From: Paludibacter sp.
GTDB taxonomy: Bacteria > Bacteroidota > Bacteroidia > Bacteroidales > Paludibacteraceae
Direction: 5' to 3'
NCBI GenBank assembly: GCA_028692715.1
Contig: JAQUWU010000009.1
Location: forward strand, 59,900-123,899
DNA length: 64,000 nucleotides
A program made the translations under genes and the position numbers. Shown piece after piece: positions 1-64,000 of this stretch (positions are counted from its first letter, which is position 1; each line of letters opens with the position of its first letter). The notes beneath the pieces were generated by a model. It worked only from the letters and a program-made list of their open reading frames with translations, had not been told where the DNA came from and did no database searches.

Positions 1-177
1 GAAATGACAAGCGCAGAACTAATGAAAGAGTTTCTGTATTATGGTATAAGTGCTATATCATTAGTAATCACCGGAAGTGAAAATAGAAGTGGCTTGCGGG
101 CATGTGTTTCATTTGTTCGTATGGAGCAAATGGAAATTCTTGAAAGCAGATTGAAAGAATTTGTCGATAGAAAGTAA
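1..177 (+). CDS. C-terminal fragment of a PLP-dependent aminotransferase (class I/II)
   Basis: The window opens inside this gene; the visible 58 codons run in frame 1 to TAA at 175-177. The peptide contains FLYYGISAISLVITGSE and GLRACVSFV, which resembles the C-terminal small domain of class I/II pyridoxal-phosphate aminotransferases common in Bacteroidales. The PLP lysine and the rest of the catalytic domain lie upstream of the window, so substrate cannot be judged. A hairpin follows the stop at once, so this is probably the last gene of its transcript. Assignment rests on the tail only and is tentative. Confidence 0.5.
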   Translation, partial: EMTSAELMKEFLYYGISAISLVITGSENRSGLRACVSFVRMEQMEILESRLKEFVDRK

Positions 178-210
178 AAAAAGGCAGAATTTGATTTTCT
201 GCCCTTTTGT
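178..210. terminator. Bidirectional terminator between convergent genes
   Basis: GGCAGAA (183-189) pairs with TTCTGCC (197-203) around a short loop, with an A-run on the left and TTTT on the right. It lies between the convergent aminotransferase and aldolase genes and could serve both. Confidence 0.6.
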
Positions 211-215
211 GTAAT

Positions 216-881
216 TTAAAATTCTATATCATATAAGCCTTCAGCATCTTTTTCGAACCAATCGAGACTCATATCAGTCATAGGATGACTTCTAAGTCGT
301 TCCAAAATTTCAAAATTGATTGTCGCTGCATGACTACCCGCCATACTTACCCTATGTACTTGATCGACAGTCTTAAAACTTGCAGCCAATACTTTAGTGC
401 TAAGTTTGAATTGTTCGATATTATCCACAATATGTTTTACAACTTCAATTCCGTGTGAAGAAATATTATCCAGACGATTTACATAGGGTGCTACCCAATC
501 GGCTCCGGCACGAGCTGCAACTAATGCTTGTTGTTGTGTGAAGATAGCCGTAGCTGTAACATTGAATCCGGCATCTTTTAGCATTGGCATTGCTTTGTAA
601 CCCTCAAGGGATACCGGTATTTTTACATAATAATTGTCACCTAGACTATATTTTGCTTTGTATGCTTTTGCCTCACGTACCATATCTACAGCATTGCGAC
701 TAATCATTTGAATATGCAGCATTTTGTCTCCTACTATATCAATTATTCCAGGTAATATCTCAGACAATGTTTTTTTTTCGGCGGCAATAATAGTCGGATT
801 AGTTGTTACCCCTGCAATTGGGAAATAATAAAAAAGTTCTTTCAGTTCGGCAACGTTTGCCGTGTCAGCTAAATAAATCAT
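216..881 (-). CDS. fsa: Fructose-6-phosphate aldolase / small transaldolase (TalC/MipB type)
   Basis: A 221-residue protein, the usual length of the short class I transaldolase family. It forms a single TIM barrel. The Schiff-base lysine is K87 in the motif YYVKIPVS, and the N-terminal strand MIYLADTANV and the segment GVTTNPTII are typical of the family. These enzymes cleave or form fructose 6-phosphate from dihydroxyacetone and glyceraldehyde 3-phosphate, or act as transaldolases, in the cytoplasm; sequence alone does not settle which. The gene stands alone, convergent with the aminotransferase and divergent from the next gene. A TAnnTTTG-type motif lies just upstream on the minus strand. 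The family call is secure, the exact substrate less so. Confidence 0.88.
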   Translation of the reverse strand: MIYLADTANVAELKELFYYFPIAGVTTNPTIIAAEKKTLSEILPGIIDIVGDKMLHIQMISRNAVDMVREAKAYKAKYSLGDNYYVKIPVSLEGYKAMPMLKDAGFNVTATAIFTQQQALVAARAGADWVAPYVNRLDNISSHGIEVVKHIVDNIEQFKLSTKVLAASFKTVDQVHRVSMAGSHAATINFEILERLRSHPMTDMSLDWFEKDAEGLYDIEF

Positions 882-907
882 ATATTTTGTATTTAAATTT
901 GTAATTG

Positions 908-915
908 CAAAATTA
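908..915 (-). promoter_or_regulatory. Candidate -7 promoter element for the aldolase gene
   Basis: Read on the minus strand the bases are TAATTTTG, matching the Bacteroidota TAnnTTTG -7 consensus, about 27 nt upstream of the start codon. No clear -33 TTTG is visible. Confidence 0.45.
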
Positions 916-1017
916 CTTTAAACACAAGCAATAACCTTAGAACAACTGTTAAAAGGGCTATTTTTTTTTAAACCAATAAGAGTTCGTCATTATTCTAGGG
1001 GTTTTCATTATTTATTG

Positions 1018-1025
1018 TAATTTTG
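1018..1025 (+). promoter_or_regulatory. Candidate -7 promoter element for the following gene
   Basis: TAATTTTG matches TAnnTTTG. It lies only 10 nt before the ATG at 1036, so transcription would start almost at that ATG. The second ATG at 1045 would leave a more normal short leader. Confidence 0.4.
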
Positions 1026-1035
1026 CACCATTATA

Positions 1036-1584
1036 ATGAATCGAATGATATCAAAAATACAAATACAATTAACCGGCGTGGCTGCGGAGCTGGTATTAGG
1101 CAATTATATGCCCAAAGACAGCACAATTTTTAATAATTGGGAAGACTTTTTCCACTACAACGATGTCATTCATGAATCTCAATTGTTGGTGGAATATATA
1201 TCAAATATTCAAATAATGGAAAATGAGCAATTAATTTTTTCCGGAAGTATTCCTGCACTTCAGTTGCGACAACAAAAAAGTTTTATTCCTGTTCTACAGG
1301 AGAATTCATTATATCTTCGAACAGAGTGTGCTGAACGGGCAGTTTATCAGACTGTATTTGAGGTAGAAAATTTTGATAAAATGAAATTGTTTTTCGAAAC
1401 TCAGGATTATGATTTGCTTTTTAAAGTTGGAAATTCATTTCTGTCAAAAGTTATTTATGATGACAAAGTACTTAATAATGAATGGAAAAGTGGTAAGCCG
1501 GTGGGAAATATTTGCCTATTGTGTAGATGTGAAAATGGCTTTTTGGTTCCTTTGTATGATGCAATAAAAAAGTTAAGTCGTTAA
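1036..1584 (+). CDS. Uncharacterised 182-residue cytoplasmic protein
   Basis: The product is 182 residues with no signal peptide, membrane segment or motif I recognise. It is moderately rich in aromatic and acidic residues and looks globular. Two possible starts are close together: ATG at 1036 and an in-frame ATG at 1045. The upstream promoter-like element favours the second because it would otherwise leave almost no leader. The gene is divergent from the aldolase and is followed by a 900-bp repeat-filled gap, so it is probably monocistronic. Its length and ordinary codon use suggest a real gene; no function is proposed. Confidence 0.7.
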   Translation: MNRMISKIQIQLTGVAAELVLGNYMPKDSTIFNNWEDFFHYNDVIHESQLLVEYISNIQIMENEQLIFSGSIPALQLRQQKSFIPVLQENSLYLRTECAERAVYQTVFEVENFDKMKLFFETQDYDLLFKVGNSFLSKVIYDDKVLNNEWKSGKPVGNICLLCRCENGFLVPLYDAIKKLSR

Positions 1585-1623
1585 TGTTTCTTTTTGATTT
1601 TCTATGCTTTTCTATTCTCAATG

Positions 1624-1869
1624 GTTCGTTATAAAAACAACTATTGTATTTAAATACAACAATTTAGTTATAAGATTTAATGACTTTAATGATTGCTCCA
1701 AATAAAAAAGTAAACGCAAAGGTCGCAAAGTTTTAAATACCTTATATTCAACAACAAGAGAAAGAACGCTAAGACAAAAACTTTCAGTTTTTCTTTGCGG
1801 CTTTGCAACTTAGCGGCTTTGCGCCTGCCTGCTGCAGGTAGGTTCAAAAAATCTTTTTTTATAACGAAC
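1624..1869. repeat. MITE-like element with perfect 14-bp terminal inverted repeats
   Basis: The element is bounded by GTTCGTTATAAAAA (1624-1637) and its exact reverse complement (1856-1869), 246 bp end to end. Inside, a second inverted pair is visible: CGCAAAGGTCGCAAAG near 1712 and CTTTGCGGCTTTGC near 1794. A third small palindrome, CCTGCCTGCTGCAGGTAGG, lies near the right end. No coding capacity. Confidence 0.7.
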
Positions 1870-1913
1870 TATTCTATTCTGTATCCAATCCCAAAATCTG
1901 TAATTTTTATGTT

Positions 1914-1958
1914 ACTACTCAGCCCCTCAACCCCCCTAAAGGGGGAGTTCTGGGGAGT
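1914..1958. repeat. C/G-rich palindromic repeat (CCCCCTAAAGGGGG family)
   Basis: The sequence begins ACTACTCAGCCCC, continues through CCCCCCTAAAGGGGGAG and ends near TCTGGGGAG. It matches one end of the larger elements at 12906-13063 and 54196-54378, so it is probably a partial copy. The core is the same as that found inside several polysaccharide genes. Confidence 0.65.
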
Positions 1959-2094
1959 CAATTAAAGTTAATTCGTAATTTTTTTTTACTTTCATGGTGA
2001 ATTTACCTTGCATGTTTGTGACAAAATTGCTACTCAAAAACAACTGTATTAGTGCTGAGTTACAATTTTTTCCTGTGCCGAAAAACGCAAATAA

Positions 2095-2223
2095 TACCAT
2101 CTGTACATATAAAATAGCCCAAAGCTATTTTATATGTCTACTGTGGTTAATGCCGATGTATACAAACAAATAGGGCAATGAGACAAAGTCGAAATTGGAC
2201 TGTATTGTTTGTGCTATCGGTAT
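2095..2223 (+). repeat. Interspersed repeat, copy 1 (partner at 17714-17875, inverted)
   Basis: It contains a hairpin, ACATATAAAATAGCCC with GGGCTATTTTATATGT-like partner, then TGTGGTTAATGCCGATGTAT and AATTGGACTGTATTGTTTGT. The same order occurs on the opposite strand at 17714-17875, but that copy carries about 33 extra bases after GCCGATGTAT. Confidence 0.7.
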
Positions 2224-2275
2224 AAACGCAAACTTGTAAATACCCATAGTTCAACATGGTATCTAAACTGAATTT

Positions 2276-2388
2276 TGTGGGAATTTGCGCTATTTGTGTA
2301 TTTCGTAAGTACGGAACGTCGAAATACTCTGTTTACGCCTGTCTTCCATCAGGTAGATTCAAAAAAGACTTTTCGGAGGACACTCTTT
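2276..2388 (+). repeat. Interspersed repeat, copy 1 (shorter partner at 49503-49585)
   Basis: Both copies share AATTTGCGCTATTTG, then GCCTGTCTNCCATCAGGTAG, then TTTCGGANNACACTC. This copy has about 27 extra bases between the first two blocks, containing CGTCGAAATACTC. An apparent open frame across this region is a by-product of the repeat. Confidence 0.6.
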
Positions 2389-2494
2389 TATTGGAAAATA
2401 TTATTAAGATATTTAATTTTTCGCCAAACATTTTTAAGCATTTAATTGTTTCCTTTATAAATTTAAACTTAATAATAGGAAATTAAATATTTAT

Positions 2495-4891
2495 ATGAAG
2501 GAGAAACTATATTTGTTGTTGTTATTTATTGTATTACAGATTCCGGCATTTGCTCAAAAAGGAACAATTAAAGGGCGTGTTTTTAATGAAAAAACGAATC
2601 AACCTTTGGAGTTTGCCAATATATTAATTCAGGGAACTCTTATAGGTTCTACATCCGATCTTGATGGAAATTTTATTTTTGCAGGAATAGATCCCGGCTT
2701 TGTAAGATTGGTAGTTAGTACATTAGGTTTCGAAACAAATGTTTCAGCAGAGATACAGGTGCAGGGAAACCAGACGGCTTTTATTGATATATCGCTGAAG
2801 GAATCAGCAGTTGCACTTCAGGAAGTTACGGTGCGTCAGAACTTGAATCTGAAACGAATTGAAAGTCCTTTATCCGTTTTGAATATTGGTGTTCAGGAAA
2901 TAGAGAAAAGTGCAGGTGCCAACAGAGATGTTTCAAAAGTTGTACAGTCACTTCCCGGAGTGGGTGTAACTGACCCAAATAGAAACGATTTAATCGTTCG
3001 TGGTGGTGGTCCATCTGAGAATGTGTTTTATCTTGATGGTATTGAAATTCCAGTCATCAATCACTTCGCTACACAAGGATCCTCGGGAGGTTCTGTGGGG
3101 ATTATTAATCCCGATTTTGTTCGTGAAATTGGTTTTTATACCGGAGCATTTCCTGCAAACAGAGGGAATGCTTTGAGTTCTGTAATGGATATAAAGCAAA
3201 AAGATGGAAGTAAAGACAGGATTCATACAAAACTTTCGGTAGGTGCTTCGGATGCTGCTTTGACTCTTGATGGACCAATTGGGAAAAAATCAACTTTTAT
3301 TGTCTCGGCACGTCAATCTTATTTGCAATTTCTATTTAAAGCTATTGGATTACCTTTTTTGCCTACCTACAATGACTTTCAACTTAAATACAAATATAAA
3401 ATTGATGCTAAAAACGAAATTTCATTTATTGGTATTGGTGCCATTGATGATTTAGTACTAAATACTGAATTGAAATCGAGCGGATCCGAAGCTCAAAAGT
3501 ATTTATTGTCTTATTTACCCGTTTACAAGCAGTGGAATTACACCGTGGGAACCGTTTATAAACATTTTGCAGGAACACATTATGATACCTGGGTATTGAG
3601 CCGTAATATGTTACGTAATACAAATTTTAAATATCAGGACGATGACGAGTCAAAGCCCAAAACACAGGATTATTCTTCTGACGAAGCCGAAAATAAACTG
3701 CGATTTGAAAGAACATATCCCGATTTACCTATCAAGTTATCGTATGGAGCTGGGCTGAAGTATTCGCATTATACCAATACGACTTACCGTCAACTTTTTA
3801 TCAATAATATGGTAGATAGTTTAAATTACAAGACTAAAATAAATTTGTTTGGTTATCAGGCTTTTGTTCAGGCATCTGATGAATATCTGGAAGATAGATT
3901 GAGAGTGTCTTTGGGTATAAATTTTGCCGGACTTGATTATAACAACAATATGCGAAATCCCTTAAATCAATTTTCACCACGTTTATCAGCTTCGTATTCG
4001 TTGTCCGAAAAGTTAGACTTAAATGGGAATATTGGTCGATATTCGTTACAACCGGCTTATACAACACTTGGTTTTAAAAATTCCGCAGGAGATTTTGTAA
4101 ATAAAAACGAAAATTTACGATATACAATTTCAAATCAGGCCATTGTAGGATTTGAATACCGACCCATGAACAAAGTAAAAATGACAATAGAAGGATTTTA
4201 CAAACAGTATGAAAATTATCCCGTTTCGGTGGCCGATGGTTTAAGTATTGCAAGCAAAGGAACTAATTTTGGTCAGGTGGGCGATGAAGAAATTGTATCC
4301 ATAGGTAAAGGTCGTGCTTATGGAGTTGAGTTTTTGGCAAAAGTGATGGAAATGAGAAATTTGAACGTGACCGCCACCTATACCTATTTTAGAAGCGAAT
4401 TTACCGATTCGACCGGCGTGAATTATTTTCGTTCGTCATGGGATACACGTCATTTAGTTAATTTAATTGCAAGTTATAAACTACCCAAAAACTGGAATGT
4501 GGCCATACGTTGGAGGTTTGTAGGCGGTGCTCCATATACTCCTATCGATTCCATTTCTTATATACGAGCGGCCTGGAATGTGACAAATCAACCGTATTCG
4601 GATTATAAAAAGTTTAATACCTTAAGTTTGCCTAATTCTCATCAATTAGATATGCGTATTGATAAAGAATTTTATTTCAAAAAATGGGTGCTAAATTTGT
4701 ACACTGATATCCAGAATGTGTATAATTTCAAAACACAATCTGCACCAATTTATACTAATCTGATTGAAAACGGGGGACCTGAAAATGTGATTCCAGATCC
4801 AAATGGTGACGACACTAAACAAGGATTGAGAACCATTGAAAGTTTTGGAGGTACCATTTTGCCAACTATTGGGATAATAATTAAAATTTAA
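2495..4891 (+). CDS. TonB-dependent outer-membrane receptor with carboxypeptidase-like N-terminal domain
   Basis: The 798-residue product begins with a signal peptide (residues 1-20, ending AFAQ). It is followed by a CarboxypepD_reg-like beta-sandwich (about 22-105, GTIKGRVFNEKTNQPLEFAN), a plug domain (about 118-230, with VVQSLPGV and DLIVRGGGPSENVFYLDGIE) and a long C-terminal beta-barrel. This is the usual architecture of Bacteroidota TonB-dependent transporters that take up nutrients across the outer membrane. It is not a SusC-type protein: it is shorter, and no SusD lipoprotein follows. The next gene, 34 bp downstream, encodes a small secreted protein and is probably cotranscribed. Substrate cannot be told from sequence. 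Upstream lies a repeat-rich 900-bp gap. Confidence 0.9.
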   Translation: MKEKLYLLLLFIVLQIPAFAQKGTIKGRVFNEKTNQPLEFANILIQGTLIGSTSDLDGNFIFAGIDPGFVRLVVSTLGFETNVSAEIQVQGNQTAFIDISLKESAVALQEVTVRQNLNLKRIESPLSVLNIGVQEIEKSAGANRDVSKVVQSLPGVGVTDPNRNDLIVRGGGPSENVFYLDGIEIPVINHFATQGSSGGSVGIINPDFVREIGFYTGAFPANRGNALSSVMDIKQKDGSKDRIHTKLSVGASDAALTLDGPIGKKSTFIVSARQSYLQFLFKAIGLPFLPTYNDFQLKYKYKIDAKNEISFIGIGAIDDLVLNTELKSSGSEAQKYLLSYLPVYKQWNYTVGTVYKHFAGTHYDTWVLSRNMLRNTNFKYQDDDESKPKTQDYSSDEAENKLRFERTYPDLPIKLSYGAGLKYSHYTNTTYRQLFINNMVDSLNYKTKINLFGYQAFVQASDEYLEDRLRVSLGINFAGLDYNNNMRNPLNQFSPRLSASYSLSEKLDLNGNIGRYSLQPAYTTLGFKNSAGDFVNKNENLRYTISNQAIVGFEYRPMNKVKMTIEGFYKQYENYPVSVADGLSIASKGTNFGQVGDEEIVSIGKGRAYGVEFLAKVMEMRNLNVTATYTYFRSEFTDSTGVNYFRSSWDTRHLVNLIASYKLPKNWNVAIRWRFVGGAPYTPIDSISYIRAAWNVTNQPYSDYKKFNTLSLPNSHQLDMRIDKEFYFKKWVLNLYTDIQNVYNFKTQSAPIYTNLIENGGPENVIPDPNGDDTKQGLRTIESFGGTILPTIGIIIKI

Positions 4892-4925
4892 TATCTGATT
4901 TAATTACAACTTGATTTAAAATAAT

Positions 4926-5660
4926 ATGAAGACAAAAAATATAATTGCAGCATTTCTTGTTATTGCAATTTCAACAATAGTTTCTGCTAAAGGGAAAAAA
5001 GATGTTTATTCTAATGAAAATTATGGATTAAATTATACTGGAACAACTATTACTGTAAAGTTTGAAAAGGGCAGTGAATTTAATCATCCACTTTTTGCCA
5101 TTTGGTTAGCCGATGAAAAAGGAGGATATATTCAACCTTTGTATGTTTCTGAAAGCATTGGGAATGGCGTTTTTAAACGAGCCAGTCGTAAAGCAGGGCG
5201 TTGGCAGGCGGGCGAAATTCAACGACCTGCTGCATTACCTTATTGGGTACATCAACGTGGAATTTTGAATGAGTTAGGAACTTATAATCCCACACCTCAA
5301 AAGCCAGAAGTCGATGCGTATACAGGAGCTACTCCTAATGGCTCATTTATATTAAATTCCATAACTGAAAAACCATTAAATGGGAAATACAAAGTTATGC
5401 TTGAATTAAATCAATCGTGGGACTGGAATGAGTTTTGGTACAACAATCGTTACCCTGAAGATAAAGAATTTAAAACATCAAGTCAACCCGCATTAGTTTA
5501 TTCAGTAGATATTGATACGGATAAACCGCAGGATGAGTATGTTATGAATGTGATAGGGCGAAGTCATTATTCAGGTGAAGATGGAAAATTATACGAAGAT
5601 TTGACAACCATGACTACTGCATTGAAAATTGCTAAGCGAATAACGGTGAAAATTAAATAA
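4926..5660 (+). CDS. Secreted protein of unknown function, TonB-receptor partner
   Basis: A 244-residue protein with a clear signal peptide (MKTKNIIAAFLVIAISTIVSA). The mature part is beta-rich, with segments HPLFAIWLADEKGGYIQPLY and RYPEDKEF. The pattern of a 'viewable' hydrophobic strand followed by W-rich segments (WHQR-like, SWDWNEFWYNNRY) loosely resembles DUF2271-type periplasmic proteins, but I would not insist on this. It lies 34 bp after the TonB receptor and reads in the same direction, so it likely shares its transcript and perhaps its substrate. No lipobox cysteine is present, which points to a periplasmic or secreted location. Confidence 0.7.
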   Translation: MKTKNIIAAFLVIAISTIVSAKGKKDVYSNENYGLNYTGTTITVKFEKGSEFNHPLFAIWLADEKGGYIQPLYVSESIGNGVFKRASRKAGRWQAGEIQRPAALPYWVHQRGILNELGTYNPTPQKPEVDAYTGATPNGSFILNSITEKPLNGKYKVMLELNQSWDWNEFWYNNRYPEDKEFKTSSQPALVYSVDIDTDKPQDEYVMNVIGRSHYSGEDGKLYEDLTTMTTALKIAKRITVKIK

Positions 5661-5925
5661 TCGTTGAAAGTAGTTTCAAATATTTAATGATATGTTTAGT
5701 TGTACCCTCCTCAATGGCTTAAAGATTGAAGTTTTAATAAGAATCAATTTGGTAAAAACAAGCTAATATTTAGTCAATCCTACCCAATATTTTGGAAAAA
5801 TGACCTGGGATTAGGGATTTCTGAAATTAAATTCTGACTGTACTATTTTGACTTGTGAAAATATAATAATATTACACTTGCCTGCAGCAGTGAGGGAATT
5901 CGACTACATTGTTTTTGAAACGGTA

Positions 5926-7128
5926 TTATTTAGAGTTTCGATGTTTTAATACTTTCCTTTTAGTTATTGCAAACCAGCTTGCTGAACGCATTAATAATAA
6001 TACAATTATTGGGAAAACCGCGATATTTATTTCCTGAATAGAAAGGGCAAATACAATTAAAGCAGAAATCAATAAAATTATATTTGCAATTTGATAAAAA
6101 AACAGTGCAATACGTAAGGGACGAATCCATATTAAAATAGCAACGAAAAAATTTAAAGGATTGAGCCATAGAATATTTAAATTGTTTTTTACTAAAGGGT
6201 GAATTGAAATAAGCATCAAGTAGAGAACAACAAACCCTCCTAATCCCGTGATGAATTGTAATATGGTATCAAAAAGCACATGATGATTCTTTTTGATAAT
6301 GTCAATAATAGTTATAATTATGCCAATAATCAAAATCAAAATGCTTATTGATAATGGTTTAAATAACCAAAAATCATTGTTTTCAGCAATTACATTCTTT
6401 TCGACAAGTATTTTTCTCTCTTTTACAAGCCTTTTATTTTCATTGTTTTTTGTCAATATATCTGCAGTATGAAATTCTTCCATCAAATTTTCCGGAAGAA
6501 ATTCACTTTCAGCAGTTGTTGCATAACGATCCGCATCCCGGCCAAATACCAAATCTATTCCAAATTTTAACCATGTGTCAGTCCCCACAAAAGTTCCAAC
6601 CCATTGACGGAAAGTTTTTGAGTCTGAGTTTTGTTTAAATTTTACATATCCATTTAATGATGCTAATATTTTATCGCGTGGACGGGTTGCGCAATTATCA
6701 AAAACAAAATTGTAGCGGTACACTCGGTTTTGTGGTTCATAATTGCTAAGAAGAAGGTTCATTAATGCCCTCTTTTCAGTTACAGAAAGATTTAAAATTT
6801 GTTCCCAAACCACAGAGTTTCGCGCCGCATATTCCGGTAAAAAAAACTTTGTGTCATAAACGCCTAATTGATAATCTGTTTCTCCTTTTATAAATTTATA
6901 ATAAAAGTTTTCTGTCTCGAAACTAAATATACCATAATTGAAAACAACATCTATCCCTGATATGGAATCATTTACTCTGATAGCCGTGTGACCGAATTTT
7001 GCATAAACTTCTTCTCCGGGCGAACAGGTTATTAAGCTATATATAGCCGAGTCGCTGATTGAAAGATTTTGTGCCTTAATACTTAAAACAATAAATGATA
7101 CAAGAGTAATCAGAAGAAATTTTCTCAT
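5926..7128 (-). CDS. DUF4105 membrane protein, Lnb-like lipoprotein N-acyltransferase
   Basis: The 400-residue product has a signal peptide (residues 1-19), a periplasmic DUF4105 domain (about 25-235) and about five transmembrane helices from residue 250 onward. Conserved-looking catalytic candidates are H47 in KFGHTAIRV and C146 in NFVFDNCATRPRD. Known biology: a DUF4105 protein has been described as the lipoprotein N-acyltransferase (Lnb) of Bacteroides, which lacks the classical Lnt. This protein has the matching layout of a cysteine-containing periplasmic domain plus a membrane bundle. The role as Lnb is therefore inferred from family membership. The gene is single, divergent from the Crp-type regulator, with its own TAnnTTTG-like promoter. 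Confidence 0.75.
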   Translation of the reverse strand: MRKFLLITLVSFIVLSIKAQNLSISDSAIYSLITCSPGEEVYAKFGHTAIRVNDSISGIDVVFNYGIFSFETENFYYKFIKGETDYQLGVYDTKFFLPEYAARNSVVWEQILNLSVTEKRALMNLLLSNYEPQNRVYRYNFVFDNCATRPRDKILASLNGYVKFKQNSDSKTFRQWVGTFVGTDTWLKFGIDLVFGRDADRYATTAESEFLPENLMEEFHTADILTKNNENKRLVKERKILVEKNVIAENNDFWLFKPLSISILILIIGIIITIIDIIKKNHHVLFDTILQFITGLGGFVVLYLMLISIHPLVKNNLNILWLNPLNFFVAILIWIRPLRIALFFYQIANIILLISALIVFALSIQEINIAVFPIIVLLLMRSASWFAITKRKVLKHRNSK

Positions 7129-7152
7129 AATACAATTTTACATTGAATGTTA

Positions 7153-7160
7153 CAAAAGTA
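7153..7160 (-). promoter_or_regulatory. Candidate -7 promoter element for the DUF4105 gene
   Basis: The minus-strand reading is TACTTTTG, matching TAnnTTTG, about 25 nt upstream of the start codon. Confidence 0.45.
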
Positions 7161-7331
7161 ATAATATTTTTTAAAAATTATTGATTGAATTTATTCTTTT
7201 TGAACGTTAAATATCTCGAATAGACTAAATATAATTTATTTGTGATGTTCATTCTTAAGAATTGAAATGGCTTTCTTGTCTTTTTTTATGAGGTTTTTAC
7301 CCTATTTCAACAATTTATGTCGAAAAATTAC

Positions 7332-7339
7332 TAAATTTG
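7332..7339 (+). promoter_or_regulatory. Candidate -7 promoter element for the Crp-type regulator
   Basis: TAAATTTG matches TAnnTTTG, 44 nt before the ATG at 7384. Because this element would lie inside a longer upstream-extended frame, it supports the downstream start. Confidence 0.5.
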
Positions 7340-7383
7340 TGCTTTATAACATTGTTGTCAAACATATTTCTACCCTTTTAATT

Positions 7384-8085
7384 ATGGCAAAAAAGAATGT
7401 TTTTGAACTCAAACCTCTAGAGGATGTTCTTTCAGTTTGGGATGTTCTTACTCCGGACGAAAAACAATTTGTAAATAATAACTATACTGTCCATTATTTC
7501 AAAAAGAACGAAATTATTCATTGTGAAGGAGATATACCTACCCATATGATGATTTTGGCCGATGGGAAAGTAAAAGTATATAAAGAGGGTGTAGGAAGTC
7601 GTTCTCAAATTATTAGAATGTTAAAGCCGGGAGAGCATTTTGGTTATCGTGCTATTGTTGCAAATGAAGGCTATAATACAAATGTTATGGCTTTTGAAGC
7701 TTCAACAGTTTATATGATAAAAGCTGATATTTTTATTTCGATACTTCGTCATAATAATGCATTTTGTTATCGGTTTTTGGAAGAAATGGCTACTGATTTA
7801 GCAGCATCCGATGCCCGAACTGTCAATTTGACACAAAAACACATTCGTGGTCGTTTGGCAGAGGCTTTGTTGATACTTAGAAAAAATTACGGTTTGGAAG
7901 AAGATGGAGCAACCATCAGTATTTATTTATCTCGCGAGGACTTAGCCAATTTGTCGAATATGACTACTTCGAATGCTATCAGAACATTGTCGAATTTTGT
8001 TAACGAACAGATAATAGCTATGGATGGTCGTAAATTGAAAATTATTGACGAAGACCGATTGCGAAAAATAAGTAAGATGGGCTAA
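7384..8085 (+). CDS. Crp/Fnr-family transcription regulator
   Basis: With the start at 7384 the product is 233 residues, the normal size. Residues about 20-135 form the cyclic-nucleotide-like jelly roll (GDIPTHMMILADGKVKVYKEG, RMLKPGEHFGYRAIVANE). A C-terminal winged helix-turn-helix spans about 170-205, with LSREDLANLSNMTTSNAIRT. No cysteine cluster for an iron-sulfur centre is seen, so it is not a classic Fnr; the ligand is unknown. An in-frame ATG at 7267 would add 39 residues that resemble no known N-terminus and would place the promoter inside the gene, so I reject it. The TPR gene follows 50 bp later and may be cotranscribed. Confidence 0.85.
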   Translation: MAKKNVFELKPLEDVLSVWDVLTPDEKQFVNNNYTVHYFKKNEIIHCEGDIPTHMMILADGKVKVYKEGVGSRSQIIRMLKPGEHFGYRAIVANEGYNTNVMAFEASTVYMIKADIFISILRHNNAFCYRFLEEMATDLAASDARTVNLTQKHIRGRLAEALLILRKNYGLEEDGATISIYLSREDLANLSNMTTSNAIRTLSNFVNEQIIAMDGRKLKIIDEDRLRKISKMG

Positions 8086-8135
8086 TTGTTTCGGATATTA
8101 ACGCCAAAATATTTTTATTATTGATAACTGAAACA

Positions 8136-10340
8136 ATGAATGCAGCTCAAATTCACACAACTTATAAGTCAGCTTTACACTTCCTTTCGCAAGGACAGTT
8201 GAAAAATAGTTTTGATAAGATTAAATTGTTAATTCTTGAACTTCAGCAAGGAGAATATTCAGATCGCCTCGAAAATCTTGAACAAAATTATCGTTATTTG
8301 CTTCAATATTATATTTCAGGAGCCGAAGACCCACAGCGAAAAACAGTTTATTCTAAACTTATAGCAAAAATATTTGTACTGAGTTGCGACCTTCGGGAAG
8401 AGTTGTTATTTCGAAATTCGAGTAATTTTGAATTTAGTCAGAAACGATATTTTCCCCATAAGAAACGGTATAATTCCTCACCTGAATTATTTAATGCATT
8501 ACAATATTATCATTCACAGTCTTCACTCTTTAATGAAATAGAAGAAGTACATGAGCTGGAATTGAAAAGACTTCGTGCAAATTATGAATTAATTTTACCT
8601 GAGATGTTCAGTTTGTACTGGCTTACAGGTGATTTTACAACTGATGATAAGAGCGTTCTTCAGAAAATAATGGAAGCTGATTATCCCGGAACTTTTGAAA
8701 AGTGTCTTATAATATCAGCATTAACACTTAATTTGTGGCGGAAATTCGACGAAAGCAAATTGATGATATTACTCGATTATTGTCAGTACCCCGATATGAA
8801 AATACAACAAAGAGGTTTGGTAGGTGTGTGTTTTGTTTTGGCAAAATATAATCGATTCTTGCCTTATTTTCCTGCGGTAAGAAATCGTTTAGTATTATTA
8901 GCTGATAATAACCATGTAGCTGAAAATTTTTTGAACATACTTATATTAATTATTGGAACAGCGGAAACCGAAAAAATCTCAAAAAAAATGCGGGAAGAGA
9001 TTTTGCCGGAAATGATGAAAATTAGTCCATTGCTAAAAGATAAAATGGATACTGACAGTTTGTTAAATGCTGATGAATGGGAGGAAGAAAATCCTGAATG
9101 GCAGGAAATACTTGATAAAAGTGGGGTTTCGGACAAACTGAAAGAGTTGAGTGAATTACAAATGGAAGGTGCCGACGTGTACATGAGCACTTTTTCAATG
9201 TTAAAAAGCTTTCCATTTTTTTCAGAGTTCACTCATTGGTTTATGCCTTTCGATCCAAAATTTAGTTCTGTAAATGAGCTGTTTAAGTCTGAAGAAAAAA
9301 CACTATTGTCTTTTTTTGTAAATAGTATGGTTATGTGCAATTCGGATAAATATTCGTTTTGCCTTAGCGTTCTTCAGATGCCCGAAACCCAGCGGGGATT
9401 GTTGAAGCAGTCATTCCGGATGGAGGCTGAACAAATTGAAGAGCAGGCACGCGAAGAATCAATTTTGACGCCGGATTTTGTTGCAAAAAATGTATCGAAA
9501 CAATATATACAGGATTTATTCCGATTCTTTAAACTTTATCCTCAACATTCCGACTTTAAAGATATGTTCGACTATTCACTGTTGATGCATCGTTCGTATC
9601 TGTTCGATATTCTGTCATCTACCAAAAATTTCAAAATGAGCGTAGCAGAATATTATTTTAAGAAAAATCATTTTTTACAAGCCCTCGAATTGTTTGAAGA
9701 AATTCAGTCTGAATCGATTCCAACTGCTGCATTGTACCAAAAAATAGGGTATTCGTATCAACAAGTATCTCAACTTGAGAATGCAATTGAAGCGTATATA
9801 AAAGCTGATTTGATACAACCGGATGACTTGTGGACTGTACGAAAATTGGCTTTATGTTATCGCTTGTCAGGTAATTTTGAAAAAGCGCTGGAATTTTATC
9901 AACATGTTGATTTTCTGAAACCTAAACAGTTTTCTGTAATGTTGCAAATTGGACATTGCTTGCTCGAATTGGGGAAATATAAAGAGGCATTGAATATCTA
10001 CTTCAAACTGGATGCCGAAAATGAAGATAATATTAAAGTTTGTCGTGCCATTGTTTGGTGTGCATTTATTTCCAAAAATATGGCTCAGGCCGATTATTAT
10101 TCAAAAAAAATTCTTGAACTTGCACCAACATCGCAAGATTATCTGAATGCCGGACATATTGCCTGGTGTCAGAACAATTATAAAGAAACAGTTGAGAACT
10201 ATCGTAAAAGCATTGATTTACAAAATAATAACTGGGAAATATTCAAAGAAAGATTTCATGAAGATAAACCGTGGTTACTCTCAAATGGAGTTGATGACGA
10301 TGAGATCCCATTGATGTTGGATGCTTTGAAAGTAAACTGA
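8136..10340 (+). CDS. Large tetratricopeptide-repeat protein
   Basis: About 734 residues counted from ATG 8136; an in-frame TTG at 8121 is a less likely start. No signal peptide or membrane segment. The N-terminal 450 residues are helical and acidic without a recognised domain. From about residue 500 to 700 there are repeated TPR-like motifs (ALYQKIGYSYQQVSQLENAIEAY, LALCYRLSGNFEKALEFYQ, IGHCLLELGKYKEALNIYF, AGHIAWCQNNYKETVENYRK). Such proteins act as protein-protein scaffolds in the cytoplasm. It lies 50 bp downstream of the Crp-type regulator, and this adjacency suggests shared expression. A specific function cannot be assigned. Confidence 0.8.
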   Translation: MNAAQIHTTYKSALHFLSQGQLKNSFDKIKLLILELQQGEYSDRLENLEQNYRYLLQYYISGAEDPQRKTVYSKLIAKIFVLSCDLREELLFRNSSNFEFSQKRYFPHKKRYNSSPELFNALQYYHSQSSLFNEIEEVHELELKRLRANYELILPEMFSLYWLTGDFTTDDKSVLQKIMEADYPGTFEKCLIISALTLNLWRKFDESKLMILLDYCQYPDMKIQQRGLVGVCFVLAKYNRFLPYFPAVRNRLVLLADNNHVAENFLNILILIIGTAETEKISKKMREEILPEMMKISPLLKDKMDTDSLLNADEWEEENPEWQEILDKSGVSDKLKELSELQMEGADVYMSTFSMLKSFPFFSEFTHWFMPFDPKFSSVNELFKSEEKTLLSFFVNSMVMCNSDKYSFCLSVLQMPETQRGLLKQSFRMEAEQIEEQAREESILTPDFVAKNVSKQYIQDLFRFFKLYPQHSDFKDMFDYSLLMHRSYLFDILSSTKNFKMSVAEYYFKKNHFLQALELFEEIQSESIPTAALYQKIGYSYQQVSQLENAIEAYIKADLIQPDDLWTVRKLALCYRLSGNFEKALEFYQHVDFLKPKQFSVMLQIGHCLLELGKYKEALNIYFKLDAENEDNIKVCRAIVWCAFISKNMAQADYYSKKILELAPTSQDYLNAGHIAWCQNNYKETVENYRKSIDLQNNNWEIFKERFHEDKPWLLSNGVDDDEIPLMLDALKVN

Positions 10341-10434
10341 GAGAAGAGAGTGGGTGTCAAGTTTATAAAGTTCATAAAGACTTAATTTGTACGTTGTCGT
10401 GTTGAGTTATCAATTATCAACTACCAACTCCCGA

Positions 10435-11649
10435 CTAAAGTCGATACCCCAATCCCCATTCAATAAACTCGGCTTTTTGCAAATGTGTTTTCAGACCAAG
10501 TGAAATAAAATAATGTTTCGAAAAAGCATATTTTAACGAAGCACGGGTGTAAAACCAACCATCTTCATTATCAATGTTGTAAGAGTAAATTAATGGTTTT
10601 TTTTGAGTTGAGTTTATTAATTCTCCTTGAGAATCACATGGCTCCAAATTTTTAAGGGGATTATACAGATACAAACCAAAGTGCATTCCTGCACTCAGTT
10701 TTCCAAAAACCAATTCAGGTCGCAAACTTAAACCTACTCTGATTTTGTTTTTCAATTCATCGGTTGTAAGAAATGTTCTTTTAAACATCGTATTGCCATT
10801 GTAGACTCCATCATAAAACCCATCAATTCCCATTCCTAATCTCAGATTATTCCCTAATTGTCTGTACGCTCCAAAGGCCAGTGAAGCTATCGGATACATT
10901 TTGTCATCTTTGTAGTATAGCTCACGAGCGCCACCTGAAACAATAACATCAAAAGAAAATTTTTGCGGAAGTGAAGAAGTTCCTTTTTTTTGAGGTGCTA
11001 TATAAGTCTTGAAACTAGGAAAATAGGTAAATCCAACACTCGCATTGAGCATATTAATCCCTGAGTTTGGTTGAAAAAAACTACCGTTAGAGGCGTGATT
11101 CCAATTGTATGCTGCTACTAACGATAATCCCGAGAATAAAGGTACTTCCATATTTCCTCCACCGGCAAAATAAATATTCAGGATAGAACCAATAGCCGCA
11201 TTTGCCTGATTTAGTTCACCGTTCGGGGAACTCAATGTGTTTTCGAGATGTGGAGTATTGTTGTAACGTTTATTTAGAAAACTCGCTCCGACACCGGCTT
11301 TCAGATTTAGTTTGAAGAAACCGGTATTTATCAGTTTTAAATTCATATAGGGATAAATCGCCAATAATTGACCGAGCATTTCGGGATTCCCGAGATCCAG
11401 TCCTACTAATCCAATACCAAGCGTGGGAAAGTTATAATACTGATGCCAGGGCTTTTCACCCATTGTTTTCCATTCAATGGCTAACTCGGCACCCTGAACA
11501 GGATCTTTAACAAGGTTTTCCAAATGAACGGTATGTTTCAGAATACTTCCATAAATATACTCCGCTTTAAATTGATAAGCAGTATTTGTTTGTGCTTGTG
11601 AAAGTGTTGTGAGGAATAAAATGATAAAAATATTCAGCGTTTTTCTCAT
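10435..11649 (-). CDS. Outer-membrane acyloxyacyl hydrolase / PagL-like lipid A deacylase
   Basis: Counted from ATG at 11649 the protein has 404 residues and opens with a signal peptide (MRKTLNIFIILFLTTLSQAQ). An upstream ATG at 11682 would put a charged stretch in front of the signal, so it is rejected. The N-terminal half shows the PagL-like pattern: beta strands, then YNWNHASNGSFFQPNSGIN, where His and Ser stand as in the catalytic pair of Pseudomonas PagL. The family removes an acyl chain from lipid A in the outer membrane. The C-terminal half, about 200 residues of further beta strands, is longer than classic PagL (about 150 residues) but is usual for Bacteroidota members. Activity is inferred. 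Confidence 0.7.
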   Translation of the reverse strand: MRKTLNIFIILFLTTLSQAQTNTAYQFKAEYIYGSILKHTVHLENLVKDPVQGAELAIEWKTMGEKPWHQYYNFPTLGIGLVGLDLGNPEMLGQLLAIYPYMNLKLINTGFFKLNLKAGVGASFLNKRYNNTPHLENTLSSPNGELNQANAAIGSILNIYFAGGGNMEVPLFSGLSLVAAYNWNHASNGSFFQPNSGINMLNASVGFTYFPSFKTYIAPQKKGTSSLPQKFSFDVIVSGGARELYYKDDKMYPIASLAFGAYRQLGNNLRLGMGIDGFYDGVYNGNTMFKRTFLTTDELKNKIRVGLSLRPELVFGKLSAGMHFGLYLYNPLKNLEPCDSQGELINSTQKKPLIYSYNIDNEDGWFYTRASLKYAFSKHYFISLGLKTHLQKAEFIEWGLGYRL

Positions 11650-11807
11650 TGTTAAGCAGAAAATGATTTTATACCGATTCAATTATTTTGGTTACCTTTG
11701 ACATCGCAAATGTAATAAAAAAACAAGACAGGCATTCAGTTGTAAGTAAGATATTCAATTTTATGAGTATACGTTTTGTTTTCTAATTATTTCTTGCAAC
11801 ACTATTA

Positions 11808-12023
11808 AACGACTGACCTCGTTCGGTGAACCGAAAAATGGAGTGAAGTAGGCGTAGAAAACTTTTCTGTTTGAGTCTCGACGTATTCCGTCGAGGCGAG
11901 TTTAAAAGTTTTCAGACTACAAACGACTAATTTTTCGAGTGAAGCGGGCGCAGTCTTGAACTTTTTTGCTTCGTTTTTTTGTTCAAGCCAAAAAATGAAG
12001 TGGGGTTTAGGGGCAAAGCCCCT
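11808..12023 (+). repeat. Interspersed repeat, copy 1 (direct partner at 63838-64000)
   Basis: It contains GTAGGCGTAGAAAACTTTTC, a CTCGACGTATTCCGTCGAG hairpin, and GAGTTTAAAAGTTTTCAG. It ends with a GGGGCAAAGCCCC hairpin (12010-12022). The copy near the window end has the same order with CTCGACATATTTCGTCGAG. A frame extending gldF backwards through this repeat is an artefact. Confidence 0.75.
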
Positions 12024-12078
12024 GTTATTCAATTATATATTTATAAAAGCAAATGCGAATGATAATCTAATTCATTTT

Positions 12079-12807
12079 ATGTTTTCAATTTTAAAAAAAG
12101 AACTTCGATCGTTTTTTAGTAGTGCAACCGGTTATATCGTTATCGGCATTTTTTTGTTGCTTACCAGCTTGTTTCTCTGGATTGTTCCAGGAGATTATAA
12201 TATTTTAGACAGTGGATATGCCAATGTGGATGGATTGTTTTATTTAGCTCCATGGCTTTTTTTGTTTCTTTGTCCGGCAGTGACGATGCGTTTTTTTGCC
12301 GAAGAAAAGCAAACAGGAACATGGGAATTAATTCAAACAAAACCTATCACAAAATCTGCAATTGTTTTTGGAAAATACCTTGCCGGTTGGTTGCTAGTTG
12401 TCATAGCACTTTTACCATCATTATTATATTATTTCAGTGTTTCATACCTTGCCGAACCAATTGGGAATGTTGATTCCGGAGCTTTTTGGGGCTCATTTAT
12501 CGGACTGTTCTTTCTGGCAGCTGTATATGTTGCAATAGGAATATTTTCATCGTCGCTATCTAATAACCAGATTGTTTCCTTTGTGATGGCTGTTGTTTTA
12601 AGCTTCTTTTTTTATTATGGCTTTGACCTCTTATCCGATTTATTTAACACAGGACGGTCAATACAATTTATAGAAACACTGGGAGTTCATGCTCATTATA
12701 AATCTATGAGCCGCGGGGTGATTGATTCACGCGACTTGCTGTATTTCATATTAGTGAGTGGCATCTTTTTGTGGGGAACAGTTTTTAAAGTGAGTAGAAA
12801 ACAGTAA
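12079..12807 (+). CDS. gldF: ABC-transporter permease GldF (gliding-associated)
   Basis: From ATG 12079 the product has 242 residues, the family's normal length, and begins MFSILKKELRSFFSSATGY like other GldF proteins. Six hydrophobic segments are visible, with the conserved MRFFAEEKQTGTWELIQTKPI motif between helices two and three. GldF, with GldG and the ATPase GldA, forms an inner-membrane ABC transporter associated with gliding in Flavobacterium. Many non-gliding Bacteroidota keep it. In most genomes gldG follows directly; here it does not. The stop codon lies inside a 7-bp tandem repeat, followed by a MITE-like element and then surE. Confidence 0.85.
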   Translation: MFSILKKELRSFFSSATGYIVIGIFLLLTSLFLWIVPGDYNILDSGYANVDGLFYLAPWLFLFLCPAVTMRFFAEEKQTGTWELIQTKPITKSAIVFGKYLAGWLLVVIALLPSLLYYFSVSYLAEPIGNVDSGAFWGSFIGLFFLAAVYVAIGIFSSSLSNNQIVSFVMAVVLSFFFYYGFDLLSDLFNTGRSIQFIETLGVHAHYKSMSRGVIDSRDLLYFILVSGIFLWGTVFKVSRKQ

Positions 12808-12840
12808 ACAGTAAACAGTAAACAGTAAACAGTAAACAGT
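12798..12840 (+). repeat. Heptanucleotide tandem repeat overlapping the end of gldF
   Basis: About six copies of AAACAGT in tandem. The first supplies the last codons and the TAA of gldF. Confidence 0.9.
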
Positions 12841-12905
12841 AGGTAGTAGGTGTGTGATTATAATTATATAAAATCGACCAATTTACCCCTTAATTAATTT
12901 TCGTG

Positions 12906-13063
12906 ACTACTCAGCACTTCAAGAAGTACTTCATTTGACGTTTTTAGGGAAATTGCAGAGTAAAAAAAATATATTTTTCACAAAAAAACAGCCAAATTAA
13001 AGCGCATAAATGATAAATGTCGCTCCAGAGCTCCCCCTTTAGGGGGTTGGGGGGCTGAGTAGT
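12906..13063 (+). repeat. MITE-like element, copy 1 (inverted partner at 54196-54378)
   Basis: Terminal inverted repeats ACTACTCAGC (12906-12915) and GCTGAGTAGT (13054-13063). The interior contains ACTTCAAGAAGTACTTCATT, AAATTGCAGAG, GCGCATAAATGATAAATGTC and a CTCCCCCTTTAGGGGG palindrome. The partner 41 kb away is inverted and 25 bp longer within the C/G palindrome. Confidence 0.85.
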
Positions 13064-13089
13064 TACTAATTCACTTTGCAAAAAATAAT

Positions 13090-13138
13090 GGTACGCAAAA
13101 ACCTTTTGATGTCAGAAGAACTCAAAAGCGTTTGAAAG
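13090..13138 (-). repeat. Interspersed repeat containing CAAACGCTTTTGAG (partner at 17510-17554)
   Basis: GGTACGC, ACCTTTTGA and CTCAAAAGCGTTTGAAA occur in this order. The reverse complement of the region at 17510-17554 has the same order with about 88% identity by eye. Confidence 0.6.
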
Positions 13139-13185
13139 CTTGTAGCAAAGCCGTTAAAATGAGTTAAGAATAAAGATAAAGAAAT

Positions 13186-13962
13186 ATGATAGATAAAATA
13201 AAAAGACCATTAATATTAATTACAAATGATGATGGTGCGGATGCAAAAGGCATTCAGGTGTTGACAAGATTAATGTGTGAAATAGGTGATGTGGTAGTGG
13301 TTGCACCTGATGGACCACGTTCGGCTCAATCAAATGCACTCACTGTAACTCAACCCATTCGTTTTAAAACGATTGAACTTAGTGATGGTTTGAAACTTTA
13401 TACCTGTACCGGTACACCAACCGACTGCGTGAAACTGGCATTGAACGAAATTGTTGAACGCAAACCCGATTTGCTTGTTTCAGGAATAAACCATGGTTCC
13501 AATGCTGCGATAAATGTAATTTATTCCGGAACAATGGGAGCAGTTTTGGAAGGTTGTGAAAATGGGATTTTATCTATTGGTTTTTCAATTTGTGACCATT
13601 CATTAAATGCCGATTTCACTACCTTTGAACCTTATATTTTACAAATTGTTCGTGAAACATTGAAAAACGGTTTAGCTCATGGAACTTGTCTGAACGTAAA
13701 TTCACCTGTTAATCAAATTTTGGGCGTAAAAGTTGCCCGACAATGTGATGGTAAATGGTCGAAAGAATATGCCAGACGAACTGATCCAGTGGGAAGAGAT
13801 TATTTTTGGTTGACAGGTCAGTTTGAAAATCATGAACCGGAATCGAAAGATACCGATGAATGGGCATTGGCGAACGGATTTATTTCTATCGTTCCAACCA
13901 AAATTGATTTAACAGCTTATGAAGCAATGAATGCCGTAAGTGAATGGAAATTTGAAATTTAA
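13186..13962 (+). CDS. surE: 5'/3'-nucleotidase SurE
   Basis: 258 residues, normal length. The metal-site residues are readable: N14-D15-D16 in LITNDDG, S46 in PDGPRSAQSN and N102 in VSGINHGSN. Other family blocks are GTPTDCVKLAL and IYSGTMGAVLEG. SurE is a cytoplasmic metal-dependent phosphatase acting on nucleoside monophosphates. It heads a probable operon with a small membrane protein (50 bp gap) and lpxB (42 bp gap), an arrangement seen repeatedly in Bacteroidota. The region upstream is a MITE-like element plus another repeat, so no distinct promoter is obvious. Confidence 0.95.
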   Translation: MIDKIKRPLILITNDDGADAKGIQVLTRLMCEIGDVVVVAPDGPRSAQSNALTVTQPIRFKTIELSDGLKLYTCTGTPTDCVKLALNEIVERKPDLLVSGINHGSNAAINVIYSGTMGAVLEGCENGILSIGFSICDHSLNADFTTFEPYILQIVRETLKNGLAHGTCLNVNSPVNQILGVKVARQCDGKWSKEYARRTDPVGRDYFWLTGQFENHEPESKDTDEWALANGFISIVPTKIDLTAYEAMNAVSEWKFEI

Positions 13963-14012
13963 CTAATAATTAATAATTGACAATTAATAATTGATAAATC
14001 ACTAATTATCCA

Positions 14013-14297
14013 ATGACAAAGTTCGATAAATTTCTATACGGGTTTATTCCGGGATTATTTCTGCCGGTATTGTTTATGTGGGTTTATTTGGCTCGTTTTT
14101 ATCCCGGTGATTTATCCTTTTTTGAAATTCTGAAAGATTTATATCCCAGTCCATTATTTGGAAAAATACTAATGCTATCGTCGATACCAAATATGGTTTT
14201 TGTATTTGTTTTTTATAAATCCGATAGTTTCAAAATAGCTACCGGCGTTTTATTAAGTGGAATGATTTTTTTTATTGCCAGTATTTTTATGCAATAA
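14013..14297 (+). CDS. Small membrane protein between surE and lpxB
   Basis: A 94-residue protein with three predicted transmembrane helices (about 10-30, 50-67 and 73-92) and short loops. It has no known domain that I recognise. It sits between surE and lpxB, both of which read the same way with short gaps, so it is cotranscribed with them. A gene of this size in this place is usual in Bacteroidota, which suggests a link to lipid A or envelope work, but that is inference from context only. Confidence 0.75.
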   Translation: MTKFDKFLYGFIPGLFLPVLFMWVYLARFYPGDLSFFEILKDLYPSPLFGKILMLSSIPNMVFVFVFYKSDSFKIATGVLLSGMIFFIASIFMQ

Positions 14298-14339
14298 ACA
14301 AATATCCTAACTCCAATCAATCAACCAATCAACCAAGTC

Positions 14340-15476
14340 ATGCGTTATTTTATCATTGCCGGTGAAGCTTCGGGCGATTTACATGCTTCAAACCTAATGC
14401 AGGAACTTAAAAAGCAAGATTCTAATGCCGACTTTTGTTTTTTGGGAGGTGACCTTATGGCTGCACAAGGTGGTCAACTGATAAAACATTATCGTCAAAT
14501 GGCTTTTATGGGATTTGTTGCGGTGCTATTGAATGCAAAAACCATCCTTAAAAATATGGACGATTGCAAAAGTGCCATTTCAGCATTTAAACCTGATGTG
14601 GTAATTTTAGTAGACTATCCAAGTTTTAATTTACGCATTGCCAGATTTGTAAAGGAAAATTTTAAGACACCGGTGTATTATTATATTTCACCAAAAATAT
14701 GGGCTTGGAAAGAATACCGGATAAAGGAAATAAAAAAATACATCGATAAAATGTTTACGATTTTTCCTTTCGAAACTGAATTTTATGCTAAGCATAATTA
14801 TAAAGTGGATTATGTTGGAAACCCCACGGTTGATTCAATTTCAAATCGGCCAAATCAAGAACAAAGCTTTCATGAGTTCTGCAAGAAAAATGACTTATTA
14901 AATAAACCCATCATAGCACTTTTAGCCGGAAGCCGGAAGCAGGAAATCTCAGCCTGTTTGCCTCGCATGATAGAGGCTGCTGAAAATTATTCGGAATATC
15001 AGGTTGTAATTAGTGGTGCCCCGGGAATTGACAAGGAGTATTATCAAACAACCTTAAAGAATCCCAATGTCAGATTAGTATTTGATCAGACCTACGATTT
15101 GCTTCAACATTCCGATGCCGCAATTGTAAATTCCGGTACAGCAACGCTCGAAACAGCCCTTATAGGGACTCCTCAGGTGGTTGTATATTATCAATCTCTT
15201 GGTCGACTAGCTTACTTAATGAAAAATCTGGTGATAAAAGTTAAGTATATTTCACTGGTCAATTTGATTGCCGAAAAAGAAGTGGTAAAGGAATTGATTG
15301 CTCATTTATTCACCGTGAAAAACATGACCGATGAACTAGCCAAAATACTGAAAGATGATTCGTATAGAAAAAAAATGATTGCAGAATATGGTAGAATTAG
15401 GAATATCTTGGGAGAAAAAGGAGCTGCTGAAAAGGCGGCAGGAATGATGATTTCATCTCTGGTTATTAGTGATTAG
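14340..15476 (+). CDS. lpxB: Lipid-A-disaccharide synthase
   Basis: 378 residues, normal for LpxB (GT19, GT-B fold). Family blocks: YFIIAGEASGDLHASNLM at the N-terminus, VILVDYPSFNLRIA, YYISPKIWAWKEYRIKEIKKYID, FPFETEFY and YVGNPTVDS in the first domain; LLAGSRKQEI, NSGTATLETALIGTPQVVVY in the second. It joins UDP-2,3-diacylglucosamine and lipid X to make lipid A disaccharide at the inner face of the inner membrane. It is the last gene of the surE operon. Its last residues LVISD and stop are encoded by the start of a TGATTAG tandem repeat, suggesting that the 3' end has been overwritten or duplicated outward. Confidence 0.95.
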   Translation: MRYFIIAGEASGDLHASNLMQELKKQDSNADFCFLGGDLMAAQGGQLIKHYRQMAFMGFVAVLLNAKTILKNMDDCKSAISAFKPDVVILVDYPSFNLRIARFVKENFKTPVYYYISPKIWAWKEYRIKEIKKYIDKMFTIFPFETEFYAKHNYKVDYVGNPTVDSISNRPNQEQSFHEFCKKNDLLNKPIIALLAGSRKQEISACLPRMIEAAENYSEYQVVISGAPGIDKEYYQTTLKNPNVRLVFDQTYDLLQHSDAAIVNSGTATLETALIGTPQVVVYYQSLGRLAYLMKNLVIKVKYISLVNLIAEKEVVKELIAHLFTVKNMTDELAKILKDDSYRKKMIAEYGRIRNILGEKGAAEKAAGMMISSLVISD

Positions 15477-15612
15477 TGATTAGTGATTAGTTTTGAGTTC
15501 TGAGTTCTGAGTTTTGAATGAGAAGTTCTGAGTAGGAAGTTTTGAGTGAGGAGTAAAGAGTTCTGATTAGTTTTGAGTTTTGAGTAGGAAGTTAAGAGTT
15601 CTGAGTTGGGAG
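15465..15612 (+). repeat. Low-complexity tandem repeats (TTAGTGA and GAGTTCTGAGTTTT types)
   Basis: Tandem TTAGTGA units begin within the lpxB 3' end and pass into degenerate GAGTTCTGAGTTTTGAG units. Similar tracts lie after other genes in the window. Frames through it are repeat artefacts. Confidence 0.8.
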
Positions 15613-15615
15613 TTA

Positions 15616-15693
15616 AGGGACGTAGTCCTGATATCTTTGTAGAAAAAATGTAACACCCAACCAACAGAGGCACGTAGTGCTGATATCTATATT
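15616..15693 (+). repeat. Double-hairpin repeat, copy 1 (others at 17305-17407 and 51050-51125)
   Basis: Two half-elements: GGACGTAGTCC followed by TGATATCTTTGTAG, then GGCACGTAGTGCT followed by TGATATCTATATT. Compared with the third copy (GGCGCGTAGCGCT), the second stem shows a compensated A-T to G-C change. Confidence 0.75.
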
Positions 15694-15814
15694 CAAAATG
15701 ACAATTATAATACCGTCCCAAGACCCTCCCTCATTCTTCAGGAGGAAATCCTAAAGGAATGTGAAGAGTGGTGTGCGAGACGATTTACGATTTTATATAT
15801 TAGTTTCTATATCT

Positions 15815-15934
15815 AAGTAAATGGAACAAATTAATGTACCATTTAGAAACATTAATAGAACCTGCCTGCTGCAGGCAGGTTCTATTCTTAAATATTTTCA
15901 TGCAAAATACGACATTATTTGTTTTCAATTACTT
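15815..15934 (+). repeat. Long-hairpin element, short form (long form at 48702-48961)
   Basis: Left arm from AAGTAAATGGAACAAATTAA to ATTAATAGAAC and right arm from GTTCTATTCTTAAATATT to CAATTACTT are imperfect reverse complements. Between them is only the palindrome CTGCCTGCTGCAGGCAG. The long form has the same arms with about 150 other bases inside. Confidence 0.8.
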
Positions 15935-15937
15935 CTT

Positions 15938-15970
15938 AGTGATAGCACGACTTTAAGTCGTACTATCACT
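15938..15970. repeat. 33-nt hairpin, 16-nt arms around one base
   Basis: AGTGATAGCACGACTT, a central T, then AAGTCGTACTATCACT. One mismatch (C against A). Same architecture as the hairpin at 16218-16250. Confidence 0.7.
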
Positions 15971-16098
15971 AGGATGAAGTCAAAAGGTTTATAGGTGCCG
16001 ATCCTCAAAATATCTGAAAGATCTTTGGTTAAAAGGATTCAATAGCAAATCAACAAGATTCAATTATTAAATTTATCAGTTATTAAAAAGCTTTTTTG

Positions 16099-16106
16099 TA
16101 CATTTG
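16099..16106 (+). promoter_or_regulatory. Possible upstream -7 element
   Basis: TACATTTG matches TAnnTTTG but lies 268 nt before the next gene, with two hairpin regions between. The rest of 15971-16373 shows nothing I can assign beyond the hairpin and promoter elements listed separately. Confidence 0.3.
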
Positions 16107-16217
16107 CGTTTAAAAAAAATTCTATTAAGTCCGTCGGGAGTTTAATATGAAATTAAATTTAAAACAAAGAAATAGAACGCATTTTTTCACAGATGGAATA
16201 TATTTATAAGCAGTTTA

Positions 16218-16250
16218 AGACCTAACAGGTTTTGAAAACCTGTTAGGTCT
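16218..16250. repeat. 33-nt perfect hairpin, 16-nt arms around one base
   Basis: AGACCTAACAGGTTTT, a central G, then AAAACCTGTTAGGTCT. Followed by GTTTTACT, so it could also terminate transcription. GACCTAACAGG hairpins of this kind are dispersed in some Bacteroidota genomes. Confidence 0.75.
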
Positions 16251-16330
16251 GTTTTACTAAGAACAAACTATCAGAAATGATATAAACATATTATTCAGTA
16301 CTATAAGGTTAATAAATTTACTGCGAAAAA

Positions 16331-16338
16331 TATCTTTG
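16331..16338 (+). promoter_or_regulatory. Candidate -7 promoter element for the ABC permease
   Basis: TATCTTTG matches TAnnTTTG, 36 nt before the ATG at 16374. It would be the promoter that opens the polysaccharide locus. Confidence 0.5.
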
Positions 16339-16373
16339 TTTGAAACTTAACTATAAATTAAGAATAATAAAAT

Positions 16374-17210
16374 ATGGAATTTACTACCGTCATAAAACCT
16401 AAAAACAAACTTTTTGATGTCGATTTTAAAGAATTGTGGCATTACAAGGATTTGTTTTCAATGTTTGTAAAACGTGATATTATCACTCAGTATAAACAAA
16501 CAATTCTTGGTCCTGCCTGGTTTTTTATTCAACCAGCTATTACGACTATCATGTATATGGTAGTTTTCGGTGGAATTGCTAAAATACCAACCGACGGACT
16601 GCCACAACCTCTGTTTTATCTGGCAGGGATTGTTTGCTGGCAATATTTTGCCGATTGTTTAAATAAAACTTCTAGTACGTTTACCACCAATCAGGGCATT
16701 TTCGGTAAAGTGTATTTCCCACGACTAATTGTACCACTGGCAACAGTTTCGTCCAATCTGGTGCGAATGGGAATTCAGTTTCTTATGTTTATTGCCGTTT
16801 ATATATATTTTGTATTAACTGGTGTATCAGTTGCACCTAATATTTATATTTTACTTATTCCACTGCTAATTATTATGTTGGCGGGTTTGGCACTTGGTTT
16901 CGGAATTATTATTTCTTCCATGACGACTAAATATCGTGATTTGACATTATTATTTACTTTCGTTGTACAACTTTGGATGTATGCCACGCCTATTATCTAC
17001 CCATTAAGTACTATGTCACCCAAAAAGCAGATGATTATGTCTCTTAATCCGGTTACTTCTATTGTGGAAACTTTTAAATACGGAACCATGGGAGTGGGTA
17101 CTTTTAGCTGGGGAATGCTGGGCTATAGCTTTGTATTTATGGTGGTGCTAATGAGCATCGGGATAGTGGTGTTTAATAAAGTGCAACGCAGCTTTATGGA
17201 CACTGTTTAA
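16374..17210 (+). CDS. wzm: Polysaccharide ABC-exporter permease, Wzm type
   Basis: 278 residues, the normal size of ABC-2 type O-antigen/teichoate permeases. An N-terminal amphipathic region (KELWHYKDLFSMFVKRDIITQYKQT) precedes six transmembrane helices, with the conserved LGPAWFFIQPAI segment and YATPIIYPLS before the last pair. With Wzt it moves undecaprenyl-diphosphate-linked glycan across the inner membrane. Its expected partner gene is not adjacent: 920 bp of repeats separate the two, and each has its own promoter-like motif. It is the first gene of the polysaccharide locus. Confidence 0.9.
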   Translation: MEFTTVIKPKNKLFDVDFKELWHYKDLFSMFVKRDIITQYKQTILGPAWFFIQPAITTIMYMVVFGGIAKIPTDGLPQPLFYLAGIVCWQYFADCLNKTSSTFTTNQGIFGKVYFPRLIVPLATVSSNLVRMGIQFLMFIAVYIYFVLTGVSVAPNIYILLIPLLIIMLAGLALGFGIIISSMTTKYRDLTLLFTFVVQLWMYATPIIYPLSTMSPKKQMIMSLNPVTSIVETFKYGTMGVGTFSWGMLGYSFVFMVVLMSIGIVVFNKVQRSFMDTV

Positions 17211-17304
17211 GTGGTTAGTTATTAACGATTAGTGATTAGTTTTGGGTCCTGAGTTTTGATTAAAGAATTTCGAGTTCTGACTAAATAGTTTGTAATTGAC
17301 TTTG

Positions 17305-17407
17305 AGGGACGTAGTCCTGATATCTTTGTAGAAAAATACGTTATGCACCAACCATCAGAGGCGCATATGGAACATCCCGTTTTTTCGGGAGCGCTGATTT
17401 CTATATT
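17305..17407 (+). repeat. Double-hairpin repeat, copy 2, with an insert in the second loop
   Basis: The first half is as in copy 1. In the second half, the three-base GTA loop between GGCGC and GCGCT is replaced by ATATGGAACA plus the hairpin TCCCGTTTTTTCGGGA. The flanks and the tail TGATTTCTATATT are unchanged. Confidence 0.75.
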
Positions 17408-17433
17408 AGTGATTAATGATTAACGATTAGTTT

Positions 17434-17713
17434 TAACCCGATTAAACCTCAAAGCGTCAGAATGACCTTTGAGCGTTTTGCTCATTCAACGATCTGTACT
17501 CCATTTTTTCAAACGCTTTTGAGTCTTTCAGACGTCAAAAGGTTTTAGCGTACCGTAACCTCAATGTGATTAGATCTTTAACCCAACTAAACCTCAAAGC
17601 GTCTGTAAGACCTTTGAGAGTTTTCTCAAGCAACGCACACACCTAACAACAAAACTCTTTAATGTTTTACAAACTATTAAATGTTTTCTGTAAGGCCTTT
17701 GAGTGTTTTAATA
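17434..17713 (+). repeat. Cluster of CTCAAAGCGTC/GACCTTTGAG repeats
   Basis: Two units of the form AAACCTCAAAGCGTCNGNANGACCTTTGAG (near 17447 and 17597), a reversed CAAACGCTTTTGAG unit at 17510-17554 and a third partial unit near 17693. Related pieces occur at 13090-13138 and near 46405-46425. Confidence 0.6.
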
Positions 17714-17875
17714 TTAATACCGATAGCACAAACAATACAGTCCAATTTCGACTTTGTCTCATTCCCCTATTTGTTTGTTCCGAAAAAACGGAATCTCGAA
17801 ATACTCGATATACATCGGCATTAACCACAGTAGACATATAAAATAGCTTTGGGCTATTTTATATGTACAGATGGT
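17714..17875 (-). repeat. Interspersed repeat, copy 2, with an internal insert
   Basis: Inverted copy of the repeat at 2095-2223. About 33 extra bases (17779-17811) contain the hairpin TTCCGAAAAAACGGAA-like stem and CTCGAAATACTCGA. The hairpin resembles the insert in the double-hairpin repeat nearby. Confidence 0.75.
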
Positions 17876-18058
17876 TAATCTGAATAGGGTGTATTCCCTA
17901 CTATAAAATCAATAAAACAGAAATATATTGACCCGCTTGTAATAGTTGTTATAGATTATATAGTGACATTTGTAGTATATTCTATTACAGCTCTCAAATT
18001 TTGTGATGATATCACAACTAAATTGCACTAAGAACAGAATTGCTGCGAAGTATTTTTG

Positions 18059-18066
18059 TATATTTG
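18059..18066 (+). promoter_or_regulatory. Candidate -7 promoter element for wzt
   Basis: TATATTTG matches TAnnTTTG, 65 nt before the wzt ATG. It would allow wzt to be transcribed apart from wzm. Confidence 0.45.
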
Positions 18067-18130
18067 TGCTTGAAAAAAAATTAAGAAAAAGAAAATTAAT
18101 CATTTATCACTCATCGTTTATCACTAATAA

Positions 18131-19366
18131 ATGTCTACATCCATAAAATTCGAAAATATCTCCAAACAATACCGCCTTGGTCTTGTATCGACCAAAACCT
18201 TGAGCCACGACCTTAACCGATGGTGGACAACCAATATACGAGGGAAAGAAGATCCTTATTTGAAAATTGGTGAGGTGAACGACCGTGCGCATAAAGGCGA
18301 AAGTGACTATGTATGGGCATTGAAGGACATTGACTTTAAAGTAGAGCAGGGCGATGTACTGGGTATTATTGGAAAAAACGGTGCTGGGAAATCTACCTTG
18401 CTGAAGATACTTTCCAAAGTAACAACCCCAACCACCGGAACTATTAAAGCTGCCGGACGTATAGCCTCATTATTGGAAGTAGGAACTGGTTTTCACCCCG
18501 AAATGACAGGGCGAGAGAATATCTTTATGAACGGTGCCATTATGGGCATGACCAAACGAGAAATTGCTTCGAAACTCGACGAGATAGTTGATTTCTCGGG
18601 CGTAGAGCGTTATCTCGATACGCCAGCCAAACGTTATTCTAGTGGTATGACAGTACGACTTGGCTTTGCTATTGCAGCCCATCTCGAACCAGAAATCCTC
18701 GTGGTGGATGAAGTGCTAGCCGTAGGTGATGCTGAATTTCAAAAGAAAGCGATTGGCAAAATGCAGGATGTGAGTAAAGGGGAGGGGAGAACTGTCCTGT
18801 TTGTGAGTCATAATATGGGAAGTATATCTATGTTATGCAATAAAGGAATAATTTTATCAAAAGGTGAATTATCCTTTACTGGGAAAATTGAAGAATGTGT
18901 TTCAAAGTATATTACTGAAGGTTCGAGAGAATCAGTTTGGGTTGGAAGTAATTTTAAAAATGATATTTATTATAAGAGTGTATCAATTTTAAATAATGCT
19001 AATCAGATTATAGATAGTATTGCTTTTGATGATTCAGTTCGTTTGAAATTTGAATTAGGATATAATCGAAATATCTTAAATGCTACATTGAGTTTTACAT
19101 TATTTGATTCAAAATTAAATGCCATTTTTACATCGCATCATCTTTTAAAATACGATGAAGTTTCTGTTACTGCAGTTTTACCTAAGGAGTTTCTTTTACC
19201 AGGTAATTATTTTATAAAACCAATTTTACATGTACCAAATTTGCGTTTTATTGATAATTGTGAAACTTTACTCGCTTTTAGAATAGAAGATACAGGTAGT
19301 GAACATTCTTTTTACAATAGACCTGAATTAGGCGTTTTGAATATAAATCCTGTGTGGATTAATTAA
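18131..19366 (+). CDS. wzt: Polysaccharide ABC-exporter ATPase, Wzt type with C-terminal glycan-binding domain
   Basis: 411 residues. The nucleotide-binding domain has Walker A GKNGAGKST (81-89), signature YSSGM (169-173), Walker B ILVVDE (189-194) and the switch histidine H227 in VSHNMG. Residues about 260-411 form an extra beta-rich tail of the Wzt C-terminal type, which in known systems binds the finished end of the O-polysaccharide and makes export specific. The tail is AT-richer than the ATPase part, which is usual since it co-varies with the glycan. The gene lies 920 bp after wzm and 27 bp before an acetyltransferase gene. Confidence 0.92.
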   Translation: MSTSIKFENISKQYRLGLVSTKTLSHDLNRWWTTNIRGKEDPYLKIGEVNDRAHKGESDYVWALKDIDFKVEQGDVLGIIGKNGAGKSTLLKILSKVTTPTTGTIKAAGRIASLLEVGTGFHPEMTGRENIFMNGAIMGMTKREIASKLDEIVDFSGVERYLDTPAKRYSSGMTVRLGFAIAAHLEPEILVVDEVLAVGDAEFQKKAIGKMQDVSKGEGRTVLFVSHNMGSISMLCNKGIILSKGELSFTGKIEECVSKYITEGSRESVWVGSNFKNDIYYKSVSILNNANQIIDSIAFDDSVRLKFELGYNRNILNATLSFTLFDSKLNAIFTSHHLLKYDEVSVTAVLPKEFLLPGNYFIKPILHVPNLRFIDNCETLLAFRIEDTGSEHSFYNRPELGVLNINPVWIN

Positions 19367-19393
19367 GAGATAAAAAACAATTTTCTTCTATTT

Positions 19394-20059
19394 ATGAAAG
19401 AAAAATTATTGAAAATAACCCGTAAGTTTTTGGTTTTATTATATCCAGAGCTTTATAAATTAAAAAATCCACTATTTAATTTTGAAAGTATAATGTCTTA
19501 TGCTTCAAATGTGAAAAGGGGAAAAAACGTGAATTTTTCACCAACTTATAGGTTGAGAAATGTTGAAGTGGGTAATGAGACATATATTGGAGAGAACTCA
19601 ATTGTTTCTAATACAACTATAGGAAAATATTGTTCTATTGGACCTAATTTTTTATGTGGTTGGGGTATACATCCTACAAATGGTTTAAGTACAGCCCCTA
19701 TGTTTTATTCTACAAAAACACAAGTAGGTTTTTCATATTCAAAAGAAGATAAAATTGAAGAGCGTAAAGAAATAATAATAGGCAATGATGTATTTGTTGG
19801 CGCAAACGTTACAATACTCGATGGTGTAACTATTGGCGATGGTGCTGTGATTGGAGCAGGTGCTGTAGTAAGTAAAGATATTCCTCCTTATGCTATTGCT
19901 GTAGGTAGTCCTATAAAAGTAATAAAATATAGATTTAATGAAGATCAGATTGAAGCTTTGTTGCGTATTAAATGGTGGAATTTCCCCGAAGATCAATTGC
20001 AGGATGTGGAATGTATGTTTTTCGATATTGATGACTTTATAAAAAAATATGACAAATAA
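19394..20059 (+). CDS. Hexapeptide-repeat O-acetyltransferase (CatB/WbbJ-like)
   Basis: 221 residues with the left-handed beta-helix pattern: VEVGNETYIGENSIVSNTTIGKYCSIGP, then IIGNDVFVGANVTILDGVTIGDGAVIGAGAVVSKDIPPYAIAVGSPIKVI. The last block is the signature of acetyl-CoA-dependent acetyltransferases of the xenobiotic/virginiamycin group. A segment GWGIHPTNG carries the likely catalytic His. It probably O- or N-acetylates a sugar of the exported glycan. Its 3' end overlaps the next glycosyltransferase by 11 nt, so the two are translationally linked. Confidence 0.85.
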   Translation: MKEKLLKITRKFLVLLYPELYKLKNPLFNFESIMSYASNVKRGKNVNFSPTYRLRNVEVGNETYIGENSIVSNTTIGKYCSIGPNFLCGWGIHPTNGLSTAPMFYSTKTQVGFSYSKEDKIEERKEIIIGNDVFVGANVTILDGVTIGDGAVIGAGAVVSKDIPPYAIAVGSPIKVIKYRFNEDQIEALLRIKWWNFPEDQLQDVECMFFDIDDFIKKYDK

Positions 20060-20906
20060 ATTATCAATTATAACTATCAATAGGAATAATGCAGAAGGTT
20101 TACAAAGAACTATTGATAGTGTTCTTTCGCAAACTTTTAGTGCATTTGAATATATTGTGATTGATGGTGCTAGTACTGATAATTCCATGCCGTTGTTGTC
20201 TGATTTGTTAATGTTAGATAATGAAAGGATGTTGAAATTTGGCGAGACTGTAGTAAAAGGAATAACTGTTAAATGGCTCAGTGAGCCCGATACGGGAGTT
20301 TATCAGGCCATGAATAAAGGAATTAAAATGGCAACGGGTGACTATTTATTGTTTTTAAATTCGGGTGACTTTTTGGTACATGATAATGTATTCAAAACTG
20401 TTTTTTTAGAAACTAAGTTGGCTGATATATTGTGTGGTGGTTGTAATGTATCTGAAAATGGCAAAGTGGTTTGGACATCCAATCCACCTGAAGATGTAAC
20501 TTTTGGAACCTTATATTCAGTTGGCTTAGCGCATCAATCTACCTTTATTAAACGTTATTTGTTTGAAAAGTTGGGCATGTATCGCGAAGATTTTAAATAC
20601 AATTCTGATATAGATTTTTGGTATCGTTCTATTATAGTAAATGGAGCATCAACTGAGAAAGTAGATGTTATAATAGCTGATTATAATTTGGATGGGATTT
20701 CGAGTAAAGAGCATCAAACTGAGAAGTATCAAAGTGAAATTAATAAAATTTTATCTCAAGCAAATTTTGATAAATTTTTACCAGATTATAAAAGATGGAA
20801 TGATGAAAAAAAATCAATGGAAGCTCTGTATTGGTTGAAATCAAAGAAAATTATTTTCATTTTGGTTGAAAAATTATATAGATTTGCTAAAAGATTGAAA
20901 CGATAG
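20049..20906 (+). CDS. Family 2 glycosyltransferase (WcaA-like)
   Basis: 285 residues, GT-A fold. The N-terminal donor-binding block is LSIITINRNNAEGLQRTIDSV, followed by YIVIDGASTDNS. WLSEPDTGVYQAMNKGI and FLNSGD mark the metal-binding region and GLAHQSTFI the acceptor side. It transfers a sugar in the cytoplasm to the growing lipid-linked glycan. It overlaps the preceding acetyltransferase by 11 nt. It is an uninterrupted relative of the GT2 genes at 32737 and 34583 and shows what those looked like before their palindromic inserts. Confidence 0.88.
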   Translation: MTNKLSIITINRNNAEGLQRTIDSVLSQTFSAFEYIVIDGASTDNSMPLLSDLLMLDNERMLKFGETVVKGITVKWLSEPDTGVYQAMNKGIKMATGDYLLFLNSGDFLVHDNVFKTVFLETKLADILCGGCNVSENGKVVWTSNPPEDVTFGTLYSVGLAHQSTFIKRYLFEKLGMYREDFKYNSDIDFWYRSIIVNGASTEKVDVIIADYNLDGISSKEHQTEKYQSEINKILSQANFDKFLPDYKRWNDEKKSMEALYWLKSKKIIFILVEKLYRFAKRLKR

Positions 20907-21060
20907 AATAAAGTTACAAGTTAATTGATTGTGTTGAGTCTATTTTCAACTGATAAATCTTAATAAACTTAGAAATAAAAAAACTTAAATATACTTTTTT
21001 TTTGCTGAACTTAAATGTTGATTGTTTAAAGTAGATATTAATTTAAAGTTAATAATAATT

Positions 21061-22851
21061 ATGTGTGGAATTTCTGCAATATATAGATATACTCAAATTT
21101 CTGAATTAGATAAAGAGAAACTTTCTTTGATGAATGAAGAAATGCATTATCGGGGACCAAACGAAAAAGGTATTTGGAACGATGATACATGCGCCTTGGC
21201 TCATACACGCTTGTCTATTATTGGTCTTGATAATGGAAAACAACCTCTTTTTAATGAAGATAAATCATTGGTGTTAATTTGTAATGGCGAAATATATAAT
21301 TATATTGAGATAAAACAAGATTTAACTGCAAAAGGTCATACATTTAATTCCGATTCTGATTCTGAAACTATACTGCATTTATATGAAGAGTATGGTGTGA
21401 ATTGTTTGGAACATTTACGTGGTATGTTTGCTTTTTGTTTATGGAATTCTAAAACAAAACAATTTTTTGCAGCCCGTGATCGAATTGGTGAAAAGACTCT
21501 GTATTACTCTCAACTTCAAACAGGTATTGTGTTTTCGACCGAATTGAAATCTATTCAAAAGTATTGTTTGGATAAGTTACAGATTAATAGTCATGCATTA
21601 GCTGAATCTATTCGATACAATTATCCTATCGATTTAAAAAATACCTATATTGAACAAATAAAACGTTTACAAGCTGGTGAATATGCTTTAGTAGATGATA
21701 AAGGGTTGGAGCTACATACCTATTGGAAACGAAACATGAATCCAACTTTTACCGGTACATTTGAAGAGTCTAAACGGGAAACTCTTCGTTTGATGCGAGA
21801 ATCTGTTGATATATGTTTGCGAAGTGATGTTCCTGTTGCAGTGTTGTTAAGTGGGGGGATTGATTCAAGTGCTATAGCTGCTCTGGCAAAAGAAACAGGG
21901 CGTGAAGTACATGTTATTACTGCCGGTTATAAAGGTCTGCACTATTGCGATGAGCGTGAAACTGCGAAACGATTTGCTTTGGAAAAAGGGTTGATATATC
22001 ATGAAATAGAACTAGATGCTGATGATTTTAAAGATTTATTTTGGGAATATTCACAGTATATTGATGAACCAGTATGTGATTTATCGTCTATGGCTCAATG
22101 GGCATTGTACAAAAAAGCTAAGAAAATGGGTTTTACTGTTTTATTAGGAGGTTTAGGTGGAGATGAATTGTTTTATGGATATCCGTATTGGAACAATACA
22201 GCGGAAGCATTAAAGCTTAAAACGCAACACGAGAGTTTTTTTCCATGGAAAGGTTTTGATAAAAAAATGCAATTTTTAAAATTTTTAGCAGGTAACTGGA
22301 AAAACATATTATTTGCAGGTTATCCTGCACAAATTAATGATAAAACTATAGTTAACTGGACTTATGATGACTATATCGAATTTGCATTAAATGCAAAATT
22401 AAACTATAATAATGAAATTATTGAATTTAAAGATATAGATGTCCATAAATCTTTTGAGGATGGAAAGGTTGAAATTGATCAGATTTATCAGTTGACATTC
22501 GAAACCTTTATGACTACTTTATGTCTGTATCTGGCTGACAGGCAAGGGATGGGTAATTCAGTTGAAATTAGATCTCCTTTAATTGACTATAAAATTGTCG
22601 AATTTGTTTCTTCATTACCCTTGGAAATGAAATATAATAAAAATCAACCCAAATTTTATCTTAAAGAAATTTTAAAGGATATAGTACCAGATTATATTCT
22701 TCATGCTCCAAAACGTGGATTCACACCACCTATGTCTTTTATAGAAAAATTAGTTGAACAATATGACTATAAGTTTATCAATGCCGATTCAAAGTTCTTT
22801 AATTCTGTACTTGCTGATAGATTGTTAGATTTAAACATAAAACGCAGATGA
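21061..22851 (+). CDS. asnB: Asparagine synthetase B-type glutamine-dependent amidotransferase
   Basis: From ATG 21061 the product has 596 residues and starts MCGIS, giving the catalytic Cys2 that must be the mature N-terminus; a TTG 39 nt upstream is therefore rejected. Glutaminase blocks: RGPNEKG and CNGEIYN. The synthetase part has the PP-loop SGGIDSS (264-270) and GGLGGDELFYGYP. The family adds ammonia from glutamine to a carboxylate through an adenylate. Inside polysaccharide loci such enzymes usually amidate uronic acids, which is the more likely role here than making asparagine, though that is inference. It overlaps the next gene by ATGA. Confidence 0.88.
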   Translation: MCGISAIYRYTQISELDKEKLSLMNEEMHYRGPNEKGIWNDDTCALAHTRLSIIGLDNGKQPLFNEDKSLVLICNGEIYNYIEIKQDLTAKGHTFNSDSDSETILHLYEEYGVNCLEHLRGMFAFCLWNSKTKQFFAARDRIGEKTLYYSQLQTGIVFSTELKSIQKYCLDKLQINSHALAESIRYNYPIDLKNTYIEQIKRLQAGEYALVDDKGLELHTYWKRNMNPTFTGTFEESKRETLRLMRESVDICLRSDVPVAVLLSGGIDSSAIAALAKETGREVHVITAGYKGLHYCDERETAKRFALEKGLIYHEIELDADDFKDLFWEYSQYIDEPVCDLSSMAQWALYKKAKKMGFTVLLGGLGGDELFYGYPYWNNTAEALKLKTQHESFFPWKGFDKKMQFLKFLAGNWKNILFAGYPAQINDKTIVNWTYDDYIEFALNAKLNYNNEIIEFKDIDVHKSFEDGKVEIDQIYQLTFETFMTTLCLYLADRQGMGNSVEIRSPLIDYKIVEFVSSLPLEMKYNKNQPKFYLKEILKDIVPDYILHAPKRGFTPPMSFIEKLVEQYDYKFINADSKFFNSVLADRLLDLNIKRR

Positions 22852-23831
22852 CAGCAATGAAAAATTTAGCACCAATAATATTGTTTGTATATAATCGACC
22901 ACTACATACTGAGAAAACATTAAATGCTTTAAAAAACAATAATTTAGCTTCTGAAAGTGTGCTTTATATTTATTGTGATGGTCCCAAAAAAGAAGCTACA
23001 GCAGAAACAGTACAATTAATTAACGAGGTAAGGTCTGTAATAAAGAGAGATAAATGGTGTAAAGAGGTGTATGTTATTGAACGGCATGAAAACAAGGGAC
23101 TTGCTAATTCTGTAATTATGGGTGTATCTGAAGTTATACAGAAACACGAGAAAGTTATTGTATTGGAAGATGATTTGATAACAAGTCCTTTTTTTCTCAA
23201 TTATATGAATGAATCATTGGATTTTTATATGAATTATAATTCAGTTTTTTCTGTTTCAGCTGATAGACCCCCTATTAACAAATTACAAATACCGGCTAAT
23301 TATACTTACGATGTTTTTGCAAGCATTCGTAATTACTCTTACGGTTGGGGTACTTGGATTAATAGATGGGAAAAAGTAGATTGGGAAATGAAGTTACTTC
23401 CAGCTTTATTAGAAAATAATGCAATGAAAAATGCTTTTAACAGGGGTGGTGATGATTTATCAGTAATGTTACAAATGCAACAAAATAAGCAAATCGATTC
23501 CTGGTCAATCCGTTTTACATTTGCCCATTTTATACAGCATTCTGTTTCAATTATGCCATGCAAATCGTATGTGCAGAATATTGGTATGGATGGTAGTGGT
23601 ATGCATTGTAAAGCTACAAATATTATACCTTCAAATACTAATTTTGAAATACCAGATTCTAGATCGTTTAAATTTTTAGATTGTATTTACGAGGATGATC
23701 GAATTATAAATGAATTTTATTCATTCTATACTACTAAAAAACGCCCCCTTTGGCAAAAAATAATTAATCGCATAAGTCGTATGCTAGGAGGTAAGAATGT
23801 GTTTGTGATTAAAAAGAAAATATACGCTTAA
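22848..23831 (+). CDS. Glycosyltransferase, GNT-I/GT2-like
   Basis: 327 residues. The N-terminus APIILFVYNRPLHTEKTLNAL and VIVLEDDLITSPFFLNYMNESL with the acidic EDD motif mark a GT-A enzyme of the type annotated as GNT-I-like or sugar transferase in Bacteroidota. YSYGWGTWINRWEKVDW is a conserved block of this group. The start overlaps the asnB stop in ATGA, so translation is coupled; another ATG lies 9 nt further. It shares its last base with the next start codon. Donor and acceptor are unknown. Confidence 0.8.
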   Translation: MTAMKNLAPIILFVYNRPLHTEKTLNALKNNNLASESVLYIYCDGPKKEATAETVQLINEVRSVIKRDKWCKEVYVIERHENKGLANSVIMGVSEVIQKHEKVIVLEDDLITSPFFLNYMNESLDFYMNYNSVFSVSADRPPINKLQIPANYTYDVFASIRNYSYGWGTWINRWEKVDWEMKLLPALLENNAMKNAFNRGGDDLSVMLQMQQNKQIDSWSIRFTFAHFIQHSVSIMPCKSYVQNIGMDGSGMHCKATNIIPSNTNFEIPDSRSFKFLDCIYEDDRIINEFYSFYTTKKRPLWQKIINRISRMLGGKNVFVIKKKIYA

Positions 23832-25114
23832 TGCAGAATAAGAAATTAAAAATACTTACAATAAATGTATCAGATAGTTCGGGCGGAGCTGCTCGTGCTG
23901 CCTATCGCATACATCAAGCTGTGAATGAAGCGGGAGTTGAGGATTTGTTTTTAGTGAAAAACAAATCATTGGCTGACGAGGCGGTGATTGCAGTGGATAG
24001 CTTTGAAACCAAGTATTTGTTTTCAGGCATAAGCAGTTATGTACAAAATAAAATAAAAAACAAAATACAACAAGCTCGCTGGCGACCTTATCGCAAAAAC
24101 GAGGAGGTATTTTTGTCCGATTTGCGTTCGTCGTCGATACACGGTGCTTTGCAGAAAATTGATTTCGATATACTGCATTTGCACTGGATAAACTTACGCT
24201 TTCTCGATTTGCGCGAATTGCGTAAACTTAACAAACCAATCGTGTGGACGCTGCATGACTGTTGGCCATTTACTGGCATTTGTCACTATTTTTATGACTG
24301 CGAACGCTATAAGCAAAGTTGTGGGAATTGTCCACATTTGCTGTCTAACAATCCCAACGATCTGAGCGCGCAAGTTTGGAAGAAAAAAACCAACTATTAC
24401 AAAGGCTTGAACCTGCATATTGTTGCACCTAGTAATTGGCTGGCAAATGCTGCCCGCGAAAGTAGTTTGTTTGCGCAATTTCCAGTTACAGTCATTCCCA
24501 ATCCCATCGATACCTCATGTTTTACACCAGGTAGTAAAACCGATGCTTGTAAAACCTTGGGCATTTTGCCCGACAAAAAGTACATTCTTTTTGGTGCTAT
24601 GAATGCAGTAAACGACCGTAACAAAGGTTTCGCTGAATTTTGCGCAGCGATGCAGTATTTTGAGTTGAATTTTGATGTGGAACATACCGAAGTCTTGGTT
24701 TTTGGCAGTACAGACGAACCCGAAATGGGAATAAAAAGCCTATCCGTAAAACATCTCGGTATGTTGCACGACCAAAAAATCCTCGCAGCCTATCGCACAG
24801 CCGATGTGATGGTGGTTCCTTCACTTTCCGAAAATCTATCGAACATTATAATGGAAAGTATGGCTTGTGGCACTCCGGTAGTTGGCTTCAATATAGGAGG
24901 TAATGCCGACATGATAGACCACAAACAGAATGGATATCTGGCACAGCCTCATAATCCTGAAGATATGGCAAATGGTATAGTATGGTGTTTAAAAAATAAT
25001 ATAAACGACGAATTGTCTGGTAAAGCAAGAAATAAAGTGCTTGATAATTTTACCATGGAAAGAGTAAGTAAACAATATGTAGAATTGTATAAAAGTATTT
25101 TAAATAATCATTGA
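23831..25114 (+). CDS. Family 4 glycosyltransferase (WcaC-like)
   Basis: 427 residues, GT-B fold. The first domain opens KILTINVSDSSGGAARAAYRIHQA and includes LHLHWINLRFL and VWTLHDCWPFTGICHYFYDC with a cysteine cluster (CHYFYDCERYKQSCGNC) typical of this subgroup. The second domain has VIPNPIDTSCF and the donor-binding block PSLSENLSNIIMESMACGTPVVGFNIGGNADMI with the EX7E acidic pair. It starts on the last base of the preceding gene. It is G+C-richer than its neighbours, which hints at a different origin. Confidence 0.88.
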   Translation: MQNKKLKILTINVSDSSGGAARAAYRIHQAVNEAGVEDLFLVKNKSLADEAVIAVDSFETKYLFSGISSYVQNKIKNKIQQARWRPYRKNEEVFLSDLRSSSIHGALQKIDFDILHLHWINLRFLDLRELRKLNKPIVWTLHDCWPFTGICHYFYDCERYKQSCGNCPHLLSNNPNDLSAQVWKKKTNYYKGLNLHIVAPSNWLANAARESSLFAQFPVTVIPNPIDTSCFTPGSKTDACKTLGILPDKKYILFGAMNAVNDRNKGFAEFCAAMQYFELNFDVEHTEVLVFGSTDEPEMGIKSLSVKHLGMLHDQKILAAYRTADVMVVPSLSENLSNIIMESMACGTPVVGFNIGGNADMIDHKQNGYLAQPHNPEDMANGIVWCLKNNINDELSGKARNKVLDNFTMERVSKQYVELYKSILNNH

Positions 25115-25153
25115 TTGTTATCTATTTATAGATAAGTGAACGCAAAAGTAAAT

Positions 25154-26557
25154 ATGAATAAAGTGATAGATTTTAAAAATAGACTTTTTGAAAATAAAAC
25201 TCTAAGACTCATTTGGTTTTATAGTTTGGCAATTTTAGCAATAATACCTTCTGTATTTGCAGTATTGCATGCACCTATTGATCCAGATTCTTCCTATTAT
25301 CTTTCTGTAGTTGAGCGTATGAATGAAGGATTAGTTCCTTATTCTGATTTTCCAATAGGCTATACGCCAGTAGTTTTTTATATAATGTTGTTTTTGAAAA
25401 GTATATTTTCTATTGGTATTAACTATGAATTTTTTTTGACAATCCATTTTATTCTTCAATTTTTTAGTGCATTATTAGTTTATAAAATAACGCTTTTTTT
25501 TGTTCAAAGAAAGGATTATTCATTTTATGCCGCCCTATTATTCATTTTGGCGTCGCATTGGAATGGTGGAAATTCTTTTTTATTAGAAACTCCTAGTTTA
25601 TTATTTGGTTTAATGTCTCTATTTATTGCAATTAAGAATCCTCATAAAATAGGGGTATATATTGGAGTAGGAGTTTTATCATCACTTTCTTTTTTGTGTA
25701 AGCAATATGGACTTGGTTTTTTAGGGTTACTCGTATTTCTTGTTTTTTTTGATGAAGCTAGGTGGAAGCAATTTTCAAATTTGATTGTCGGATTTTTAGT
25801 CCCTTTGATTTTATGCTATATTATATGGGGTAAATCTTTTTTTGTTGTTATAGGTGGAAATTATGGAAATCATAATACAGTTATTCAAGGATTATATTCT
25901 ATTTCAGATAGATTGTTATATCTCTTTGTTAGAATTTTCCCTGCCTTAATTCTTGTTTTTTTTTATTTACCCAGTATTTTGAAGAAAAAAAATGAAATTA
26001 AATATATATCAATGCTTATTTTAGGAATTTTAGGCTTTATGTTACAATTTTATTTTGCATCTTTTGCTCACTACTATTTATATATTATACCTTTTTCATC
26101 TATATTGTTGTTTCTTATACTTTCAAAGATTAATAAATATAAGTATATTTTCTATTTTACAGTTTTTGTGACAGTTTCATTGTCTTTATATTCTACATAT
26201 TATAATAGATTGTATAAAATATACTATAAGTTGCCAGAGATCAAAGAAAATCAATACACGTTAGCCCGAAAGATTTTAAACACTGTAGATTCAACCAAAA
26301 CGTTATACATTGGAGATATAGGATTAATTCAGCAATACTATTTGACAAATATGATACCACCAAATTTCCAAAATGTAGGCTATACCTTTGGCATAGCACT
26401 AGATGAAAAATCACATATTTCTCAAATTAATGATGCAAACTATGTGCTGAAGTTCAGGAAAGATTATGAATTTAACTTCAATACTGTTGAAGTTAAAAAA
26501 CTTTTAGATAAAAGAAGAAAAATCAATATAACTAATGAAGTCGTACTCTATAAATAA
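25154..26557 (+). CDS. Multi-pass membrane protein, GT-C/family 39-like
   Basis: About 467 residues from ATG 25154; a GTG at 25136 would add six residues. About eleven transmembrane helices. After the first helix comes HAPIDPDSSYYLSVVERMNEGLVPYSDF, an acidic periplasmic loop like the DE/DD motif of GT-C lipid-linked sugar transferases (ArnT, PMT). The group moves a sugar from a polyprenyl-phosphate donor onto an acceptor outside the membrane. The nearby ArnC-like transferase and EmrE-like protein would make and flip such a donor. Could alternatively be a Wzy-like polymerase; assignment is by topology and loop motif. Confidence 0.65.
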   Translation: MNKVIDFKNRLFENKTLRLIWFYSLAILAIIPSVFAVLHAPIDPDSSYYLSVVERMNEGLVPYSDFPIGYTPVVFYIMLFLKSIFSIGINYEFFLTIHFILQFFSALLVYKITLFFVQRKDYSFYAALLFILASHWNGGNSFLLETPSLLFGLMSLFIAIKNPHKIGVYIGVGVLSSLSFLCKQYGLGFLGLLVFLVFFDEARWKQFSNLIVGFLVPLILCYIIWGKSFFVVIGGNYGNHNTVIQGLYSISDRLLYLFVRIFPALILVFFYLPSILKKKNEIKYISMLILGILGFMLQFYFASFAHYYLYIIPFSSILLFLILSKINKYKYIFYFTVFVTVSLSLYSTYYNRLYKIYYKLPEIKENQYTLARKILNTVDSTKTLYIGDIGLIQQYYLTNMIPPNFQNVGYTFGIALDEKSHISQINDANYVLKFRKDYEFNFNTVEVKKLLDKRRKINITNEVVLYK

Positions 26558-26596
26558 TTCATTTTACTAAACATATTTATTAGCTATTTTGATCCT

Positions 26597-26965
26597 ATGC
26601 GCTACCTTTACATTTTTGCAACCCTTTTTTTTACTATATACGGACAACTTATTCTTAAATGGAGAATAGGCAAATTAAGTTTCGGTTTACCCGAAACGGG
26701 AATAATTGATAAGTTTTTTGCTTTAATAAGATTGATATTCGATCCCTTTATTTTTTCTGGTTTTATTTCTGCTTTTGTGGCTTCGCTATTTTGGATGGCG
26801 GCCATGACTAAGTTCGAAATTACAGAAGCTTATCCATTTATGAGTTTGGCACCAGCTATTGTGTTTATATTAGGAGTTTGGCTATTGAATGAAACGTTTA
26901 CAATTGGTAAGGTTGTTGGGCTAGTTTTGATAATTGTAGGGACGATAGTTACTGTAAAATATTGA
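26597..26965 (+). CDS. EmrE/ArnE-like small membrane protein, probable lipid-linked sugar flippase
   Basis: 122 residues with four transmembrane helices, the layout of the small multidrug-resistance/EamA half-size family. TKFEITEAYPFMSLAPAIVFILGVWLLNETFTIGKVVGLVLIIVGTIVTV is the typical C-terminal block, with the conserved glutamate-proline arrangement. In ArnE/ArnF-type systems such proteins flip undecaprenyl-phosphate sugars. The next gene, 64 bp later, is an ArnC-like polyprenyl-phosphate glycosyltransferase, and this pairing supports the flippase role over drug efflux. Confidence 0.75.
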   Translation: MRYLYIFATLFFTIYGQLILKWRIGKLSFGLPETGIIDKFFALIRLIFDPFIFSGFISAFVASLFWMAAMTKFEITEAYPFMSLAPAIVFILGVWLLNETFTIGKVVGLVLIIVGTIVTVKY

Positions 26966-27029
26966 ATTGGTTAAAGTTTTTAAACTTAGCTTAAACGATT
27001 AGATAATATCGTGTTATTAAAAATTAAAT

Positions 27030-27962
27030 ATGGAAAATAAAATACATATTTCAGTTGTATCGCCTGTTTATAGAGCCGAGAATATTGTTTCAGAATTAGT
27101 AAACCAAATTAAAGTTGCTGTTTCAACAATAACAGATGATTTTGAAATCATATTAGTGAATGATTCTTCACCTGATAATTCTTGGCAGAAAATAACGGAT
27201 GAATGTGCTAAAGACAATCGGATAAAAGGGATTAATTTAAGTCGTAATTTCGGACAACATTATGCTATCACTGCAGGACTTAATTATGCCAAGGGTGAAT
27301 GGGTAGTGGTTATGGATTGTGACTTACAAGACAGACCTGATGAAATACCTAATTTGTACAGTAAGGCGCAAGAAGGTTTTGATTCTGTTTTTGCACAAAG
27401 AACAGATAGGACTGATGGCTTTTTGAAGAAATCATTATCCAAAAGTTTTTATAAATTATTCAGTTATCTTACCGAGACGCCTCAAGATCCAACGGTTGCA
27501 AACTTTGGCATTTACCGTCGTTGTGTAGTAGATGCTATTCTAAGTATGAAGGATCAAATTAGGTTCTTTCCAACAATGGTGCAATGGGTAGGTTTCAGAA
27601 AGTATTATTTACCCGTACAACACGCAGAAAGATTTGAAGGTAAAACAAGCTATAATTTCAAATCATTGTTACGTCTGGCAATGAATACTATATTGGCATT
27701 TTCGGATAAGCCTTTACGAATTACTGCAAAAGCTGGTTTTTTTATTGCTTTGTTTTCTTTTTTTATAAGTTTGGTATATCTTGTTCTTTATTTTACAGGA
27801 CATATAAAAGTAATTGGTTTTACCAGTATGATTCTTTCTATGTGGTTTCTATCAGGCATTATAATGATGATTTTAGGAATGTTGGGATTATATATCGGGA
27901 AAGTTTTTGAAAAGGTAAAAGAACGTCCCACCTTTATTGTGGCAGAAAGTAAAAATTTATGA
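27030..27962 (+). CDS. Polyprenyl-phosphate glycosyltransferase, ArnC/GtrB/DPM1-like
   Basis: 310 residues. A GT2 catalytic domain has ISVVSPVYRAENIVSELV at the start, NDSSPDNSW, ITAGLNYAKGEWVVVMDCDLQDRPDEI with the metal-binding DCDLQD, and an internal RFFPTMVQWVGF block. Two C-terminal transmembrane helices (about 232-256 and 262-295) are the hallmark of ArnC/GtrB enzymes that attach a sugar to undecaprenyl phosphate. It is preceded by an EmrE-like flippase and overlaps the next gene by ATGA. The sugar is unknown. Confidence 0.87.
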   Translation: MENKIHISVVSPVYRAENIVSELVNQIKVAVSTITDDFEIILVNDSSPDNSWQKITDECAKDNRIKGINLSRNFGQHYAITAGLNYAKGEWVVVMDCDLQDRPDEIPNLYSKAQEGFDSVFAQRTDRTDGFLKKSLSKSFYKLFSYLTETPQDPTVANFGIYRRCVVDAILSMKDQIRFFPTMVQWVGFRKYYLPVQHAERFEGKTSYNFKSLLRLAMNTILAFSDKPLRITAKAGFFIALFSFFISLVYLVLYFTGHIKVIGFTSMILSMWFLSGIIMMILGMLGLYIGKVFEKVKERPTFIVAESKNL

Positions 27963-28660
27963 TAGAATATTTGAAATGGGATAGTGATTTTTTGGGCTTT
28001 AAGACAGGATTGCTACAAACAAATAAAGATATTCAGTTGAAGGATGAACTTGAGAAGTGTCGAATTGAAAAATACAAATTGATTTATGTGTTTGACGAAG
28101 AGACTATTTTATTGCCAACAAGCATTTTACAAGAATATAATGGAAAGCTGGTGGACAGAAAAGTACTTTACGAGATGCAAGTTCCTAATGCTTTGATAGC
28201 TAATGTAGAACAAACAAAACCTTATTATAAGCAAGAACTGACCGATGATTTATTACAATTAGCACTCGTAAGTGGGCAGTATTCACGTTTTAAATTGGAT
28301 GATAATTTTTCAGAAGAAGTTTTTTCGAAAATGTATAATTTGTGGATAAAAAACTCTATAAATGCTAAGTTTGCAGATAAAGTTTTTGTAGTTGAAGAAG
28401 CTCAACAGATAGTGGCTATGGTTACACTAAAAACTAAAATGGATACTTTACACATTGGTTTAATAGCCACTTTTCCTGATTTCCAGGGAAAAGGCTATGG
28501 CAAACAATTAATCAACCGCACCATTCAAACAGCTTTAGAACTGGGGATGAATAAAATTGAAGTTCCCACCCAATTCGAAAATAAACATGCCTGCAAGTTT
28601 TACGAAGCTTGTGGATTTAAAATAAAATCGAAGACTAATATTTATCATTTTTGGTTGTGA
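27959..28660 (+). CDS. GNAT-family N-acetyltransferase (WecD-like)
   Basis: 233 residues. The N-terminus EYLKWDSDFLGFKTG is like dTDP-fucosamine acetyltransferase WecD. The C-terminal GNAT core is readable: VAMVTLKTKMDTLHIGLIATFPDFQGKGYGKQLI with the acetyl-CoA loop QGKGYG, then TQFENKHACKFYEACGFKIK. It would acetylate an amino sugar made by the locus, and the sugar aminotransferase two genes downstream supplies a suitable 4-amino substrate. It overlaps both neighbours by four nucleotides. Confidence 0.85.
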   Translation: MIEYLKWDSDFLGFKTGLLQTNKDIQLKDELEKCRIEKYKLIYVFDEETILLPTSILQEYNGKLVDRKVLYEMQVPNALIANVEQTKPYYKQELTDDLLQLALVSGQYSRFKLDDNFSEEVFSKMYNLWIKNSINAKFADKVFVVEEAQQIVAMVTLKTKMDTLHIGLIATFPDFQGKGYGKQLINRTIQTALELGMNKIEVPTQFENKHACKFYEACGFKIKSKTNIYHFWL

Positions 28661-29739
28661 ACGCTATTCAAAAGACTAATTTAGTAATCAACTTTTCGCT
28701 CTCACCACAGGACTCCCTTATGCTTAAAGGAATAGCTATTTGTGCAATGTTGTGGCATCATCTGTTTACAACTGCTGAATATGGGAATTTTGTTTTGTTT
28801 TTGGGAGGATTAGGAAAAGTATGTGTCGCTATATTTTTATTTGCGAGTGGCTATGGTTTATATGTGCAATATAATAAATTGAATTTAAGCCCCACAAAAG
28901 AGGGCGTCAAAGTTGGTGTTATATTTTTAGTAAAGCGTTTTGTGAAATTCTATGTGAACTATTGGGTAGTATTTATAATATTTGTACCCATAGGTGTTTT
29001 TGTGTTCGGTAGGACACTCAATCAACCTTATGGTGAAAGTGTAAATCTTTTCAAACATTTTATATTTGATGTTTTGGGTGTACAAGGTTTCCATTCTTAT
29101 AACATAACATGGTGGTTTAACAAGTTAATTATTTTGCTCTATTTGCTATTCCCTTTGCTGTTTTTTTTGATAAAACGATTGCCTTGGATGACACTACTCG
29201 GTTTGTTGGTCGTCTTACGCTTTGGAAATCATTTTGATTTATTAAATGCCAATATTGAACTAAGCGTATGGCTATTTCCATTCGCTTTAGGTATGTTTTG
29301 GGCAAGTAAAACTGATATTTTGAATGTGTTATCACAAAAGCTGAATAAATATCTTTTTTTATCAATATCTGTTGTTTTTTTGTTGGGATTTGTTTGGATA
29401 CGGACGCACAATATTATTCCTCATTGGTCAGCTACCAGGATAGATGGATTTTTAACTTTGAGTATTGCGTTATTTGTGATAACTTACATTCGAAATACAA
29501 AGTATCTCAATATGATATTGACTTATTTTGGTAAACATTCTATAAATATTTACATGGTGCATACCTTTATTTTTTATTATTGGTTTAAAGGTTTTATCTC
29601 TTCATTTCAGCATCCAGTTGTTCAGTTTCTCGTGCTATTGTTTGTTTGTTTGATAATTAGCACTACACTTGAGTTCGTGAAAACAAAATGTGGAATATAT
29701 AAACTACAAAATCAATTGATTTCCAGATTTAATCAATAA
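28657..29739 (+). CDS. Acyltransferase 3 family membrane protein (OafA-like)
   Basis: About 360 residues with ten or so transmembrane helices. The start is GTG 28657, overlapping the previous stop as GTGA; a TTG six bases upstream is possible. The first helix carries LMLKGIAICAMLWHHLF, where the WHH motif stands for the conserved arginine/histidine site of the family. GFHSYNITWWFNKLI and FGKHSINIYMVHTFIF are further family blocks. Such proteins O-acetylate cell-surface polysaccharides at the inner membrane. It belongs with the GNAT gene as a second decorating enzyme. Confidence 0.83.
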   Translation: MNAIQKTNLVINFSLSPQDSLMLKGIAICAMLWHHLFTTAEYGNFVLFLGGLGKVCVAIFLFASGYGLYVQYNKLNLSPTKEGVKVGVIFLVKRFVKFYVNYWVVFIIFVPIGVFVFGRTLNQPYGESVNLFKHFIFDVLGVQGFHSYNITWWFNKLIILLYLLFPLLFFLIKRLPWMTLLGLLVVLRFGNHFDLLNANIELSVWLFPFALGMFWASKTDILNVLSQKLNKYLFLSISVVFLLGFVWIRTHNIIPHWSATRIDGFLTLSIALFVITYIRNTKYLNMILTYFGKHSINIYMVHTFIFYYWFKGFISSFQHPVVQFLVLLFVCLIISTTLEFVKTKCGIYKLQNQLISRFNQ

Positions 29740-29792
29740 ATACTGAATCAATTCTTCATAGCTTTTATTTACTGTAAACTATAAACTAAACA

Positions 29793-31040
29793 ATGATTCC
29801 CTTCAACAAACCCTACCTCACAGGTAAAGAAACAATTTATATCGAACAAGCCGTTAAATCGGGTAAAATATCAGGCAACGGTATGTTTACGCAGAAGTGC
29901 CAACAATTTTTTGAAGATAAATACGGTTTTAAAAAATGTTTGTTGACCACTTCATGCACTGATGCGTTGGAAATGGCAGCTATATTGTGTAATATTCAGC
30001 CAGGTGATGAAGTGATCATCCCTAGTTATACTTTTGTGTCCTCAGCCTTGGCTTTTGTGCGTCAAGGAGCAAAAATTGTATTTGCTGACAGTCAGGAAAA
30101 TCATCCCAATATCGATGCCGATAAGATAGAAGCTCTAATCACAGAACGTACCAAAGTGATAGTCCCCGTACATTATGCCGGTATGGCTTGCGATATGGAT
30201 AAAATTATGCAATTGGCCGAAAAATATAATTTGTTGGTGGTAGAAGATGCGGCACAAGCGGTGGATTCGTATTATCTGCCTGCCCCCCAACCCCCTAAAG
30301 GGGGAGTCTCAGCGCACTTAATAAACGGAAATGCAACTGAAGTACCCTCCAAATATTCCCCCTTTAGGGGGTTAGGGGGCAGGGCTGCTTTAGGGGGTCG
30401 GGGGGCAGCTCTCGGAAGCATCGGTCATTTTTCTGCCTTTTCCTTTCACGAAACAAAAAACATTATTTCTGGTGAAGGTGGTATGTTGGCAATCAACGAC
30501 GAGCGTTTTATTCAACGGGCTGAGATTATATGGGAAAAGGGAACCAATCGTGCCAGCTTTTTTAGGGGAGAAGTAAATAAATATGGTTGGGTTGATACTG
30601 GAAGTTCTTTTTTGCCTTCCGAAATTATTGCAGCTTTTCTTTGGGCTCAGATAGAAAACTTAGATGATATCCAAAGCAAACGCAAACAAATTTGGAATAG
30701 ATATTACGAAGGATTAAAGCCTTTAGCAGATAAAGGATATCTCAAATTGCCTGAGATGCCCATATTTGCAACCAATAATGCGCATATGTTCTACTTGGTT
30801 TGCAATTCGCTGGAGGATAGAACTAAACTAATTAACCATTTAAAGGCCAATGGCATATTGGCTGTTTTTCATTATTTGAGTTTGCATATCAGTGAGTATT
30901 ATGCTCCCAAATACGATGGCCGTGAATTAGCTAACTGTGATATGTTTGCTGATTGTTTGGTACGGTTGCCAATGTTTTATGAGTTGGAGGTAGAGAGTGT
31001 AAACAAAATAGTAATGGTAATAAAAAATATATTTCAATGA
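29793..31040 (+). CDS. DegT/DnrJ/EryC1 sugar aminotransferase (WecE-like) with a palindrome-derived insert
   Basis: 415 residues, about 40 longer than WecE-type enzymes. PLP-site blocks: SCTDALEMAA, YTFVSSALAFV, VEDAAQAVDSYY and FSAFSFHETKNIISGEGG, with the Schiff-base lysine K222. It likely makes dTDP-4-amino-4,6-dideoxygalactose or a similar 4-amino sugar. Between VDSYY and ALGSIGHFSAF, residues about 162-206 are encoded by C/G-rich palindromes and read APQPPKGGV...SPFRGLGG...GGRG. Normal family members have only a few residues (a 'KGRPLGTIG'-like turn) there. The frame stays open and all catalytic blocks are intact, so it may still be active. It overlaps the next gene by ATGA. Confidence 0.9.
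   Translation: MIPFNKPYLTGKETIYIEQAVKSGKISGNGMFTQKCQQFFEDKYGFKKCLLTTSCTDALEMAAILCNIQPGDEVIIPSYTFVSSALAFVRQGAKIVFADSQENHPNIDADKIEALITERTKVIVPVHYAGMACDMDKIMQLAEKYNLLVVEDAAQAVDSYYLPAPQPPKGGVSAHLINGNATEVPSKYSPFRGLGGRAALGGRGAALGSIGHFSAFSFHETKNIISGEGGMLAINDERFIQRAEIIWEKGTNRASFFRGEVNKYGWVDTGSSFLPSEIIAAFLWAQIENLDDIQSKRKQIWNRYYEGLKPLADKGYLKLPEMPIFATNNAHMFYLVCNSLEDRTKLINHLKANGILAVFHYLSLHISEYYAPKYDGRELANCDMFADCLVRLPMFYELEVESVNKIVMVIKNIFQ
30276..30408. repeat. C/G palindromic insert inside the aminotransferase gene
   Basis: Left arm 30276-30305 (CTGCCCCCCAACCCCCTAAA and on) and right arm 30357-30382 (TCCCCCTTTAGGGGGTTAGG and on) are near-perfect reverse complements. A third partial arm, GCTTTAGGGGGTCGGGGGGC, follows at 30385-30404. 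The 50 bases between the arms are unlike the arms. Confidence 0.9.
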
Positions 31041-32740
31041 AAAAAGCACATTTAATATATTTGTTGTCGATTGTTGTTTTGATAATTTACGCCTTTAAAC
31101 TTACACAGTTTAATAAAAATCTTGATTCTATATATGATGAAGGATTTTTATTTTTAAAAATTCAAGCTGCTTCACAAGGGATTATAGAAGGTGGAAGTCA
31201 ATGGGCTATGTTTGTTGATACTTTTTTTGGAAGTAGGATAAGTGGAAATATATTATATTTACGAATTGCTGGATATTTTGTTCACTTAACAAGCATACTT
31301 TTGTTTGCGTTTATATCGCTTCGCTATTTAAAAAGAAAATGTGATTTTGCATTGGAAATTAATGAAAAAATAGAGTATTTGTTATTTGTAATGTTGTTTG
31401 GAACTCTCGCATTAGGTGGAATTGTAATTTCTTATAATGCCTTACAAGAGTTTTTTTTAATTAGCATGTTATTGAGTTTTTTAGATTCGACAATCAGTAA
31501 AAATAAAAAAAATATTTTTGCAGAATATTATCTTATTGGTTTCTTATCCTTTTTTGCGATTATGACAATCTTACCTTCGGGTATTTTAGTTTTATGTTGC
31601 TTGATATTACTTATGTTGCAATATTATATTAAAGACATCAAAATGATAATATCAAATTTGATATTTGTTTTCATTGGTTTTTTGACTGCAACTGTACTTT
31701 TTCATTTTTTTATAGCTGATATTGGAGATGTTTTTGTTGCCATGAAGCATACTGCAAATAATATAACTAAACTAAATAGAGGTTACGATCCGCTTTCTTT
31801 TCTTCTTAAAATTATTTTTTACTTTAGAGATTACTATATTCATATTAGCGTTTTGATTGGCCTATCAGTTATTAGCTATTTTGTAATGCACTACACTAAA
31901 AAAATAGTTGGTTTTATGTTTTTTCTTCTATCTTTAGTGTTAGTCGTTTTATATTTACGAAAACCTTTAATTGAGACTACTACTTTATTGTCTTTCTCTT
32001 TTATTGTGCTGTTTTTTCTATTAAATGTAAAAAACAAATCATTTAAAATAAAAGAGATATTTAATTTCGAAACATTACTGCTTATATTTTTATTTTTCTA
32101 TCCTTTAATTTCTTCTATTGGAACAAATGTGTCATTAGCTGGTAAAATGAGCAAATTTATTTTACCATGGAGTCTGCTATTATTTATAATGATGAATAAA
32201 TTAAAAATCAAAGATGAATATCATGAATATACTTCATATATCAAAATATATTTAATTGTCATTATTGCTTTTTTACCGTTTAGAAGTATCTATTCATCTG
32301 TTTCTCATTTGAAAACAGAGAAATTAGTTTTTGATAAACAAAAACCAATTTCTAATATGATAATAACATCAAAACAAAAGGAGTATTTTGATAAGGTGTA
32401 CGATATAATGTCAGTATATGATTATAAGAAAGGAGATGTTATCTTCTCTACACAGCTCGATCATATGACAATTGTTGCATTTGATGCTATTCCAGCTGGT
32501 CTATTTTTTCAACCTATGGACTATAATGCAGATGGAAATAAACTGTCACTTCCAAAACCTGATTATTTGCTTTTGACGGAATTTGATTTGAAACTAATCT
32601 CTGAAAATTTAAAAATGCAAAACTGGGGGTTCCCAGAGCAATTTGATACGTTTTTTGTGGGTACACCAGAAGTTATCAAAACATCTTATTCAACAACTCG
32701 AATATTATATTGTAGAAGGTCAAAACTTACCAAGCCATGA
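31037..32740 (+). CDS. Multi-pass membrane protein, probable GT-C glycosyltransferase
   Basis: 567 residues, about eleven to twelve transmembrane helices and a C-terminal periplasmic-type soluble region of about 130 residues. The first loop has FNKNLDSIYDEGFLFLKIQAASQG, an acidic pair in the place of the GT-C catalytic loop. It is very AT-rich. It overlaps the aminotransferase and the following GT2 remnant by ATGA, so it was part of a tightly coupled operon. It may use the lipid-linked sugar made by the ArnC-like enzyme; an O-antigen polymerase is an alternative. Confidence 0.6.
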   Translation: MKKAHLIYLLSIVVLIIYAFKLTQFNKNLDSIYDEGFLFLKIQAASQGIIEGGSQWAMFVDTFFGSRISGNILYLRIAGYFVHLTSILLFAFISLRYLKRKCDFALEINEKIEYLLFVMLFGTLALGGIVISYNALQEFFLISMLLSFLDSTISKNKKNIFAEYYLIGFLSFFAIMTILPSGILVLCCLILLMLQYYIKDIKMIISNLIFVFIGFLTATVLFHFFIADIGDVFVAMKHTANNITKLNRGYDPLSFLLKIIFYFRDYYIHISVLIGLSVISYFVMHYTKKIVGFMFFLLSLVLVVLYLRKPLIETTTLLSFSFIVLFFLLNVKNKSFKIKEIFNFETLLLIFLFFYPLISSIGTNVSLAGKMSKFILPWSLLLFIMMNKLKIKDEYHEYTSYIKIYLIVIIAFLPFRSIYSSVSHLKTEKLVFDKQKPISNMIITSKQKEYFDKVYDIMSVYDYKKGDVIFSTQLDHMTIVAFDAIPAGLFFQPMDYNADGNKLSLPKPDYLLLTEFDLKLISENLKMQNWGFPEQFDTFFVGTPEVIKTSYSTTRILYCRRSKLTKP

Positions 32741-33060
32741 AAACACTCACCATCATCACCATAAACTACAACAACGCTGCGGGTTTGCAAAAAACCGTGG
32801 ATAGCGTGCTGAGTCAAACTTCACAGGATTTTGAGTATATCGTGGTGGATGGGGATGCCCCCCAACCCCCTAAAGGGGGAGTTTTGAGAGACCTTGAAGT
32901 AATTGAGGGATTTGTTAAAGAAAAAGCTAAAACAGTAAATGGTTTTACTGCTTGTAGCTGGCTCTCCCCCTTTGGGGGAGTTGGAGGAGGCTTTTATTCC
33001 GGGCATTTACAATGCTATGAACAAAGGCATACGGATGGCTAAAGGCGAACATGTGGTTTA
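32737..33060 (+). pseudogene. Truncated and frameshifted family 2 glycosyltransferase
   Basis: The first 250 bp match the intact gene at 34583 at roughly 90% by eye, including the same palindromic inserts. Near 33000 the intact gene has GAACCTGACACCGG where this copy has only GGG, a loss that shifts the frame. The original frame stops at 33042. The restored frame reads GIYNAMNKGIRMAKGEHVV and meets TAG at 33060. Everything after that is missing and the toxin-antitoxin promoter follows. It is therefore a dead fragment of a GT2 duplicate. Confidence 0.85.
32854..32991. repeat. C/G palindromic inserts in the GT2 remnant
   Basis: Left arm GCCCCCCAACCCCCTAAAGG near 32856 and right arm CTCCCCCTTTGGGGGAGTTG near 32964, reverse-complementary apart from the TTT/TTTA difference. 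They flank about 80 bp of ordinary GT2-like coding sequence. Confidence 0.85.
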
Positions 33061-33109
33061 GAAAAATGGCATATACACTAAATATTTTTTTATCTTAAGA
33101 TGAATTCAC

Positions 33110-33117
33110 TATCTTTG
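33110..33117 (+). promoter_or_regulatory. Candidate -7 promoter element for the HipB/HipA module
   Basis: TATCTTTG matches TAnnTTTG, 34 nt before the antitoxin ATG. It suggests that the module is transcribed independently of the polysaccharide operon. Confidence 0.5.
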
Positions 33118-33150
33118 CAAATAGTAAAATAATACCACTAAATAGCTAAA

Positions 33151-33474
33151 ATGACTATTAATAGCAATATAATACAACTTAACGCACCATCATCGTCGGA
33201 TGTATGTTTGTCCGTAGCAATACGTGTTAAGCATCGACGGTTAGAACTGAATCTGACACAGCTGGGTTTGGCTATGCGGGCTGATGTTAATATTGAAACA
33301 TATCGCAAGTTCGAACGTACTGGCGAAATTGCGTTTTTGAATCTGGCAAAAATTGCTTTCGCTCTGGATGCTTTAAATGATTTTGATCAGCTGTTTTCTC
33401 AAAAAAAATATACTAGTATCGAAGATGTTATTCAAAGCAAAACAATAACCCGAAAAAGAGGAAAAAGGATATGA
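33151..33474 (+). CDS. HipB-like XRE-family antitoxin
   Basis: 107 residues. A helix-turn-helix of the XRE/Cro type lies at about 24-80 (VAIRVKHRRLELNLTQLGLAMRADVNIETYRKFERTGEI), and the C-terminal tail is very basic (TRKRGKRI). It overlaps the HipA gene as ATGA, the usual antitoxin-first order. In known HipBA systems the antitoxin binds an operator in its own promoter and neutralises the kinase. The pair sits between a broken and an intact copy of the same glycosyltransferase gene. Confidence 0.85.
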   Translation: MTINSNIIQLNAPSSSDVCLSVAIRVKHRRLELNLTQLGLAMRADVNIETYRKFERTGEIAFLNLAKIAFALDALNDFDQLFSQKKYTSIEDVIQSKTITRKRGKRI

Positions 33475-34559
33475 TGTCTGTAAATGCAGTTGAAGTTTAT
33501 TGGCACAATCAGCTTGTTGGGAAAATAGCACTTAGCAAGGAGCGATTGTGCGCCTTTGAATATAGTTCCCATTTTTTACTAAATGGGTTTTCAATTTCGC
33601 CATTTGAACTACCCCTACGGTCGGGTGTATTTATTGCAAAACCACATCCGTTTAACGGTATTTTTGGCGTTTTCGACGATTGCTTACCCGATGGTTGGGG
33701 TATGATAATTCTCGAACGGTATTTGCAAAAACAAGGAATTAAACCACGATCAATTAATATTTTAGATAAACTATCACTCGTAGGTTCATCAGGGCGAGGA
33801 GCATTGGAATTCCGACCCGATCAAAGTGTTTTGAGTTCAAATAACCATTCTGATTTTGATAAATTAGCAATGGAGGCACAGCAAATTTTAAGTTCAAATG
33901 CCTATACAGGTAGCGGAGTTGAGGAACTTTACCATCAAGGAGGATCGCCTGGTGGTGCCCGTCCAAAAGTTTTTATAACTGCCAACCAAAAGGAATGGTT
34001 AGTTAAGTTCCGTGCAACATACGACCCTCAGGATATTGGAAAAACAGAGTATCAATATTCGATACTCGCCAAAAAATGTGGTATTTATATGCCTGAAACG
34101 CGTCTTTTTGAAGGTAAATACTTTGGCGTAGAACGTTTCGACCGGATAGCATCCGAGAAAATTCATATAGTAAGTGTTGCAGGTCTCTTAAATGCCGATT
34201 ACCGAACACCTTGCATCGACTATTTTGCAATTTTTCAATTATGTAGCATTCTTTCACATAACACTCAGGAAATGTGGAAATTATACCGATTGATGGTTTT
34301 CAATTTCTTGATTGGCAACAAAGATGACCATACTAAAAACTTTGCATTTATGTATTACAACGAAGAATGGAAACTTACACCAGCATTCGATATATTGCCA
34401 AGTGAAGGGATAAATGGATATCATACCACAACCATCAACGACAAAATAGAACCAACAAGCAGCGATATTATTGCAGTAGCAGTAAAAGCCGGATTAGATA
34501 AATCGCAGGCAGAAAATATATTTGAATATATAAACGCAATTATCGTGAAATATCAATAA
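33471..34559 (+). CDS. HipA-family serine/threonine kinase toxin
   Basis: 362 residues, shorter than E. coli HipA (440) but with both parts. An N-terminal subdomain (1-115) has VYWHNQLVGKIAL and FDDCLPDGWG. The kinase core has the glycine-rich GGSPGGARPK loop (157-166), a lysine in EWLVKF (K179), the catalytic segment NKDDHTKN with D286, and the metal-binding AFD with D307. Known HipA proteins phosphorylate tRNA synthetases and cause growth arrest. All key residues seem present, so it is likely active. ATGATG offers two adjacent starts; the first overlaps the antitoxin stop. Target is not predictable. Confidence 0.87.
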   Translation: MMSVNAVEVYWHNQLVGKIALSKERLCAFEYSSHFLLNGFSISPFELPLRSGVFIAKPHPFNGIFGVFDDCLPDGWGMIILERYLQKQGIKPRSINILDKLSLVGSSGRGALEFRPDQSVLSSNNHSDFDKLAMEAQQILSSNAYTGSGVEELYHQGGSPGGARPKVFITANQKEWLVKFRATYDPQDIGKTEYQYSILAKKCGIYMPETRLFEGKYFGVERFDRIASEKIHIVSVAGLLNADYRTPCIDYFAIFQLCSILSHNTQEMWKLYRLMVFNFLIGNKDDHTKNFAFMYYNEEWKLTPAFDILPSEGINGYHTTTINDKIEPTSSDIIAVAVKAGLDKSQAENIFEYINAIIVKYQ

Positions 34560-34582
34560 AAACAAAAATTTAAAAACACACA

Positions 34583-35515
34583 ATGCTCATCACCATTATC
34601 ACCATAAACTACAACAACGCTGCGGGTTTACAAAAAACCGTGGAAAGCGTGCTGAGTCAAAGTTCACGTGATTTTGAATATATCGTGGTGGATGGGGATG
34701 CCCCCCAACCCCCTAAAGGGGGAGTTTTGAGAGACCTTGAAGTAATTGATGGATTTATTAAAGAAAAAGCTAAAACAGTAAATGGTTTTACAGCTTGTAA
34801 CTGGCACTCCCCTTTTGGGGGAGTTGGAGGGGGCTTTTATTCCGAACCTGACACCGGTATTTACAATGCCATGAACAAAGGTATTCGCATGGCAAAAGGG
34901 GAGTTTATTCATTTTCTCAATTCGGGCGATTGGTTGGTGGATGAGCATGTAGTTGAAAATATGTTATTTGCGCTCAGTTCTCCCCCTTTGGGGGAGCTAG
35001 AGGGGGTGGATATATTTGTTGGTAACAAAATCATGGTGCGCCCCGATGGAAAAGTGCGTTATGGAAAGAATGACAAAAGGCCAGTCACTGCCTTGACCTT
35101 TTATCGTGGTACTATCGAACATACTTCGGCTTATATCCGTCGTTCATTATTTGATGTGGTGGGCATGTACGATGAAAATCTGCGCATTGTGTCCGATTGG
35201 AAATGGTATTTCGATGCCGTTTTAAACCACCATGCTCAAGTGGCTTTTACCGATATTTATGTGTCTTATTTTGATAATTCGGGTATTAGTAGTACCAATT
35301 TGGAGCTTGACAAAGCCGAGCGTCGCCAAATATTGGAGCAGATGTTAGCCCCTGTTGTGTTGGCCGACTATGATCGCCATCATTTGGCCATTGATCAATT
35401 TGAACGGCTGCAGCGGTATCCACTAATTTATAAATTCTTTTATTTAATAGAGCGTATCTTGTTTAAGTTCGACAAATGGCATATGAAATATTGGGGATGG
35501 AAGAAAAAAGCTTGA
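34583..35515 (+). CDS. Family 2 glycosyltransferase with palindrome-derived inserts
   Basis: 310 residues, GT-A fold with ITIITINYNNAAGLQKTVESV and SEPDTGIYNAMNKGIRMAKGEFIHFLNSGDWLV. Three stretches come from C/G palindromes: DAPQPPKGGV right after YIVVDG, SPFGGVGGG before the SEPDTG block, and SPPLGELEGV near residue 135. The first replaces the usual GASTDGS turn, seen intact in the gene at 20049. Loss of that turn could weaken donor binding; the frame is otherwise open to the end. It starts 24 bp after the HipA gene, which separates it from its broken relative at 32737. Confidence 0.83.
   Translation: MLITIITINYNNAAGLQKTVESVLSQSSRDFEYIVVDGDAPQPPKGGVLRDLEVIDGFIKEKAKTVNGFTACNWHSPFGGVGGGFYSEPDTGIYNAMNKGIRMAKGEFIHFLNSGDWLVDEHVVENMLFALSSPPLGELEGVDIFVGNKIMVRPDGKVRYGKNDKRPVTALTFYRGTIEHTSAYIRRSLFDVVGMYDENLRIVSDWKWYFDAVLNHHAQVAFTDIYVSYFDNSGISSTNLELDKAERRQILEQMLAPVVLADYDRHHLAIDQFERLQRYPLIYKFFYLIERILFKFDKWHMKYWGWKKKA
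34697..35012. repeat. Three C/G palindromic inserts inside the GT2 gene
   Basis: ATGCCCCCCAACCCCCTAAA at about 34699, CTCCCCTTTTGGGGGAGTTG at about 34807 and TCTCCCCCTTTGGGGGAGCT at about 34980. The first two are at the same places as in the remnant at 32854-32991. Confidence 0.85.
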
Positions 35516-35580
35516 CACTTGTTTTGATTTCTATGTTCAACGGGTAATAATTAGTGTGCTATTGGCTAAGGAAGTAAATT

Positions 35581-35869
35581 CGTTCTATAGAAAATTGAAC
35601 TCATTCGGATTGAAATAGAAAGCGTTCTATAAAAAACAGAAATCGTTTGGGTCAAAATAGAACTCGTTCTAAAAAAAGTAGAACTCATTCGGGTTGAAAT
35701 AGTAAACGTTCTATAAAAAGCAAAAATCGTTTGAGTCAAAATAGAACTCGTTCTATAAAAAGGGAATTCATTTAGGTAAAAATAGAAAACGATCTATAAA
35801 GAGTAGAATTCATTTGGTTTGAAACCGAAAACGTTCTATAAAAAATCGAACTTATTTGAATGAAAATAG
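35581..35869 (+). repeat. 42-bp tandem array built of 21-bp half units
   Basis: CGTTCT-type anchors occur at 35581, 35623, 35665, 35707, 35749, 35790 and 35832, a spacing of 42 except for one of 41. Between them CGTTTG or CATTCG anchors sit 21 bp away. Units contain A-runs of 4-7. No open frame spans it. Confidence 0.85.
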
Positions 35870-35901
35870 CTTGGGTGCGAGAGCTTATATAAATAAACAA
35901 T

Positions 35902-35933
35902 AAACTCCCATAAGTAAGTACCAATGGGAGTTT
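35902..35933. terminator. Hairpin terminator downstream of the minus-strand gene
   Basis: AAACTCCCAT (35902-35911) pairs with ATGGGAGTTT (35924-35933) around a 12-nt loop. It is placed 23 bp beyond the stop of the minus-strand gene and after the plus-strand GT2 operon. Confidence 0.6.
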
Positions 35934-35955
35934 AGATTAGGAAAGTCAAGTTGTT

Positions 35956-36417
35956 CTATTCAGCTTTTTTTCTATTTTGAGGAAAACGAGCTTTCAAATC
36001 ATCGTACACGGCTTTTGCTCCAGGGATGTCACGCTTGCTAGCATCTTTTACTGAATTGTAAAACGAAAGTGCAGCAATATATGCTTCACTACCCGAAACC
36101 ATCATGGTGTCGTCTGTATAATTGAGCAATTGTTCTATTAATTTGGACAGCGGGCGTAGGTTCTGATAGTCACTGAAATCGATGCTAAATTCATCGTAAT
36201 CAAAATAAGCAGGGCGCAATAGTGGATTGTCGGCCGAATGAGTTTTAGTTTTTTCAACAAAGGCAAGAGTCTTGTCGCCCAATTTGGCCAGTTCGCTGCG
36301 TTCGGCAGCACCTATAGTGATTGCATAAGGTTTCATAAGCTCAATGGCTTCGTTCAACTTGGTTTTAATTTCGTCTAATACGGTTTGTGGTATTGACTGG
36401 CTATGAATATTTGCCAT
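35956..36417 (-). CDS. Uncharacterised helical protein, 153 residues
   Basis: No signal peptide or transmembrane segment. The sequence is helix-rich with repeated charged and alanine stretches (ELAKLGDKTLAFVEKTK) and a basic tail PQNRKKAE. It resembles small proteins annotated as hypothetical across Bacteroidota, but I recognise no domain. It is the only minus-strand gene in the polysaccharide locus, with its own hairpin terminator and a long upstream leader that contains a stable hairpin. It is more G+C-rich than the genes around it, so it may have arrived separately. Confidence 0.72.
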   Translation of the reverse strand: MANIHSQSIPQTVLDEIKTKLNEAIELMKPYAITIGAAERSELAKLGDKTLAFVEKTKTHSADNPLLRPAYFDYDEFSIDFSDYQNLRPLSKLIEQLLNYTDDTMMVSGSEAYIAALSFYNSVKDASKRDIPGAKAVYDDLKARFPQNRKKAE

Positions 36418-37095
36418 ATTATTTAGATTTTAATTTTTTTGTTTTGGTATATAGTTAATTAATGAGTCTGAATTTGTAAAGCCCGTTGCATTTGTTTTAC
36501 TTTACGCAATCAACCACAACGGGCCAAACTGTGACAGAGCAATACCAGATTTATAAACGAAACAAAAGCTATAGGTAAAAGGCAAACTGCCCGGTAGGGA
36601 TGTTTGATGTGGCGGATAATTGTAAACATAAACAGCAATTTTAAAAGTAAAATTAAACAATAATTAAAAGTCAATTAAATACTCAAAACAGTTTATGGTA
36701 AATTGTTAAATCGAGGCGCAAGTTATTATTTTTTGTTTAAATTTGCAATATTTTTAGATAAAATTTTTTGAAAAAATACATTTGAGTTTTTCTAAGTATT
36801 TGTAAAGTGGCTTTTAATGTAGGTTGTAAGGTTTTAATGCTCAGTTAAAAAAATAAAATTTTATGTTATTATTTCACACTCCACCTCATTTATTGAGGAA
36901 GGTTCGTTTGAAAAGCATATGTTATGCAAAAAAAATGCTTTTTAAGAAGGAGTAGATAATATCTTGTTATAAAAAAAATCCATAAGTCTCTCGCTCGAGA
37001 ACAAGGGGAGGGATTGAATATAGTATAGTTAGAATAATTGTAGCAATTATGTGTATAGTATCTTAAAAACTTATTATTGAAATATTAAAACTTAT
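36418..37095. other. Intergenic region with a hairpin in the leader of the minus-strand gene
   Basis: GCCCGTTG (36481-36488) pairs with CAACGGGC (near 36517-36524) across about 28 bases; read on the minus strand it lies some 65-110 nt before the start codon. TAAATTTG at 36738-36745 matches the plus-strand -7 motif but is far from the gene at 37096. I see no further gene in the region. Confidence 0.5.
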
Positions 37096-38175
37096 ATGAA
37101 AAAAAAAGTATATGTCGATGCAAGAACTAATATACCTTATGGTTCTTTTTACTTAAAAGGACTTGTGGATATGTTTGGGAGGATGAATGTGATATTTGAT
37201 AGTAAGCGTTTTGCTGGATTAGCTGCCTTGGGTCGCGATATTAGATTTATTGTTAAGGAAGGAGATGAAGTAAAAAAATATTTTATTCACACCAATGATT
37301 CTTATAAAATAAATTTAGACCATTATAATTGGTGTGATGTATATGGAAATGTAAATGCAAATTTTAAATTTTATCCAATTGATAATTATCCCAAGCAAGT
37401 GTCGCTGGTTCCGTCTTTTGGTATTCGAAATTTTAATTTGTTTGAAACATTATGTTTTTCAATTAATAATTTTTTCAGAACAATTCAAGATATTAAAAAT
37501 TGGGAAATCTATAATAAATTTTCAGAACAATATGAGAAAAACACATATAAGAATTTTAGACGTCACTTTTTGAATTATTTAAAGAATTATTTAAATCGTC
37601 TTCCTATTGAGTCGTATATAAATAAAAACTCAATTAATAAAAATTATATTTTTTTTCTAAGCACTTTGTGGTATAGCGATGCATATAATAAAAATGACGA
37701 AACAGTGAATTTAAGAAGGGCTAATTTTATAGAAGTATGTAAAGAAATTGATATTTGTAATTTTGAAGGGGGGCTGTTTGCAGATAGTTCATCAAGTACT
37801 GGATTTGAAAAAAGCAGAACAAATATTAGATTGGAATTGTCAGATTGGATAATTAAAACTAAAGAATCAGTATTGGTTTTTAATACTCCAGCTTTTTGGG
37901 ATTGTCATGGATGGAAACTTGGTGAATATCTTGCACTAGGAAAAGCTATAATATCTACTCCATTATCAAATGATTTGCCGGAGCCCTTAATTCATGCTAA
38001 ACATATTCATATAATCTCCGATGCTTCAAAAGAATCAATTCGTGAAGCTATTATTTTTATTTTAGAAAATCCTGAATATAGAAAGTCATTAGAGTTTAAT
38101 GCTCAAAAATACTGGAACGAATATGGTACACCAGAAAAGGCCCTTAATTTATTGGGCTTATTTAAACCAGTTTAG
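37096..38175 (+). CDS. Putative GT-B glycosyltransferase
   Basis: 359 residues, very AT-rich. The N-terminal half has no motif I recognise with certainty. The C-terminal third shows GT-B donor-domain features: VLVFNTPAFWDCHGWKLGEYLALGKAIISTPLSNDLPEPL, where the acidic E follows the conserved GW-LGEYLALGKAI block, then DASKESIREAIIFILENPEYR. It is followed after 6 bp by a GT2 gene. A role in adding one sugar of the glycan is inferred from fold and context. Confidence 0.65.
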   Translation: MKKKVYVDARTNIPYGSFYLKGLVDMFGRMNVIFDSKRFAGLAALGRDIRFIVKEGDEVKKYFIHTNDSYKINLDHYNWCDVYGNVNANFKFYPIDNYPKQVSLVPSFGIRNFNLFETLCFSINNFFRTIQDIKNWEIYNKFSEQYEKNTYKNFRRHFLNYLKNYLNRLPIESYINKNSINKNYIFFLSTLWYSDAYNKNDETVNLRRANFIEVCKEIDICNFEGGLFADSSSSTGFEKSRTNIRLELSDWIIKTKESVLVFNTPAFWDCHGWKLGEYLALGKAIISTPLSNDLPEPLIHAKHIHIISDASKESIREAIIFILENPEYRKSLEFNAQKYWNEYGTPEKALNLLGLFKPV

Positions 38176-38181
38176 TCGAAT

Positions 38182-39147
38182 ATGTTCTCAATAATAATTC
38201 CCTTATATAATAAAGCACCTTATATCGAAAAAGCAATTCGATCGGTGACAGCACAAACTTTTCAGGAGTTTGAGTTGATAGTGATTGATGATGGCTCTAC
38301 AGATATAGAGGCCCCCCAACCCCCTAAAGGGGGAGTAGGTCTGACTTATTCAGATATTGAGCAATTAATAGATGGGAAAGGAAGGCTTATTAAGCAGAAA
38401 AATTCTGGTGTAAGTGTGACTCGCAATAAGGGTGTTAAACTTGCGAAATACGATTATATCGCTTTTTTGGATGCTGATGATTGGTGGGGACCTACTTATT
38501 TGGAGGAAATGAAGGGATTGATAGAAGATTTTCCTGAAGCTGGCATTTATGGCAGTAGTTATTATAAAGTAAAGGATGGAAAAAATATCCCTGCGAACAT
38601 AGGAGTTGAACCGGGTTTTACAAAAGGATTAATTAATTATTGTCAGGTATATGCCAAAACCATGTATATGCCTTTGACATCTATTACAAGTGTAATTAAG
38701 AAAAGTGTTTTCGAATCTGAAAATGGTTTCAAATCAACATTAAAACTGGGAGAAGATTTTGATTTATGGGTACGGGTAGCGATGAAATATCCAGTAGCCT
38801 TTTTGAATAAACCCTTGGCTTATTACAATCAGGATGTGGAATTCGTAAACAGAGCCATAGGTTCCAAATTGTATGAACCTCATGAGCATATGCTTTTTAC
38901 TGATTATGGAGACATGAAAAATAATTCAGATTTCTTACATTTGTTTGAGGTGTTGGCAGTATATGGTTTATTACCTTATTATATTAGTGGAAAAAACAAG
39001 GTGGGAGTAAAAACGATTATTTCTAAAATTCATTGGAAAAAACATAGTTTCAAGTATAAATTGTTTTATACTCTTTTGCCAAAAGTAATTGTGAAATTTT
39101 ACTTCGAATTTTCACATTATATGTATGATTTTAAAAACAGACATTAA
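38182..39147 (+). CDS. Family 2 glycosyltransferase with a palindrome-derived insert
   Basis: 321 residues. FSIIIPLYNKAPYIEKAIRSVTAQTFQEFELIVIDDGSTD is the canonical donor-binding start and FLDADDWWGPTYLEEM contains the DAD metal motif. Directly after DDGSTD, the residues EAPQPPKGGVG are encoded by a C/G palindrome; family members normally continue with NS plus a short helix. The rest (RLIKQKNSGVSVTRNKGV) is undisturbed, so activity is likely kept. It lies 6 bp after the preceding GT-B gene. Sugar specificity is unknown. Confidence 0.87.
   Translation: MFSIIIPLYNKAPYIEKAIRSVTAQTFQEFELIVIDDGSTDIEAPQPPKGGVGLTYSDIEQLIDGKGRLIKQKNSGVSVTRNKGVKLAKYDYIAFLDADDWWGPTYLEEMKGLIEDFPEAGIYGSSYYKVKDGKNIPANIGVEPGFTKGLINYCQVYAKTMYMPLTSITSVIKKSVFESENGFKSTLKLGEDFDLWVRVAMKYPVAFLNKPLAYYNQDVEFVNRAIGSKLYEPHEHMLFTDYGDMKNNSDFLHLFEVLAVYGLLPYYISGKNKVGVKTIISKIHWKKHSFKYKLFYTLLPKVIVKFYFEFSHYMYDFKNRH
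38308..38337. repeat. C/G palindromic insert inside the GT2 gene
   Basis: GCCCCCCAACCCCCTAAAGG and on to GGGGAG, the same orientation and reading frame (PQPPKGG) as in the genes at 29793, 32737 and 34583. Confidence 0.85.
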
Positions 39148-39200
39148 TGAGTTGCTCTTTTGATAGTTTTATATCGATGCATACACTAAAATAATATTTT

Positions 39201-40361
39201 ATGAAAATTGTTCAAATAGGTTCTTTTCCATTAGATGCATCTTGTATAAAAGGAGGTGTAGAAGCTTCAGTTTATGGTTTAGCAATAGAACAGGCAAAGA
39301 AACATGAGGTCGTTGTCATTGATGTACCACGTAAAGAAATAAGAAATGATGAAATATTGACCCAGAATGGGCTTAAAATTCATCGGTATGTCAATAAAGG
39401 AAATTTAAATGTTAATTCATTATTTCGAATCTCTCGTATAATAAAAGAAATAAAACAATTCAATCCTGAGGTCTGTCATATACATACTACTAGTTTGTTT
39501 TCACTTATTTGTTATGTGCTTTTGAGTTTGAAAAAGTATCCAACAATTGTTACAGTACATGGATTGGCACATATAGAAAAGAAAAATGATTTCAAGAAGA
39601 TTCCTTCAGTTAAAAATAGATTGAAATATATTTCTCAAAGTTTAACTGAATTTTTATATTTAAGTATTTGTAAAAATTGCATTGTTGATACTGGTTATGT
39701 TTTAGATGCAATACTTTTATATAAAAGACAACATAAAGTCTTAAAGTTGCCAAACTGCCAAGTAATACCTCAGGGTGTAAATAAAGTTTTTTTTGATATT
39801 AAAAGTATTTCTCAAGAAAATGAATTATTAGCGGTAGGGGCATTAAATAAACGTAAGGGGCATTTGTTGTTAATTGAAGTAATGAAACAGATAGTTGAGA
39901 AGTATCCGGAGTATACATTGTCAATCGTTGGTGTTCAGTCTGATTTGAAGTATTTTAAGGCAATGCAATCTAAGATCAAGGAATACGGCTTGGAAGATGC
40001 TGTTAAATTATTTCCCAATGCAACTTTTGATGAAATTTTACGAATGTATTCTAATGCAGAATTATTTGTATTACATACAGAAGAAGAGTCGCAGGGAATC
40101 GTTTTTTGTGAAGCTATGGCAGCAGGAAAACCTATTGTTGCAACGAATGTTGGAGGTGTACCGTGGGTTGTAAATGACGGTGTTAATGGTTTATTGTGTG
40201 ACTATGCTGATATTGATACATTTGCTAAAAATATTATAAAACTAATCGAAGACAAAAATCTTCGATTAAAAATGCAAAAAAATAACAAACAAAAATCAAA
40301 TACTTATAAGTGGGAAACGATAGAAATTAAGGTAATGGATATTTATAAATCTATTATTTAA
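39201..40361 (+). CDS. Family 4 glycosyltransferase
   Basis: 386 residues, GT-B fold. The N-terminal domain begins KIVQIGSFPLDASCIKGGVEASVYGLA and includes PEVCHIHTTSLFSLI and IVTVHGLAHIEKK. The C-terminal domain has VIPQGVNKVFF, LLAVGALNKRKGHLLLIEVM and LFVLHTEEESQGIVFCEAMAAGKPIVATNVGGVPWVV with the EX7E pair. It starts 54 bp after the GT2 gene and is followed by a membrane protein gene in the same direction. It acts in the cytoplasm on the lipid-linked chain; specificity unknown. Confidence 0.88.
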   Translation: MKIVQIGSFPLDASCIKGGVEASVYGLAIEQAKKHEVVVIDVPRKEIRNDEILTQNGLKIHRYVNKGNLNVNSLFRISRIIKEIKQFNPEVCHIHTTSLFSLICYVLLSLKKYPTIVTVHGLAHIEKKNDFKKIPSVKNRLKYISQSLTEFLYLSICKNCIVDTGYVLDAILLYKRQHKVLKLPNCQVIPQGVNKVFFDIKSISQENELLAVGALNKRKGHLLLIEVMKQIVEKYPEYTLSIVGVQSDLKYFKAMQSKIKEYGLEDAVKLFPNATFDEILRMYSNAELFVLHTEEESQGIVFCEAMAAGKPIVATNVGGVPWVVNDGVNGLLCDYADIDTFAKNIIKLIEDKNLRLKMQKNNKQKSNTYKWETIEIKVMDIYKSII

Positions 40362-40392
40362 TTTTTACTGCTCATACTAACCATTATTAACC

Positions 40393-41802
40393 GTGCTCAA
40401 TTTTTTTCCTAAATACTTCACATCAAAAGCCATAACGCTATATTTAGTGGTTTTGGTACTCTGTAATATTCTATTCCTTAATAGTTTTTTATCTCCTTTG
40501 TGGTGGGCGTTTGGAATAGTTGAAGTAATTGGGTTTTTCTATTTTTCGAATCAACTTACTCGCAACTGGTCAAACTATTCTCCTAAAAAATTTGGAAAGA
40601 AATTATTTCAGACAGCTTTGATTATCCGCATCTGTTGGGTGATTTTTAGCTATTTTTTTTATCAGATAATGACGGGTTCGCCTTTTGAATTTGATGCTGG
40701 CGATGCTAAAGGCTATCATGAAGAGGCTGTCTGGATAGTACAAATGATAAACGGAGGGGGGCTTCAACCTTATTTTGATTATATTAGGGGTCGATATTCT
40801 GATATGGGATATTCTTTTTATTTAGGATGGCAGTATTGGATAACTGGGAATTCCATCTTTATTGCTCGCTTATTGAAAGCGCTATATGGAGCATTTACTT
40901 GTGTATTAGTCTATCGGTTGGCCGGCCGTAGTTTTGGTGAAGATGTGGCCCGCATGGCTGCCATATTTTGTATGTTAATGCCTAACCTTATTTTATATAC
41001 TGGTTTGCATACCAAAGAAGTAGAAATGGTACTGCTTACCGTTTGGTTTGTGGAACGTGCTGATGCCTTAATACGAGGCAAGAAGTTTTCATTGAATACA
41101 CTTTGGCCTACTTTATTGTTAGCGGGTTCATTGTTTTTCTTTCGCACAGTATTGGGAGCTACTGCTTTGTTTGCCTTGTTTACAACTTTAATGTTTACCA
41201 GTACTAAAGTTTTGGGAGTGGGAAAACGTATTGTGTTAGTAATGTGGGTAGTAGTGGCAGTGGCTTATTTTATGGGGGGTACAGTCGCAAATGAAATTGA
41301 GAGTGTTTGGCAATCAAGAAAAGCAAATCAAGAAACGTCTTTGGATTTTCGTGAAAACCGTATAGGTGGTAATAAATTATCAAAATATGCAGGTGCAGCA
41401 GTATTTGCACCCATGATTTTTGTCATTCCTTTTCCCACTATCGTTGAAACACCCAATCAACAGAATATGAAGATGATTAATGGCGGGAATTACGTAAAAA
41501 ATATTATGGCATTTTTTGTAATCTTTGCTTTTTATTGGGTAATAAAGAACAAAAAATGGAGAGATTATCTGTTAATAGGATCTTTTACAGTAGGATATTT
41601 AATTGTTTTGGCTATGAGTGCCTTTGCACAATCAGAGCGTTTCCATCAACCTATTTTACCATTTATATTGATAATGTCGGCTTTTGGGATAAGCTTAATT
41701 AGCAATAAAGAAAAAAAATACTTTACATGGTGGATGGCTCTTATATTTGTGGCTATTGTTGCATGGAGTTGGTTTAAACTGGCAGGAAGAGGACTTGTTT
41801 AG
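40393..41802 (+). CDS. Multi-pass membrane protein, GT39-like or polymerase-like
   Basis: 469 residues starting with GTG. About ten transmembrane helices. The large first loop has SPFEFDAGDAKGYHEEAVWIVQMINGGG and IRGRYSDMGYSFYLGWQYW, an acidic motif plus helix resembling GT39-type enzymes; GLHTKEVEMVLLTVW is a further conserved-looking block. It could instead be the locus polymerase, but an ABC exporter locus does not need Wzy. It is followed by a REP-like hairpin and a GT4 gene. Confidence 0.62.
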   Translation: MLNFFPKYFTSKAITLYLVVLVLCNILFLNSFLSPLWWAFGIVEVIGFFYFSNQLTRNWSNYSPKKFGKKLFQTALIIRICWVIFSYFFYQIMTGSPFEFDAGDAKGYHEEAVWIVQMINGGGLQPYFDYIRGRYSDMGYSFYLGWQYWITGNSIFIARLLKALYGAFTCVLVYRLAGRSFGEDVARMAAIFCMLMPNLILYTGLHTKEVEMVLLTVWFVERADALIRGKKFSLNTLWPTLLLAGSLFFFRTVLGATALFALFTTLMFTSTKVLGVGKRIVLVMWVVVAVAYFMGGTVANEIESVWQSRKANQETSLDFRENRIGGNKLSKYAGAAVFAPMIFVIPFPTIVETPNQQNMKMINGGNYVKNIMAFFVIFAFYWVIKNKKWRDYLLIGSFTVGYLIVLAMSAFAQSERFHQPILPFILIMSAFGISLISNKEKKYFTWWMALIFVAIVAWSWFKLAGRGLV

Positions 41803-41825
41803 TCGGTAGTTTATAGTTTATAGTC

Positions 41826-41897
41826 AGTAGTTTCAATAGGAATGGGTTTTAACCCATTCTTTAAAAAGAAGAAAATATATATTGGCTTTAGCCAAAA
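41826..41897 (+). repeat. REP-like double hairpin (RAYT-associated family)
   Basis: GTTTCAATAGGAATGGG then GGGTTTTAACCC (first hairpin) and ATTGGCTTTAGCCAA (second). The same pair occurs before and after the transposase at 43393. The inverted repeat lies just ahead of the next gene. Confidence 0.75.
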
Positions 41898-41920
41898 TGG
41901 TTCTCATTAATTATATGCAC

Positions 41921-42865
41921 ATGAAAGTTCTAATTGTTTGCAGTGGAAATTCCGGTCGTATTGTTCCTTTTATAGTGGAGCAGGTTGTTGCATTGCAATC
42001 AAAGGGAGTAGAGACGGATTATTTTCTGGTGCAACAAAAAGGAATATTGGGCTATTTGAAAGAAAAAAAAAAACTATTATCAAAAATTAAAAGTTTTCAA
42101 CCCGACCTTATTCATGCCCATTATGGCTTGTCGGGTTTACTAGCTAACCTACAACGTCAGATTCCGGTTGTAACAACTTATCATGGCAGTGATATTAATA
42201 ATCACAAAGTGTTTCTATTTTCGAAGTTGTGCATGATGTTGTCGGCATATAATATATTTGTATCGGGAAAGAATAGAAAAAAGGCTAACCTCACCCCTGG
42301 CCCCTCTCCTAAAGGAGAGGGGAACTGTGATTTAATTCCTTGTGGCGTTGACATTGAGCCTTTTAAACCAATTGATAAACTGGAAGCAAGAATTCAACTG
42401 AAATTGGATAAAGATAAAAAGTATGTTTTGTTTGCCGGTTCGTTTACAAATGAGGTAAAAAATCCAGAATTGGCCAAACAATCTGTAAATCTGATTGAAA
42501 ATGTTGAATTGCTGGAATTAAAAGGATATTCACGTGAGCAGGTTGCTTTGTTGATGAATGCTGTTGATTGTGTTTTAATGACTAGCTTTACTGAAGGTTC
42601 ACCACAGTTTATAAAGGAAGCTATGGCCTGTAATTGTCCTGTTGTTTCAGTTCCTGTAGGAGATGTGCCGGATGTTATTGAGAACATAGAAGGATGTTTT
42701 ATTTCAACATACGAACCTACAGATGTAGCCGTGAGATTAAAACTGGCATTAGAATTTGGAAAACGTACTGAAGGAAGAAACCGAATTGTTGAATCGGGGC
42801 TAGATTCAGAAACGGTGGCAAAAAAAATAATAGGAGTGTATGAGAAGGTGATTAATGCTAAATGA
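41921..42865 (+). CDS. Family 4 glycosyltransferase with a palindrome-derived insert
   Basis: 314 residues from ATG 41921. An in-frame TTG at 41882 lies within the REP-like hairpin and is rejected. GT-B blocks: KVLIVCSGNSGRIVPFIVEQ, LIHAHYGLSGLLA, VVTTYHGSD and TSFTEGSPQFIKEAMACNCPVVSVPVGDVPDVI. Residues NLTPGPSPKGEGNC, between FVSGKNRKKA and LIPCGVDIEPF, come from a C/G palindrome; relatives have only a few residues there. A run of eleven A residues at 42063-42073 (KEKKKLL) is a possible slippage site. The last residues VINAK and stop are encoded by a 14-bp tandem repeat. Confidence 0.85.
   Translation: MKVLIVCSGNSGRIVPFIVEQVVALQSKGVETDYFLVQQKGILGYLKEKKKLLSKIKSFQPDLIHAHYGLSGLLANLQRQIPVVTTYHGSDINNHKVFLFSKLCMMLSAYNIFVSGKNRKKANLTPGPSPKGEGNCDLIPCGVDIEPFKPIDKLEARIQLKLDKDKKYVLFAGSFTNEVKNPELAKQSVNLIENVELLELKGYSREQVALLMNAVDCVLMTSFTEGSPQFIKEAMACNCPVVSVPVGDVPDVIENIEGCFISTYEPTDVAVRLKLALEFGKRTEGRNRIVESGLDSETVAKKIIGVYEKVINAK
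42287..42322. repeat. Palindromic insert inside the GT4 gene
   Basis: CCCCTCTCCTAAAGGAGAGGGG at 42301 onward (arms CCCCTCTCCT and AGGAGAGGGG), preceded by CTAACCTCACCCCTGG. A sequence variant of the same hairpin family. Confidence 0.85.
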
Positions 42866-42981
42866 TTAATGCTAAATGATTAATGGTAAATGATTAATGC
42901 TAAATGATTAATGGTAAATGATTAATGCTAAATGATTAATGCTAAATGATTAATGGTAAATGATTAATGGTAAATGATTAA
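42845..42981 (+). repeat. 14-bp tandem repeat at the end of the GT4 gene
   Basis: About nine units of TGATTAATGCTAAA with C/G variation at one place (ATGCTAAA or ATGGTAAA). The first unit forms the 3' end of the gene. Confidence 0.9.
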
Positions 42982-43020
42982 TCTGGTTCAATAGGATTGG
43001 ATTTTGATGAAAATAGACTT

Positions 43021-43215
43021 GGTTCAATAGGATTGGGTTTTAGCCCATTCCTAATATAATAATTTGGCTAAAGCCAATAAGATATATCAATTATTTCCCC
43101 CTCCTGTTAAAACAGGAGGCAATTGAAAAGATGAGGCAATTGAGAAGAAGAATGCTAAAACAGGAGGCAATTGAAAAGAAAGAAAGACAATGCTAAAGTA
43201 GGAGGCAATTGAAAA
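43021..43215 (+). repeat. Left 195-bp direct repeat of the RAYT unit
   Basis: Starts GGTTCAATAGGATTGGG, ends AGGAGGCAATTGAAAA. Contains two REP-like hairpins and a CCTCCTGTTAAAACAGGAGG hairpin. Confidence 0.85.
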
Positions 43216-43392
43216 ATTCAATAGGATTGGAAATTGATGAAAATAAACTTGGTTCAATAGGATTGGAATTTGATGAAAATAGACTTGGTTCAATAGAATT
43301 GGGCTTTAGCCCATTCTTTAAAATGTAGAAAATATATATTGGCTTTAGCCAAAACATTAAAAGCTCATTCAAAACAATTAAAATATAATGCC

Positions 43393-43830
43393 ATGCCATT
43401 TGTAAATGTTTACATACATTTTGTTTGGAGCACAAAAAACAGGGAGCCCTTTCTTGAGACAAAAGAAATTAGAGACAAAGTATGGTTTCATATAAAGGAA
43501 AATGCCAAGAAAAAAGGTATTTTTGTTGATTTCGTAAATGGATATTCGCAACATTGTCATTGCTTGGTATCGTTGGGTGTAGATCAGACAATATCCAACA
43601 TCATGCAATTGATCAAAGGTGAATCTTCATATTGGATAAATAAGGAAGGATTGACAAAAGAAAAATTTGAATGGCAGGATGAATATTATGGTGTTTCTGT
43701 TTCCGAATCATTGATTGAAAGGGTTCGAAACTACATTAAAAATCAGGAGGTTCATCATGATATACATTCTTATGGTGTTGAAATTGATAATTTAATTATC
43801 AAATATGGATTCCACAAATTCAAAGATTAA
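43393..43830 (+). CDS. REP-associated tyrosine transposase (IS200/IS605-type Y1)
   Basis: 145 residues from ATG 43393; an in-frame TTG at 43339 would begin in the flanking hairpin and is rejected. The HUH motif is HCHCLV (H54, H56), and the probable nucleophile is Y114 in VRNYIKNQEVHH. FEWQDEYYGVSVSES is the usual block before it. The length and the flanking palindromes place it with RAYT-type Y1 transposases, which act on single-stranded REP hairpins. All catalytic residues are visible, so it may be active. It is flanked by direct repeats and sits between two polysaccharide genes without breaking either. Confidence 0.87.
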   Translation: MPFVNVYIHFVWSTKNREPFLETKEIRDKVWFHIKENAKKKGIFVDFVNGYSQHCHCLVSLGVDQTISNIMQLIKGESSYWINKEGLTKEKFEWQDEYYGVSVSESLIERVRNYIKNQEVHHDIHSYGVEIDNLIIKYGFHKFKD

Positions 43831-43875
43831 TAGTTCAATTGGGAGTATTCAAATAAACCTGTTTCAATAGGATTA

Positions 43876-44070
43876 GGTTCAATAGGATTGGGTTTTAGCC
43901 CATTCCTAATATAATAATTTGGCTAAAGCCAATAAGATATATCAATTATTTCCCCCTCCTGTTAAAACAGGAGGCAATTGAAAAGATGAGGCAATTGAGA
44001 AGAAGAATGCTAAAACAGGAGGCAATTGAAAAGAAAGAAAGACAATGCTAAAGTAGGAGGCAATTGAAAA
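43876..44070 (+). repeat. Right 195-bp direct repeat of the RAYT unit
   Basis: Same order and nearly the same sequence as 43021-43215, at an offset of 855 bp. Confidence 0.85.
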
Positions 44071-44110
44071 GAAGAAATGCTAAAACGGGAAACAATATAA
44101 AAACAATGCA

Positions 44111-44653
44111 ATGAAAACTATCTACCTTTTTCTTTATTATGGTTTTGCCCAATATTTGCCGAAGTCAACTTTACCTTTTGGAAAATGCTCCATGAGGTTT
44201 CGTCGTTTTCTTTGTGAACGATTATTTTCATCCGCTGGGAATAAACTTGTTGTGGAGAATAAAGCATATTTTGGCAACGGAAAGGACTTTCGGGTGGGTA
44301 ATGAGGCAGCGTTAGGTGCCAATTTTAAATCCACTAACCGCATCGTTACTGTAGGCAATTACTTGATGATGGCTGAGGATGTATTGTTTTTGGGTGGAAA
44401 TCATAATTTTGAAAATATTGAAATACCTATGGGTCATCAGGGCGGTGGAGGAAAAACACCATTGCAAATAGAGGATGATGTGTGGATAGGAGCGAGGGCG
44501 ATGATATTGCCTGGTTGTAAGCATATTGGCAAAGGAGTGATTATCGGAGCTGGATCAGTAGTAACTAAAGATATTCCCGATTATGCCATTGTGGGGGGAA
44601 ATCCGGCAAGAGTAATTAAATACAGGACCCCCTCTCCTAAAGGGGAGTTATAA
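44111..44653 (+). CDS. Hexapeptide-repeat acetyltransferase with a palindrome-derived C-terminus
   Basis: 180 residues. Left-handed beta-helix blocks: [42 protein letters not shown] with the catalytic-type His, and [53 protein letters not shown]. It would acetylate a sugar or sugar nucleotide of the locus. The last residues TPSPKGEL and the position of the stop come from a CCCCTCTCCTAAAGGGGAG palindrome, so the natural C-terminus has been replaced or extended. It follows the RAYT unit by 40 bp. Confidence 0.85.
44626..44650. repeat. Palindromic insert at the end of the acetyltransferase gene
   Basis: CCCCCTCTCCTAAAGGGGAG directly before the TAA; same family as the insert at 42287-42322. Confidence 0.8.
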
Positions 44654-44702
44654 GTAAAGTGTTTTGAGTAAAGAGTTAAGAGATTAAGAAAAAAATGAAG
44701 TA

Positions 44703-45797
44703 ATGAAAATATTAGTTTATCTTGGGCATCCGGCCCATTTTTACAATTATAAAAATTCAATCTCAAATTGGAAAAAAAATGGACATGATGTTGTTATCCT
44801 GATTAAGAAAAAGGATATTTTAGAGGATTTGCTGCGTGCTGCTGACTTGCCTTATTACAATATTTTGGAGGAAGGTCGAAAAGATTCGAAACTGGGTATT
44901 TTTATTGGGTTGTTGAAACGTAGTGTTCGATTGTTTATGTTTTGCATTAAGCATAGGCCAACTATACTTACTGGAACTAGTGTTGAAAATTCTTATGTTG
45001 GAAAGTTGCTTCACTTACCGGTAGTAAATATCAATGAAGATGATGCTGCGGTTGTACCCCTGTATGCAAAGTTAAGTTATCCTTGTGCCTCTCAGATTCT
45101 TACACCACAAGTCTGCAACAATGAAAAATGGGATGAAAAGTCGATTAAATATAATTCCTATCATGAGTTGGCCTATCTTCATCCAAATCATTTTGTGCCG
45201 GATAAAAGCTTAGTAGAAAAGTATTTTAGTGTTGATGAGCCTTATTTTGTTATTCGGTTTGCAAAACTAAATGCTCATCACGATACTGGTATTAAAGGAA
45301 TTAGTGCTGAAATTGCAGAACGTATACTAGCCATCCTGAAACCTTACGGTAGGGTTTTTATAACTTCGGAGCGGGAACTCGAACCACAGTTTGAACCCTA
45401 TAGGATAAATATTAATCCGCTTCACATGCATCATGTGATGGCATTTGCTCAGTTGTATATAGGCGATAGTCAGACTATGGCTGCGGAGGCAGGCGTACTT
45501 GGCGTTCCATTTGTGCGGTTCAATGATTTTGTTGGTCGCATAGGCTATTTGCGTGAGTTGGAAGATGTGTATCAATTAGGTTACGGTTTGAAAACAAAAG
45601 ATGTTGATCAATTGTACGAAACTATAGAAATGATAATGAAAATGCCTCAACGCAAAGAAATTTTTCAGAAACGGAGAATGAAGATGCTAACAGAAAAAAT
45701 AGATTTTGCACAGTTTCTTACATGGTTTATCGAAAATTACCCCGGAAGCGTAAAAATCATGAGAGAAAATCCGGACTATCAATACCGTTTTAAATAG
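44703..45797 (+). CDS. DUF354 protein, GT-B-like
   Basis: 364 residues. The N-terminus KILVYLGHPAHFYNYKNSISNWKKNGHDV and the block ILTGTSVENSYVGKLLHLPVVNINEDDAAVV are typical of DUF354 proteins, which are related to UDP-GlcNAc 2-epimerase and GT-B enzymes. In the C-terminal half, YIGDSQTMAAEAGVLGVPFVRFNDF is the donor-site-like motif. Proteins of this kind are frequent in polysaccharide loci; their reaction is not settled. It begins 49 bp after the acetyltransferase gene and is followed by a 160-bp tandem array. Confidence 0.82.
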   Translation: MKILVYLGHPAHFYNYKNSISNWKKNGHDVVILIKKKDILEDLLRAADLPYYNILEEGRKDSKLGIFIGLLKRSVRLFMFCIKHRPTILTGTSVENSYVGKLLHLPVVNINEDDAAVVPLYAKLSYPCASQILTPQVCNNEKWDEKSIKYNSYHELAYLHPNHFVPDKSLVEKYFSVDEPYFVIRFAKLNAHHDTGIKGISAEIAERILAILKPYGRVFITSERELEPQFEPYRININPLHMHHVMAFAQLYIGDSQTMAAEAGVLGVPFVRFNDFVGRIGYLRELEDVYQLGYGLKTKDVDQLYETIEMIMKMPQRKEIFQKRRMKMLTEKIDFAQFLTWFIENYPGSVKIMRENPDYQYRFK

Positions 45798-45850
45798 TGG
45801 CTAGTTGGTAATTGATAGTGACGAGTTTTGAGTTCTGAGTGGGGAGTTAA

Positions 45851-46320
45851 GAGTATTGAGTTACGAGTTTTGAGTGAAGAGTAGTAACAAACTTTGTGAG
45901 ACTTTGTGAAAGAACTTTGCTAAACTTAGTGGAATAGTTTTTAATAGTTATTACACAAAAAAAAACATAGGAGACACGAAAGACACTAAGAATAAAGAGT
46001 TGAGAGTTACGAGTATTGAGTTACGAGTTTTGAGTGAAGAGTAGTAACAAACTTTGTGAGACTTTGTGAAAGAACTTTGCTGAACTTAGTGGAATAGTTT
46101 TTAATAGTTATTACACAAAAAAAAACATAGGAGACACGAAAGACACTAAAAATAAAGAGTTGAGAGTTACGAGTTTTGAGTTACGAGTTTTGAGTGAAGA
46201 GTAGTAAAAAACTTTGTGAGACTTTGTGAAAGAACTTTGCTGAACTTAGTGGAATAGTTTTTAATAGTTATTACACAAAAAAAAACATAGGAGACACGAA
46301 AGACACTAAAAAATCTGTAG
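45851..46320 (+). repeat. 160-bp tandem repeat, about three copies
   Basis: The landmark ACTTTGTGAAAGAACTTTGC recurs at 45901, 46061 and 46221, spacing exactly 160. Each unit contains GAGTTACGAGTTTTGAGTGA, TAATAGTTATTACAC and ACATAGGAGACACGAAAGAC. The copies differ by a few bases only. Confidence 0.92.
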
Positions 46321-46476
46321 CTTTGTGCAAGAAGAAGAAAACCCTTAAAAATTTTCAAACGCATTTGAAAAGATGGTGAACTGCATATTGAATCAGCAAA
46401 ACGCTCAAAGGTCTTGTAGACGCTTAACTCATAACTCAAAACTCATAACTATCTTACTATAAACCATCAACTTCCC

Positions 46477-47511
46477 ATGACAATTCATACCAATATATCG
46501 GAAATAAATGAAAATCAGTGGTTGCGACTTTTAAAAAAATCGTCAACAGCTACTTTTTTTCAAACGCCCGAATGTTTTCATTTTTATTCAGGTCTGTCAT
46601 TTTTAAAACCATTCGTTTTTGGGGTGTCGGAAAATGATAAATTGATGGGCATTATGTGCGGATATATTATTTCTTCCGGAAATCCCTTGCAAAAATATTT
46701 TTCAAGAAGAGCTATTGTTCCCGGAGGTTTATTGCTTGATCCGAACATTAGTAACGATGATTTTAAGTTGCTTTTGAATACAGCTAAATCCATTCTTCGG
46801 AAAGAAGTAATTTATGTGGAATTGCATAATTATAAAGATTATAACGAATACCGCTTAACCTTTAAAGCTGAGAAATTTGAATATCTACCCTATCTGAACT
46901 TTAATATTCCTACTTTTGATGAAGAAACATCATTTGGACGGCTAAATGATAATTTACAAAAACAACTAACTCTATCAAAAGAAGCCGGTGTGTACTGGGA
47001 AGAAACAAAGAATAAGGATGATATTGCCGCATTTTATGCTAAACTGAAACGACAACACAAAAGAAGTCCTAATACAATTATGTATCCGCAGGAATTTTTC
47101 GAGAAATTGGTGAATATTCCAAATGGAAAACTGTTAGTGGTGAAATACAGAAAAAAAGTGGTGGGTGGTATGGCTTGTGTAATTTTACCCGGCAATACCA
47201 TTTATAACTGGTTTATTTGCAATGAAGAAAATCGTTCCACCGGGAAAGCGGTATATATTGATACCATGATTTATTGGTCGGGCATTGAATATGCTGCTAA
47301 AAATAAGATTCAACGGTTGGAGTTTATGAATATCGGTAAGCCGATTGACGATTTGAAAATACGTGATTATAAGCGAAAATTTGGTGGTCAAACAGTTGAA
47401 ATGGGCCGTTACAGATGTGTTTGTCGTCCTCTTCTATACATTACAGGCAAATTTATTTTGGAAAATATTATTCGAAAACTGGGGAGACTTCGCTATTTTT
47501 ATAGTAAATGA
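46477..47511 (+). CDS. FemAB-like GNAT acyltransferase, first paralogue
   Basis: 344 residues, double GNAT fold of the FemAB/peptidoglycan-bridge type. SSTATFFQTPECFHFYSGL is a recognisable N-terminal block; GKLLVVKYRKKVVGGMACVILPGNTIYNWFICNEENRS and KIQRLEFMNIGKPIDDLKIRDYKRKFGGQTVEMGRY are the C-terminal GNAT core, matching the 'FKRkFGg' pattern of the family. Known members attach amino acids from tRNA; similar proteins in polysaccharide loci are thought to decorate glycans. The gene at 47711 is a tandem paralogue. Role here is inferred. Confidence 0.82.
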   Translation: MTIHTNISEINENQWLRLLKKSSTATFFQTPECFHFYSGLSFLKPFVFGVSENDKLMGIMCGYIISSGNPLQKYFSRRAIVPGGLLLDPNISNDDFKLLLNTAKSILRKEVIYVELHNYKDYNEYRLTFKAEKFEYLPYLNFNIPTFDEETSFGRLNDNLQKQLTLSKEAGVYWEETKNKDDIAAFYAKLKRQHKRSPNTIMYPQEFFEKLVNIPNGKLLVVKYRKKVVGGMACVILPGNTIYNWFICNEENRSTGKAVYIDTMIYWSGIEYAAKNKIQRLEFMNIGKPIDDLKIRDYKRKFGGQTVEMGRYRCVCRPLLYITGKFILENIIRKLGRLRYFYSK

Positions 47512-47710
47512 AGAGTAAAGAGTTCTGAGTTCTGAGTTCTGAGTGAAGAGTGTTGAGTAAAAATATTCTTTACTTCCTACTAAAAACTAACTTTTTACTA
47601 ATAACAAACTTAAAACTCAAAACTCAAAACTCCTAATTCAAAACTAATTTCGAACTCATAACTAACTCATTACTCGAAACTTGTTTCCAACTCAAAACTA
47701 ACAACTACTA
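47512..47710 (+). repeat. Low-complexity GAGTTCTGAGT / CAAAACTC repeats between the FemAB-like genes
   Basis: Tandem GAGTTCTGAGTTCTGAG units directly after the stop are followed by reverse-type AACTCAAAACTCAAAACTC units, so the two halves could pair into a long imperfect hairpin. Confidence 0.75.
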
Positions 47711-48703
47711 ATGATTTTACATACTCATATATCAGAAATATATCAGGAACAGTGGGATACGTTGGTTAAGCAATCACCCACTGCAACGTTTTTTCAGACG
47801 CGTGAGTGTTTTGATTTTTATAATACTTTGTCTTTTATGAAACCCTTTATTTATGGTGTTTCTGAAAATAATAAATTGGTCGGATTGATCTGTGGATATA
47901 TTATTTTTGATGGCAATAGCTTGAAACAGTATTTTAGCAGAAGAGCCATTGCTCCCGGAGGAGCATTGTTGGCTGAAAATATTACTCAAAATACTCTGGT
48001 TGAGTTTTTGAGATTTGTTATAAATCAATTAAAGAAACAGGCAATTTATTTGGAATTAAGGAATTATAATGATTATAGCACTTATAAATCATCCTTTGAA
48101 TCAGCAGGTTTTTCATATCAGTCCCATTTAAATTTTCATGTTGATACAAGCAATGAAGTTCAGGCCAAAAAGCGTATCAGTGAAAGTAAACTCCGACAAT
48201 TTAAATTAGCTGAAAATAGAGGTGTAAGTTATGAGCAAACAACTAATGTGGACGATATTATTTCATTCTATAACTGTTTAAATAGTTTGTATGAACGAAT
48301 TCGAAAACCCTTGTTTCCATTAGAATTTTTTCTTAATATAGCTCAACTTCCTTCGGCAAGGATATTTGTGGTAAAACAGAACAATATAATAATTGGTGGC
48401 ATGACATCCGTTTTTATGCCACAAAATTGTATGTACGAATGGTTTGTTTGTGGCGAAGAGTCAGATACACAGAAGTTATACCCATCGGTTGTGGCAACAA
48501 TGGCAGGAATTAATTATGCTATTAAACATAATATTAAGAAATTTGATTTCATGGGTGCCGGCAAACCCGATAAAGAATACGGCGTACGTGAATTTAAGAG
48601 TAAATTCGGTGGAGAGTTGGTTGAACACGGTCGTTTTTTGTATATTTGCAGCCCTTTATTATACAATTTAGGGAGATTTGCAGTTTCCTTGAAAATATAT
48701 TAA
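47711..48703 (+). CDS. FemAB-like GNAT acyltransferase, second paralogue
   Basis: 330 residues and clearly a duplicate of the preceding gene: SPTATFFQTRECFDFYNTLSFMKPFIYGVSENNKLVGLICGYIIFDGN aligns with it block for block, with around 40-45% identity by eye. The C-terminal GNAT core (IIIGGMTSVFMPQNCMYEWFVCGEESD, FDFMGAGKPDKEYGVREFKSKFGGELVEHGRF) is intact. The stop codon TAA overlaps the border of a long-hairpin repeat. The two genes may act on different positions of one glycan or use different donors. Confidence 0.82.
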   Translation: MILHTHISEIYQEQWDTLVKQSPTATFFQTRECFDFYNTLSFMKPFIYGVSENNKLVGLICGYIIFDGNSLKQYFSRRAIAPGGALLAENITQNTLVEFLRFVINQLKKQAIYLELRNYNDYSTYKSSFESAGFSYQSHLNFHVDTSNEVQAKKRISESKLRQFKLAENRGVSYEQTTNVDDIISFYNCLNSLYERIRKPLFPLEFFLNIAQLPSARIFVVKQNNIIIGGMTSVFMPQNCMYEWFVCGEESDTQKLYPSVVATMAGINYAIKHNIKKFDFMGAGKPDKEYGVREFKSKFGGELVEHGRFLYICSPLLYNLGRFAVSLKIY

Positions 48704-48961
48704 GTAAATGGAACAAATTAATGTACCATTTAGAAACATTAATAGAACGCTGATTTTCGCTGATTTATCGGAAAATGAAGGATAAAACAAAACGGATTTT
48801 TCTTGCCTTCGGCAAGATAATTAAGACACAACTATCTGTAAATCATTCCGATTTATCGGAATTCAAATCCGTTTTTTCAAATCCACTCTATCAGTGAAAA
48901 TCAGCGTTCTATTCTTAAATATTTTCATGCAAAATACGACATTATTTGTTTTCAATTACTT
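48702..48961 (+). repeat. Long-hairpin element, long form with a nested inverted repeat
   Basis: The outer arms match 15815-15934. In place of the small CTGCCTGC palindrome there are about 165 bases that form their own inverted repeat, from CGCTGATTTTCGCTGATTTATCGG to AGTGAAAATCAGCG, containing a smaller hairpin CTTGCCTTCGGCAAG. Confidence 0.85.
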
Positions 48962-49145
48962 AAATGATTATCCGTAATTCATGCAGAGGAATATTTAAGT
49001 TTTTCAAAAAAATATCGTCAATTTAATAAGGACTATAGATCTGATATATTTGGAGAATAATGTAGAAAAATAATGATTATCTGCAAAAGTTCCTATAAAT
49101 ATTAAACATAATTATTTTGTATAATAAAATATAGAATTCATTTTC

Positions 49146-49217
49146 AACCACGAATTACACGAATTTTCACTAAAAATGCATATTTTTAATTTGTGTAAAT
49201 TTGTGTAATTCGTGGTT
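49146..49217. repeat. Hairpin of the AACCACGAATTACAC type
   Basis: AACCACGAATTACAC with partner GTGTAATTCGTGGTT, plus inner AATTTTCAC / GTGTAAATTT pairing. Arms about 27 nt. Repeats of this sequence are widespread in Bacteroidota and other phyla. Confidence 0.75.
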
Positions 49218-49502
49218 ATATTTTTTTTATTTATAGTAATCATTTTTTTTGAATCAAAAAACAATATTAATCCTTGTCTCAAATTTAAATTAGGTCAAAT
49301 TGCGGTTAATCATTAAATTAAATAGTTGGTAGTCCGGATAAAACGGGATGTCGCAAGCTCCATTGGTAGTTGACAGTTGGTAGTTGACAGTTAGAAGTTG
49401 GTGATTGTGATTCGTAATTAGTAGATAGTAATTGACAGTTAGGAATTTAGAATTGAAATTAAAAATTCGATAATTCAACTTTCGAATATCTATATTTATT
49501 TT

Positions 49503-49585
49503 TGTGTAAATTTGCGCTATTTGCGTAATTTCCGCCTGTCTGCCATCAGGTAGATTCAGAAATTACATTTCGGAATACACTCAAT
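49503..49585 (+). repeat. Interspersed repeat, copy 2 (longer copy at 2276-2388)
   Basis: AAATTTGCGCTATTTGCG, GCCTGTCTGCCATCAGGTAG and TTTCGGAATACACTC in order, without the 27-base insert of the other copy. The rest of 48962-49760 holds degenerate GTAGTTGACAGTTGGTAG and CAATTTTCAACTCTCAAC tracts and no gene. Confidence 0.6.
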
Positions 49586-49760
49586 GAAGAAATTACTAGT
49601 TCTTAAAAATATTTGTATAATAATTCTGAAAAATTTGGTGTGAGAGCTGTTGAGTGAAGAGTCCTAATTGAAGAGTATGAATTTTCAACTTTCAATTTTC
49701 AATTTTTAATTTTCAACTCTCAACTAACTCTCAACTCGAAACTAAAAATAACTATAAACT

Positions 49761-50885
49761 ATGTCCAAACTTATTCTCGTAGCAGGTGCTCGTCCGAACT
49801 TTATGAAAATAGGACCGTTGATGCATGCATTAAAAAACCATCCCACAATACAAGCTATTTTAGTACATACCGGTCAGCATTACGATGTTAAAATGTCAGG
49901 TCAGTTTTTTGATGAACTGAATATCCCTGCTCCGGATATAAATCTCGAAGTTGGATCTGCTAGTCATGCTGTGCAAACAGCCCGTATTATGGAAGGTTTC
50001 GAAAAAGTCTGTTTGGATGAAAAGCCTGATTATGTGCTTGTAGTTGGCGATGTAAACTCAACAGCTGCTTGTACGCTGGTGGCTTCGAAAATGGGCATAA
50101 AAACCATTCATTACGAAGCCGGATTGCGCAGTAACGATCGGACTATGCCTGAAGAAATTAACCGACTGGTGACGGATGCCATAAGCGATATTTTTATTAC
50201 TACCAGTGTAGATGCCGATGAAAACCTCATAAAAGAAAATATCCCTAAAGAGAAAATTTTTATGTTAGGAAATTTGATGATTGATTCGTTGGTGGAACAA
50301 TTACCAAAAGCACAATCGACGCAACTGAACTTTACTTTACTGAATAAAGAAAAACAAATTCGTTTTGGTGAAGACTTTATTGCGAAAAAGTATGGTGTGT
50401 TAACTTTCCATCGTCCGGGAAATGTTGATGAAAAAGAAAGTCTTGAGAACCTTGTGAAATTATGGGGCGAAATATCCAATAAAATTCCACTGGTTTTCCC
50501 TGTTCACCCTCGAACGTATAAAAATATAGAACATTTCGGATTACAAAAGTTGATTGATCGTTTTCCACATCTTTATTTTATTGAACCCTTGGGTTACCTT
50601 CAATTTATTCATTTAGTGAGTAAGTCAGCATTTGCATTGACTGATTCGGGGGGCATCCAAGAGGAAACCACTTACTTGAATATTCCTTGTCTCACTGTGC
50701 GTCCAAATACCGAAAGACCGATAACAGTGTGGGAAGGAAGTAATAAGTTGATAAAAACAAATGAAATAGTTTCAGAAGTAAATTTGATTGTAGAGGGCAA
50801 AGGTAAAACCGGAAAAACACCTCAATTCTGGGATGGAAAAACGGCGGTGAGGATAGTGGAATTAATTTCAGTGATTAGTGATTAA
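49761..50885 (+). CDS. wecB: Non-hydrolysing UDP-N-acetylglucosamine 2-epimerase
   Basis: 374 residues, the normal length. Motifs: GARPNFMKIGPLMHAL, LVHTGQHYDVKMSGQFF, VVGDVNST, HYEAGLRSNDRTMPEEINR, TFHRPGNVD and ALTDSGGIQEETTYLNIPCLTVRPNTERP. The D, E, E and H of the E. coli active site are all recognisable. It makes UDP-ManNAc for the glycan in the cytoplasm. The last residues SVISD and stop are encoded by the start of a 14-bp TTAGTGATTAACGA array, the same peptide ending as LpxB at 15476. Confidence 0.95.
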   Translation: MSKLILVAGARPNFMKIGPLMHALKNHPTIQAILVHTGQHYDVKMSGQFFDELNIPAPDINLEVGSASHAVQTARIMEGFEKVCLDEKPDYVLVVGDVNSTAACTLVASKMGIKTIHYEAGLRSNDRTMPEEINRLVTDAISDIFITTSVDADENLIKENIPKEKIFMLGNLMIDSLVEQLPKAQSTQLNFTLLNKEKQIRFGEDFIAKKYGVLTFHRPGNVDEKESLENLVKLWGEISNKIPLVFPVHPRTYKNIEHFGLQKLIDRFPHLYFIEPLGYLQFIHLVSKSAFALTDSGGIQEETTYLNIPCLTVRPNTERPITVWEGSNKLIKTNEIVSEVNLIVEGKGKTGKTPQFWDGKTAVRIVELISVISD

Positions 50886-51004
50886 CGATTAGTGATTAAC
50901 GATTAGTGATTAACGATTAGTGATTAACGATTAGTGATTAACGATTAATGATTAACGATTAGTGATAAAAGATTAGTGGTTAATGATTAACGATAAGTGA
51001 TTAG
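50868..51004 (+). repeat. 14-bp tandem repeat at the end of wecB
   Basis: GATTAGTGATTAAC units, about nine copies with small changes. The first supplies the wecB stop codon. Confidence 0.9.
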
Positions 51005-51049
51005 TTTTGAGTGAAGAGTTATGAGTAAAAAGTTCAGAATTGACAATTG

Positions 51050-51125
51050 AGGGACGTAGTCCTGATATCTTGGTAGAAAAAGTAACCAACACCCAACGGA
51101 GGCGCGTAGCGCTGATTTCTATATT
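51050..51125 (+). repeat. Double-hairpin repeat, copy 3
   Basis: GGACGTAGTCC then TGATATCTTGGTAG, and GGCGCGTAGCGCT then TGATTTCTATATT. A degenerate half-copy, GGAATGTAGTACTTATATCT, lies at about 51193. Confidence 0.75.
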
Positions 51126-51241
51126 AATGATTATTGATAAAAGATTAGTTGTTAGTGATTAACGATTAGTCGGTAGTATTTAATTGATTTAATGGAATGT
51201 AGTACTTATATCTTTGTAGGGATTAACGATTTGTATGAATT

Positions 51242-51628
51242 ATGAAAAAATCAATATTAGCAGATAAGAGTTTTGATTTTGCAGTCCGTATTGTGAAAGT
51301 TTACCGGTATTTATGTATTGAAAAAAATGAATATGTTTTATCAAAACAGCTGGAAAGAAGCGGTACAGCTATCGGTGCTTTAATAAGTGAGGGTGTTTTT
51401 GCCGAAAGTAAAGCGGATTTTGTACATAAATATGGTATTGCCCAAAAAGAATGTAATGAAACAATTTATTGGCTCAGATTATTAAATGCTACGGATTTTA
51501 TCAATCAAAAAGAATTTGAGAGTCTTTCAGATGATGCAACAGAATTAATAAAAATGATTACTGCAAGTATATTGACTGCTAAAAGATCAATTAACAGCAA
51601 AAGAAAACCACCTGAGAATAATGACTGA
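51242..51628 (+). CDS. Four-helix-bundle protein (23S rRNA intervening-sequence protein family)
   Basis: 128 residues, the normal size. SFDFAVRIVKVYRYL, LSKQLERSGTAIGALISEGVFAESKADFVHKYGIAQKECNETIYWLRLLNAT is the family signature, with the conserved RSGTAI-NI/L-E pattern. The family was first seen inside rRNA intervening sequences, but free-standing copies are common in Bacteroidota, often near polysaccharide or sugar genes. No rRNA is present here. The function is unknown. It is isolated by tandem repeats on both sides. Confidence 0.88.
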   Translation: MKKSILADKSFDFAVRIVKVYRYLCIEKNEYVLSKQLERSGTAIGALISEGVFAESKADFVHKYGIAQKECNETIYWLRLLNATDFINQKEFESLSDDATELIKMITASILTAKRSINSKRKPPENND

Positions 51629-51639
51629 GTATTTAACTA

Positions 51640-51728
51640 CTATCCACTAATCACTAATCACTAACCACTAATCACTAACCACTAATCACTAACCACTAAT
51701 CACTAATCACTAATCACTAATCACTATC
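51640..51728 (+). repeat. Tandem CACTAATCACTAAC repeats before the deacetylase-like gene
   Basis: Units of ACTAATCACTAACC/ACTAATC, the reverse complement of the TTAGTGATTAG tracts found elsewhere in the window. Confidence 0.88.
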
Positions 51729-51731
51729 AAG

Positions 51732-52556
51732 ATGGATTTCACCCTACATACCTACTGTAAACTATTAAAGGCAATAAAAGAGGCTGGCTATTCTTTTGTA
51801 ACCTTTGAAGAGTGGTGCGATGGGAAAGCTGTCGGGAAATTTGTGATATTGCGGCATGATGTTGATTTAAAACCAAATAATTCGTTGAGAATTGCTCAAT
51901 TAGAAGCTGAATTTGGTATAAAAACATCCTATTATTTTAGGGCAAATTCGAATTCAAATCAAGAAGAAATTATTCAGACAATTGTAGGATTAGGACATGA
52001 AATTGGTTATCATTACAATGAACTTTCAACATTTAATGGTAATACTGAAAAATCAATAAATCATTTTGAAACGCAATTAGAATATCTTCGTCAGTTTTAT
52101 CCCGTTCGAACAATTTGTATGCATGGAAGCCCTACCTCGAAATACGACAATCGTGATTTATGGAAAAAATATAATTACCGGGATTACGGGATTATTGGCG
52201 AACCATATCTTGATTTTCTTATTTCCCACACCTCACTCCTAACCACTCTTCAGGTGGAGAGGATGGCTAGGGTAGGGGATACTGTGCAGTATTTTACGGA
52301 TACTGCCCGTATGTGGGATGGCGATAAATTTAATATCAGAGATAAAACATTGAACAATTATACGCTTGCTAAATCAAATAAAATTCATACTACTTTTGAC
52401 CTGATTAACTGGTTTGAAACTCTTGAAACATCAAATTCTATAATGATAACCTCACATCCTCAGCGATGGACAAATAATGGTTTCGAGTGGTTCGTTGAAC
52501 TTGTTTTCCAAAACCTGAAAAATAAAATCAAGCAATTGCTATTGAAACTTCGTTGA
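51732..52556 (+). CDS. Polysaccharide-deacetylase-like protein with an in-frame insert
   Basis: 274 residues. VILRHDVDLKPNN supplies the D-HD metal motif, TSYYFRANSNS and GHEIGYHYNE the second metal block, and RTICMHGSPTSKYDNRDLW the third. This is the NodB-like fold (carbohydrate esterase 4 relatives) often found in polysaccharide loci, where it may deacetylate an amino sugar. Between GEPYLDF and TVQYFTDTARMWDG, about twenty residues (ISHTSLLTTLQVERMARVGD) look foreign: relatives run straight from a 'YLDIDF' strand into 'YLTDTGRRWDG'. These residues are encoded by a hairpin-like stretch at 52218-52281. Confidence 0.77.
   Translation: MDFTLHTYCKLLKAIKEAGYSFVTFEEWCDGKAVGKFVILRHDVDLKPNNSLRIAQLEAEFGIKTSYYFRANSNSNQEEIIQTIVGLGHEIGYHYNELSTFNGNTEKSINHFETQLEYLRQFYPVRTICMHGSPTSKYDNRDLWKKYNYRDYGIIGEPYLDFLISHTSLLTTLQVERMARVGDTVQYFTDTARMWDGDKFNIRDKTLNNYTLAKSNKIHTTFDLINWFETLETSNSIMITSHPQRWTNNGFEWFVELVFQNLKNKIKQLLLKLR
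52218..52281. repeat. Divergent palindromic insert inside the deacetylase-like gene
   Basis: CACCTCACTCCTAACCACTC followed by TTCAGGTGGAGAGGATGGCT and AGGGTAGGGGA. It resembles the C/G hairpin family (CTCxxCTAAC-loop-GGAGAGG-GGGGA) with more changes. Confidence 0.55.
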
Positions 52557-52633
52557 ACAATCTCAAAACGTTTTTTTTTCTTAATAATTTTACTAAAATC
52601 GTATAATTTTATGTTATTCGATTTTTTTCGTAT

Positions 52634-52641
52634 TATATTTG
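52634..52641 (+). promoter_or_regulatory. Candidate -7 promoter element for the sugar transferase
   Basis: TATATTTG matches TAnnTTTG, 17 nt before the ATG at 52658. Confidence 0.5.
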
Positions 52642-52657
52642 CAAAAAGAAGCTATTC

Positions 52658-54175
52658 ATGAAGATTTTTTATCGTCCTGCGTTGTATTACTTGTTTATTG
52701 ACTTACTGATTTTACTGCTAAGTTTTTATGTAGTATTGGATTGGTTTCCACTTACAACAAATACTCCATTTCATAAATATAGTATTGCAACTATTTTATA
52801 TACAGTCACATGGTTGTTGGTGTCTTATTCCCTGAAAAGATATAAACCACTTCGCCGACAAAGTTATAAGCGAACTACTTTAAAGCTGTTTTATACCACC
52901 CTGATTTTATTCTTGTTTTTTTTGTTTTTACTTCACAATTTTTTTAAACCTTATTCCGGTTTTGTTTTATTATCGGTTTCATTAGGTATTTTTATTGTCC
53001 AATATATTTTTCATTCAATATATTTTGCCTTTAGGTTTGCCGTTGAATATAACGAAATCACTATAGATCAACAACCAGAAAGAATTAATGCAAAGCTAAA
53101 AACAGCTGAACCGCTTAATGATGAAAGTTACAATCAATTGTGTACAACCATACAAAATAATTCTAGAAATTGTGTCTTACGTTTTCTTCAAAAAAATATT
53201 GATTTACGAAGTGGAAATACATTGGTATTTGTAGAGACAACGCCCGATAACTTAATGATGTCTCCTAAATATCAGTACTCTACTATTGTGCAACTGGAGA
53301 GACTGAATAATATGAGGGGGGTAAATCACAAATTATCAATAATAAACGAGAAACTGCCTGATAATGGTCTCTTTGTGTGTTGTTTCGAATCTAAGAGTAC
53401 CAGGAAAATAAGGCTGTTGAAAGCATACCCGGCTGGAATAAATTATATTATTTATTCTTTTGACTTTATATATAAGAGAATTATGCCCAAAATATTCGTT
53501 TTAAGGAAGATGTATTATTTTTTGTCCAAGGGAAAAAACAGAATATTTTCAAAAACAGAAGTCTTTGGTAGACTTTATTGTTTAGGTTTTGAAGTTGTTA
53601 AAGAAAGAAAGGTTGATAATTTGACCTATGTGTTTGCAAAAAGAGTAAAACAGCCTGAAACTACTTATAAACGGATATACGGTCCTCTGATTCGATTACG
53701 AAGATATGGTAAAAACGCAAAATTGTTTGAAGTATATAAATTCCGCACGATGCATCCCTATTCTGAATTTTTACAGGCTTATATTCATGAGCATAACAGC
53801 CTGAAAAAAGGAGGTAAATTCAACAAAGATATTCGTATTACAAGTATTGGTTATTTTATGCGCAAGTACTGGTTAGATGAACTACCAATGATTTTTAATT
53901 TATTAAAAGGAGATATGAAGTTAGTGGGTGTCAGGCCTTTGAGTACGCATTATTTTAGTCTGTATTCTAAAGAGTTGCAGGAGCTACGAATACAATTCAA
54001 ACCCGGTTTACTGCCACCATTTTATGCTGATATGCCACAAACACTTGATGAAATTCAACAATCGGAAATGAAATATCTAAGAGAATGCAAATCGAAGGGT
54101 TTAATTAGTACCGATGTCCAATACTTCTTTAAAATTTTAAAAAATATACTATTCAGAAAAGCCAGAAGCAGCTAA
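52658..54175 (+). CDS. Polyprenyl-phosphate sugar-1-phosphate transferase (WbaP/WcaJ-like)
   Basis: 505 residues. Four N-terminal transmembrane helices (about 8-28, 43-60, 80-98, 103-125), a middle domain without clear motif, and a C-terminal bacterial sugar transferase domain: KLFEVYKFRTMHPYSE, then DIRITSIGYFMRKYWLDELPMIFNLLKGDMKLVGVRPLSTHYFSLY. It moves sugar-1-phosphate from a nucleotide sugar to undecaprenyl phosphate and so starts glycan assembly. HPYSE in place of the usual DAE is normal for the Bacteroidota subgroup. Its own promoter lies 17 nt upstream. It marks the end of the polysaccharide locus. Confidence 0.87.
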   Translation: MKIFYRPALYYLFIDLLILLLSFYVVLDWFPLTTNTPFHKYSIATILYTVTWLLVSYSLKRYKPLRRQSYKRTTLKLFYTTLILFLFFLFLLHNFFKPYSGFVLLSVSLGIFIVQYIFHSIYFAFRFAVEYNEITIDQQPERINAKLKTAEPLNDESYNQLCTTIQNNSRNCVLRFLQKNIDLRSGNTLVFVETTPDNLMMSPKYQYSTIVQLERLNNMRGVNHKLSIINEKLPDNGLFVCCFESKSTRKIRLLKAYPAGINYIIYSFDFIYKRIMPKIFVLRKMYYFLSKGKNRIFSKTEVFGRLYCLGFEVVKERKVDNLTYVFAKRVKQPETTYKRIYGPLIRLRRYGKNAKLFEVYKFRTMHPYSEFLQAYIHEHNSLKKGGKFNKDIRITSIGYFMRKYWLDELPMIFNLLKGDMKLVGVRPLSTHYFSLYSKELQELRIQFKPGLLPPFYADMPQTLDEIQQSEMKYLRECKSKGLISTDVQYFFKILKNILFRKARSS

Positions 54176-54195
54176 GGTTAATTTAAAAATTGATA

Positions 54196-54378
54196 ACTAC
54201 TCAGCCCCCCAATCCCTCCCTCCTACGTCAGGAGGTAAATACCTAAAGGGGGAGTTCTGGAGCGACATTCATCATTTATGCGTTTTAATTTGGCTCTTTT
54301 TTTGTGAAAATTACATTTTTTTTCTCTGCAATTTTCCTAAAAACGTCAAATGAAGTACTTCTTGAAGTGCTGAGTAGT
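54196..54378 (-). repeat. MITE-like element, copy 2, with an enlarged C/G palindrome
   Basis: Ends ACTACTCAGC (54196-54205) and GCTGAGTAGT (54369-54378). Inverted relative to copy 1 and 25 bp longer: the simple CCCCAACCCCCTAAAGGGGG becomes CCCCAATCCC with an added CCTCCTACGTCAGGAGG hairpin before the CCTAAAGGGGG half. Confidence 0.85.
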
Positions 54379-54494
54379 CACAAAAATTGAAAATTGATAG
54401 TTGATAATTAATAATTTATAATTAACAATTGACAATTAATAATCGTTTCGCTTTGACAGATATATTTAAAAAACTACAAAAATCAAATAGTTAT

Positions 54495-56501
54495 ATGGAA
54501 GAAAAAAAAATCACAGGAATACCTGAAAACGCTTATCGCGAATTAAAAGAAGGCGAAGAGTATAAACCTGTCATGCCTGCTAATAGTAAGTTTCCGGAAG
54601 TAAATGCATGGTCTATTGGTATGGGACTTTTGATGGCCGTAATTTTCTCGGCAGCTGCAGCTTATTCCGGGTTAAAAATAGGTCAGGTTTTTGAAGCGGC
54701 AATACCAATTTCGATTATTGCCGTTGGAGCATCGGCTGCAGCAAGGAAGAAAAATTCGTTGGGTCAAAACGTAATTATACAATCGATTGGTGCATCTTCA
54801 GGAGTTATTGTTGCCGGAGCTGTTTTTACTATTCCCGGACTCTATATCCTTCAGGCCAAATATCCAGAAATTGAAGTTGATTTTTGGCAGATATTTTTTT
54901 CATCGTTGTTAGGTGGTTTCCTTGGAATTTTATTTTTAATCCCTTTTCGGAAATATTTTGTAAAGGATATGCACGGAAAACTCCCCTTTCCGGAGGCGAC
55001 TGCTACTGCGGAAATATTAATGACGGGTGAAAAAGGGGGTAGTCAGGCTAAATTATTAATAGTTAGTGGACTTATCGGTGGATTGTTTGATTTCTGCTTT
55101 TCAGCCTTCAGGTTGTGGAGTGAAGAAATAAGCACACGCATTGTTCCGATAGGAGAGATGCTTGCCGATAAAGTGAAAATGGTGTTGAAATTTAATGTAA
55201 GTGCGCTGATTTTTAGTTTTGGTTATTTGGTTGGACTTCGTTATGCCGTGATTATTACTGTAGGCTCATTGTTATCATGGCTTGTGTTAATTCCTTTGGT
55301 GAATGAAATCGGAACTCTTTCCGCAACATTAGGAGGTGGTATTAATCCATTTGCAGCTATGTCGCCCGAAGAACTTTTCAAACTTTATGTACGACCAATA
55401 GGTATTGGTGCTATTGCTATGGCTGGAATTATTGGAATTGTCAAATCTTCCGGTGTAATTGGCAGCGCATTTAAACTAGCTATGGGTGTTGGTGGTAAAG
55501 CTCAAACCGAAGTAAAAGTGGAACGTACACAGAAAGATTTGAAAATGTCATTTGTGATGTTGTTGATTTTTCTTACGTTAGTGGCCGTATTTATTTTCTT
55601 ATTAATCGGGGTTAAAATCACTATGTTGCAAGCTGTGGTAGCATTGGTTACCATACTTATTATTTCATTTTTATTTACTACTGTTGCGGCAAATGCCATT
55701 GCTATTGTAGGCTCTAATCCTGTTTCGGGTATGACGTTAATGACTCTTATCCTCTCGTCTGTAATATTAGTATCAGTAGGACTCAAAGGCTGGCAGGGAA
55801 TGGTAAGTGCATTGATAATTGGCGGAATCGTTTGTACGGCCTTGTCAATGGCGGGTGGTTTTATTACTGATTTAAAAGTTGGTTATTGGCTTGGAACAAC
55901 TCCTGCGAAACAACAGACCTATAAATTCCTTGGGACACTTGTCTCTGCAGCTACAGTAGGAATTGTAATATTCATTTTAAATCAGGCATATGGTTTTGTA
56001 CAGACTCCTGAACATCCACAACCCATGACTGCTCCGCAAGCAAACGCTATGGCAGCTATTATTGAACCTTTAATGTCGGGTTCAGGTGTTAGTTGGGTTT
56101 TGTTGGGAATTGGTGCAGTTATATCCATACTTATGAACTGGCTAAATATCTCCCCATTAGCTTTTGCTTTGGGAATGTTTATTCCTCTTCCATTAAATAC
56201 TCCACTTGTTGTGGGTGGTTTGTTAAATCATTGGTTCTCAAAAAGTACAAAAAATGAGAAGCTAAACAACGCACGACTTCAAAGAGGAATTCTTATTTCA
56301 TCTGGATTTATTGCAGGTGCAGCTTTGTTTGGAGTACTTGGAGCATTTATTATATTCTTTACCGGTGATGGTGAAGTGATGAATTTAAATGTATGGAAAG
56401 ATCCTGAAGGAACAGGAGCACAGGTTGCAGCATTGGTTGCTTTTGTAGCTTTGCTAGGGTATTTCGTTTGGGAATCATTCAGAGCAAAAGAAGAAGATTA
56501 A
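54495..56501 (+). CDS. OPT-family oligopeptide/metal-chelate transporter
   Basis: 668 residues from ATG 54495; an in-frame TTG at 54429 is in low-complexity sequence and is rejected. About fifteen transmembrane helices. The start PEVNAWSIGMGLLMAVIFSAAAAYSGLKIGQVFEAAIPISI and LPFPEATATAEILMTGE are hallmarks of the OPT superfamily, whose members import oligopeptides or metal chelates using proton gradients. The gene is single, with a MITE-like element upstream and a strong terminator after it. Substrate is not predictable. Confidence 0.88.
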   Translation: MEEKKITGIPENAYRELKEGEEYKPVMPANSKFPEVNAWSIGMGLLMAVIFSAAAAYSGLKIGQVFEAAIPISIIAVGASAAARKKNSLGQNVIIQSIGASSGVIVAGAVFTIPGLYILQAKYPEIEVDFWQIFFSSLLGGFLGILFLIPFRKYFVKDMHGKLPFPEATATAEILMTGEKGGSQAKLLIVSGLIGGLFDFCFSAFRLWSEEISTRIVPIGEMLADKVKMVLKFNVSALIFSFGYLVGLRYAVIITVGSLLSWLVLIPLVNEIGTLSATLGGGINPFAAMSPEELFKLYVRPIGIGAIAMAGIIGIVKSSGVIGSAFKLAMGVGGKAQTEVKVERTQKDLKMSFVMLLIFLTLVAVFIFLLIGVKITMLQAVVALVTILIISFLFTTVAANAIAIVGSNPVSGMTLMTLILSSVILVSVGLKGWQGMVSALIIGGIVCTALSMAGGFITDLKVGYWLGTTPAKQQTYKFLGTLVSAATVGIVIFILNQAYGFVQTPEHPQPMTAPQANAMAAIIEPLMSGSGVSWVLLGIGAVISILMNWLNISPLAFALGMFIPLPLNTPLVVGGLLNHWFSKSTKNEKLNNARLQRGILISSGFIAGAALFGVLGAFIIFFTGDGEVMNLNVWKDPEGTGAQVAALVAFVALLGYFVWESFRAKEED

Positions 56502-56519
56502 ACGTGTTCGTGAAAAAAT

Positions 56520-56559
56520 AAATGCACTTTTCCTATTTTAGGAGAAGTGCATTTTTTTG
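56520..56559 (+). terminator. Rho-independent terminator after the OPT gene
   Basis: AATGCACTTTTCCTA pairs with TAGGAGAAGTGCATT around TTT, followed by seven T. Also suitable for the minus-strand operon that ends just downstream. Confidence 0.85.
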
Positions 56560-56626
56560 TAAAACGTTCAACGGTCTAACTAGTGCTTTGAGGTCTTTAC
56601 TACCGACTAATTACTACTCACTGTTT

Positions 56627-56920
56627 TCACATTCCATCCTCTATGTTCCACACAAAGGCACGTAGCCCCATCTGTTGGGAAGTAGCATCAAGCGTCCGTA
56701 AATTGGCAAGAATAGGTTTTACCTTTTCATCTTCAACCACCGTAAGAATGGATGAATTCTGAGAAGGCCAGGCATGACTTCCCAAATGTGGTTCGCCGGT
56801 TTTACTTCCCTTTCCCTTTACAGTTTCCCACTCTGTATATCCTCTAACGTGATTTATACTCAAAATGGGTAATATTTGCTCCAGGTATGCCTGATCGAAT
56901 GTTATAAATATTGATTTCAT
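56627..56920 (-). CDS. PG0541-type transporter-associated protein
   Basis: 97 residues, P-II-like in size and pattern (MKSIFITFDQAYLEQILPILSINHVRGYTEWETVKGKG, then SSILTVVEDEKVKPILANL). Proteins of this kind, named after PG0541 of Porphyromonas gingivalis, are encoded next to RND pumps in Bacteroidota. It follows the RND permease by 41 bp and is the last gene of the operon. A regulatory or sensing role for the pump is likely from the P-II-like fold, but it is unproven. Confidence 0.8.
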   Translation of the reverse strand: MKSIFITFDQAYLEQILPILSINHVRGYTEWETVKGKGSKTGEPHLGSHAWPSQNSSILTVVEDEKVKPILANLRTLDATSQQMGLRAFVWNIEDGM

Positions 56921-56961
56921 TGTTGTATGATTTTTAATGATTAATTCTAAAACTCCCTGAA

Positions 56962-59900
56962 TTAATTTTCCATATTTTTTAAAGCAGCTAGTTTCTTATT
57001 TTTACGATGTTGACGTTTAACGCCACTGGCAGCAAAAATTGTATAAATAGTAGGAATAATAACCAGTGTCAAAATCGTTGAAACGGTTAAACCTCCAATA
57101 ACGGTTATTGCCATAGGACGCCACATCTCTGAACCTTGCGAATGACTTAATGCCAAGGGCATCATACCAAGAATAGTAGTCAAAGTGGTCATTATAACCG
57201 GACGTAAACGAGATTGTCCACCATTTACTACCGCCCGGATAACTCCCATACCCCGTTCTCTGTTCAAATTGATATAATCCACCAACACAATACCATTTTT
57301 TACCACAATACCAACTAACATAATCAGTCCGACAAATGACATCATATTCAACGTACTGCCACTTATTCCAAGAGCCAGTACAACCCCTGAAATTGCAAAT
57401 GGAATGGAAAACATGATAATAAACGGATAAGTCAACGATTCAAACTGCGAAGCCATTACAATAAATACCAACATAATAATGATTAACATCAATGTCCCCA
57501 AATCACCAAACGATTCTTGTTGGTCTTTATATGAACCGGCAATGGTTATATAAACATCCGATGGAACATCTACTTTTGCAATTTGATCATTGATTCCGGC
57601 TACGGCTTTATCAAGTGTCGTTCCCGAAACAGTTGAAGAAACGGTAATTACACGTTGACGGCTTTTACGTTCAATAGAAGGAGGTGTAAAACGTTCCACT
57701 ACCTTTCCTAACTCCTTTAGTCTGACAGCCTGCCCCTGACTGTTATAAATCAAAATATTTTCTATGTCTTCAATTGATTGACGGTATTTAGGATCATATA
57801 CAACCTTAATATTATATTCTTCACCATCTTCACGGAAAAGTGAGGCGGTAAGTCCGTTGATACGATTCCGCAAATAATTGGAAGCGGTAGCAATGTTCAA
57901 TCCGTTAGAAGCTAATTTTTCGCGATCAAAGTCAACTTGAAACTCCGGAGTATATTCTTCCCTACTTACCAGGGTATTTACCAACCCGGGAATCTTTTTG
58001 ATGCCTGTTGAAATTTCTTTTGCAATTTTATCTGTTTCAGCAAAATCATATCCGTATATTTCCACATCAAGAGTCGATTGGCCTCCCATCATGCTCATAC
58101 CTCCACCGGCAGTTACGTTCGATTTGCGAATTTCAGGCATCAGACTAATATCGTGTCTGATACTGTCGGCAATTTGGAACATGGATCGATCTCGGCTATT
58201 CAAATCTGATAAACGCATGGAGAATGTTGCGATATTACTTCCATTTGTCTGTAATGAACCCCAGACATTTGAACTACTCGCTTGACCTACAGAGTAATTT
58301 ATCATCTCAAGTTCCGGATATTTTTGTTTCCATTTATTGTTGAGTTCTTTGGCAACATCGCGCGTAATTTCCGAACGTGTTCCAATTGGCATTTCAATGG
58401 TCAGTGTAATTCTTCCGTTATCTTGTGCCGGGAAGAACTCCGTTCCAATAAAAAAGGCAGGAATCATACTTAATACGAAAAATATGGTAACCATCCCTAC
58501 AACCGCTAATTTATGACGAACCGCCCAATTCACCATTTTCCCATAACCGCTGTCCATCTTGTCTAGAAAACGTTCAATCGGACCGTAAAGCGTTTCATAG
58601 GTTTTGGTACGTGTTGGGTTTAATCGCAACAATTGAGAGGCTAACATCGGGGTAAGCGTTAAAGCACAAATCATTGAAACTGTAATGATTATCGTTACCA
58701 TCCAACCTAATTGACCAAACATTACGCCAGCCATTCCGGAAATCATTGTCATAGGGAAGAATACGGCAATAATTGTCAATGTTGATGCTATAATGGATAC
58801 TGCCACCTCATTCGTCCCATGTACAGCTGCACTTTTCGGTCTACTTCCTTTCTCTATATGAGTAGTTATATTCTCGAGTACTACAATAGCATCATCCACT
58901 ACCATACCTATGGCCAGCGAAAGAGCACTTAAGGTAATAATATTTAGCGAACCACCAGTAGCTCCTAAAAATATAAATGCCGAGATTAATGAGATTGGAA
59001 TAGTCAGAATAATAATAACGGTTGCACGCCAGCGTCCCAGAAAAAATAGAACGACCAACATAACAAACAAAAACGCATAAAGTACAGTTTCGGTTAACCC
59101 ATTTATTGTGTGTTTGATATTGTCTGAAGTATCCATAATGACATTTAACTTCACATCGGAAGGAAGATTCTTCTGAATTTGGGGTAATTCTTTTTGAATT
59201 GCATCGGCAATTTGAACTGTATTTGATCCGGATTGTTTCTGAACAACGATGGTTGCTCCCTGAATTCCATTAGTAAAACTTTGTTGTCCGCGTTCTTCCA
59301 AACCGTCCTGAACAACTGCAACGTCGGACAAAAATACTGTTTTGCCATTGTAACTACCAACAACAATATTATTCAGTTCCGATGCGTCCTTAAACTCGCC
59401 CTGTACACGCATAGAATAAGTCTCACTACCAACATCCATTGATCCTGCAGGTGTATTCACATTCTCCATGCGGATGTTTTGTCCAATTGATTCAACCGTT
59501 AGTCGATATGCTTCCAGTTTTACAGGATCTATATAAACATGAATCTCGCGCTGAGGTGCTCCTGAAATAGAAACAGAACCTACACCGGCAATACGTGCTA
59601 ACGGATTTGATACATTATCATCCAAAATTCGATACAATGCAGGCAAGCTTTGGTTTGCTGTTGCCGATAGCATAATTACCGGAATCATATCCGTACTGAA
59701 TTTGAAAATAATGGGCTTACCTGCACCATCCGGCAAATAAGAACTTACCAAATCGAGTTTGTCACGAATGTCATTAGTGATAACATCGATATCGTTTCCG
59801 TAATCAAATTCGAGTGTTATAATCGAGCGGTTTTCCGTTGATTTGGATTTAATGCTTTTCAGGTTTGCTACCGTATTAAGCGAACTTTCCAACGGGCGTG

Positions 59901-60090
59901 TAACATTCGTTTCAATATCTGCTGCACTCGCACCATCGTAGGTTGTCATAACCATAACGGTATTTGTTTCAATTTTTGGCAGCAAATCAATAGGTAATGA
60001 CTTTAAAGAAAACAACCCTAAAATTACCACCCCCATAAAAATAAGGGCAGTCATAATTGGTTTTCTTACTGAACTTTGATATATGCTCAT
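56962..60090 (-). CDS. RND efflux permease (HAE1/AcrB-like)
   Basis: 1042 residues, the usual length. Twelve transmembrane helices in two halves with two large periplasmic loops. The proton-relay residues are visible: GMVVDDAIVVLENI in helix four (two Asp) and GIVVKNGIVLVDYINL in helix ten (Lys). EFFPAQDNGRITLTIEMPIG opens the second porter loop. The pump expels drugs or other compounds through an adaptor and TolC. It follows the adaptor gene after 280 bp, much of it tandem repeats, and precedes the PG0541-type gene. Confidence 0.93.
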   Translation of the reverse strand: MSIYQSSVRKPIMTALIFMGVVILGLFSLKSLPIDLLPKIETNTVMVMTTYDGASAADIETNVTRPLESSLNTVANLKSIKSKSTENRSIITLEFDYGNDIDVITNDIRDKLDLVSSYLPDGAGKPIIFKFSTDMIPVIMLSATANQSLPALYRILDDNVSNPLARIAGVGSVSISGAPQREIHVYIDPVKLEAYRLTVESIGQNIRMENVNTPAGSMDVGSETYSMRVQGEFKDASELNNIVVGSYNGKTVFLSDVAVVQDGLEERGQQSFTNGIQGATIVVQKQSGSNTVQIADAIQKELPQIQKNLPSDVKLNVIMDTSDNIKHTINGLTETVLYAFLFVMLVVLFFLGRWRATVIIILTIPISLISAFIFLGATGGSLNIITLSALSLAIGMVVDDAIVVLENITTHIEKGSRPKSAAVHGTNEVAVSIIASTLTIIAVFFPMTMISGMAGVMFGQLGWMVTIIITVSMICALTLTPMLASQLLRLNPTRTKTYETLYGPIERFLDKMDSGYGKMVNWAVRHKLAVVGMVTIFFVLSMIPAFFIGTEFFPAQDNGRITLTIEMPIGTRSEITRDVAKELNNKWKQKYPELEMINYSVGQASSSNVWGSLQTNGSNIATFSMRLSDLNSRDRSMFQIADSIRHDISLMPEIRKSNVTAGGGMSMMGGQSTLDVEIYGYDFAETDKIAKEISTGIKKIPGLVNTLVSREEYTPEFQVDFDREKLASNGLNIATASNYLRNRINGLTASLFREDGEEYNIKVVYDPKYRQSIEDIENILIYNSQGQAVRLKELGKVVERFTPPSIERKSRQRVITVSSTVSGTTLDKAVAGINDQIAKVDVPSDVYITIAGSYKDQQESFGDLGTLMLIIIMLVFIVMASQFESLTYPFIIMFSIPFAISGVVLALGISGSTLNMMSFVGLIMLVGIVVKNGIVLVDYINLNRERGMGVIRAVVNGGQSRLRPVIMTTLTTILGMMPLALSHSQGSEMWRPMAITVIGGLTVSTILTLVIIPTIYTIFAASGVKRQHRKNKKLAALKNMEN

Positions 60091-60117
60091 AATCTTATAT
60101 TTACTATTTAAATATTT

Positions 60118-60355
60118 ACTATTTACTATTTGAGAAAAAACAGCACAATGTTTAGTGATTAACGATTAGTGATTAGTGATTAACGATTAGTGATTAGTGA
60201 TTAGTGATCAGTGATTAGTGATTAGTGATTAACGATTAGTTACGATTTTTTGTATTAATACATTCATCATTCTTCATTTTTCATTTTTCATTTTTCATTT
60301 TTCATTCATCATTTTTCATTCATCATTTTACATTTCATCATTCCTCATTTTCAAA
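60118..60355 (-). repeat. Tandem repeats inside the efflux operon
   Basis: GATTAGTGATTAACGATTAG units (60150-60240) followed by CATTTTTCATTTTTCATTCATC units (60262-60355). They fill most of the gap between the adaptor and permease genes. Confidence 0.88.
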
Positions 60356-60370
60356 TCAACACACTCTCCA

Positions 60371-61390
60371 CTATTTCACCACTTTTACCTCACTGCCATC
60401 AACCAAAGCTGATTGACCTGAAACGACAACTTCTTCTCCATCGGTAACACCAGAAATCAATTCATATTCATTTCCTAAACGTTGACCCAGTTGAACCTGT
60501 TTGTATGCCACCTTCCCATTATTGTAAACAAAAACAAAGCGTGCTCCGGAGCCAGTTTGTTTTATAACTGATTGATCAGGGACAACTACGTGTTTAATCT
60601 GGCCAAATTCCATTTTTACTCGTCCGAACATACCCGGACGAATTTTAGAATTTGCATTGTTCATCTTTATTTCAACTCCAAATGTACGAGAACGTTCATC
60701 AATGGTTGGGTAAATCAAGCTTACCTCCCCTTTAAATTTTTCACCCGGGAAAATATCAAATTGAACCGTAACAGGCATCCCTTTTATTACATTAGGATAA
60801 GATGTTTCGGAAACATTTATAAGCAATTTTACAGGGTTTATCTGCATAATGGTTAATACTGGTTGTTGGGCTGAATACATATCACCATTGTCATAGTTAC
60901 GAGCAGTTACAATTCCGCTTATAGGACTCAATAAAAAAGTGTTTTCCGTTAGATTTTTCAGATTTGTTTGAGCCACATCCAATTGAAGTTTAGCATTATC
61001 CAATTCTTGCTGTGAAGCTCCTCCCACACTAAACAATTCCTGAGTACGCTTATACACTCTTTTTACATTTTCAATTTGAGTTTCGGAATTCGATAAATTG
61101 GCAACATCCATTTGTACCAGTTTTTGTCCTTTTTCTACTCTGTTTCCTACTTCAACGAGTATTTGACGGATACGACCCGGAGTTGATGGAGCAATACTGT
61201 TTTTTACAACGGGTTGAACCGTAGCTGTAATTTCTATGGTTTGATCCACATCGCGTGCTACTACCTTTTGAACCCGAACATTTGGCGTTACGGTTAATGC
61301 TGCCGAATCAGTTTTGGTTGATTTTCCGCATGAGCTAAGTCCGATTGCAAGTGCACAAACTGCTATGCCAACTAATTTAAATCGTTTCAT
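60371..61390 (-). CDS. RND efflux periplasmic adaptor (membrane fusion lipoprotein)
   Basis: 339 residues. A lipoprotein signal with lipobox LSSC places the lipidated Cys at 21. It has the usual hairpin and barrel layout: VQKVVARDVDQTIEITATVQPVVKNSIAPSTPGRIRQILVEVGNRVEKGQKLVQMD (lipoyl half-motif), a coiled coil (VKRVYKRTQELFSVGGASQQELDNAKLQLDVAQTNL), the second lipoyl half (LLSPISGIVTARNYDNGDMY), then a beta-barrel and membrane-proximal domain. It joins the RND permease to TolC in the periplasm. It follows the TolC gene by 44 bp. Confidence 0.92.
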   Translation of the reverse strand: MKRFKLVGIAVCALAIGLSSCGKSTKTDSAALTVTPNVRVQKVVARDVDQTIEITATVQPVVKNSIAPSTPGRIRQILVEVGNRVEKGQKLVQMDVANLSNSETQIENVKRVYKRTQELFSVGGASQQELDNAKLQLDVAQTNLKNLTENTFLLSPISGIVTARNYDNGDMYSAQQPVLTIMQINPVKLLINVSETSYPNVIKGMPVTVQFDIFPGEKFKGEVSLIYPTIDERSRTFGVEIKMNNANSKIRPGMFGRVKMEFGQIKHVVVPDQSVIKQTGSGARFVFVYNNGKVAYKQVQLGQRLGNEYELISGVTDGEEVVVSGQSALVDGSEVKVVK

Positions 61391-61434
61391 TTGTATATTT
61401 GTTTTTATTGATTTTATAATGAATGATATTTGTA

Positions 61435-62772
61435 TTATTTTGATTCTTTTCCTAGCATTTTTTCTAAATCAGCTTTTGCAGAAAGATAATCGTAAATGGA
61501 TTGATTATAAGACAGACCGGCATTAATGTAAGCTAGTTCAGCATTGTTTAAGTCCAGATAAGTTGCCATCCCTACATCGTACATTTTTTGAGAAATTGAT
61601 AACGCTTTTTCTGCTTGTTTCAAACCCTCATTATTTGATTCGATTTTTTTAAGCGATTTTTTTATGTTTTCGAGAAAAGAAATTGCCTGTAAATCGATAT
61701 TTCTTTTTAAATTCTGGCGTTGATATTGAAGCTCATCCATCTGTATTTTAATTTGTTTATATTTAAAATACTTTGATCCCCCTTGAAAGATTGGTATTGA
61801 TAATGTTAAGCCCACACTACTGGATGGATATTTAGTATATTCAGAATATGGATTTATATCGTTTCCAATCATACTGTATGAATAATTTGCACTTGCAGCT
61901 AAAGTTGGAAGCCATGCAGATTTTTGAATTTCTAATGTTTGATCCAACTGTTTCGATTTAATATCAAATTGTACTAAATCTGTATTTTTTTTCAAGGCAG
62001 CTGTATCGATATTTAATACTTCAGAATACATTTTACTTTCAAAGTCAGATAGTTTTCCTTCCACTTTTATTTCCGTATACATATCTAAACCCATCAAAAT
62101 CTTAAGCTGTAATTTACTCAAACGTACGGCACTTTCTGCCGATGTAAGATTTGATTGAGCGTTCCTTACCTGTACATCTGCTCTAATCCATTCGTATTCG
62201 GAAACGACGCCTTGTTTAAACTTACTAGAAATTACATTTGCGTTTTCAAAACTGTTATTATAGCTTTTTAAAAAAACATCATAAGAATCTTGTGTTAATA
62301 AAATGGCATAATAAGCTTTATTTACCTGATTTATTAATGATAGTTTTGATGAACGACTGGATTCAACCGCAAGTTGCATATCATATTCACTCAATTTCAA
62401 GGTAGCCCATAGGGTGGGAGCAATAATTGGTAATGATGCAGATAAACCGGCAGTATAATTGTTATCAACTCCAAATTCTAACACAGTTGGTGTTCCACCA
62501 AATGAAACAACACTTTTAGATTTTGCCAGATTGCGGGAATACTGACCGGAAGCATTGATAGTAGGAAGTAAACCAGACAATTTTTCTTTTTTCGAATAAT
62601 CTACACGCTGAATTTCTTTATCTGCCACTTTAATAGTTGGACTTTCACTCATGGCAATTTCCAACGCTTTCGAAAGTGATACTGTTAATGTATCCTGCGC
62701 TTTTGTTATGCCCAATGGTAGCAACACAATTATTGCCGCTACCAACACATTCTTTTTGTTAATTTGTCTCAC
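61435..62772 (-). CDS. TolC-family outer-membrane efflux protein
   Basis: 445 residues with a signal peptide (ending ITKAQD). Two repeats of the outer-membrane efflux protein domain are visible, each with long helices (SLSKALEIAMSESPTIKVADKEIQRV; LKKIESNNEGLKQAEKALSISQKMYDVGMATYLDLNNAELAYINAGLSYNQSIYDYLSAKADLEKMLG). It forms the outer-membrane channel of the pump. It is the first structural gene of the operon, with a promoter-like motif 60 nt upstream and the TetR gene 143 bp further. Confidence 0.92.
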   Translation of the reverse strand: MRQINKKNVLVAAIIVLLPLGITKAQDTLTVSLSKALEIAMSESPTIKVADKEIQRVDYSKKEKLSGLLPTINASGQYSRNLAKSKSVVSFGGTPTVLEFGVDNNYTAGLSASLPIIAPTLWATLKLSEYDMQLAVESSRSSKLSLINQVNKAYYAILLTQDSYDVFLKSYNNSFENANVISSKFKQGVVSEYEWIRADVQVRNAQSNLTSAESAVRLSKLQLKILMGLDMYTEIKVEGKLSDFESKMYSEVLNIDTAALKKNTDLVQFDIKSKQLDQTLEIQKSAWLPTLAASANYSYSMIGNDINPYSEYTKYPSSSVGLTLSIPIFQGGSKYFKYKQIKIQMDELQYQRQNLKRNIDLQAISFLENIKKSLKKIESNNEGLKQAEKALSISQKMYDVGMATYLDLNNAELAYINAGLSYNQSIYDYLSAKADLEKMLGKESK

Positions 62773-62831
62773 AATTTTATACTAATTTAATTATTGTTTG
62801 TATGTTGAATTTTTTTTGTTTAAACTCTTGA

Positions 62832-62839
62832 CAAAATTA
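62832..62839 (-). promoter_or_regulatory. Candidate -7 promoter element for the efflux operon
   Basis: The minus-strand reading is TAATTTTG, matching TAnnTTTG, 60 nt before the TolC gene start. It lies in the TetR-TolC gap, where the regulator could bind. Confidence 0.45.
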
Positions 62840-62915
62840 CTGTTCTTCTTTTATATGAATTTTATAAAAATCGATGAAAAGCAATTTTTAGGGGACGAAT
62901 GTTGAATTATAGTTA

Positions 62916-63524
62916 TTATAAGTCCTGCATTGATTGTTCTTCCATATATTTTAACCCTTTTTCGTTAGCTATTAAATGGATCATTAAATCAATGAAAAAG
63001 TCTACCAGCCGTTTTTTTGTATATTTCTTATTTGCTTGTTGCATCATTTCAAAGGTGTTTTTTATCTGAACGGAATGAAATAACGAGATTAGTTCCACAT
63101 CTAAATCATCGCGGTAATAACCTTCTTCTATTCCCATCTTTAAATTCATTTCAAAACCCTGTCGAATTATATTTTTCTTTATAAGTTCATGTTTTTCGTA
63201 TACTCTTGGATAGTATTTTTCCAGATCATGACACATTAATAGCGATTCATTCTCAATTGATTTTTTTATTTCTTTTATAATTTGGATTAATGAATCAACA
63301 GCATTTTTATTTTTTAATAGCTTTTCGTACTTTTCTTGATTAGATTGTTTCTGATAAGTTAAAACAGCATCTACCAAATCTTCCTTTTGTGGAAAGTGAG
63401 TATAAAACGTCTTTTTCGATATGCGTAATTCATTACATACGGTGTCAATTGAAACAGCTCTAATGCCAAATTGATCGAATAAACGACCAGCTGTGATTAC
63501 AATAATTTCGAATTGATTTTCCAT
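62916..63524 (-). CDS. TetR/AcrR-family transcription regulator
   Basis: 202 residues from the ATG at 63524; another ATG 30 nt upstream would overlap the promoter-like motif less well. The N-terminal helix-turn-helix is IITAGRLFDQFGIRAVSIDTVCNELRISKKTFYTHFPQKEDLVDAVL-like (residues about 7-55), a textbook TetR domain. The C-terminal helices, which bind the ligand, are not similar to a known type. It is transcribed in the same direction just ahead of the efflux operon and most likely represses it. Ligand unknown. Confidence 0.88.
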   Translation of the reverse strand: MENQFEIIVITAGRLFDQFGIRAVSIDTVCNELRISKKTFYTHFPQKEDLVDAVLTYQKQSNQEKYEKLLKNKNAVDSLIQIIKEIKKSIENESLLMCHDLEKYYPRVYEKHELIKKNIIRQGFEMNLKMGIEEGYYRDDLDVELISLFHSVQIKNTFEMMQQANKKYTKKRLVDFFIDLMIHLIANEKGLKYMEEQSMQDL

Positions 63525-63551
63525 GATATTAGTGAAATTTGAAATGAACTG

Positions 63552-63559
63552 CAAAAGTA
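63552..63559 (-). promoter_or_regulatory. Candidate -7 promoter element for the TetR gene
   Basis: The minus-strand reading is TACTTTTG, matching TAnnTTTG, 28 nt before the start at 63524. From 63560 to 63837 I see nothing further. Confidence 0.45.
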
Positions 63560-63837
63560 TAAAAAATTATCTGATAGAATGTAATAAAATAGATAAATAA
63601 TTTGTATTGTTTTTGATTATATTTTAAAACAAACTGAATATCAGTATTATATATGTCGTTGTGTGGAAACTATATAATTTTAAAAGTTTCTAAGTTTCCA
63701 TGCTAAAACAATAAATAACTGAATTTGTTCTCGGTGCGTGCAAAATTTTATTTATGAGTATCGGGTGTTGTACCTAATGTTGAATTCTCAAAATAGTTAG
63801 AACCCAAATTATGCAAATTTTCACATAAGGTTGTTCT

Positions 63838-64000
63838 AACGACCGACCTCGTCCGGTGAGCCGAAAAATTGAGTGAAGTAGGCGTAGAAAACTTTTCTGT
63901 TTGAGTCTCGACATATTTCGTCGAGGCGAGTTTAAAAGTTTTCAGCTTACGAACGATTAATTTTTCGAGCAAAGCGGGCGTAGTCTTGACTTTTTTTGCT
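63838..64000 (+). repeat. Interspersed repeat, copy 2 (direct partner at 11808-12023), cut by the window end
   Basis: Same order of blocks as copy 1: GACCTCGTCCGG, GTAGGCGTAGAAAACTTTTC, a CTCGACATATTTCGTCGAG hairpin, AGTTTAAAAGTTTTCAG. A minus-strand open frame across it is a repeat artefact and also appears in copy 1. Confidence 0.75.

Follow-up and report, generated by a model that had tools for sequence, protein, structure and literature searches.

Dispersed REP-like palindromes read in frame within polysaccharide genes of a Paludibacter-like genome

The 64,000-nucleotide stretch of Paludibacter sp. contig JAQUWU010000009.1 analysed here (the window) includes a polysaccharide locus in which hairpin-forming repeats lie inside genes and are read as peptides. 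This raises the question of whether the peptides belong to the protein families or derive from DNA that entered the coding sequence from elsewhere. The first-pass annotation had placed such hairpins in at least five genes and one gene remnant and had taken them for dispersed elements, and in-frame copies were located in all six. The hairpins are REP/REPIN-like palindromes. They are probably selfish elements of a Paludibacter-like lineage that spread with the help of a Y1 transposase and survive within genes in tolerant loops.

Palindromes within the genes of the locus

The intact ORFs with in-frame copies encode an aminotransferase, two GT2 glycosyltransferases, a GT4 glycosyltransferase and an acyltransferase, and families were assigned to these five host genes using Pfam. 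The DegT-type sugar aminotransferase gene (29793-31040, forward strand; PF01041) includes a 123 bp insert encoding 41 residues (162-202), which holds a complete in-frame REP pair facing outward (REPIN, 30280-30382), composed of a REP at 30280-30307 and an inverted REP at 30355-30382. A partial third copy, a half unit, follows directly 3' of the pair (30389-30408). Residues 1-161 and 203-414 of the protein aligned with residues 21-181 and 182-395 of chain 4piw_A, respectively, bounding the insert exactly, and in the structural model residues 166-186 and 189-202 form a low-confidence loop (pLDDT <50).

The GT2 gene at 34583-35515 (forward strand) carries three separate in-frame elements: a REP (34700-34725, forward strand) read as APQPPKGGV, a palindrome of the CCCC-TTTT-GGGG type (34806-34834) read as SPFGGVGGG, and a third palindrome (34979-35006) read as SPPLGELEG. 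The GT2 remnant (32737-33042, forward strand), whose sequence matches the beginning of this gene at 95% identity across 255 nt, has two elements (32857-32882 and 32963-32990). In the second GT2 gene (38182-39147, forward strand), a single REP 3' of the DDGSTD motif (38311-38336, forward strand) again encodes APQPPKGGV. The GT4 gene (41882-42865, forward strand) contains one CTCTCC-type palindrome (42290-42322, forward strand) read as LTPGPSPKGEG, and a palindrome at the 3' end of the hexapeptide acyltransferase gene 44111-44653 (44627-44653, forward strand) encodes the final eight residues and the stop codon, a C-terminal tail that is missing in three congeners.

As judged by sequence alignment, the aligned homologues that lie beyond the genus lack the in-gene palindromes. 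Sixty-eight other genomes of the order lack the aminotransferase insert, with none of the listed HSPs spanning it, and inserts are absent from 13 aligned homologues of GT2 34583, 18 of GT2 38182 and 17 of the GT4. As first described, two of the six frames of each core (CCCCCTAAAGGGGG and CTCTCCTAAAGGAGAG, below) contain a stop codon. All inserts were seen in open frames, also as claimed, a pattern that is partly ascertainment because only intact ORFs were recognised.

Structure and dispersal of the repeat unit

The REP unit is CTGCCCCCYAA-CCCCC-TAAA-GGGGG-ART and occurs singly or as outward-facing pairs, the C-runs pointing outward in all eight of this genome's inverted pairs that are less than 150 bp apart. 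The bases at -3 and +2 could pair by Watson-Crick rules in 73 of the 85 copies outside MITEs. The positions preceding the hairpin are CCCCYAA in the consensus, with no GTAG (or GTGG) foot at the hairpin, and neither end of the hairpin consensus bears a CGTC tag. When folding as single-strand DNA was assessed, many shuffles did as well as the CCCCC units (z -0.7 and -1.5), and the CTCTCC unit was better than its shuffles (z -2.8). In the T form of the REP, the G-run can alternatively pair with the outer C-run.

The core CCCCCTAAAGGGGG is present in 65 exact copies genome-wide, compared with none of the reversed control pattern. Seven exact copies are in the window (1932, 13033, 30291, 30358, 32866, 34709 and 38320), where 26 strand matches with up to three mismatches were found against a mean of 1.35 and a maximum of 7 in 100 shuffles. 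The core CTCTCCTAAAGGAGAG occurs exactly at 42304 and with one mismatch at 44632 (four strand matches against 0.17 expected). At 52231-52281, to which the first-pass annotation had extended the family, there is just a strongly decayed CTCTCC-like sequence, recognised by eye and unscored. Relative G002 has 168 copies of the REP. One of the 65 copies, at a contig edge, was excluded from flank and position analysis, leaving 64 cores; the six G045 copies were excluded there too and were included in the ORF-position check.

Genome-wide, seven of the 65 exact cores are ORF-internal, defined as having over 20 codons of an ORF (minimum length 100 aa) on each side. A 127-aa ORF that covers a MITE copy was left out of this count, as was one of 176 aa overlapping a longer ORF. 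Five of the seven lie within 8 kb of window sequence; two of these arose by duplication and two belong to one REPIN, leaving about three events, and the clustering is not taken as proof of targeting. Copies are not restricted to polysaccharide genes, as had been thought: with functions assigned by eye, further ORF-internal copies were found in a second DegT-like aminotransferase, an alpha-rhamnosidase-like ORF and a 705-aa ORF, and in relative G014 at codon 218 of an aldolase/dehydrogenase-like ORF of 687 aa. The latter is the one clearly internal copy among 51 in G002, G014 and G017, where a few more are within the first 41 codons or at the C-terminus. Of five perfect CTCTCC-type copies, three are well inside long ORFs, one is near an ORF end and one is outside ORFs.

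Spread of the repeats and the loops that hold them

The elements would have spread singly or in pairs of outward-facing REPs, most likely moved by a Y1 (IS200/RAYT-like) transposase acting on a folded single strand. Insertion would have been broad, with gene-internal copies that broke the frame or the fold being lost. The survivors would be those that kept the frame, could be read through in an open frame and fell in surface loops already variable in length, where they may be neutral for the enzymes. Peptides such as APQPPKGGV and SPFRGLGG would be the residue of insertion, and the same loops may have been refilled repeatedly by whichever repeat was active in each species. Against mobility, no strain-level movement was seen, and no empty sites close enough to read a REP target duplication were found.

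Seven Y1-transposase matches were identified in this genome and 49 in nine of the ten congeners searched. With up to 1.5 kb examined per side, some flanks being shortened by contig ends, none of the 56 matches in the 11 genomes had this REP on both sides, and we therefore infer the enzyme. Just two Y1 genes have a REP copy nearby, the C43 gene of this genome (~190 bp upstream) and a truncated gene in G017, which appears to have been disrupted by the element. Palindromes or repeats of other kinds border several of the matches. Edges of the form TAACCCC...GGGGGA are common to the REP and some Y1 flanking hairpins (L094, L104, L109, L121; L037, L114, L116, L117), a hint only, because runs of C and G readily coincide. 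Copy number was not predicted by whether a genome has the nearest RAYT (present in 19 genomes and absent from 17, p 0.08); the close relative G001 has the nearest RAYT gene and one copy, and G021, a genome 89% complete, has 13 copies and no Y1 match.

The loops are reused by unrelated repeats. In a set of 114 aminotransferase proteins, including the query and selected by length and score cuts, 55 of the 57 inserts of at least four residues fell in one loop. In congeners, and also in some Bacteroidota outside the genus, these loops are occupied by different palindromes or by 7-nt tandem repeats; in the phylum survey, three of 122 loci gave no loop and four species were present twice. Among 13 congeners, the aminotransferase loop holds the shared REPIN (G002), another palindrome pair (G341), CTCTCC-type palindromes (G005, G007), clear 7-nt repeats (G015, G016, G023) or probable REP remnants (G017 and, possibly, G004). 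The GT2 38182 site is similarly varied in eight congeners, and the corresponding loop of another aminotransferase encoded in this genome contains a palindrome. All this would also be expected if the loops were true insertion hot spots, where an older repeat, the sequence or single-strandedness attracts repeats that replace each other at a fixed address. We consider that unlikely, given the many ORF-internal copies elsewhere, and given that loop length also varies in species without repeats, e.g. YTGKDGVKKALG, so that tolerance alone can explain the site.

A different origin, as offshoots of a MITE mobilised by its DDE-type rather than a Y1 transposase, is suggested by the longer composite elements, which have terminal inverted repeats with the hairpin forming one end. 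Of the 64 analysed cores, 29 are at a MITE end, the REP half of which is identical to the in-gene REP, and a perfect 8-bp target duplication flanks 16 of the 23 MITE copies with both ends. Two copies are in the window. That at 12903-13066 (reverse strand) retains an intact core and has no perfect duplication, and that at 54193-54381 (forward strand) has the 8-bp duplication AAAAATTG and a hairpin end broken by another palindrome, leaving no intact core. The intergenic hairpins at 13026 and 54201, originally equated with the in-gene ones, are MITE ends, and that at 1914 (1918-1948, forward strand), a variant, has the MITE-type left end CTACTCAG. The terminal end GTAACTACTCAG was found at none of the in-gene copies, neither outward pairs nor the -3/+2 combination is characteristic of MITEs, and only one of the 51 copies sampled in G002, G014 and G017 has a MITE end, indicating that REPs abound largely without the MITE. 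Descent from the MITE is thus quite improbable.

Elements are shared at the same site by single congeners only (G002, G335 and G014), in which the frames are open, as they would be if the inserts were retained for useful peptides that changed enzyme specificity or partners. However, within the REP of three shared copies, 33 of the 34 third codon positions are identical, compared with 490 of 999 outside. This test used only sites with a recognisable REP in the congener and is therefore biased to intact copies, decayed ones being present in G017 and possibly G004 (aminotransferase) and in G025 (GT2 34583). Third positions fixed like the rest point to the DNA and not the peptide. The spacer of the shared REPIN is identical at just 27 of 45 positions, and across congeners the same site encodes quite different peptides or none, making selection for the peptides very unlikely. 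A broader proposal, conceivable though doubtful, is that certain Bacteroidota enzyme loops are standing docking sites where unrelated repeat families (REPs, REPINs and 7-nt tandem repeats) succeed each other, hairpins being kept identical by copying from sister copies, so that repeat turnover and not point mutation would write the loop sequence.

That the peptides are native parts of the families is virtually out of the question despite same-site sharing, as homologues lack the inserts and the same DNA is dispersed outside genes. For the genes and genomes sampled, the homologues rule out a native protein motif, and among the loci examined no distant member of the Bacteroidota carried the peptide at the corresponding position, where different repeats are found. 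APQPPKGGV, SPFRGLGG and LTPGPSPKGEG in such proteins are thus repeat-derived and are not to be taken for motifs of the families.

Relationship to known repeats

We compared the elements with described systems. Like REPs, BIMEs and REPINs associated with RAYT/TnpAREP (PMC2817692, PMC3116915, PMC6006769), they are short dispersed palindromes, form inverted pairs (here about 65-125 bp apart, start to start) and share genomes with Y1 genes flanked by palindromes of their own; unlike them, they have no GT[AG]G foot, and no Y1 gene flanked by this REP was found. PMC6006769 reports in-frame REPs within tnpAREP genes belonging to a subclass abundant in Cyanobacteria and Bacteroidetes, and describes for subclass 2.6, mostly Bacteroidetes, atypical flanking structures without the GT[AG]G consensus.

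The first-pass annotation knew of no counterpart in Bacteroidota surface-glycan genes. Full novelty does not hold, as PMC3733652 already describes in-frame REPs in genes of several species, and tagged REPs at about the same site in related recB genes. As with those GTAG- and CGTC-tagged REPs, in-frame copies are single, paired or several per gene and, as with the CGTC type, have no dedicated transposase; here, in contrast, there is no tag, the family of repeat found in one and the same loop differs between species, and synonymous sites of shared copies are conserved.

The Rickettsia palindromic elements, of which RPE-4 and RPE-6 count among the CGTC REPs, were aptly chosen as a parallel. As in that family, also cited in PMC3733652, dispersed palindromes are inserted in frame in many unrelated genes, the ORFs being intact and the aligned homologues outside the genus lacking the insert; sequence, tag and phylum differ, and the host lineage here is free-living. 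The composite at 13 and 54 kb resembles MITEs in its terminal inverted repeats, 8-bp duplications (present at 54 kb and not at 13 kb) and lack of a gene, and differs in that one of its ends bears a REP hairpin; the REPs inside genes are not themselves MITEs.

A search of open-licence literature for the core sequence and peptides found nothing related. One genus offers natural replicates, a single enzyme loop being filled by different elements, decayed or empty in many species, and DNA-level conservation separates a kept hairpin from a kept peptide; together these allow tests of how genes acquire selfish hairpins and of whether the peptides ever matter. The filling of the same loops by different repeats in related bacteria also shows where such proteins tolerate foreign DNA. 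The 7-nt tandem arrays, frequent in the window, are like intergenic 7-nt direct repeats such as the TAACTGA repeats described in PMC4679880, and unlike those they also occupy loops within coding sequence where other species have palindromes.

Copy number and structure of the palindromes

The window corresponds to bases 59900-123899 of contig 79 in a draft genome of 4.85 Mb and 122 contigs. Among named matches, the two closest to the aminotransferase 29793-31040 come from Paludibacter MAGs, and the organism probably belongs to that genus. The exact core CCCCCTAAAGGGGG is present in 7 copies in the window and 65 in the whole genome, where the reversed control has none, and it was found in 34 of the 60 relatives' genomes searched, with copy numbers within the genus ranging from zero in several congeners to 168. 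Outside the family, only 3 of 24 genomes include it. The palindromes are dispersed, as first proposed. The first-pass annotation had further placed the in-gene copies in polysaccharide genes; as a restriction this is not supported, as others lie inside a 705-aa ORF (contig C12), a second ORF of aminotransferase type (contig C43, two palindromes), an ORF of 937 aa resembling an alpha-rhamnosidase (C54, two palindromes) and, in congener G014, a 687-aa ORF resembling an aldolase/dehydrogenase (functions judged by eye).

Many intergenic copies of CCCCCTAAAGGGGG form one end of a MITE, mostly 163-165 bp long, with ends GTAACTACTCAG and CTGAGTAGTCAC and a perfect 8-bp target duplication in 16 of the 23 copies with both ends within the fetched DNA. 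The copies near 13 and 54 kb, previously equated with the in-gene hairpins, are MITE ends of this kind. A MITE end is present in 29 of the 64 own copies analysed and absent from 35. The REP proper, defined by non-MITE copies, is CTGCCCCC(T/C)AA-CCCCC-TAAA-GGGGG-A(A/G)T. Among the 85 non-MITE copies (35 own and 50 from G002, G014 and G017), 73 have bases at positions -3 and +2 that match as Watson-Crick partners (T-A 46, C-G 25, A-T 2). This match may represent an extra pair beyond a small internal loop, two REP subfamilies, or, by analogy, a trace of the guide/cleavage-site contact that is a feature of IS200/IS605 elements. In all eight inverted pairs less than 150 bp apart in the own genome, the C-runs face outward, the arrangement named REPIN.

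Inserts in the genes of the window

The DegT-type aminotransferase (29793-31040) aligns with chain 4piw_A in two blocks, residues 1-161 and 203-414, that are contiguous on the chain. The 41 residues between them are additional and contain an entire REPIN and part of a third copy. Among the HSPs listed for the 68 other genomes with this protein (E ≤ 1e-60; 295 genomes of the order), none spans the insert, most of which is predicted at pLDDT <50 between two short strands. Comparison with homologues, as the first-pass annotation had advised, likewise found none of the inserts in 13 aligned homologues of GT2 34583-35515 (one being a paralogue from the own genome), 18 of GT2 38182-39147 and 17 of GT4 41882-42865. 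In the acyltransferase (44111-44653), a palindrome supplies the last eight residues and the stop, a tail absent in three congeners. Across 32737-34844, the start of a GT2 gene is partly duplicated (95% identity, 255 nt) together with its two palindromes, the insertion of which thus predates the duplication. A strongly decayed CTCTCC-like palindrome, judged by eye, lies at 52231-52281 within ORF 51732-52556.

The same loops in related genomes

The locus was searched in 48 genomes of the genus and the proteins aligned, and this comparison is the most informative result. Of 13 congeners, G002 has the same REPIN at the aminotransferase loop, its spacer being homologous too. G341 has a different palindrome pair there, G005 and G007 a CTCTCC-type palindrome, and G017 and, uncertainly, G004 probable remnants. 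Clear 7-nt repeats occupy the loop in G015, G016 and G023 (period 7 best, 0/2000 shuffles), and a weak one in G006 (p 0.03); G009 and G012 have neither kind, and G333 has a short loop. The own genome's second aminotransferase also carries a palindrome there. Beyond the genus, among 119 readable loci, palindromes were seen by eye in L286, L345, L303 and L293 and 7-nt repeats in L353, L352, L329, L312 and L321, the remainder being mostly ordinary aminotransferase loops. The L293 palindrome (Prevotellaceae MAG) is perfect and ends in GTAG, resembling a double-foot GTAG REP. Across 114 aligned aminotransferases, 55 inserts measuring 4 residues or longer are at this loop and only two elsewhere, each at a different place; since ordinary loops account for many of the 55, the site is naturally tolerant.

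At the GT2 38182 site, four of eight congeners have palindromes or remnants (G014, G034, G022, G016), three have 7-nt repeats (G007, G333 and, more weakly, G032, p 0.0025) and G336 has neither. At the first GT2 34583 site, G335 has the REP in common, G025 a decayed double insert, and the other six of eight congener proteins no insert. Palindrome-like inserts occur in 3 of 11 congener proteins covering the GT4 site (L220, L221, L238). Intergenic tandem arrays of period 7 or a multiple of 7, frequent across 12799-60353 (e.g. 51645-51726 and 60152-60240), resemble the 7-nt repeats in the congeners' coding loops.

Regarding novelty, PMC3733652 already describes REPs inserted in frame, among them dimers and multiple copies in one gene, and PMC6006769 places them within tnpAREP genes belonging to a subclass that is common in Cyanobacteria and Bacteroidetes. 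No printed description of this untagged Bacteroidota REP was found in the open-licence literature, nor of different repeats occupying the same loops, nor of synonymous-site conservation of in-gene REPs.

Conservation and probable mobilisation

At common sites, REP bases are identical at 53/53 (G002), 24/25 (G335) and 24/25 (G014) positions. The spacer of the REPIN in common with G002 is identical at 27/45. Third codon positions are identical at 33/34 within common REPs versus 490/999 in the rest of the genes, a contrast that is an upper bound, since the sites were chosen for a still-recognisable REP and decayed copies are known (G017, G025). The pattern points to conservation at the level of the DNA rather than of the peptide. 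Candidate causes are homogenisation, same-site reinsertion and selection acting on the hairpin.

The hairpins are best read as REP/REPIN-type elements that are mobilised, we infer, by a single-strand (Y1) transposase, with gene-internal copies probably surviving through a filter of reading frame and loop tolerance. Across the own genome and 10 congeners, not one of the 56 Y1 matches is flanked by the core on both sides. Nor is REP copy number predicted by whether a genome carries the nearest RAYT. CGTC REPs similarly lack a dedicated transposase, according to PMC3733652.

Other repeats were observed in the window. An IS200-like Y1 gene (ORF 43393-43830) lies between direct 200-bp repeats (43016-43215 and 43871-44070, 99% identical). 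A 160-bp unit is present in three tandem copies at 45837-46316 (93-97% identity), and an imperfect 42-bp tandem repeat is intergenic at 35581-35869. A perfect 67-nt inverted repeat (2096-2162 and 17809-17875, 15.6 kb apart) is flanked by a second inverted pair (2162-2226 and 17714-17778), and a 163-nt direct repeat (11808-11970 and 63838-64000, 91% identical) is cut by the window end.
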